This document shows, piece after piece, positions 1-22,369 of a stretch of DNA of 22,369 bases. Source of the DNA: a virus. The notes below the pieces were generated by a model, which worked only from the letters and a program-made list of their open reading frames with translations, was not told the origin of the DNA and ran no database searches. The stretch's first letter is position 1, and each line of letters opens with the position of its first letter. The translations under genes and the position numbers were made by a program. The stretch is taken from the IMG/VR virus record IMGVR_UViG_3300020190_000385, positions 1 through 22,369 of that record. One strand, given 5' to 3'.

Positions 1-21
1 GTCAAATCCGTTTTCAGTCAT
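1..21 (-). CDS. 5' end of a downstream gene (partial)
   Basis: Only the first seven codons (MTENGFD) are inside the window. The ATG at 21 overlaps the TGA of the 68-residue gene next to it in the four-base arrangement ATGA, and a GAGG sequence lies seven bases upstream of the ATG. This is the same translational coupling used by the neighbouring small genes. Nothing can be said about function. Confidence 0.55.
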
Positions 22-224
22 TGTTGTGCCTCAATTTCATCCGCAATTTGTAGCATTTCCTGTTTCCAGGCAGTGAATGTGTGACTTGGATTGTGTGGGA
101 GAACTTGATGTGCCGTCTCACGAATAATGTGTGCGATGGCATACTTCCTATCATAGCAGTTTTTGTTTCTCATACTTACCCACTTTCTATCATAGGATTT
201 CATAATCTTCTGGGCTTTAGTCAT
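18..224 (-). CDS. small hypothetical phage protein (68 aa)
   Basis: This is a basic 68-residue protein (MTKAQKIMKSYDRKW at the N terminus) with no recognised domain, signal peptide or membrane segment. An in-frame ATG lies four codons upstream (236), but the bases right after it read GGGAGGT. That is a strong ribosome binding site for the ATG at 224, which also overlaps the TGA of the upstream gene (ATGA). The start at 224 is therefore preferred. It lies in a run of overlapping small genes (1-1103) that is probably one transcription unit. Small genes of this kind in T4-like phages are often early host-takeover genes, but nothing in this protein identifies a role. Confidence 0.75.
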   Translation of the reverse strand: MTKAQKIMKSYDRKWVSMRNKNCYDRKYAIAHIIRETAHQVLPHNPSHTFTAWKQEMLQIADEIEAQQ

Positions 225-421
225 AACACCTCCCATTCAGTTTCCCAGTGGCAGTCTTCACTTACATTGACCCAGAAGAAGTATTTCTGGTTCTCACTAG
301 CAAGAAACAGCATACCATCTCCTTTGTCTTGCTCAACAACACAGATAGGATTACCATCCATAGAGTTAGCAAGACGGTTCTTTGCCTCACTACTTTTCGG
401 TTTTACAGTCACTCTTCGCAT
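221..421 (-). CDS. small hypothetical phage protein (66 aa)
   Basis: This 66-residue protein begins MRRVTVKPKSSEAKN. It has a basic N terminus and a C-terminal half rich in aromatic and acidic residues (QKYFFWVNVSEDCHWETEW). The pattern suggests a small beta-rich fold, but I recognise no family. An in-frame TTG at 439 could lengthen it by six residues; the ATG at 421 with GGAA six bases upstream is preferred. It overlaps the upstream gene by 13 bases and the downstream gene by four, so translation is probably coupled along the run. Confidence 0.7.
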   Translation of the reverse strand: MRRVTVKPKSSEAKNRLANSMDGNPICVVEQDKGDGMLFLASENQKYFFWVNVSEDCHWETEWEVL

Positions 422-657
422 TGGTCGTTCCAGTTCCAAGTGCGGGAAAAAACATCAACATCAAATCCAAACTTATATGCCCAGAATAAGACACCAAGAA
501 GACCATTAGATCCAGATGTGACTTGAATATAGGGCCAAGATGGATAGTCGTTCCAACTGACTGATACCTGAAGCAGTGACCAGTTTTTTACATTCAGTAG
601 TTGAGCATACCACTCGTGTCCAAAGTCTTCCTTATGAACAAACTTTAGAATATTCAT
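409..657 (-). CDS. small hypothetical phage protein (82 aa)
   Basis: This 82-residue protein begins MNILKFVHKEDFGHEWYAQL and is rich in tryptophan and other aromatic residues. It contains a GSNGLLGVLFWAYKFG stretch that is hydrophobic but short and glycine-broken, so a membrane span is doubtful. The start is well supported: ATG at 657 follows GGAGAG with about five bases of spacing and overlaps the upstream TGA by four bases. I recognise no family. It is part of the compact small-gene operon that ends at the left edge of the window. Confidence 0.8.
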   Translation of the reverse strand: MNILKFVHKEDFGHEWYAQLLNVKNWSLLQVSVSWNDYPSWPYIQVTSGSNGLLGVLFWAYKFGFDVDVFSRTWNWNDQCEE

Positions 658-1103
658 TTTCTCTCCATTTCAGCAGTCATTGCATCCATTTCTAGTTCGG
701 TATAGCCAGGGTAGTCAGGATTTTCGTAACGAGATAGTTTTGCTTTCAGGTCACGAACTTGTGCTTCCAAATCATAAACCTTGTTTTCCAGAGGGATGAC
801 TTTCTTACCGTGATCTTCTGCGAGCATCAAGTCAAACTCATCAGCAACCCTATGCATATCTTCATGAGATCGCATATCATTAAATGCAAGATAACAAGCA
901 CCTTTCATAATGTTAATCTCATCGTGTCCCATTGTGCGAGCAACAGTACCAAAGAACCGAAACAGTTGAGTACTATTGATGTCGTGAACAGGAATTTCAA
1001 AAGTATAATGTTCTTCGGGTAGCATCTCATCATCATAGATACCACTGCCATAAGATTTCCATTCAGTGTCAAAATGAACTCGAAGTTTGGCGTCGTAAGT
1101 CAT
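654..1103 (-). CDS. conserved hypothetical phage protein with C-terminal coiled coil (149 aa)
   Basis: The first ~90 residues look like a compact alpha/beta domain (for example KLRVHFDTEWKSYGSGIYDD and TMGHDEINIMKGACYLAF). From my memory of related phages this type recurs in T4-like cyanophages without an assigned function. Residues ~103-126 have heptad-like spacing of hydrophobic residues (LENKVYDLEAQVRDLKAKL), suggesting a short coiled coil and possible oligomerisation. An in-frame TTG at 1154 could give 17 more residues, but it lies inside the -35 element of a strong promoter, so the ATG at 1103 is chosen. It is the first gene of the leftmost small-gene operon. Confidence 0.85.
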   Translation of the reverse strand: MTYDAKLRVHFDTEWKSYGSGIYDDEMLPEEHYTFEIPVHDINSTQLFRFFGTVARTMGHDEINIMKGACYLAFNDMRSHEDMHRVADEFDLMLAEDHGKKVIPLENKVYDLEAQVRDLKAKLSRYENPDYPGYTELEMDAMTAEMERK

Positions 1104-1125
1104 AGGTCTGGATTTATATGCACAT

Positions 1126-1154
1126 ACTATAAGACCCCTGACTGTGAAAGTCAA
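1126..1154 (-). promoter_or_regulatory. sigma70-type promoter for the 1103-1 operon
   Basis: On the minus strand there is a -35 TTGACT (1149-1154), a 17-base spacer and a -10 TATAGT (1126-1131). Transcription would start near 1119, leaving a leader of about 16 bases before the ATG at 1103. Both hexamers are close to consensus and the spacing is ideal. This fits an early promoter read by the host polymerase. The element overlaps a hairpin (1133-1159). Confidence 0.75.
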
Positions 1155-1159
1155 GGGTC
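1133..1159 (-). terminator. hairpin overlapping a promoter, possible terminator
   Basis: The minus-strand RNA can form an 11-bp stem (GACCCUUGACU paired with AGUCAGGGGUC, one G-U pair) closed by a five-base loop, followed by UUAU. It lies 22 bases after the stop of the upstream gene, so it could end or pause that transcript. The U tract is short, so termination may be weak. The same bases carry the -35 element and spacer of the promoter for the next operon. Confidence 0.5.
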
Positions 1160-1181
1160 AGTGGACGGTTAAACAAGTGGA

Positions 1182-1355
1182 CTATGTTGCGAGGATCTGT
1201 CTACATATTCTTTTACAACTCTGGGTATCTTCATCGCACTCAGTCAAGCACTCAAAGTAGGAATTCATAAGTTCGTGCTGATCAATGAATTCTTCTAAAG
1301 TTGGTTCAATTTGTTTCCATGCAGCTAGTTGATTGTAAGAAATTAAGTTGTGCAT
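1182..1355 (-). CDS. small conserved phage protein with twin CX3C motif (57 aa)
   Basis: This 57-residue protein begins MHNLISYNQLAAWKQIEP and ends in CLTECDEDTQSCKRIC, two CX3C motifs six residues apart. That pattern could form two disulfides in a helical hairpin or bind a metal; which one is unknown. I recall similar small proteins in other T4-like cyanophages, all without function. An in-frame ATG exists at 1367, but GGAGGT directly follows it and lies at proper distance from the ATG at 1355, so 1355 is the start. A CTAAATAA late-promoter-like box lies ~75 bases upstream, and a hairpin follows the gene. Confidence 0.8.
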   Translation of the reverse strand: MHNLISYNQLAAWKQIEPTLEEFIDQHELMNSYFECLTECDEDTQSCKRICRQILAT

Positions 1356-1428
1356 AATAACCTCCATGCGGAAGAGAAACCATGATAAAGAAGTTTTCGT
1401 TCATCTAAATCACCTGTTAATTCTATCA

Positions 1429-1436
1429 TTATTTAG
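1429..1436 (-). promoter_or_regulatory. possible late promoter box (CTAAATAA)
   Basis: CTAAATAA on the minus strand resembles the T4-type late -10 element TATAAATA with one change at the first two positions. It sits in the 129-base gap between the genes ending at 1485 and starting at 1355. Such AT-rich octamers arise by chance, so support comes only from its intergenic position and from similar boxes at 3442, 14247 and 20491. Confidence 0.35.
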
Positions 1437-1484
1437 ATATTTTGTGTTGATTTGCTGATATCACGCAATAAAAATTTATGCCTA

Positions 1485-1718
1485 CTAATCCTTATTAAGT
1501 TTTTTCATCAACTCTTTAGCAAGTTGATTTGAGCGTCTCCACATTACATATTGCGCCCAGGGTGTTCTGGGATTGTTTATCACCCACCAACGGAACCTTG
1601 TAAGTTTATTATTTACAATCTTACCTGTAAAATAAACTGCCTTGGCAACACTCTCATCTGTTGCGATTAGATAGGCAATACAGGCAAAGATAATAAACCA
1701 AACAGCATAGGCAGTCAT
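1485..1718 (-). CDS. small membrane-anchored phage protein (77 aa)
   Basis: Residues ~3-19 (AYAVWFIIFACIAYLIA) form one clear transmembrane helix, followed by a basic, tryptophan-rich tail (FRWWVINNPRTPWAQYVMWRRSNQ). The layout suggests an inner-membrane protein with a cytoplasmic basic domain, placed by the positive-inside rule. From memory, similar proteins are common in T4-like cyanophages with no assigned role; membrane remodelling or superinfection functions are only guesses. The ATG at 1718 overlaps the upstream TGA by four bases, so the two are translationally coupled. Confidence 0.85.
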   Translation of the reverse strand: MTAYAVWFIIFACIAYLIATDESVAKAVYFTGKIVNNKLTRFRWWVINNPRTPWAQYVMWRRSNQLAKELMKKLNKD

Positions 1719-1885
1719 CGTCTTAAAGTTTTAAGATATTCTAGAACATTTTCTCTGACCCACATCAACTCGTGATAACACTTTTGATTATGAGCGCACT
1801 GTCTTAATTCATTATCTGGTTTATACACGGACTCAATAAACAAATCTAAACCACGATTCCATTTGACATCAGGTGATTCATCCAT
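1715..1885 (-). CDS. small hypothetical phage protein (56 aa)
   Basis: This 56-residue protein begins MDESPDVKWNRGLDLFIESVY and is predicted mostly helical, with two cysteines (QCAHNQKC). I recognise no family. An in-frame TTG lies ten codons upstream at 1915, but the extra residues (LNSITTILF) add nothing recognisable, so the ATG at 1885 is preferred. It is coupled by an ATGA overlap to the membrane protein downstream, so the two may act together. Confidence 0.7.
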   Translation of the reverse strand: MDESPDVKWNRGLDLFIESVYKPDNELRQCAHNQKCYHELMWVRENVLEYLKTLRR

Positions 1886-1915
1886 AAACAGTATAGTAGT
1901 TATACTATTTAACAA

Positions 1916-2170
1916 TCAATAATGATCGACATTCTCACAAGGAACTCGTTCCCATTCAGTCCAGGTTCTAACATACCCAGGGCGATACCTGTTGCCTGGG
2001 ATATATTCCTCGTGATGAACCCTGACATTACACATCGGAATGTATCGTATGTGGCGTGGATAATGGTGATGATGTCTTTCAACTCTAAATGGTTCCCAGA
2101 ACTCTTTCCAAGTAATTGCCTGTGCTGGAAAAGAAAGGAAAGGTAGAAGAAGAAAAGGTAGCAATTTCAT
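1916..2170 (-). CDS. small exported histidine-rich protein (84 aa)
   Basis: The N terminus MKLLPFLLLPFLSFPAQA is a textbook Sec signal peptide with a probable signal peptidase I cut after AQA (residue ~18). The ~66-residue mature protein is rich in His, Arg, Tyr and Trp, with HHHH at ~33-36, a further HH at ~52-53, and two cysteines (MCNV and PCEN) that could form a disulfide in the periplasm. It has no known domain. His clusters could bind metal, but this is inference. An exported small protein in the early-type region suggests an action at the host envelope. Confidence 0.85.
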   Translation of the reverse strand: MKLLPFLLLPFLSFPAQAITWKEFWEPFRVERHHHHYPRHIRYIPMCNVRVHHEEYIPGNRYRPGYVRTWTEWERVPCENVDHY

Positions 2171-2209
2171 AGAAACTGATGTTTTTATTCTATCAACTAT
2201 TTAATCAAT

Positions 2210-2704
2210 TTAAAAATAATTAAAATTCACATTTACTCTACATTTGTCATCTGTGCAAGTAGTGCTACTATGCAATTCTGATGGATCAAATAAAAGTATT
2301 CTATTTTCTACCGAATTAATTTTTGTTCCATCACTCAAAATTGTAAGTCCATTATTTGTATTCAAATAAAAAATAGCACCTTGATGTTCATAAGAATAAT
2401 CAATGTGCGGTTCATGATATTTTATATCATTTGTTGATGGATATAAATTTGCTTTTATTCGGATAAGAGACTTAACTTCCAATTGATTTAAAATATCACC
2501 AAAAATATAACAATTTGGATCAACGTTAAATCCAGAATAAAAAAGATGAGTAAAATAATATGAACTAGTAACTTCTAAATTTTCTTTCAAATTAGAAACG
2601 GATGGAGTTAAATTCCACGAAAAATTTGGATTTAAAATTGAATTTTTAATTTTTAGAAATTTTTCAGTTTCAAGAAAATTATCTATTACTTTATAGTCTG
2701 TCAT
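2210..2704 (-). CDS. 2OG-Fe(II) oxygenase family protein (164 aa)
   Basis: The protein has the double-stranded beta-helix signature of 2-oxoglutarate/Fe(II) oxygenases: H100-I-D102, distal H145 (ELHSS) and R156, which would bind the 2OG carboxylate. The opening TDYKVIDNFL is typical for small phage members of the prolyl-hydroxylase-like group. It resembles the enzymes at 15666-16196 and 16422-16988 (IRIKANLYP versus ILRMKSNLL; a C-terminal NFN motif). Substrate is unknown. The start is the ATG at 2704, two bases beyond the preceding stop; an in-frame TTG at 2722 would overlap the upstream gene. It is much more AT-rich than the small genes around it, suggesting separate acquisition. Confidence 0.85.
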   Translation of the reverse strand: MTDYKVIDNFLETEKFLKIKNSILNPNFSWNLTPSVSNLKENLEVTSSYYFTHLFYSGFNVDPNCYIFGDILNQLEVKSLIRIKANLYPSTNDIKYHEPHIDYSYEHQGAIFYLNTNNGLTILSDGTKINSVENRILLFDPSELHSSTTCTDDKCRVNVNFNYF

Positions 2705-2705
2705 A

Positions 2706-2939
2706 TCAACAAAACTGGTCAATCGTTACTTCACTCTTTCTCTTGCTTGTTCTCTTTTTCTGATGTTTGATAGTAATAAAATCAACACACTCTTTAAGAG
2801 TTACAAACTGCTTGATTTGTTGCCCATTATTAATGACCATAAAGTTGTCACCATAAGGAATTGCAGCCCACATCTCATCGTGAGTGACATAAAACCTCTG
2901 GCACTCTGCTTCTAAAAGTGAACTATTTGTAAAAGACAT
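2706..2939 (-). CDS. small hypothetical phage protein (77 aa)
   Basis: This 77-residue protein begins MSFTNSSLLEAECQRFYVTHDE. It has a central segment that looks like a small beta sheet (AAIPYGDNFMVINNGQQIKQF) and a lysine/arginine-rich C terminus (KHQKKRTSKRKSE), which could contact nucleic acid. It has no recognised family. It follows a near-perfect sigma70-type promoter and is followed after one base by the oxygenase gene, so it probably leads an early two-gene unit. Confidence 0.8.
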   Translation of the reverse strand: MSFTNSSLLEAECQRFYVTHDEMWAAIPYGDNFMVINNGQQIKQFVTLKECVDFITIKHQKKRTSKRKSEVTIDQFC

Positions 2940-2960
2940 TACAACATCTCAATTGAAGTC

Positions 2961-2989
2961 ATTCTATACGACTAAGAAGTTTCTGTCAA
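2961..2989 (-). promoter_or_regulatory. near-consensus sigma70-type promoter
   Basis: The minus strand has TTGACA (2984-2989), a 17-base spacer and TAGAAT (2961-2966). The expected start is near 2954, about 15 bases before the ATG at 2939. This is the best sigma70-type promoter in the window. A perfect 6-bp inverted repeat (TGTCAA, five bases, TTGACA; 2984-3000) spans the -35 and could be an operator or chance. Confidence 0.8.
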
Positions 2990-3047
2990 TTACCTTGACA
3001 ATTATCAAAAATGTCTTTAGAATTGCTTTGTTAAGTTTGAAGATAAA

Positions 3048-3275
3048 TTATATGTCACTTAACATCTTTTGATGAAACTCCTCCATTCTTTGAAGTCTCT
3101 TTTTCAAAGTTTCTCCTGTTTCATCTCCTAACTTGGGATTAATGCAGTTTGTGTCTTTTACTTTGTTACAAACAAGACCTGCTAAATCTTCTTCCTTTCC
3201 AGTTTTACCATTAGACCAGTAAAGTTGGTCAGAAATCCATCGTGCTCCACATTTAGAGCAAGTTTTGATGTTCAT
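3048..3275 (-). CDS. small zinc-ribbon-like phage protein (75 aa)
   Basis: The N terminus carries CSKC (C6, C9) and a second pair follows at C36 and C44 (VCNKVKDTNC), a likely four-cysteine zinc site. The C-terminal third is a charged helix (TLKKRLQRMEEFHQKM). From memory, proteins with the same ISDQLYWSNGKTG and DLAGLVCN segments are common in T4-like cyanophages; their function is unknown. A nucleic-acid or protein contact is plausible for a zinc ribbon. The ATG at 3275 has no strong ribosome binding site and lies 23 bases inside the upstream small ORF, suggesting coupling. Confidence 0.82.
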   Translation of the reverse strand: MNIKTCSKCGARWISDQLYWSNGKTGKEEDLAGLVCNKVKDTNCINPKLGDETGETLKKRLQRMEEFHQKMLSDI

Positions 3276-3420
3276 TGTTTTGGTGGGATAAAGAACTCGT
3301 CTCTATGGAGTTTATTTTATCTTTGAGATTTTTTAGGTCTTGATTTGCAATAGCGTATCTTTTTCCTTGAAAAGACACATAAAACTCTTTAGACGCTTCA
3401 TCATAATTGATATCAATCAT
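3253..3420 (-). CDS. short ORF upstream of the zinc-ribbon gene (55 aa)
   Basis: An ATG at 3420 opens 55 codons (start MIDINYDEASKEFYVSFQGK) and ends at TAA 3253, overlapping the next gene by 23 bases in another frame. The product looks like a real soluble peptide: an acidic start, a beta-like FYVSFQGKRYAIA and a helical DLKNLKDKINSIE. A CTAAATAA box lies 21 bases upstream of the start. There is no strong ribosome binding site and no family is recognised, so confidence is moderate. Confidence 0.5.
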   Translation of the reverse strand: MIDINYDEASKEFYVSFQGKRYAIANQDLKNLKDKINSIETSSLSHQNNEHQNLL

Positions 3421-3441
3421 TTGTCTGCATCATTTAATGCA

Positions 3442-3449
3442 TTATTTAG
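3442..3449 (-). promoter_or_regulatory. possible late promoter box (CTAAATAA)
   Basis: CTAAATAA lies in the 36-base gap between the GT32-like gene and the 55-residue ORF, 21 bases upstream of the ATG at 3420. It differs from the T4-type late box TATAAATA only at the first two positions. Position supports it; sequence alone is weak evidence. Confidence 0.4.
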
Positions 3450-3456
3450 GTTTGGG

Positions 3457-4257
3457 TCAAGAATAGAAATATTTTAATGTATTAATTTTTGTGATTTCAT
3501 CATAGACATCTCTATTCAACCACATATCAACATAATTATTTGTTCCTTCAAATCCAAGAGAAGCAATATCACCACCTCTACTTGGTTTTCTTAATGCAAT
3601 TATTTTTTTATCTTTATCTAATACAAAACCAGTAAGTTTGTTTGTATCATATCCAAATAAATTTAAAGTTTCTTCTTCAATGTTTATGTCTTTAATTTTT
3701 ATATGACTAACTTGACCATTAGTAAATACTTTATCAAAATTTTCTTGGGATCTCATAATAGATTTTCCCAATAAAGTGGGTCCACTCACATCAATTGCAG
3801 AAACTCCATAAAATTGATCTTTGCAATGATTAACCACTAAATCAATTGCTGTTTTTATAATATTTGATTTTGGTTTAGAATAAATGATTGCATTGTTAAC
3901 TGACCACCAAGGATCTGAAAATTCTGGTAGATCTCTAAATGCAAAAAAATTTGCATCTTCCAAACTTAAAGGATGAAGACACAAAAGACTTAGATCAATA
4001 TATAAACCTCCATACAAATAAAGAAGACAATATCTTGCAAGATCTGCTTTATATGCATAAGGTTTGAGTGAGTGGTATGACAATAATACTTCTTTTGGAA
4101 AATTATTTTTAAGAATGTTTTCTATTTCTTTACCAGAATATAAATGATAATCGTGATTGGGATATAAATTTTGAATTTGAAATTGAGTAAATTGAATATA
4201 CTCTGGAAGTTTTGGTATAGTATTGGATGAGTTTATGAGAATTTGGTGCAAGATCAT
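3457..4257 (-). CDS. GT32-like (OCH1/capsular type) glycosyltransferase (266 aa)
   Basis: The protein follows the plan of the glycosyltransferase sugar-binding (GT32/OCH1-like) family. It opens with an HQIL motif, has KADLARYCLLYLYGG at residues 70-84, and then YIDLS. In the family the last motif usually holds the DxD pair that binds metal and the nucleotide-sugar phosphate; here it reads D88-L-S90, so the second Asp is replaced. Length (266) is normal for bacterial and viral members. It would transfer a hexose from a nucleotide sugar to a glycan or protein in the cytoplasm. It closes the cassette sulfotransferase, oxygenase, unknown, glycosyltransferase. No ribosome binding site is obvious before the ATG. 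Confidence 0.85.
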   Translation of the reverse strand: MILHQILINSSNTIPKLPEYIQFTQFQIQNLYPNHDYHLYSGKEIENILKNNFPKEVLLSYHSLKPYAYKADLARYCLLYLYGGLYIDLSLLCLHPLSLEDANFFAFRDLPEFSDPWWSVNNAIIYSKPKSNIIKTAIDLVVNHCKDQFYGVSAIDVSGPTLLGKSIMRSQENFDKVFTNGQVSHIKIKDINIEEETLNLFGYDTNKLTGFVLDKDKKIIALRKPSRGGDIASLGFEGTNNYVDMWLNRDVYDEITKINTLKYFYS

Positions 4258-4297
4258 TGAAGATTAAATTACTTTATCTAAAAATAAAAATATTTTT

Positions 4298-4621
4298 TTA
4301 CGCACTGATGGAGTATATATTGTAATCAGTTACTTTTTTAACTATGGTAAATGAATTTTGTAAAGATTTATGTGGTTCAACAATAGACATTATTTCTATA
4401 GAATTTTCATAACTATTCATTAATTTTAATTCTGTTGCAAATAATTTTCCTTCTTCTGGACAAATATTAATAACATTTTCTGAATGATTATATAAATCAC
4501 TGGAAAAATTTGCATTTAAAATAAAGTATGCGTATCCAGAACTTTCTTCAAATTTTCTAAAAACTTTGTTTAAATTTGGAACTTTATGTGTATAAAATGT
4601 TATTAAATTCTTTTGTTGCAT
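4298..4621 (-). CDS. hypothetical protein in modification cassette (107 aa)
   Basis: This 107-residue protein begins MQQKNLITFYTHKVPNLNKV and has no recognised domain, signal peptide or membrane span. An in-frame TTG at 4645 would add eight residues, but the ATG at 4621 is preferred. It still overlaps the end of the oxygenase gene by 38 bases in another frame, a long overlap that suggests both are translated from one message. Its place between an oxygenase and a GT32-like glycosyltransferase suggests a role in the same pathway, but the sequence itself does not show it. Confidence 0.65.
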   Translation of the reverse strand: MQQKNLITFYTHKVPNLNKVFRKFEESSGYAYFILNANFSSDLYNHSENVINICPEEGKLFATELKLMNSYENSIEIMSIVEPHKSLQNSFTIVKKVTDYNIYSISA

Positions 4622-5231
4622 CGGAATAAGATCTTCTTCCCTCAAGTTGTTCGTTATATTTTGAAAATGTTACGATGCTATATCTATTAATATTTTCATC
4701 ACCTTTTAATTTTGTTACTTCGTGAATTTCTTTTGCAAAAAATATTATTGATTGGTTATTTTTACATTTGTGTGTGTAATTATGCTCTGGAAAATGCAAA
4801 TCACCTCCTTCATGAATATCATAATTTTCATATAAAAAAGTAACCATACTAAATATTCCCCCATCAAAATGCGGAAGATAATAATCGTCTGAACTGTAAT
4901 GATTTAATAAATCACTCCCCCACATCAAAGTTTTATACATTCTTTGAAATGTTTTATTTTTCCAATTATTATCATGACCAACTTTTTTTGATATGTTGTC
5001 AATATGATTAATAATTTTTAAATCACCAAAAATTTTTGATTCTTGTAAAAAAATTCCTTTATTTTTTTTTAAAATTTTTCCGTTCTGTTTAGCAGATTCT
5101 GTAAATTCGGGTGGTTTAAATTCTTTTTTTAATAAATTTATTTCCTCATAAATTGAGGGTAATATTGATTTAGAGAAAACTTCATCAATTACTATGTGAT
5201 AAAAAGGAAAATCATTATGTTGAATATTCAT
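4584..5231 (-). CDS. 2OG-Fe(II) oxygenase, prolyl-4-hydroxylase-like (215 aa)
   Basis: The iron-binding triad is H121-F-D123 and H170, with R183 placed to bind 2-oxoglutarate. The segment YLPHFDGG...EGGDLHFPEH is typical of prolyl-4-hydroxylase-like enzymes, where a GG(D/T)L strand follows the HxD. Length is normal for a single catalytic domain. It lies 14 bases downstream of a sulfotransferase gene and overlaps the next gene, so it belongs to one operon. A hydroxylated product could be the acceptor for the sulfotransferase or the GT32-like enzyme (inference). The gene is very AT-rich with long A/T runs, unlike the fibre genes. Confidence 0.88.
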   Translation of the reverse strand: MNIQHNDFPFYHIVIDEVFSKSILPSIYEEINLLKKEFKPPEFTESAKQNGKILKKNKGIFLQESKIFGDLKIINHIDNISKKVGHDNNWKNKTFQRMYKTLMWGSDLLNHYSSDDYYLPHFDGGIFSMVTFLYENYDIHEGGDLHFPEHNYTHKCKNNQSIIFFAKEIHEVTKLKGDENINRYSIVTFSKYNEQLEGRRSYSDATKEFNNILYT

Positions 5232-5245
5232 TGGATATGTTTAAA

Positions 5246-6082
5246 TTATTTGTAATTAATATTTTTTTTATCAATTATATCTAGAGTATATGATTGTACC
5301 TTATATGGTTCTTTCCAAAACTCTAAATTCATATTTTTAAATTTTTCTACTATTTCTGGTGGAAGAATACACTTTGTTTGATTATACTCAACTTTTTTTC
5401 TAACCTTGTGCAAATCTTTAAGATTACAAGACCTATCAAAGTTTTCATTTTTGTATTCTACATTATTGAAGTCATGTTCATAATATGGTTTTTCTAAAAA
5501 TTCATATATTTTTCTCATCGTTTTCTCTGGATTTTTGCACAATTCATCGTATTCAATAAAATGAATTACTTCCGAATTAAATGCATACCCTTCCTTAAGT
5601 GAAATTAAAGGATTAATAACAATTCCATTTCTTTCGTCCATCAATACGTTGCATCTTGAAAATACATTTTCCGCATCTTTTGTTATTGGCGTTTTGTAAA
5701 ATGGATTTTTTAATACAGCATGTTCAAATGAATTAAGAATAGATACAATATCTCTAACTGGACATAAAATTTTTGTGTATGGAAAAAGTTTTTGAAGCAA
5801 ACTAATTTTTTGCGTCCAAATTCTAGAAGTATCAAAAATTATTGGACTATCTATATGTTTATAATAACCATCAAAAATTGAATATATTATATTTTGTCTT
5901 TGAATTTCTTCTATAGTAAAATTATTTTCGCATTTAGAAATCATATCTATAGCATTATCTATAAACATCACAATTGGTGATGTTACGTCAGCATAAAATT
6001 CTGGATTTTGTCTAAGAATACTAGAAAGTAATGTAGAACCTGATCTTGGAAGTCCAGAAATAAAATAGTATGATTTCATCAT
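5246..6082 (-). CDS. PAPS-dependent sulfotransferase (278 aa)
   Basis: Residues 10-19 (GLPRSGSTLL) are the 5'-phosphosulfate-binding loop of PAPS sulfotransferases. Residues 107-120 (CPVRDIVSILNSFE) match the 3'-phosphate-binding region with its Arg and Ser. The enzyme would move sulfate from PAPS to a hydroxyl on a sugar, peptide or small molecule. It is a close paralogue of the 278-residue enzyme at 12541-13377, clearly more than half identical by eye and ungapped over most of the length. Two ATGs in tandem (6082, 6079) begin both copies (MMKSYYFISG). It follows an adhesin gene directly and has its own extended -10 promoter. Substrate unknown. Confidence 0.9.
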   Translation of the reverse strand: MMKSYYFISGLPRSGSTLLSSILRQNPEFYADVTSPIVMFIDNAIDMISKCENNFTIEEIQRQNIIYSIFDGYYKHIDSPIIFDTSRIWTQKISLLQKLFPYTKILCPVRDIVSILNSFEHAVLKNPFYKTPITKDAENVFSRCNVLMDERNGIVINPLISLKEGYAFNSEVIHFIEYDELCKNPEKTMRKIYEFLEKPYYEHDFNNVEYKNENFDRSCNLKDLHKVRKKVEYNQTKCILPPEIVEKFKNMNLEFWKEPYKVQSYTLDIIDKKNINYK

Positions 6083-6096
6083 AACAAATAAATTTA

Positions 6097-6125
6097 ATTA
6101 TATCACTTAATTTTATTTAAAACAA
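6097..6125 (-). promoter_or_regulatory. extended -10 sigma70-type promoter before sulfotransferase
   Basis: The minus strand reads TGATATAAT (6097-6105): a perfect TATAAT with the extended -10 TGn. A weak -35 TTGTTT (6120-6125) is 17 bases away. It lies between the adhesin stop (6129) and the sulfotransferase ATG (6082). The same TGATATAATTAA string precedes the oxygenase-sulfotransferase cassette at 14025. Confidence 0.6.
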
Positions 6126-6128
6126 ATT

Positions 6129-6698
6129 TTAAGTTGGTGTGCATCTAAAAGCACGGACAGAAATATTATTGTTATTAATACCATTATTTCCATAATTAGT
6201 GTCATCTGCTCTTGTTACCCACCATCCTTGCCCGTGTGAGTCGCTTGACCTATACCAATAATTGGTTCCATAGTAAGTCATAGTAGTTTGAGTTCTTGCA
6301 TCCCAATATCTCCAACATTGCCCAAAAGTCATTAACATACCAAGTTGGGGCACAAACCATCCACAAGATCCCATACAAGAGTTTGCTACTGTCACTGCGT
6401 CATCAACTGTTCCTCCACCTGTCCCTGCGGGCCTAGCTACTTCTGTGCAAGAAGGTGCAATAAAGTATTTACATGTTCCTGAACAACAAATTAGAAACCC
6501 TTTGCAATCAGAGGGTGGATTTTTTGCTTGGCAATATATTTCGTTTAAATTAAACCTACCAGCTCCAGGTACATTGTCACATCTACAACCTAATGCTATT
6601 GGGTTAAATGGGCAAGTCCTAGGACCAATAACTCCTCCATTGCCTCCAGTAGGACTTACAAGTCTAGTATTTAAATTAGAGGGTCTAAATGGTGCCAT
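6129..6698 (-). CDS. cysteine-containing C-terminal adhesin / tail tip protein (189 aa)
   Basis: The protein starts MAPFRPSNLNTR, like its paralogue at 20974-21690 (MAPFRPTHLNKR). It shares IALGCRC, ICC, FIAPSC, ANSxMGSxGWFVP and a closing RAFR. The C-terminal half, ending in VRAFR after a WYRSSDS segment, resembles the DUF1566-like receptor-binding domain of bacterial and phage surface proteins. It holds 13 cysteines; those at 38/40, 71/72, 84, 108 and 128 match cysteines in the paralogue, so they are probably structural. As the last gene of virion protein, chaperone, adhesin, it is a candidate host-recognition protein. That role is inferred from position and fold. Confidence 0.8.
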   Translation of the reverse strand: MAPFRPSNLNTRLVSPTGGNGGVIGPRTCPFNPIALGCRCDNVPGAGRFNLNEIYCQAKNPPSDCKGFLICCSGTCKYFIAPSCTEVARPAGTGGGTVDDAVTVANSCMGSCGWFVPQLGMLMTFGQCWRYWDARTQTTMTYYGTNYWYRSSDSHGQGWWVTRADDTNYGNNGINNNNISVRAFRCTPT

Positions 6699-6702
6699 AT
6701 TT

Positions 6703-7140
6703 TTACTCTGGTTGAGTTGGCCAGATCACATTTTTTGGATCAGTTGTGTTAGAAGGAAGATCTCTAAGATCTTTACGATAAGTTTTCCAAGCAGTAGAAA
6801 GAGTTGTTCCCTCTTCCTTTGCTTTAATAACAACCCAATCAGTTGAACTTAAAAGAAAATCTCTTTGTCCTCTCAATCTATTCCAAAAAAATTCATCTGG
6901 AATTGATGTGGTAATCCAATTTTGTTCTTCTGAACTCCATGCTTGAATTTCAACATCCGCATCAAATTCTGGTTTTGTGTATGGTCCAGTATATCCTGCT
7001 TTTGCAAGTTCTTCATTAGTAAAAGTTTCTACACCTTGTCTGAAGTTGGTTGCTCCCCAACCTTCTTGATAAAAAATTTCGTGAGGAAGAGGTTGTGGCT
7101 CTCCACCTTGATAAGAATAAAGTGCGTTTGGATCGGCCAT
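6703..7140 (-). CDS. tail fibre assembly chaperone-like protein (145 aa)
   Basis: The N terminus MADPNALYSYQGGEPQPLPHEI is nearly identical to the protein at 21703-22275. The C-terminal ~55 residues carry RDFLLSSTDW (93-102), YRKDLRDLP (121-129) and NVIWP (137-141). This is the pattern of small phage tail-assembly/fibre chaperone proteins related to XkdW and DUF4376. It probably helps fold or attach the adhesin encoded four bases downstream. A good ribosome binding site (AAGGGAG) precedes the ATG. The paralogue has an extra ~45-residue coiled-coil tail that this one lacks. Confidence 0.78.
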   Translation of the reverse strand: MADPNALYSYQGGEPQPLPHEIFYQEGWGATNFRQGVETFTNEELAKAGYTGPYTKPEFDADVEIQAWSSEEQNWITTSIPDEFFWNRLRGQRDFLLSSTDWVVIKAKEEGTTLSTAWKTYRKDLRDLPSNTTDPKNVIWPTQPE

Positions 7141-7164
7141 TTTTAATTTCTCCCTTATTAATTA

Positions 7165-7539
7165 TCAAAGATTGGTGATATCTTCGTAAGATACAACTAA
7201 ATCAATTGCACTTGCTGTTCCGCATAAAGCAGTAAGTGAACGTGCCTCTTCCAAATAAATTGAAGATGCTTTATCTAAAATAACAAGAGTGGATTTAGTC
7301 GCAATATCAATACCGTTTGCAATTGCCAGAGTAGTTCCTGCTCCAGCAGCTGCATCATTATACCTTACAGTAACAGTTGCAGTTGAAGCAGTTTTATTTG
7401 CAGCTACAATTGCATTGATTTTAAATACTTTTCCACTTCCAGCAGTATTGCTAACAATAGTTGTCGCAGTTGTTCCTAAAGTTTGGGATGTGGTAATGCC
7501 AAGAATAGTTGTTACGCCTACAATATTTGGAGCAGCCAT
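7165..7539 (-). CDS. small virion structural protein of receptor-binding module (124 aa)
   Basis: The sequence is rich in Ala, Thr, Val and Gly with alternating beta patterns (STATVTVRYNDAAAG, AIDLVVSYEDITNL). This is typical of a small beta-sandwich virion protein, such as a fibre adaptor or neck/fibre decoration. The last ~23 residues match the partial gene at the right edge of the window (SYEDITN near the C terminus in both), showing that the whole three-gene module is duplicated. A perfect T4-type late promoter box lies 34 bases upstream of the ATG, supporting a structural role. Exact position in the virion is unknown. Confidence 0.75.
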   Translation of the reverse strand: MAAPNIVGVTTILGITTSQTLGTTATTIVSNTAGSGKVFKINAIVAANKTASTATVTVRYNDAAAGAGTTLAIANGIDIATKSTLVILDKASSIYLEEARSLTALCGTASAIDLVVSYEDITNL

Positions 7540-7572
7540 GTTTTTATCTTAACGTGTGTTTGTAACTCTATT

Positions 7573-7580
7573 TATTTATA
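7573..7580 (-). promoter_or_regulatory. T4-type late promoter
   Basis: A perfect TATAAATA is present on the minus strand in the 45-base gap before the gene starting at 7539. T4-like phages use this -10 box with the gp55/gp33/gp45 late machinery. It would drive the module 7539-6129. Confidence 0.7.
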
Positions 7581-7584
7581 TTAT

Positions 7585-7875
7585 TTAAGATCTATGGGGA
7601 TGATCTCCAATTATTAATTTCAATGCAATTAATTTTGAAACACTTACTACAGGAATATTAGTTAACTGAGATCCATTTCCACTAAAAGTAGTTGCAGTAA
7701 TTATTCCAATAATATTAGCATTTTTTGCTGTTAAAAAACCAACTGTAGCAATCCCAGAAATATTTAAGTTTCCTTGGACAATGATTGGTTGTCCTTCACC
7801 AGTTGATGCTCCAGTGATAAACTGAACCTCACCATTATTATTTTTATTTACAATTGAATCAGAACGAATTCTCAT
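7585..7875 (-). CDS. tandem short fibre protein, copy D (96 aa)
   Basis: This is the last of four tandem paralogues. After the N-terminal MRIRSDSIVN it carries LNISGIATVGFLTAKNANI followed by GIITATTFSGNGSQLTN, a motif found many times in cyanophage fibre shafts. It is nearly identical to copy C over ~45 residues, but differs in the first third (EVQFITGASTGEG). Its ATG overlaps the stop of copy C by four bases. Each copy is too short for a whole fibre; it may be a trimeric collar or an alternating subunit of a hetero-oligomeric structure (inference). Confidence 0.8.
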   Translation of the reverse strand: MRIRSDSIVNKNNNGEVQFITGASTGEGQPIIVQGNLNISGIATVGFLTAKNANIIGIITATTFSGNGSQLTNIPVVSVSKLIALKLIIGDHPHRS

Positions 7876-8165
7876 GCTCGGTGAGGCAATGGATCTAGTA
7901 TCATCTTCAACGCAATAGATTTTGATGAACTTACTACAGGGACATTTGTTAATTGGGAACCATTTCCACTAAAAGTAGTTGCTGTAATTATTCCAGTAAT
8001 ATTAGCATTCTTTGCTGTTAAAAATCCAACAGTTGCTATTCCAGAAATATTTAAATTTCCTTGGATATTCAATAATTGACCAGATGGAACTGTTGCTCCA
8101 TATGATAATTGAACAGTGTTATTATCATTTCTATTAACAATTGAATTAACTCTAAGTCTTGCCAT
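7872..8165 (-). CDS. tandem short fibre protein, copy C (97 aa)
   Basis: The second-to-last tandem paralogue begins MARLRVNSIVNRND. It shares SYGA.xPSGQLLN and the LNISGIATVGFLTAKNANI block with copy B, and the ITGIITATTFSGNGSQL block with copy D. It therefore sits between them in sequence as well as in position. Its C terminus IALKMILDPLPHRA matches the end of copy D (GDHPHRS) in having a proline-histidine-arginine tail. At the DNA level its end shares an exact 53-base stretch with copy B (7912-7964 versus 8190-8242). Confidence 0.82.
   Translation of the reverse strand: MARLRVNSIVNRNDNNTVQLSYGATVPSGQLLNIQGNLNISGIATVGFLTAKNANITGIITATTFSGNGSQLTNVPVVSSSKSIALKMILDPLPHRA
7912..7964. repeat. 53-base direct repeat, left copy
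   Basis: These 53 bases are identical to 8190-8242, 278 bases away, about one gene length. Both encode the same region near the C termini of copies C and B (NGSQLTNVPVVSSSKSIAL). A further exact 29-base match lies at 8026-8054 and 8303-8331. The identity suggests recent duplication or continuing gene conversion. Confidence 0.9.
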
Positions 8166-8167
8166 TT

Positions 8168-8446
8168 TTAACTACCTATAATTGCAAGAGCAATAGATTT
8201 TGATGAACTTACTACAGGGACATTTGTTAATTGGGAACCATTACCAACAAATGAAGTTGCTGTAATAACACCTATAATATTGGCATTTTTTGCTGTTAAA
8301 AAACCAACAGTTGCTATTCCAGAAATATTTAAGTCCCCCTGAACATTTAATAATTGTCCAGATGGAATTGAAGCACCATAAGATAATGTGACTGCACCGG
8401 TGCCATTTACGTCTGTAATACTATCTACTCTGATTTGTGATGGCAT
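8168..8446 (-). CDS. tandem short fibre protein, copy B (92 aa)
   Basis: The second tandem paralogue begins MPSQIRVDSITDVNGTG, with the conserved RVxSIT start, SYGASIPSGQLLN, the LNISGIATVGFLTAKNANI block and VITATSFVGNGSQLTN. It lacks the PHR tail of copies C and D and ends IALAIIGS. The ribosome binding site GAGGAAAG precedes the ATG, and the gene is separated by only two bases from copy C. Membership in the fibre shaft/adaptor group rests on the ITATxFxGNGS motif; exact structural role is unknown. Confidence 0.82.
   Translation of the reverse strand: MPSQIRVDSITDVNGTGAVTLSYGASIPSGQLLNVQGDLNISGIATVGFLTAKNANIIGVITATSFVGNGSQLTNVPVVSSSKSIALAIIGS
8190..8242. repeat. 53-base direct repeat, right copy
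   Basis: This is the second copy of the exact 53-base repeat described at 7912-7964. Recombination between the two would delete one 278-base unit and leave a fused fibre ORF in frame, because both copies encode the same frame. Confidence 0.9.
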
Positions 8447-8456
8447 TGTTCTTTCC

Positions 8457-8738
8457 TCAGGTTATTAGATGAAGACCGATGGCTTTTCCTGTTAATGTTC
8501 CACCAGGAATGTTAGTGATACCTGCTGCTGAACCAGAAAATGTCGTTGCTGTTAAAATTCCAACAGATAATCCAGATGATAGTTTAATCTCAGTTATTGT
8601 TGCAACACCAGTTGTACTCATATTAATCACACTTTGAGTAATTGTTGGAGATCCACTTGCAAAAGTTGCTCCTCTGGTAAACTCTACTGGACCAGTTCCC
8701 GTTTCATTTGTTATACTTTGAACTCTAAGTACTGACAT
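8457..8738 (-). CDS. tandem short fibre protein, copy A (93 aa)
   Basis: The first and most diverged of four tandem paralogues begins MSVLRVQSITNETGTG. It keeps the RVQSIT start, the VxxTRGA turn, the GVATI...GILTATTFSG core and an ITNIP segment, but its middle (STTGVATITEIKLSSGLSV) differs from the others. This is consistent with an older duplication. A strong ribosome binding site (AGGAGA) precedes the ATG. It lies ten bases downstream of the MTKARDIS fibre protein, so the five form one late operon with it. Confidence 0.8.
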   Translation of the reverse strand: MSVLRVQSITNETGTGPVEFTRGATFASGSPTITQSVINMSTTGVATITEIKLSSGLSVGILTATTFSGSAAGITNIPGGTLTGKAIGLHLIT

Positions 8739-8749
8739 AAATTCTCCTG

Positions 8750-9106
8750 TTATACGATAACATATGATACACCAGCACCTACAGTAACTGTAGTTGCAGT
8801 TCCTGTGATAGTAATAGGTCCAATCATTGCATAATTTGTTCCTTGTGCAAAACTATCACCCAAATCAAGACTTTCAAAAATTAATGCTGAGTTTGCTACA
8901 GCTCTACATGACAAAATACCAGTGGTAGAAACACCACCACCCCCACCACCTTGAATACTAATATCAACTGTTCCGCCAGAAACTCTAAAGGTATTACCTG
9001 TGCCAATAAAGTTTAGTTGGGTTATGCCAACTCCAGCAATAACAGAACTCGCAGACTGAATTCCTACACCTAAACCATAACGAGATATGTCCCGTGCTTT
9101 TGTCAT
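8750..9106 (-). CDS. short tail fibre protein, MTKARDIS type (118 aa)
   Basis: The N terminus MTKARDISRYGLG is the start seen on many cyanophage fibre and baseplate-attached proteins. The middle has GVGITQLNFIGTGNTFRVSG, which matches the short protein at 14031-14219 (ATTINFIGLGNTF). A run of six glycines (residues ~53-58) acts as a hinge before a compact C-terminal beta domain ending GAGVSYVIV. At 118 residues it is far shorter than typical shaft proteins and may be an adaptor to which the tandem ORFs or other fibres bind. A TATAAATA box lies 18 bases upstream. Confidence 0.8.
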   Translation of the reverse strand: MTKARDISRYGLGVGIQSASSVIAGVGITQLNFIGTGNTFRVSGGTVDISIQGGGGGGVSTTGILSCRAVANSALIFESLDLGDSFAQGTNYAMIGPITITGTATTVTVGAGVSYVIV

Positions 9107-9123
9107 CTTATAATCTTTTTAGT

Positions 9124-9131
9124 TATTTATA
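9124..9131 (-). promoter_or_regulatory. T4-type late promoter
   Basis: A perfect TATAAATA on the minus strand sits 18 bases before the ATG at 9106. It lies in the 30-base gap after the glycosyltransferase stop, and separates the modification cassette from the fibre operon 9106-7585. Confidence 0.7.
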
Positions 9132-9136
9132 ATAAG

Positions 9137-9904
9137 TTATTTGTAGTCATATATGATTTTATTTATTTTGATGTTTTTATGCTCATTGTTGATTATTTCT
9201 CCCCAATCTATAAATGGGGAAATATGATTTGCATCACAATGAGTTGAATATCCAGGAAGACAAGATACGATAAATTTTTCATGCTCTTGACTTAACTTCC
9301 AAAATTTATCATAATCTTTGGAAAAATGAAATCCATCTTTTTCTTTTATTCCATTTTCTGAATATTCTTTATGAATTTCATAGTCTTCTAATAATGTGGA
9401 ATATTTGCAGGCAAAAGTATTTGTAGTTGCAGGAACAGCTCTCCAATGTGTGCTTTGTGTTGTAAAAATTTTACAAAAAAAATCACTATTTAAAAAATAA
9501 TCAAAATCATACAAGGTTACATATGCAGGATTTAGAGTAAATCCCTCTAAAAGTATTTTGCACCAGTTTGGACGATGTAAATAATCATCTTCTAAAAAAT
9601 AAATGATTGTATCATCTGAATAATTTTTAGAAATAACATAGTTCATTGTTTCTATAAAACTATCACATTCTGAACCATAGTTCACAATTTTTACATTTGG
9701 TTCATCATTAAGAAAAGTATTTTTAATATTCCCATAAAACTCATCATATACAATATGATAATCCACAAGTTTTGGATCTAAAGTATTTTTAAAATTTTTA
9801 AATGCTTTGAATTTACTAAACCAAGTTGGTCTTGTTCTATCTGGTAATTCTTGTAATTTAGAATAGTAACAGTGTCTTAAAAATACTTGTATTGGTTTTA
9901 TCAT
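9137..9904 (-). CDS. glycosyltransferase, EDDY type (255 aa)
   Basis: A GT-A-like motif FLEDDYLHRPNW (residues ~103-114) provides the acidic EDD that would bind metal and nucleotide sugar. Downstream are THWRAVPATTNTFACKY, LPGYSTHCD and SPFIDW, which I recall as a conserved set in phage and cyanobacterial glycosyltransferases of this type. The start is the ATG at 9904, one base after the methyltransferase stop; an in-frame TTG at 9967 would overlap by 62 bases. It would add a sugar in the cytoplasm; donor and acceptor are unknown. It is the last gene of the 14000-9137 cassette, just before a late promoter. Confidence 0.82.
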   Translation of the reverse strand: MIKPIQVFLRHCYYSKLQELPDRTRPTWFSKFKAFKNFKNTLDPKLVDYHIVYDEFYGNIKNTFLNDEPNVKIVNYGSECDSFIETMNYVISKNYSDDTIIYFLEDDYLHRPNWCKILLEGFTLNPAYVTLYDFDYFLNSDFFCKIFTTQSTHWRAVPATTNTFACKYSTLLEDYEIHKEYSENGIKEKDGFHFSKDYDKFWKLSQEHEKFIVSCLPGYSTHCDANHISPFIDWGEIINNEHKNIKINKIIYDYK

Positions 9905-9905
9905 T

Positions 9906-10553
9906 TCATTGATAGTTAATTTTTTTTTTAATTGTAATTGTGGGACAATATAAAGTTTGATCAACAATATAGTTACAATTTTCTGGGACGTTTATTTCAA
10001 ATTCTTCAAAGGAAATAATACTCAAATAATCTTTTAAAAAATAATTCCATTCATTTTTATATTTTTTTAATTCATTCACACTTACAGCACAATAAAAAGA
10101 AAACCTTACATAATTTTTTAAGTTACTTTTTATTTCATTTAAAAAACATATATTTCTACATGGAATGTTTGGGTTTATTTTGCAAAGTTCCAAATGTTTT
10201 ATATCATAATCATCAAAAAATATACAATCAAATTTTGGTAATATTTTATAAATGTCTTCCCATCTACCAAAAATAATATTAATTGGGTGATTATATTGTT
10301 TTTTCCATTCTAGTGCTCTTTGGTATGTTTTCTCATCACATTCAATTACAGTATAGGAATTAATTGGAAATTTTTGTATTTCTGTTGCTGAGTATCCAAA
10401 ACCAAAACCAATCTCCAAAACATCACCAAATGGTTGAAGTTTTTGAATACAAGCTTCCATATAAGGTTTTTCCCACTCCATCATAATTTGATGCTTTTGA
10501 GTGGAGTCTAAAAGAATATCTTTATTATTTTCATCTTTTAATAAAATATTCAT
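9906..10553 (-). CDS. SAM methyltransferase, guanidinoacetate/arginine methyltransferase-like (215 aa)
   Basis: Motif I is VLEIGFGFG (45-53), with E71 (VIECD) in the position that binds the SAM ribose and FFDDY (112-116) as motif IV. The start of the domain, QIMMEWEKPYMEACI (22-36), and the GRWEDI segment resemble guanidinoacetate N-methyltransferase and the RMT2 arginine methyltransferases rather than generic sugar methyltransferases. The acceptor might therefore be a guanidino or amide nitrogen, or the family may have been reused for sugars. It lies between a GT4-like and an EDDY-type glycosyltransferase, which favours glycan or glycoprotein capping. The gene is very AT-rich. Confidence 0.8.
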   Translation of the reverse strand: MNILLKDENNKDILLDSTQKHQIMMEWEKPYMEACIQKLQPFGDVLEIGFGFGYSATEIQKFPINSYTVIECDEKTYQRALEWKKQYNHPINIIFGRWEDIYKILPKFDCIFFDDYDIKHLELCKINPNIPCRNICFLNEIKSNLKNYVRFSFYCAVSVNELKKYKNEWNYFLKDYLSIISFEEFEINVPENCNYIVDQTLYCPTITIKKKINYQ

Positions 10554-10611
10554 TGAGGAATGAAATGATTTTTTCTGAATAATATCTCAAAAATATTTGT
10601 ATATTTTTTAG

Positions 10612-11619
10612 TCATTGATATAAAAATGAATTTGATTTTAAAATTTTTTTATGAGATAAATTTTCCAAATCTTTAAGTAATTCAATCCATTCTTGTATTC
10701 TCTTTTCCCAATTGAAAAAATAATCTACGTATTCCTTTTGTTTTTTTAAATGACTTTGAATTTCTTGATCATTGACAATATTTATTGCTTTTTTTAAAAC
10801 ATAATAAAATTTTTCTTCATGCAAAATAATTTTTTCATGATATGGATACATCATTGTCCAGTTAGATGCTGTCTCTGGAAGACCTCCATAATTAGGATGA
10901 ACACATAAACAACCAGCACTCATTGCCTCTAAAAGTGATAAACAAGAAGTTTCTGGTGTAATATTTGGATAAGCACAAATATGAGAATATGCTAATGATT
11001 TTTTAACTTTTTCATTTGATACATAACCAATATTATTAATTTTTGGATGATTTTCTAACTTTTGATATAAAGTGCTATTTTCATACTTTTTTTGTAAAGT
11101 TTTCATTCCATAAATTTCCCAAGAAGAATAAATTTTAAGTTCAATATTATCATGTTCACTGCACAATTTTTCAAAAACATTAACTAACAGAGAAAGACCT
11201 CTATCTGGAACTGCATTATATGTTAATATAATTTTATCTTTTGGTTTTTTTTGAAATTGAATTGGATTTATTGCATTTTTTATTACAATGCAATAATTTC
11301 TTGGGATATTGTAAGTTTTAATCCAATTTTCCATTTGATAATGAGAAACGAACACAAGTTTGTGAAAATTTCTCCAACCACCATTAGATAATGGTTTTGT
11401 ATTTTTATATTTTAAATTTTTTAATAATTTTTCATTAATTTCTGGATTTAGGTGTGACCAATAAATTCTTATTTTTGTTTCATCTAAATTTTCAAATCTA
11501 TCTGTAATAATTTGAAATTTATTTAAAAATTCTTTCGGTAATCTATTTTGCATCTCACACTTAATAATCTCTGTTCCACCTTTTGCTGATTTACTAAAAG
11601 TATCAAATTCTATTGCCAT
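10612..11619 (-). CDS. GT4-like glycosyltransferase (335 aa)
   Basis: This is a two-domain GT-B fold typical of GT4 (Glycos_transf_1). The N-terminal loop SAKGGTEI (11-18) would approach the nucleotide sugar. The C-terminal EX7E motif is E223 to E231 (PETSCLSLLEAMSAG), followed by the conserved P-x-YGGLPE. Length is normal. It retains both key glutamates, so it is probably a retaining transferase using a nucleotide sugar in the cytoplasm. It overlaps the GT9-like gene by 17 bases and is followed after 58 bases by the methyltransferase, all in one operon. Donor and acceptor are unknown. Confidence 0.88.
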   Translation of the reverse strand: MAIEFDTFSKSAKGGTEIIKCEMQNRLPKEFLNKFQIITDRFENLDETKIRIYWSHLNPEINEKLLKNLKYKNTKPLSNGGWRNFHKLVFVSHYQMENWIKTYNIPRNYCIVIKNAINPIQFQKKPKDKIILTYNAVPDRGLSLLVNVFEKLCSEHDNIELKIYSSWEIYGMKTLQKKYENSTLYQKLENHPKINNIGYVSNEKVKKSLAYSHICAYPNITPETSCLSLLEAMSAGCLCVHPNYGGLPETASNWTMMYPYHEKIILHEEKFYYVLKKAINIVNDQEIQSHLKKQKEYVDYFFNWEKRIQEWIELLKDLENLSHKKILKSNSFLYQ

Positions 11620-12544
11620 TCAAAATGCCTATTAAATCTTCCTTGATTTTTTCACATATATTCAAAATTTCATCATCAGTGTATTCCATACATTCCTTGT
11701 TCAATCTTTCTGCCATGTTGGACTGTAATCCAGAAATTCTCATTGGAGAATATAGTGGTTTTTTTCTTTGAATAATTCTAAAATAATCAGGATATGACAT
11801 ATTAATTGCATCAGTTCCACCCATAATTACACATCCTTGAGTGCCTGTTGCTCTTGCAATATGTTGTCCCACACTATCGCAACCAACTAAATAATCAACT
11901 TGAGATATTACTCCCATCCAGTCACGAATATGAAGATCTGGTTGAGGAACATATACGAATTTATTATCTTCGGAAAGAAGATGAGGATATCCCATGTAAA
12001 TAATGTTGTAATCTTTTGCAAGAAGTTCGCAAAGTTTATTAAACATATTCTCTGGCAATGATCTCAAACTATCGTCATAGACCCCCACAGGACATACTTG
12101 AGCAGTTGATCCATAAGGATTAATAACAATTGTTTGTTCTTTTTTTTGCATTTCATATGCGTTATAAATGATTTCTTGACCTCTACGAATTTCTGCTTGA
12201 GAAAGATTGAGAGTTTCATATTCCAAATCAGAGTGATCTTCAGTTTCGTTAATAATCTCATCAAAAGCCTCTGCTAAAGATATTTTTCCCTTATAAAAAT
12301 TTGGAAGACGATAAGGTTCTGGAGAAATGACTTCATCTGCTTTCATAAAAATATTTTCCCAAACACCTTTTGTATCTGGATTAAAAGTTCTTTCTTGAAG
12401 TTCTGTAATACCTAAAGGGACATAATCCCAACCAAAAATATTAACATACCAGTCTTCATCTGAATGATTTTTGTGATATTTGAGAAGTGCTGGAAGTGCT
12501 GTAATTACTCTACCTATTCCACCATCAATGTTGATAATTTTCAT
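11603..12544 (-). CDS. GT9-like (heptosyltransferase family) glycosyltransferase (313 aa)
   Basis: The layout is that of GT9/heptosyltransferase-like GT-B enzymes. The N-terminal DGGIGRVITALPAL (7-20) corresponds to the GDxIxALPAL loop. The second-domain start INPYGSTAQ (141-149) follows, then DYLVGCDSVGQHIARATGTQ (217-236), the donor-binding region with the conserved C/GxDSG-type turn and HIA. Heptosyltransferases act on LPS core, but phage relatives may use other sugars, so a heptose donor should not be assumed. Its ATG overlaps the sulfotransferase stop by four bases, so the two are translated together. Confidence 0.85.
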   Translation of the reverse strand: MKIINIDGGIGRVITALPALLKYHKNHSDEDWYVNIFGWDYVPLGITELQERTFNPDTKGVWENIFMKADEVISPEPYRLPNFYKGKISLAEAFDEIINETEDHSDLEYETLNLSQAEIRRGQEIIYNAYEMQKKEQTIVINPYGSTAQVCPVGVYDDSLRSLPENMFNKLCELLAKDYNIIYMGYPHLLSEDNKFVYVPQPDLHIRDWMGVISQVDYLVGCDSVGQHIARATGTQGCVIMGGTDAINMSYPDYFRIIQRKKPLYSPMRISGLQSNMAERLNKECMEYTDDEILNICEKIKEDLIGILNGNRI

Positions 12545-13377
12545 TTGTACTCGATGAATTTTTTGTCTAATTTGGTAATGATATCCGCATTTGGTTTATA
12601 TCCATCCCTCCAAAATTCCATACCCATTTCCTTATATTTTTTAACTATCTCCGGAGGAAAAATATTTTTTGGTGGATTGTACTCTACTTTCCTTTTAACA
12701 GTATGAAGATCTTTTAAGTTACAGGTTTTATCAAAAGTTTCATTTGAGTATTCAACATTTTTAAAATCATGTTCATAATAAGGTTTTTCTAAGAAATTAT
12801 AAATTTCTTTCATAGTTTTTTCTGGATATTTACATAAATTTTCATATTCAATAAGCAGTATCATTTCTGGATTTAGTGCGTATCCTTCTTGCAATGAAAT
12901 CCAAGAACCTGCAACAAGTCCTCCATTCCTACCCATCATATCATCACATCTTGCGAATACATTATCCGTATGGTTAGCAAATGTTTTGGTATGAAATGGA
13001 TTTTTAGAAGAAATAACTTCAAATGAATTGAGAATGGATACAATATCTCTAACAGGACATAAAATTTTTGTATAAGGGAAAAGTGCTTTAAGAAAATTTG
13101 TTTTTTTTGTCCAACCTCTTGAACTGTCAAAGATGACAGGTTTATCTATATGTTTATAGTATCCATCAAGAATTCCATACATTAAATTTTTTCTTTGATC
13201 TTCTGTAGATGTAAGATTAGTTTCTGAACTTGTGATATTATCAATTGAAGTTTCTGTAATTGTTTGTACTGGTGATGCAATGTCGGCATAAAAATCTGGA
13301 TTTTGTTTTAAAATACCAGAAAGCAACGTAGATCCAGACCTTGGAAGACCAGATATGAAATAGTATGACTTCATCAT
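12541..13377 (-). CDS. PAPS-dependent sulfotransferase (278 aa), paralogue
   Basis: This enzyme has the same length (278) and start (MMKSYYFISG) as the one at 5246-6082. It carries the 5'-phosphosulfate loop GLPRSGSTLL (10-19) and the 3'-phosphate motif CPVRDIVSILNSFE (107-120). The two differ most around residues 33-70 and 120-150, where acceptor recognition often lies, so they may sulfate different acceptors. It lies five bases downstream of an oxygenase gene and overlaps the GT9-like gene by four bases. That order (hydroxylate, sulfate, glycosylate) is suggestive, but the reaction sequence is inference. Confidence 0.9.
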   Translation of the reverse strand: MMKSYYFISGLPRSGSTLLSGILKQNPDFYADIASPVQTITETSIDNITSSETNLTSTEDQRKNLMYGILDGYYKHIDKPVIFDSSRGWTKKTNFLKALFPYTKILCPVRDIVSILNSFEVISSKNPFHTKTFANHTDNVFARCDDMMGRNGGLVAGSWISLQEGYALNPEMILLIEYENLCKYPEKTMKEIYNFLEKPYYEHDFKNVEYSNETFDKTCNLKDLHTVKRKVEYNPPKNIFPPEIVKKYKEMGMEFWRDGYKPNADIITKLDKKFIEYK

Positions 13378-13382
13378 ATCAA

Positions 13383-14000
13383 TTAATTATTTTCTTCTGA
13401 AGAATTACTTTGTTTTGGAATCATAATTACATTAAATGAAATTGAAATTCTTTCTTCATCATGATCATTGGTTTCAACAGAATGAGGAATATATGAAGGC
13501 CAAAGGATAATTTGACCTTCTTCTGGTTCAATTTTTACACTTTCTGCAGTAAATTGATTTTTTTCATTAACCAAACTGCATCCTGTCCACATTAAATTAA
13601 TCCCTGGATTAATAACACAAAGTTTTCCACTACCTTCTGGTGCTTTAAGATAAAAAACACCAGAAAAAACATCACCATGAATATGATGGGCATTCATTGC
13701 TTGTCTTGTATCATTGAAGTTAACCCAAGAACTGGTTATAAAAACATCTCTTTCTACAAAATTTAAATCTTCTGCTGCATTATTTGCTAGGGCAGCAATA
13801 TAATTAAAAAGTGGTGCTAATTCTTCTTTTGCATGAAGAAATTTTGGGGATTGATATCCACCAACATTTGATTTTCTATTTGATTCTGGATTTTCTTGTC
13901 GGTATCTTTTACATGCACCAAGAATAATTTCTTTTTGTTCTTCAAACTCTGGATATTCTGTTTGCCAAATTGGAGTTGAATAAATTGGCATTAAGTTCAT
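13383..14000 (-). CDS. 2OG-Fe(II) oxygenase, TIGR02466-like (205 aa)
   Basis: The protein matches the putative 2OG-Fe(II) oxygenase family often labelled TIGR02466. It starts with MPIYSTPIW (residues 4-12), a P-x-x-x-T-P-I-W opening typical of the family. The iron ligands fit H108-G-D110 and H173 (IPHSVETND), with R184 for 2-oxoglutarate. SGVFYLKAPEGSGKL (113-127) and EGQIILWPS (161-169) are also characteristic. It leads the 14000-9137 modification operon, coupled to a sulfotransferase. A promoter with TGATATAAT overlaps the stop of the upstream short fibre gene. Substrate unknown. Confidence 0.9.
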   Translation of the reverse strand: MNLMPIYSTPIWQTEYPEFEEQKEIILGACKRYRQENPESNRKSNVGGYQSPKFLHAKEELAPLFNYIAALANNAAEDLNFVERDVFITSSWVNFNDTRQAMNAHHIHGDVFSGVFYLKAPEGSGKLCVINPGINLMWTGCSLVNEKNQFTAESVKIEPEEGQIILWPSYIPHSVETNDHDEERISISFNVIMIPKQSNSSEENN

Positions 14001-14024
14001 GATTTTTTTTAAATAAGTAAATTA

Positions 14025-14033
14025 ATTATATCA
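14025..14033 (-). promoter_or_regulatory. extended -10 promoter before modification operon
   Basis: TGATATAAT on the minus strand has a perfect TATAAT and the TGn extension. Its TGA is also the stop of the short fibre gene (14031-14219). I see no good -35 at 17 bases, which extended -10 promoters can lack. The string TGATATAATTAA also occurs before the other sulfotransferase (6097-6105). Confidence 0.5.
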
Positions 14034-14219
14034 TATATAGATGATTTTTGATGATGTGGTATAATTAAAAGTATTTCCTAAACCAATGAAGTTAATTGTT
14101 GTTGCTCCCGCACCAACAACATTTCCTGCAGATTGGACACCTACAATTGCACCGGAACTTATATTAACTAAATTTCTGTTATCATCAATGACAACTGTAG
14201 ATCCAATTTGGATTGTCAT
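14031..14219 (-). CDS. very short fibre-type protein (62 aa)
   Basis: This 62-residue protein starts MTIQIGSTVVIDDNRNLVNI, the type of N terminus that in cyanophage fibres precedes long shafts. It continues with VGAGATTINFIGLGNTF, which matches the middle of the 118-residue protein at 8750-9106. It then stops after TSSKIIYI. It may be a stand-alone small virion protein, or the N-terminal remnant of a longer fibre that was cut when the oxygenase-sulfotransferase cassette was inserted downstream. A CTAAATAA late-type box lies 28 bases upstream, so it is probably still expressed. Confidence 0.7.
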   Translation of the reverse strand: MTIQIGSTVVIDDNRNLVNISSGAIVGVQSAGNVVGAGATTINFIGLGNTFNYTTSSKIIYI

Positions 14220-14246
14220 TTTTGACCAATTACTATATGTTCTTTA

Positions 14247-14254
14247 TTATTTAG
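14247..14254 (-). promoter_or_regulatory. possible late promoter box (CTAAATAA)
   Basis: CTAAATAA lies in the 45-base gap between the oxygenase stop (14265) and the short fibre ATG (14219). It resembles the T4-type late box and precedes a fibre-type gene, which fits the pattern in the rest of the window. Confidence 0.45.
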
Positions 14255-14264
14255 AATATTTTAT

Positions 14265-14987
14265 TTAGTTTGATCTATCCCACGCACAATGAGCACGTAA
14301 TCCATCTTGCAAAACATAATGGAAGAAAATTTGATGGTAATAAGTTTTTTGATTTTTATTTACCCACTTTCCTATTTTATTTTTATCAGGCATTGGATCA
14401 CGCCAATGTGGTCTTTCACATCCTTTATAGATCATTCCATCACCTGCTTTAAGGATCACTGAACGATTTTCACCAGGAACTAAAATCTGTGTTTTCTTTT
14501 TATCTGCATAAGTATCAGGAGTTTTAATCCAAATGGGCCAATCAGCATCTTTACCAGTTAGATTAGTGCTGATATGAACCGTTACAGAAATCTCACAGGC
14601 ATCACGATCTGCATGTTTTGTTAATTCCTGCCCAGGAAAGTAATACCTGTCGTAATAGTAAGTATTATAAAGTTTACGACCTAATTCTTTTTCTAGTTTC
14701 ATACGAATACCAGAATGGATTTGACGATACTGTGGATGCCAGTAACGTGCAAGAGATCCTTCAACTTGATTTTCTATTGGGGTATAAGAATATTGGTCAT
14801 TATTTTTACCCCAATAATTCAATTGACCCTTAATTTCGGGAAGAGGGTGATAGAGTTCTTCTGGATCCCATAAGTTTTTAATAACAAGGTATCCGTTTTT
14901 TTCAAAGAATTCGTTATGAGTCCATGTAGTACCTGAATTAATTTTTTCTTGAAAATTAATTTGATCTTCTGTCATTGGTTCTGCCAT
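14265..14987 (-). CDS. 2OG-Fe(II) oxygenase (240 aa)
   Basis: The iron-binding motif is H125-A-D127 in LTKHADRDACEISVTVHIS. The distal His is probably H194 in CERPHWRD, and a Q-x-F-F-H-Y-V segment follows (residues 219-225). The GDGMIYKGCE (182-191) turn and final AWDRSN resemble a family of 2OG-Fe(II) oxygenases found in cyanophages and marine bacteria. Its base composition is richer in G+C than the AT-rich oxygenases upstream, suggesting longer residence in the genome. A GAGG ribosome binding site precedes the ATG and it follows the P4H-like gene by eight bases, so both share the promoter at 15640. Confidence 0.88.
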   Translation of the reverse strand: MAEPMTEDQINFQEKINSGTTWTHNEFFEKNGYLVIKNLWDPEELYHPLPEIKGQLNYWGKNNDQYSYTPIENQVEGSLARYWHPQYRQIHSGIRMKLEKELGRKLYNTYYYDRYYFPGQELTKHADRDACEISVTVHISTNLTGKDADWPIWIKTPDTYADKKKTQILVPGENRSVILKAGDGMIYKGCERPHWRDPMPDKNKIGKWVNKNQKTYYHQIFFHYVLQDGLRAHCAWDRSN

Positions 14988-14995
14988 TTTCTACC

Positions 14996-15616
14996 TCACT
15001 TCCAACGGGGCCCAACCGTCCAGCCAACTAGTGACTTACGGATTCCTTTTGTAACTTTAAGAACTCTATGCTGGGTGCGAGAATCAAATAGAATCACTGT
15101 GCCACGCTTACGAGGTGCAATATAACTATTCCCCGCTTCGTCCAAAAGTTGTAGGTTTCCGCCTTCATAATCATCAGGGTCACTCAGTTGAACTACGAAA
15201 GAAAGTTTCCTTACAAGCTCAATGTTTTCATTTAGGAAATCTTGTGCAAGACCATCCTGGCGATTACCAACACTTACGGGTTTGTATTGAGTTGCAAGTC
15301 CTGCGTCGTTGTGCCAACCATAAAACTGTCCTGCCTCATACTTCGTGAACTGCATTGATTCACCATCAATACAACGGAGATCATACAGGAAGTTCTCACG
15401 GTTTGCCCGTTCAATATAATGCCATACGAATCCACCAACCCAATGTGTGGTTGGGATCCAAGCATTTTGTGAGTTTCGTTTATCCTTATTAAGGGCATCT
15501 CCTTGCAATTTGGAGTCTGCCATTTGATCATCAAAATTTTCTGTTAAATCTTTTTCAATAATATCTACTATTTCTTCGGGTAGATCACTAAAATACCAAA
15601 TTGTTTGAAATGCCAT
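14996..15616 (-). CDS. 2OG-Fe(II) oxygenase, PKHD-type prolyl hydroxylase-like (206 aa)
   Basis: The catalytic motif is H102-N-D104 (FYGWHNDAG) and H183 (RTQHRV), with R193 in KGIRKSLVGW for 2-oxoglutarate. The strand RKLSFVVQLSDP, then YEGGNLQLL, is the classic prolyl-4-hydroxylase/PKHD pattern. The N terminus is also typical of cyanophage P4H-like proteins. It has its own TTGACA-type promoter overlapping the stop of the upstream oxygenase gene. G+C content looks higher than in genes 15666-17610, so it may belong to an older, more conserved phage gene set. The substrate could be a peptidyl proline, but this is unproven. Confidence 0.92.
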   Translation of the reverse strand: MAFQTIWYFSDLPEEIVDIIEKDLTENFDDQMADSKLQGDALNKDKRNSQNAWIPTTHWVGGFVWHYIERANRENFLYDLRCIDGESMQFTKYEAGQFYGWHNDAGLATQYKPVSVGNRQDGLAQDFLNENIELVRKLSFVVQLSDPDDYEGGNLQLLDEAGNSYIAPRKRGTVILFDSRTQHRVLKVTKGIRKSLVGWTVGPRWK

Positions 15617-15639
15617 GTAAAAATAGTGTATTCAGGTTT

Positions 15640-15669
15640 GTTATATATCATTTTGAGGAGAGGTGTCAA
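15640..15669 (-). promoter_or_regulatory. sigma70-type promoter for the oxygenase pair 15616-14265
   Basis: A perfect -35 TTGACA (15664-15669) overlaps the TGA of the upstream gene. The -10 is TATATA (16-base spacer) or TATAAC (15640-15645; 18-base spacer), with TGA before it as a possible TG extension. It lies 24 bases from the ATG at 15616. Confidence 0.7.
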
Positions 15670-16196
15670 ATATTATTGAGATTGAAATTAATTACACACC
15701 TGAAATCATTTACTTGTGGTGGAGTGCTTGAGTGATACGTATTCCCGTCAAATATAACCATTCTTCCTTTTTTAGGAGTTATTTCATTGATGACTTTTAA
15801 GTTTTTATCATAAAAAATAGTTTCCCCACTACTATCATTTACATAATACAATAAAACAGTATGTGGATGGGTAAAATCAATGTGAGGAGTATTTGGTGTT
15901 GATTGTGTTTTCAATAACAAATTACTTTTCATTCGCAAAATTGCAGGAGATATTTGCGTTTTTTTGACGACATTATTCCAATCAAGCATCTCCATCAATG
16001 GGTGAATGGCATTAGAATGTATTTTACTATCCTGTATAAAATGATGTTCAAATTGAATCGTATCAGAAAATCCTTTTATCTCTTTTGTTTTTCCTGAACT
16101 TTTTTTAATCAAAAACCAAGGAAAATCTTGACCTAATAAAAAATTTTCTATTTTGTTAGACCTTTTTTCACTGACAACATCATCAAAAATTTTCAT
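15666..16196 (-). CDS. 2OG-Fe(II) oxygenase (176 aa)
   Basis: The triad is H105-I-D107 (TPHIDFTH) and H155 (TYHSS), with R166 in DFRCVINFN. The protein is a paralogue of the next enzyme upstream (16422-16988). Shared points are DFPWF/NFPWF near residue 25-30, HHFIQ/HYFIQ, ILRMKSNLL/ILRLQSNFL, and KKGR before the distal His. It also resembles the enzyme at 2210-2704. The set suggests duplication and divergence to act on different substrates. It has a strong promoter with a perfect TATAAT in the gap upstream. Length is short but complete for a single beta-helix domain. Confidence 0.88.
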   Translation of the reverse strand: MKIFDDVVSEKRSNKIENFLLGQDFPWFLIKKSSGKTKEIKGFSDTIQFEHHFIQDSKIHSNAIHPLMEMLDWNNVVKKTQISPAILRMKSNLLLKTQSTPNTPHIDFTHPHTVLLYYVNDSSGETIFYDKNLKVINEITPKKGRMVIFDGNTYHSSTPPQVNDFRCVINFNLNNI

Positions 16197-16421
16197 ATCT
16201 TATAGCATACTATAATGTTATTATATACGTTCTTTTAAAAAAGGACAATCCGTAATACAATATGCTGCAATGAAGATGAAATATATTGTTATGGAATGGC
16301 ATGAATATCATATGCCTTAAATCTTTGATAATTTTTTTTCCTAAAATTTTTATTGGATTTGTTTTGGATTTTTTTATTATTTCACATATGAATTATAAAT
16401 GAATTTAAAATCTTAGTCAAC
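16197..16421. other. 225-base gap with no convincing gene
   Basis: The gap between two oxygenase genes holds one clear promoter (16220-16248) and AT-rich sequence otherwise. I see no stable hairpin with a T tract, no RNA gene, and only tiny ORFs (16 codons on the plus strand from 16271; ~33 on the minus strand) without ribosome binding sites. It is the longest fully non-coding gap in the window. Confidence 0.6.
16220..16248 (-). promoter_or_regulatory. sigma70-type promoter with perfect TATAAT
   Basis: The minus strand has TTGTCC (16243-16248), a 17-base spacer and TATAAT (16220-16225). It lies 24 bases before the ATG at 16196 in otherwise empty sequence and would drive the oxygenase at 15666-16196. 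Confidence 0.7.
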
Positions 16422-16988
16422 TTAAAATTTAAAATTGAAATTTAAAACAACTCTATTCGTTTTTGGTAAAATTACTTTGTGCTCAATATCTCCAATAAAA
16501 AATAACCCTCTGCCCTTTTTTGGAGAAACTGATATTTTATTTTTTAAAATAGTTTTAGATCCGGAATCAGCATTATTCACATAATAAATTAAAACAATAT
16601 GCTTTTCTTTAGAGTCAACATGAAATGGTGTTTTTCTTCTCAATGCAAATTTATTTCCCCCCAAAAGAAAATTAGATTGTAATCTTAAAATATCACTGAA
16701 AGATACATTAAAAAAATTATTTTTATTTAAAAAATGATTTATTTCATATTCATGTATTTTAAAATAACTTATTATTTTTTCAGTATGTTCACTAAAATGC
16801 TCATTGTTTTGTATAAAATAATGATTAAAAAATCCAGTATCATCATTATTAGGAACTAATCCATTTTTCTTTGGAAAAATAGTTCCATTTATATAAAACC
16901 AAGGAAAATTTTTATCTGATAGTAAGTCTTCAATTTTATCTTGACTTTCCTCACTAATTAAATTATCAATAATGCAGTGGTCATTCAT
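16422..16988 (-). CDS. 2OG-Fe(II) oxygenase (188 aa)
   Basis: The triad is H123-V-D125 (TPFHVDSKEKH) and H170 (DIEHKV), with R179 in TNRVVLNFN. It is a paralogue of the enzyme at 15666-16196, with the same NFPWF, HYFIQ, ILRLQSNFL and KKGR landmarks, but with a longer insert near residues 75-95. Its ATG overlaps the stop of the upstream P4H-like gene by eight bases, so the two are coupled. The gene is among the most AT-rich in the window. It is followed by a 225-base gap, the natural end of the fibre/oxygenase transcript from the right. Confidence 0.87.
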   Translation of the reverse strand: MNDHCIIDNLISEESQDKIEDLLSDKNFPWFYINGTIFPKKNGLVPNNDDTGFFNHYFIQNNEHFSEHTEKIISYFKIHEYEINHFLNKNNFFNVSFSDILRLQSNFLLGGNKFALRRKTPFHVDSKEKHIVLIYYVNNADSGSKTILKNKISVSPKKGRGLFFIGDIEHKVILPKTNRVVLNFNFKF

Positions 16989-17610
16989 AATTAAACCATC
17001 CAGTAATTATATACTTTGTTTGTGTTTTACTTACAACTCCTCTATGAGTATGTGTCCATTCTGCGGGAAAAATACATAATCTTCCTTCTACCGCAGGTAT
17101 TTTCATATATGGTGATTGAAATTCTAAATTTCCACCATCAGTCACTGTATTTAAATACACAGTCCATACTAGCATTCTTTCTTTAATGTAATCCACATCC
17201 TTAGTGTTTTTTTCACAATGCCATCCAAAATAAGCTTCTCCCGGATGATACCTTTGAATATTAAATCTTGGATAAATATCCCACTTATTGATATTATTAA
17301 TTTGAATATATTTTTCTTTATATCTTTTTAAACTTGAGTTAATTTTGGATTTAAATTCTTCAATTGGAAATACAAATTCTCCACCCAAATTTAATAAGTT
17401 GTAGTTATAAAAACACAAACCAATATCTGTAGATTTTTTATTAGAGCTTAAAATTGCATCTTCTCCACTTGGAAGCATCACTTGCCCAGGTGCTTGTAAA
17501 TCAGTTCTAAATTCAAAAGCATCAATAAATGATTGACACGTTTTTTTGTTTAAAAATTTATCTTCAACATAAACATAATTTTTAAACCAATATTTTCTAA
17601 AAAATTTCAT
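16981..17610 (-). CDS. 2OG-Fe(II) oxygenase, prolyl-4-hydroxylase-like with HxE motif (209 aa)
   Basis: The sequence YHPGEAYFGWHCEK (121-134) aligns with the prolyl-4-hydroxylase iron site, but the second ligand is Glu (H131-C-E133) instead of Asp. Distal His is H187 or H189 (WTHTHRG), and K199 sits where P4H enzymes use Lys to bind 2-oxoglutarate. The strand LVWTVYLNTVTDGGNLEF is typical. HxE is tolerated in some 2OG enzymes such as clavaminate synthase, so activity remains possible. It directly follows the Gly/Pro-rich adhesin gene (17 bases), making that adhesin an obvious candidate substrate. That link is inference only. Confidence 0.88.
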   Translation of the reverse strand: MKFFRKYWFKNYVYVEDKFLNKKTCQSFIDAFEFRTDLQAPGQVMLPSGEDAILSSNKKSTDIGLCFYNYNLLNLGGEFVFPIEEFKSKINSSLKRYKEKYIQINNINKWDIYPRFNIQRYHPGEAYFGWHCEKNTKDVDYIKERMLVWTVYLNTVTDGGNLEFQSPYMKIPAVEGRLCIFPAEWTHTHRGVVSKTQTKYIITGWFNYE

Positions 17611-17627
17611 AATAAAAATTTAATAAA

Positions 17628-18668
17628 TTATTGATATCTAATATAAGCTATTCCGGGTTGCCCTGAACCTCCATGCTGTCCGCTTTCAGCACCTCCTCCC
17701 CCAGATCCTAGTGTATTAGCTGGATTTCCATTTGAACCTGGACCACTTCCACCATTACCTGCACCAGATCCACCAGATCCTCCACTAAATCCAGATCCAG
17801 GAGCATTTTGAGGACCACCATTACCACCACCTCCACCAGCAGAAAATGGTCCTCCTGGTGGAAACTGTGGAAAGTTTAATCCGGGTCCGCCATTACCAGA
17901 ATTCCCACATCCATTGGGAGTGCTATTTCCTGGATTTCCAGTTCCCCCTGCTCCTCCTCCACCACCTTCACTTTCGCATCCCGTCCATCCATATCCAAAT
18001 CCAACCCCACCTGTTCCCGGATTTCCCCATTGTTGAAATACAGGAGATGGAAGTGGGGTATATCCTGAATTTTGACCGGGTTGATTTGCTCCAGTTCCAC
18101 AACAAGTATCATGGTTAGCTCCTCCTCCAGATCCTCCACTATTTCTACTACGACCACCACCATCAGCGTATAGAGATCCACCCGGGCCAGAAATGTAAGT
18201 TGGTCCACCTTGCTCACCATTGGGTCCACCACCACCAGGACCACCTGGTCCTCCAGCACCACCACCACCTACTTGAATTGTATATGGTCCAGGAGTTAAT
18301 TCAAAAGCTCTATGGTAGACAATTCCGCCACCACCACCACCGGATCCTGCTCTATCTCCCCCAGAACCTCCACCTCCTCCACCACCAGCAACTAAAAAAA
18401 CCTCAACTGATTTTGGTCTTCCTGATATTGTCATTGAATATTGTGGAGTTGGAGCACTATAATTCCATTGGATATAATTATATCCAGCTGATCCAAAAGT
18501 TGAGGCTCCAGGAGAACTTACTGAGAAGGGTGGTGCTGTATAAGTAGTTCTCCAAGCAGAAGCATACTTTATGTATCCGTTAAGTGTTGTCCTCCAAGAT
18601 CCGGATACTTTATTATATATAAGAGTGAGAGTTCTCCAAACTCCTGATGTTTTTGTATAAATTGACAT
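17628..18668 (-). CDS. glycine-rich tail fibre adhesin (346 aa)
   Basis: Three WRT repeats (11-13, 25-27, 39-41) open the protein, followed by a beta segment ending VEVFLVAGGGGG. Residues ~95-336 form a glycine-rich domain with many Pro, Asn and Ser. Four cysteines (C189, C190, C231, C254) sit in the loops, and IAYIRYQ closes the chain. The pattern fits the phage glycine-rich fibre domain and recalls the polyglycine loops of T4-type gp38 adhesins that set host range. It is probably the fibre tip. The many GGP, GPGG and NPG units give prolines in a collagen-like local context next to hydroxylase genes. A GAGG ribosome binding site precedes the ATG. Confidence 0.85.
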   Translation of the reverse strand: MSIYTKTSGVWRTLTLIYNKVSGSWRTTLNGYIKYASAWRTTYTAPPFSVSSPGASTFGSAGYNYIQWNYSAPTPQYSMTISGRPKSVEVFLVAGGGGGGGSGGDRAGSGGGGGGIVYHRAFELTPGPYTIQVGGGGAGGPGGPGGGGPNGEQGGPTYISGPGGSLYADGGGRSRNSGGSGGGANHDTCCGTGANQPGQNSGYTPLPSPVFQQWGNPGTGGVGFGYGWTGCESEGGGGGAGGTGNPGNSTPNGCGNSGNGGPGLNFPQFPPGGPFSAGGGGGNGGPQNAPGSGFSGGSGGSGAGNGGSGPGSNGNPANTLGSGGGGAESGQHGGSGQPGIAYIRYQ

Positions 18669-18685
18669 AATTTTTTACCTCACTT

Positions 18686-19426
18686 TCAATTGATATACCA
18701 AGAAGAATATTCTGGAATGTTGTTTCTATTCCATGTATCAAGATCTTCGGGCAAATTCATTGATTTGACATCATCTTCTGAAAAAATTTGTGTCAGATCT
18801 CTTAATTTTTGTCTATAAATTTTTAGTTCATCAGATACAGAAATACTTTTTTCCATTGCATATACAAAACTAAAATCTGTTTGTAAAAGTTGATAATCTC
18901 TCCATGTTCGAAATTCTCTATATTTCATACTTAATTTATGTCTTACTTGTTCTGTAGATAATTTATTAATTTTCCAATGCCTGGTCAATGTCATTGATTT
19001 TTTGTCAATAGTCGAGTCTTCTATATTTTTTAGAAGTTCGCATTCTTCATCAAATGATAAAACTGGTTTTTTTTCTTCTTTTATTTTATAAACTTCATAA
19101 AGAACTTCACAAGTTTTTTCATTCATAATCCAAGAGTTTATATCTAATTTCTCAACATAAAATTCTTCTGGATATCCACAAAGAAAACCTTTTTCGTTTA
19201 CAGGAAATACTTGTTCCGGAAGTTCTGGATAATTATCTATTATCAATTTCCAATTTTCATTCTGATAAAGGTATTCATCACATACGTAAGATTTATTTTC
19301 ATAAAACCATTTAGGATGCTCTCTGATAACTTTTTCAGGTGTTAAATATTTTTTTTTAGATTGCAACTCATTCCAAGATTCTGTAAATTCTGGAAGAGTA
19401 TTTGGCATCCAATATGTATTATTCAT
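18686..19426 (-). CDS. fibre chaperone-like protein (246 aa)
   Basis: The first ~160 residues (MNNTYWMPNTLPEF...) match no family I know and are rich in aromatic and charged residues. Residues 176-184 (RDYQLLQTD) and 204-211 (YRQKLRDL) repeat the landmarks of the tail-assembly chaperone proteins at 6703-7140 and 21703-22275, in the same order and spacing, although the final VIWP motif is absent. Its place between a fibre and a glycine-rich adhesin is exactly where T4-like phages put a fibre-assembly helper. I therefore call it chaperone-like with moderate confidence. The gene is more AT-rich than its fibre neighbours. Confidence 0.7.
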   Translation of the reverse strand: MNNTYWMPNTLPEFTESWNELQSKKKYLTPEKVIREHPKWFYENKSYVCDEYLYQNENWKLIIDNYPELPEQVFPVNEKGFLCGYPEEFYVEKLDINSWIMNEKTCEVLYEVYKIKEEKKPVLSFDEECELLKNIEDSTIDKKSMTLTRHWKINKLSTEQVRHKLSMKYREFRTWRDYQLLQTDFSFVYAMEKSISVSDELKIYRQKLRDLTQIFSEDDVKSMNLPEDLDTWNRNNIPEYSSWYIN

Positions 19427-19470
19427 GAGTTTGAATTTTAATTTTTCTTATGTAATTAATTATCTTTTTG

Positions 19471-19477
19471 TATTTAG
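19471..19477 (-). promoter_or_regulatory. possible late promoter box (CTAAATA)
   Basis: CTAAATA on the minus strand overlaps the TAA stop of the fibre gene and lies 45 bases before the ATG at 19426. It could provide late transcription of the chaperone-like gene, but a seven-base AT-rich match is weak evidence. Confidence 0.3.
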
Positions 19478-20445
19478 TATTGATACCAAATGTCACCATC
19501 ACTTCCCCCACCTGGTCCAGAAGTACTTACTGTTCTTGCCCCATATCCATTTGAATATGCTCCAGAGGAAGGATTTACTTCAATAGCCGCAGAACCATTA
19601 AAAGAAACTCCATTAATTGCTCTCGCAGTTTGGAGAGTAGTTGCTGTTGTTGAGTTACCAGTTAATGCTGCAGTAATAGTACCAGCAGTAAAGTTTCCTG
19701 AGGCATCTCTAGCAACGATTGCAGATGCAGTATTCGCAGAAGTTGCATTAGAAGTTACTGTGAATGTTGCTGCTCCAGAATTATTAAATGTGGTGGAACC
19801 TGTAAGACCGGTTCCAGAAGTATTTAAAGTAAGTGTATTTGCAAGATTTCCACCTAAAGATGTAGCAGTTAATATCCCCGTAGATGGATTAAATGAAAGT
19901 TTTGTGGTTGAAACTTTAGAACTTGTAATGGTTCCAGTAGTTGTCTGGGTTAATACTGGATAAAAAGTTGCGTTTGTTGAAGTGTCGTCAGAAACAGTAG
20001 AACCAGCTCCAGTTAATCCGGAACCATCTCCAACAAATTTTGTTGCGGTTAAAGTTCCTGTTGAAGGATTAAATGATAGTTTAGATGTAGAAATTCCGGA
20101 AGAAGTAACTGTTCCCGAAGTTGTTTGGGTAAATAGTGGATAAAAAGTTGCGTTTGTTGAAGTGTCGTCAGAAACAGTAGAACCTGCTCCGGTTAATCCA
20201 CTACCATTACCAACAAAATTGGTAGCATTAATTGTTGTCGCAGTTATAATTCCACTAACACCATCAATTGTAATTCCGGAACCAACTTTAACTAATCCAG
20301 TGACGTTTAAACTGGATGCTGTTAGTGCTCCACCAACTGTAACATCACCACTATTAGTTACGGTAAATCCAGCACCAATTGTAGTTGGTGATGTTGCGGA
20401 ACCAATACCAGATGTAAAATTTGCAACGTCGGCCGCTCTTGTCAT
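19474..20445 (-). CDS. repetitive tail fibre protein, MTRAADVA type (323 aa)
   Basis: The N terminus MTRAADVANFTSGIG is the standard cyanophage fibre start. The shaft consists of beta repeats of the form GIITATTxxATxFVGNGSGLTGAG. Two consecutive 60-residue units (residues ~87-206) share the block SDDTSTNATFYP and KLSFNPSTG. The C terminus LQTARAINGVSFNGSAAI, then a glycine hinge and DGDIWYQY, is a common fibre ending. It is probably a trimeric shaft. A TATAAATA late promoter is 18 bases upstream of the start. It lacks a large C-terminal adhesin domain, which may instead be supplied by the glycine-rich protein downstream. Confidence 0.88.
   Translation of the reverse strand: MTRAADVANFTSGIGSATSPTTIGAGFTVTNSGDVTVGGALTASSLNVTGLVKVGSGITIDGVSGIITATTINATNFVGNGSGLTGAGSTVSDDTSTNATFYPLFTQTTSGTVTSSGISTSKLSFNPSTGTLTATKFVGDGSGLTGAGSTVSDDTSTNATFYPVLTQTTTGTITSSKVSTTKLSFNPSTGILTATSLGGNLANTLTLNTSGTGLTGSTTFNNSGAATFTVTSNATSANTASAIVARDASGNFTAGTITAALTGNSTTATTLQTARAINGVSFNGSAAIEVNPSSGAYSNGYGARTVSTSGPGGGSDGDIWYQY
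19957..20004. repeat. 48-base exact direct repeat within fibre gene, left copy
   Basis: These 48 bases are identical to 20137-20184, 180 bases (60 codons) away. Both copies encode GSTVSDDTSTNATFYP in the fibre shaft. The in-frame period means that unequal recombination would lengthen or shorten the fibre without a frameshift. Confidence 0.9.
20137..20184. repeat. 48-base exact direct repeat within fibre gene, right copy
   Basis: This is the second copy of the 48-base repeat in the fibre shaft (see 19957-20004). Sequence beyond the exact match is still similar but diverged, mostly at third codon positions. Confidence 0.9.
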
Positions 20446-20462
20446 CTTTCTTCTTTTCTAGT

Positions 20463-20470
20463 TATTTATA
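20463..20470 (-). promoter_or_regulatory. T4-type late promoter
   Basis: A perfect TATAAATA lies 18 bases before the fibre ATG at 20445. A second similar box (CTAAATAA, 20491-20498) overlaps the stop of the chaperone remnant upstream. Confidence 0.7.
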
Positions 20471-20494
20471 AGTCATAATATCATTTCAATTTAT

Positions 20495-20827
20495 TTAGGT
20501 TTGTGGTTTTGAAGGCCAAACAATATCATCAGAATCCGGATAAGTCTCCGGCAAGTCTCTGAGTTCTTCTCTATACTCTGCCCATAAAACTCTCTCTTCT
20601 TCACTTACCAAACTATAATCACCAATCTGTGTCCAATCACTCTCTCTGAGCAATTGGTCTCTTTGTTCACGGAATGGTATCCAATCCAGTTGTCTTTTCT
20701 TTTCACGATTGATTGCAATTTCTTCTTCAGTCAGTTCTTCAATCGTATAGGGAAACTGATAGTATGGTGAGTTTTCAATAGGTTCAAAGTCACCTTTGAC
20801 TAATCTTTGAGTAATCCAATCATATTC
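20495..20827 (-). pseudogene. 5'-truncated fibre chaperone remnant
   Basis: The minus strand is open for 110 codons with no ATG. It starts right after a TGA and reads EYDWITQRLVKGDFEP. The C-terminal half is a good tail-assembly chaperone end: RDQLLRESDW (56-65), YREELRDLP (85-93) and DIVWP (101-105), closely matching the intact proteins at 6703-7140 and 21703-22275. The first part differs from those two, so it derives from another chaperone type that lost its start. It overlaps the sulfotransferase fragment in another frame. Expression would need a frameshift from that fragment or a non-standard start. Confidence 0.75.
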
Positions 20828-20913
20828 TCAATTCCCATTGCCGTAATAATGGAAGTTCCGGCATTTTTGGGAATATGGATGAATATAAGTTTTTTTTCGT
20901 GGTTAATAGTCAT
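20800..20913 (-). pseudogene. 3'-truncated sulfotransferase fragment (37 codons)
   Basis: An ATG at 20913 opens 37 codons ending at TAG 20800. Residues 11-21 (FIHIPKNAGTS) are the PAPS-binding loop of the Sulfotransfer_2-like family, a different type from the GLPRSGSTLL enzymes elsewhere in the window. The rest of the ~200-residue enzyme is missing. The coding sequence runs straight into the chaperone remnant in another frame near 20825, so this is a recombination scar. It might still make a 37-residue peptide, but that cannot be an enzyme. Confidence 0.75.
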
Positions 20914-20973
20914 TGATATAATAACTTTTTATTTCATATATAGACAATTTTTAATAATTAATTATTATGAGTA

Positions 20974-21690
20974 TTATGAGTTTCTGAAGGCTCGGGTCAG
21001 GTTAGAATTAAATATACTGCGTTCGTGTACTTGGCCATTATCAAAGCATAGGCTGCGTCGGCCGCCATTATCTCCATGCGAAGTAGACCAGTACTCACCG
21101 CCATAAGAATCCCAATAGGATCTACAAACATATCCAGGATTCTGGAGTTGGCTTATGTTAGGAACAAACCACCCAAGGGAACCCATCAGAGAGTTAGCAC
21201 AACTCACTGCATTATTTCTATTTTCCCAATTTGTATACGTCTGTGTACATGAAGGGGCAATAAACCATTTGCCCGGGGCCCCACAACAAATAAAAATTCC
21301 ATTGTAATCGGTAATATTTCCAATACAAGTAAATCCCACATTAAGACAACATAAACAAACTGCAGTGTCAGATGAAGAAGTACTGCTATTTCCCCAAGAG
21401 CTTCTTGTAGAAGCTTCATATTGTTCCCATTTGCTCCATTTTCCACCAGGAACAGTTTGAGTGCAAACAGTGCATTTGCAGCAACAACAAACATTGCAAC
21501 AAGGACACGAACAAAAACTACATCTACATCCCAATGCAATATCTGTAAAACAACAAGCACCGCAAACATTCGTAAGAGAACAACAAGTTGTTGTACTAAT
21601 GCCCAAAGTTGCTTGTTTTGTTGGTCCAACCACACTGGCATTACCTGGATAGTATCTTTTATTAAGATGTGTAGGTCTAAATGGTGCCAT
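20974..21690 (-). CDS. extremely cysteine-rich tail adhesin (238 aa)
   Basis: The start MAPFRPTHLNKR and the C-terminal half (FICC, FIAPSC, ANSLMGSLGWFVP, CRSYWD, final TRAFR) match the adhesin at 6129-6698, so the same DUF1566-like tip domain is expected. Between them lies a unique insert: 17 cysteines in residues 36-76, including CSFCSCPCCNVCCCCKC, and 27 cysteines in total. Such density suggests metal binding or a dense disulfide knot formed after release from the reducing cytoplasm; neither can be proved from sequence. It is the last gene of the module virion protein, chaperone, adhesin. An AGGAAC sequence 12-17 bases before the ATG is a poor ribosome binding site. Confidence 0.82.
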   Translation of the reverse strand: MAPFRPTHLNKRYYPGNASVVGPTKQATLGISTTTCCSLTNVCGACCFTDIALGCRCSFCSCPCCNVCCCCKCTVCTQTVPGGKWSKWEQYEASTRSSWGNSSTSSSDTAVCLCCLNVGFTCIGNITDYNGIFICCGAPGKWFIAPSCTQTYTNWENRNNAVSCANSLMGSLGWFVPNISQLQNPGYVCRSYWDSYGGEYWSTSHGDNGGRRSLCFDNGQVHERSIFNSNLTRAFRNS

Positions 21691-21702
21691 AACTCAATGT
21701 TC

Positions 21703-22275
21703 CTACTCTTTTGTATTTTGTGCTTCTATTAAAGAATTTAATTGATTTTTTAAAACAACCAATTCGTTTTCTAAATCATCAACTCTCCAACGTAATTTAT
21801 CATTAAAAACTCTTGGTTGATCAAAATCATCATCAGCACGTCCTTCTGGACTTAAAGGCCAAATTACATCCTTTGGATTTTCGTAAAGGCTTGGTAGATC
21901 TCTAAGTCTTTGACGATACATTTCCCATTCTCTTTGATTAACTCCAATAGGAACATCCGAAACCATTGTCCAATCACATTCTGCTAATCTACGATCTCTT
22001 TCTGAACGAACTCTACCCCAAAGTTCTTTATCAGAAATATCTTCTACAATATAATCTACGATCTCACTATCCCATCTTAATCTTTGGTAATCTACATTGA
22101 TATTTGGAACTTCATAAGGTCCAGTATATCCTGCTTTTACTAATTCCTCATCAGTGAAAGAACTTACATCAGTTCTATAGGTGATTTGTCCCCACTCTTC
22201 AACCCATGAAATTTCATGAGGAAGTGGTCTTGGTTCTTGCCCTTGATATGAATAGAGTGCGTTTGGATCTGCCAT
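21703..22275 (-). CDS. tail fibre assembly chaperone-like protein with coiled-coil tail (190 aa)
   Basis: Residues 1-22 (MADPNALYSYQG...LPHEI) and the stretch EELVKAGYTGPY nearly copy the protein at 6703-7140. The chaperone landmarks RDRRLAECDW (93-102), YRQRLRDLP (120-128) and DVIWP (136-140) follow. After this comes a charged extension (146-190) with a heptad pattern (LRWRVDDLENELVVLKNQLN), a likely coiled coil absent from the paralogue. It may help trimerise or hold the cysteine-rich adhesin encoded 12 bases downstream. An AAGGTAA ribosome binding site precedes the ATG. Confidence 0.8.
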   Translation of the reverse strand: MADPNALYSYQGQEPRPLPHEISWVEEWGQITYRTDVSSFTDEELVKAGYTGPYEVPNINVDYQRLRWDSEIVDYIVEDISDKELWGRVRSERDRRLAECDWTMVSDVPIGVNQREWEMYRQRLRDLPSLYENPKDVIWPLSPEGRADDDFDQPRVFNDKLRWRVDDLENELVVLKNQLNSLIEAQNTKE

Positions 22276-22297
22276 TTTAAATTACCTTAATTGAAGA

Positions 22298-22369
22298 TTA
22301 GACGTTAGTAATATCTTCGTAAGATATGACTAGATCAATTGCTGAGTTCGCACTTGCTAAAGCTGTAAG
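22298..22369 (-). CDS. C-terminal end of virion structural protein (partial)
   Basis: The last 23 codons before TAA 22298 encode a sequence ending AIDLVISYEDITNV. It matches the C terminus of the 124-residue protein at 7165-7539 (AIDLVVSYEDITNL) residue by residue. The gene continues beyond the right edge. It shows that both receptor-binding modules in the window begin with the same small virion protein. Confidence 0.85.
   Translation of the reverse strand, partial: LTALASANSAIDLVISYEDITNV

Follow-up and report, generated by a model that had tools for sequence, protein, structure and literature searches.

A cassette of lectin-like fibre-tip, 2OG-Fe(II) oxygenase and sulfotransferase genes in a T4-like cyanophage fragment and its relatives

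Why would a phage set numerous 2OG-Fe(II) oxygenases, together with sulfotransferases and glycosyltransferases, among its tail-fibre genes? The question is raised by a fragment of a T4-like cyanophage (IMG/VR record IMGVR_UViG_3300020190_000385), whose whole analysed stretch of 22,369 nucleotides is called the window below, and for which a first-pass annotation had proposed a system decorating the virion or host glycans. 2OG oxygenases abound in cyanophages of marine and fresh waters, and the standing guesses at their role are nitrogen control and DNA repair; a fibre-tip cassette with an oxygenase clade of its own would offer a concrete candidate substrate.

Gene content of the fibre-tip locus

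The eight oxygenase ORFs of the window are real genes, co-directional on the minus strand and mostly tightly packed, and Pfam or PHROGs place every one of them in a 2OG-Fe(II) oxygenase family. They lie among the following features, genes being named hereafter by their first coordinate.

21703..22275 (-): tail-fibre assembly chaperone-like, copy 1 (MADPNALYSYQG... start); paralogue of 6703-7140, E 3e-46
20974..21690 (-): Cys-rich, lectin-like fibre-tip protein of the Lcl_C family, copy 1; family shared with DGR-diversified proteins of relatives
20800..20913 (-): truncated ORF resembling Sulfotransfer_2, left over from a third sulfotransferase; weak (E 0.053, motif HIPKNAGTSI)
20463..20470 (-): TATAAATA, site resembling a T4-type late promoter, about 18 nt ahead of fibre gene 19474
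19474..20445 (-): fibre protein carrying repeats of the cyanophage type
18686..19426 (-): tail-fibre assembly chaperone-like protein; PF16778 E 2.6e-6, barely above cut-off
17628..18668 (-): glycine-rich (32% Gly) adhesin-like fibre protein; PF21722 E 1.5e-10
16981..17610 (-): 2OG-Fe(II) oxygenase, HxE...H...K; PF13640 E 1.8e-11, phrog_61
16422..16988 (-): 2OG-Fe(II) oxygenase; phrog_274, misnamed DNA endonuclease V
15666..16196 (-): 2OG-Fe(II) oxygenase, phrog_274 group; PF13640 E 2.9e-7
14996..15616 (-): 2OG-Fe(II) oxygenase, PiuC-like; T4-GC 412
14265..14987 (-): 2OG oxygenase, prolyl-hydroxylase fold; phrog_2954, T4-GC 615, named ferrochelatase in error
13383..14000 (-): 2OG-Fe(II) oxygenase of the cassette-specific clade; PF13759
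12541..13377 (-): PAPS sulfotransferase (Sulfotransfer_3), copy 1; PF13469 E 2.2e-16
11603..12544 (-): GT9 (heptosyltransferase)-like, constant cassette member; phrog_8954
10612..11619 (-): glycosyltransferase group 1 (GT4); PF00534 E 7.6e-15
9906..10553 (-): class I methyltransferase-like; PF13649 E 0.0025, under cut-off
9137..9967 (-): possible GT2-like protein of uncertain function, recurring in the cassette; E 0.015
9124..9131 (-): TATAAATA, site resembling a late promoter, ahead of fibre gene 8750
7165..9106 (-): split fibre of six small ORFs (8750, 8457, 8168, 7872, 7585, 7165), four being mutually similar repeats
7573..7580 (-): TATAAATA, site resembling a late promoter, ahead of 7165
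6703..7140 (-): tail-fibre assembly chaperone, copy 2; Phage_tail_APC, PF16778 E 1.9e-16
6129..6698 (-): lectin-like fibre-tip protein of the Lcl_C family, copy 2; family profile and model comparison
5246..6082 (-): PAPS sulfotransferase, copy 2; PF13469 E 1.8e-17, 62% identical to copy 1
4584..5231 (-): 2OG-Fe(II) oxygenase, second cassette type; PF13640 E 3e-6, same neighbours in contig L274
3457..4257 (-): DXD glycosyltransferase; Gly_transf_sug / Caps_synth
2210..2722 (-): 2OG-Fe(II) oxygenase, phrog_274 group; PHROGs family and motif

The window is best explained as an expanded fibre-tip locus with two tailoring cassettes. In cassette A, tip gene 20974 is followed by further fibre genes and oxygenases and then by oxygenase 13383, sulfotransferase 12541, the GT9-like 11603 and further transferases; cassette B comprises tip 6129, sulfotransferase 5246, oxygenase 4584 and glycosyltransferase 3457.

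Oxygenases and transferases of the window

The metal-binding HxD/E...H is present in all eight oxygenases. The full HxD/E...H...R/K triad, previously claimed for all of them, is intact in seven and kept across their relatives: H121xD123/H170/R183 in 4584, H108xD110/H173/R184 in 13383, H102xD104/H183/R193 in 14996, H105xD107/H155/R166 in 15666, H123xD125/H170/R179 in 16422, H131xE133/H189/K199 in 16981, and H106xD108/H151 in 2210, whose R is taken from sequence reading. The exception is 14265, in which the metal triad (H125xD127/H194) is present but an invariant H218 (Q219) takes the place of the 2OG-binding R/K, a residue expected about 10 positions past the second His. For 13383 the metal motif is read as H108xD110 because H108 hardly varies among 266 relatives, H106 is less well kept, and slightly more than half have D or E at position 110; an HxH motif, suspected from HIHPHS in the PDB relative 2rg4 and a seemingly conserved H106, was dropped on these relatives.

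The AlphaFold model of 14265 (pLDDT 90) has the double-stranded beta-helix of a prolyl-hydroxylase fold, which covers most of the chain; among known structures it matches prolyl hydroxylases (Z about 15, Foldseek E 4e-9) and lies nearest to those acting on proteins. Such a modelled fold would not by itself fix the substrate. The name ferrochelatase carried by this family is rejected, as no Pfam family matched and the fold is that of a prolyl hydroxylase. If the pelagiphage genes belong to the same family, this correction takes away the ground for the ferrochelatase and 2OG oxygenase pair published for those phages (PMC9599517).

Both PAPS sulfotransferases listed by the first-pass annotation stand: the 5'-PSB (GLPRSGST) and 3'-PB (R...S) are present, with R13, S14, G15, T17, R110 and S118 invariant in 20 relatives. 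The solved structures nearest in sequence are tyrosylprotein sulfotransferases (E 6e-6, the catalytic acid region not being evidently aligned). The four glycosyltransferases of that annotation fared unevenly, 3457 and 10612 being secure whereas 9137 is weak, its relatives adding nothing in its favour, and 11603 falls below cut-off. The latter is GT9-like as a family only, in that Glyco_transf_9 is matched by 11 of 16 family members (best E 0.0034) and the window's member is unmatched; no relative of 11603 was found among solved structures. The one methyltransferase of the annotation, 9906, is a weak match. No obvious membrane segment was seen in the window's enzymes (hydropathy over 19 residues at most 1.56), in keeping with PAPS- and 2OG-dependent activity in the cytosol.

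A cassette conserved with the fibre tip

But is such an accumulation of oxygenases unusual in itself? The first-pass annotation had thought so of eight in 15 kb, and in this it was mistaken: 15 complete cyanophages carry 1 to 23 2OG genes each and reach 9 inside 15.4 kb, and 24 have been published for S-SCSM1 (PMC9602691). Cyanophage 2OG genes are partly masked under the names "ferrochelatase" and "DNA endonuclease V". The combination with sulfotransferases, which it had also singled out, lies well above chance when taken together with lectin-like tips. The unusual feature is a conserved cassette consisting of a lectin-like tip, one dedicated 2OG clade, a sulfotransferase and a GT9-like gene.

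The close sulfotransferase clade comprises sequences at least 54% identical to 12541 (20 loci on about 16 distinct contigs). At 20/20 of its loci a 2OG gene lies no more than three genes from the sulfotransferase, as compared to 3/72 in the sister clade, a tip-family gene within six genes at 18/20 versus 6/72, and a transferase within six genes at 18/20 versus 2/72, the profiles for these and the following counts being partly built from these very loci. On distinct contigs the 2OG gene is found within two genes in 17/17 cases and directly adjoins the sulfotransferase in 14/17, where the gene content of the loci themselves would give 7.1 and 3.9, respectively. The genes usually run tip, 2OG, sulfotransferase, ..., GT9-like, and order and content are kept among sulfotransferases 54 to 83% identical to that of the window. 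The 13383 relatives of the cassettes form one clade (17 of 18 members cassette-labelled, support 99), and the cassette label changes 7 times on the family tree versus 22 times in shuffles. Since none of 80 bacterial sulfotransferase relatives has a 2OG gene nearby, only phages show the pairing in this data set. The cassette loci are IMG/VR fragments, mostly without a known host, and psbA confirms a cyanophage in one cassette contig only (125 kb). The window's tip gene is absent from all cultured phage records searched, and no paper describing the cassette was found in the literature searched. A scan of viral contigs found no relative of 4584, yet L274 carries one; no fibre protein fused to a 2OG domain turned up when looked for, and defence-system profiles gave one weak generic 2OG match.

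The lectin-like assignment of the tip rests on its family profile, which matches the Lcl C-terminal domain 8q4e (E 1e-12), and on PF07603 (Lcl_C, C-type-lectin-like), found in 11 of 27 members; the model of 6129 (pLDDT 62) retrieves 8q4e first and then C-type lectins in Foldseek, none below E 0.001. In four distinct contigs (L006/L007, L271, L276 and L279) this family is the variable protein of a diversity-generating retroelement (DGR), whose Avd, template repeat and reverse transcriptase lie between tip gene and oxygenase, the 2OG gene coming after the reverse transcriptase. Pfam recognises bAvd (PF22296) and RVT_1 (PF00078) in L006, and a reverse transcriptase is present in all four; 119 of 122 template/variable mismatches fall at template A. 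In L279 a single template matches three tip genes, one of them past the enzymes. In the window contig, a fragment, the template repeat was not found and the annotated ORFs include no reverse transcriptase. A DGR of the BPP-1 Mtd type diversifies a phage tail-fibre lectin, and the four relatives share with it the C-type-lectin-like tip, Avd, template repeat, reverse transcriptase and adenine-directed change. Different from that system, a 2OG oxygenase, a sulfotransferase and transferases follow the element here, and no such element accompanies the tip family in the window.

Linkage to fibres extends to cultured cyanophages, in which fibre genes were defined by glycine content, a repeat-motif definition having failed there. 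2OG genes lie near Gly-rich adhesin-like genes in 43 of 101 cases as opposed to 51 of 467 controls (rotation p = 0.0004), and in genomes outside the pattern discovery in 22 of 38 as opposed to 42 of 325 (rotation p = 0.0008). Families scattered with no link to fibres, which the first-pass annotation had named as evidence against its reading, are thus not what this comparison returned.

T4-type late promoters stand upstream of 21 of 100 fibre genes versus 2 of 115 enzymes, and 36 lie on the coding strand versus 1 on the other. Because they head fibre genes and almost never enzymes, the enzymes are probably late read-through genes, and this placement favours modification of the virion. Within the window TATAAATA is informative by placement only, as its three occurrences compare with 3.6 by chance. 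CTAAATA was uninformative as a promoter pattern, and a longer AT-rich pattern had no match.

What the enzymes may act on

Fibre linkage, a cassette-only 2OG clade and promoter placement all speak for the decoration reading of the first-pass annotation, even though its appeal to unusual numbers was wrong. That the cassette enzymes modify the tail-fibre tip itself is the reading we favour, with about an even chance. From gene identities, neighbourhood, oxygenase clade, the retroelement on the tip family and promoter placement we infer a substrate, reaction order and effect as follows. The enzymes would be produced late by read-through from fibre promoters, and the tip would be modified in the cytosol ahead of assembly, the 2OG enzyme hydroxylating a side chain (or sugar), transferases attaching sugars and the sulfotransferase attaching sulfate, so that charge and specificity of the receptor-binding surface would be altered. 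Phages would thereby offer an example of a receptor-binding protein that is hydroxylated and sulfated. Since the tip gene is mutated by reverse transcription in close relatives and tailoring enzyme genes stand behind it, these phages may vary both sequence and chemistry of the part that contacts the host. More tentatively, the two layers might form one receptor search, in which the retroelement mutates the tip and co-inherited enzymes derivatise its residues or glycans to reach chemistry beyond the 20 amino acids; genetic and chemical diversification would then be united at one locus.

Could the substrate instead be a host surface glycan, lipopolysaccharide or exopolysaccharide, modified late so that progeny do not stick to debris or superinfection is blocked? 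Transferases of the GT4, Caps_synth and GT9-like families typically act on surface polysaccharides, carbamoyltransferases occur in the same neighbourhood of relatives, and sugar-synthesis genes of large-genome cyanophages have been so interpreted (PMC9602691). We nevertheless consider this rather doubtful, as the enzymes do not form an early block apart but are interleaved with and downstream of the tip genes, have neither their own late promoters nor obvious membrane segments, and include a dedicated 2OG clade that follows the tip gene, while the genes examined showed no sign of a flippase, polymerase or membrane-embedded transferase. It is improbable, too, that the fibre region is simply a recombination hot spot gathering useful genes unrelated to fibres. 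Gene turnover is high, judging from the duplicated cassettes of the window and its truncated sulfotransferase accompanied by a chaperone fragment, and 2OG genes sit in other hot spots as well; however, gene content and order persist across the divergence of the sulfotransferases, the genes adjoin more often than the gene content of these loci would predict, and the 2OG subfamily is limited to the cassette. Least likely in our view are the roles that published proposals give to the oxygenases, namely lowering the 2-oxoglutarate of the host, steering its nitrogen control or repairing alkylated DNA (PMC3037559; PMC9146016; PMC9602691). AlkB is among the Foldseek matches of 14265 but ranks below prolyl hydroxylases, one efficient enzyme would be enough to lower 2OG, the presence of eight divergent ones points to different substrates, and the linkage to fibre tips, sulfotransferases and transferases would be left unexplained.

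Modification of the tip by cassette enzymes would have partial precedents. Viral hydroxylation and glycosylation of fibre proteins is represented by Mimivirus L230, a collagen lysyl hydroxylase/glycosyltransferase, and by PBCV-1 vCPH, which is also among the structure matches of 14265. These share with the window a viral 2OG hydroxylase with transferases near structural genes; the window differs in belonging to a cyanobacterial phage, in proposed sulfation, in several divergent 2OG families and in having no collagen-repeat substrate. Gtr-type seroconversion is a phage-encoded modification of the O-antigen and likewise employs glycosyltransferases encoded by the phage, but no membrane-bound GtrA/B/C was recognised here, and the enzymes of the window, with no obvious membrane segments, lie among late fibre genes. 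The 2OG sets of Syn9, P-RSM4, S-SM2 and S-SCSM1 have no match to the window's lectin-like tip and at most one distant sulfotransferase (<= 32% identical), yet they share the 14996/14265 pair and runs of 2OG genes behind fibre genes. Some relatives of the cassette add a tryptophan halogenase, carbamoyltransferase or radical SAM enzyme. Weighing against the tip reading, many 2OG genes of P-SSM2, S-SCSM1 and S-PM2 lie elsewhere in the genome without a fibre link, and 2OG genes occur in further hot spots besides the fibre region.

Misnamed oxygenases in a cyanophage fibre region

The window spans an entire IMG/VR contig of 22,369 bases. Judged by its gene content, it is part of a T4-like cyanophage's fibre region. 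Compared at the nucleotide level with 50,697 phage records, it matches Synechococcus phage S-SM2 (Kyanoviridae) best, the match being limited to the pair 14265/14996 (genes are named by their lower coordinate). Nearly all genes lie on the minus strand, transcription running from high to low coordinates.

Eight genes (2210, 4584, 13383, 14265, 14996, 15666, 16422 and 16981) had been named 2OG-Fe(II) oxygenases with complete catalytic triads by the first-pass annotation. Their identity is confirmed by Pfam, PHROGs and a conserved iron-binding motif: 4584, 13383, 14996, 15666 and 16981 score over the Pfam cut-offs and 16422 below, and 2210, 16422 and 14265 belong to phrog_274 ('DNA endonuclease V') or phrog_2954 ('ferrochelatase'). 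The iron-binding motif is conserved among the relatives of each gene, but 14265 carries a conserved histidine or glutamine where the 2OG-binding arginine or lysine is usual, so that the triad is complete in seven of the eight. Since an AlphaFold model of 14265 (built from 35 relatives, mean pLDDT 90) most closely resembles prolyl hydroxylases (E 4e-9 in Foldseek, Z about 15 in VIA-align), 14265 is by its modelled fold a 2OG-type oxygenase. The name ferrochelatase, found in GenBank records (S-SM2, P-RSM4, others), in PHROGs and in the literature, is unsupported for this family, whose modelled fold is of the prolyl-hydroxylase type. Two sets of records are concerned:

14265-14987 in the window, with family members in S-SM2, P-RSM4 and ACG-2014b records: predicted prolyl-hydroxylase-fold 2OG oxygenase
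2210, 15666 and 16422 in the window and 31189-32395 in KJ019043: 2OG oxygenases labelled 'DNA endonuclease V' as phrog_274 members

The misnaming of phrog_274 conceals many cyanophage oxygenases. Eight oxygenase genes are unremarkable in number, contrary to the first impression: by our own annotation 15 complete cyanophages carry 1 to 23, with up to 9 within 15.4 kb (Syn9, 37 to 45 kb), and the published count for S-SCSM1 is 24 (PMC9602691). The proposed link to fibre or adhesin genes is real for some genes in both genome sets studied, but copies in P-SSM2, S-SCSM1 and S-PM2 are mostly unlinked. In nine genomes, those lacking a glycine-rich gene being excluded, 43/101 oxygenases versus 51/467 controls lie less than 12 kb from such a gene (rotation p = 0.0004); as this pattern had been noticed before testing, the same fixed test was applied to six further genomes, with 22/38 oxygenases versus 42/325 controls (rotation p = 0.0008). 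An oxygenase run immediately follows the fibre genes in Syn9 and P-RSM4.

A recurrent cassette with sulfotransferases

Both predicted PAPS sulfotransferases (12541 and 5246) hold up, with invariant PAPS-binding motifs and 62% mutual identity; matches among the 50,697 phage records are at most 32% identical. Two of the four proposed glycosyltransferases are secure, one is GT9-like only as a family, and one is doubtful. In viral contigs with sulfotransferase relatives a lectin-like tip gene (20974 and 6129 in the window), a 13383-type 2OG gene, the sulfotransferase, further transferases and a GT9-like gene recur. We compared 20 loci (about 16 distinct contigs) whose sulfotransferase shares at least 54% identity with that of the window with a sister clade at 45 to 54%. 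In this set, which consists mostly of metagenomic fragments of no known host and includes near-duplicates, and with several profiles built from the same loci as tested, a 2OG gene lies at most three genes away in 20/20 close-clade versus 3/72 sister-clade loci, and at most six genes away are found the tip family (18/20 versus 6/72) and a transferase or methyltransferase (18/20 versus 2/72). After removal of near-duplicate contigs, the 2OG gene is within two genes of the sulfotransferase in 17 of 17 contigs, versus 7.1 expected from each locus's gene content, and in a tree built from 178 proteins related to 13383, 17 of 18 cassette members fall into one clade (support 99), with 7 cassette label changes versus 22 for shuffled labels. 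None of 80 loci of bacterial chromosomal relatives (up to 45% identical) has a 2OG gene within 4 kb of the sulfotransferase. The second window cassette (6129, 5246, 4584, 3457) is also present in another contig (L274), where the tip is 89% identical.

Three side observations follow:

20521-20913 in the window, minus strand: a 37-residue Sulfotransfer_2-like fragment (HIPKNAGTSI), then a tail-chaperone C-terminus without a start
7165-9106 in the window, minus strand: a fibre in six small open reading frames with four mutually similar repeats, short spacing and one overlap
L283-L348: sister-clade sulfotransferases (about 50% identical) of other phages, with 2OG genes and the tip family mostly absent nearby

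From their sequence, the fragments at 20521-20913 appear to be remnants of a third sulfotransferase and a chaperone and a sign of cassette turnover.

Tip genes and diversity-generating retroelements

In the tip family the C-terminal domain is variable and related to that of Lcl (the family profile hits 8q4e at E 1e-12); PF07603 is matched in 11/27 members, and the low-confidence model of 6129 also has 8q4e as its top match. Parts of a diversity-generating retroelement lie downstream of the tip gene in L006/L007, L271, L276 and L279. Reverse transcriptases are present in all four contigs, in L006 together with a bAvd gene (both by Pfam), and are directly followed by the 2OG gene. Mismatches between template and variable repeats fall on a template A in 119/122 cases (22/24, 18/19, 26/26, 20/20, 15/15, 18/18), and in L279 three tip genes are matched by a single template, one of these genes lying beyond the enzyme genes. 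In the window, where the tip family is present twice, no template repeat was found and no reverse transcriptase seen. Cassette contigs are assigned to cyanophages by gene content, and in the 125 kb contig L276 also by psbA; the retroelement contigs, L276 among them, are cyanophage-type.

Phage fibre loci with modification genes are known, as are retroelement-diversified lectins; a locus that joins both with genes for hydroxylation and sulfation seems to be new. Among the titles and abstracts found by open-literature searches on cyanophage sulfotransferases, phage sulfotransferases with tail fibers, and retroelements with sulfotransferases, none describes the cassette (subscription papers and preprints being outside this scope), and the window tip has no match among the 50,697 phage records.

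Probable late expression and the candidate substrate

The window contains three copies of the T4 late promoter core TATAAATA, always on the coding strand and just 5' of fibre genes (20463, 9124, 7573); the 20 cassette loci have it 36 times on the coding and once on the opposite strand. It lies upstream of 21/100 fibre or chaperone genes, 2/51 oxygenases and 0/64 transferases (fibres versus enzymes, Fisher p = 3e-6). Because the core precedes fibre genes and rarely enzymes, the simplest reading is that the latter would be transcribed late, by read-through within fibre operons.

What, then, would the enzymes modify? The first-pass annotation had proposed the fibres or, alternatively, host LPS, and modification of a host glycan is the main rival to a fibre-tip substrate. 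The enzymes are without obvious membrane segments; the PAPS, 2OG and Fe(II) that they require as cofactors occur in the cytosol, where tail fibres are also assembled, as established for T4. We consider a candidate fibre-tip substrate to be the best account of gene order, late promoters and co-inheritance. On the tip, hydroxylation could plausibly be followed by glycosylation and then sulfation. Tyrosine sulfation would be equally possible, since the closest solved structures to the sulfotransferase by sequence are tyrosylprotein sulfotransferases, at only E 6e-6.

Further enzymes share these loci:

3266-4786 in L010: tryptophan halogenase adjoining fibre tips and 2OG oxygenases
32965-36070 in Syn9: tryptophan halogenases likewise placed, adjoining the 2OG run
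12692-14227 in L008 and 10803-12515 in L276: carbamoyltransferases near a sulfotransferase or 2OG run
34651-36315 in P-RSM4: carbamoyltransferase adjoining the 2OG run

The halogenases might halogenate tip residues. A radical SAM enzyme is found in the L008 locus and a second sulfotransferase type in that of L271.
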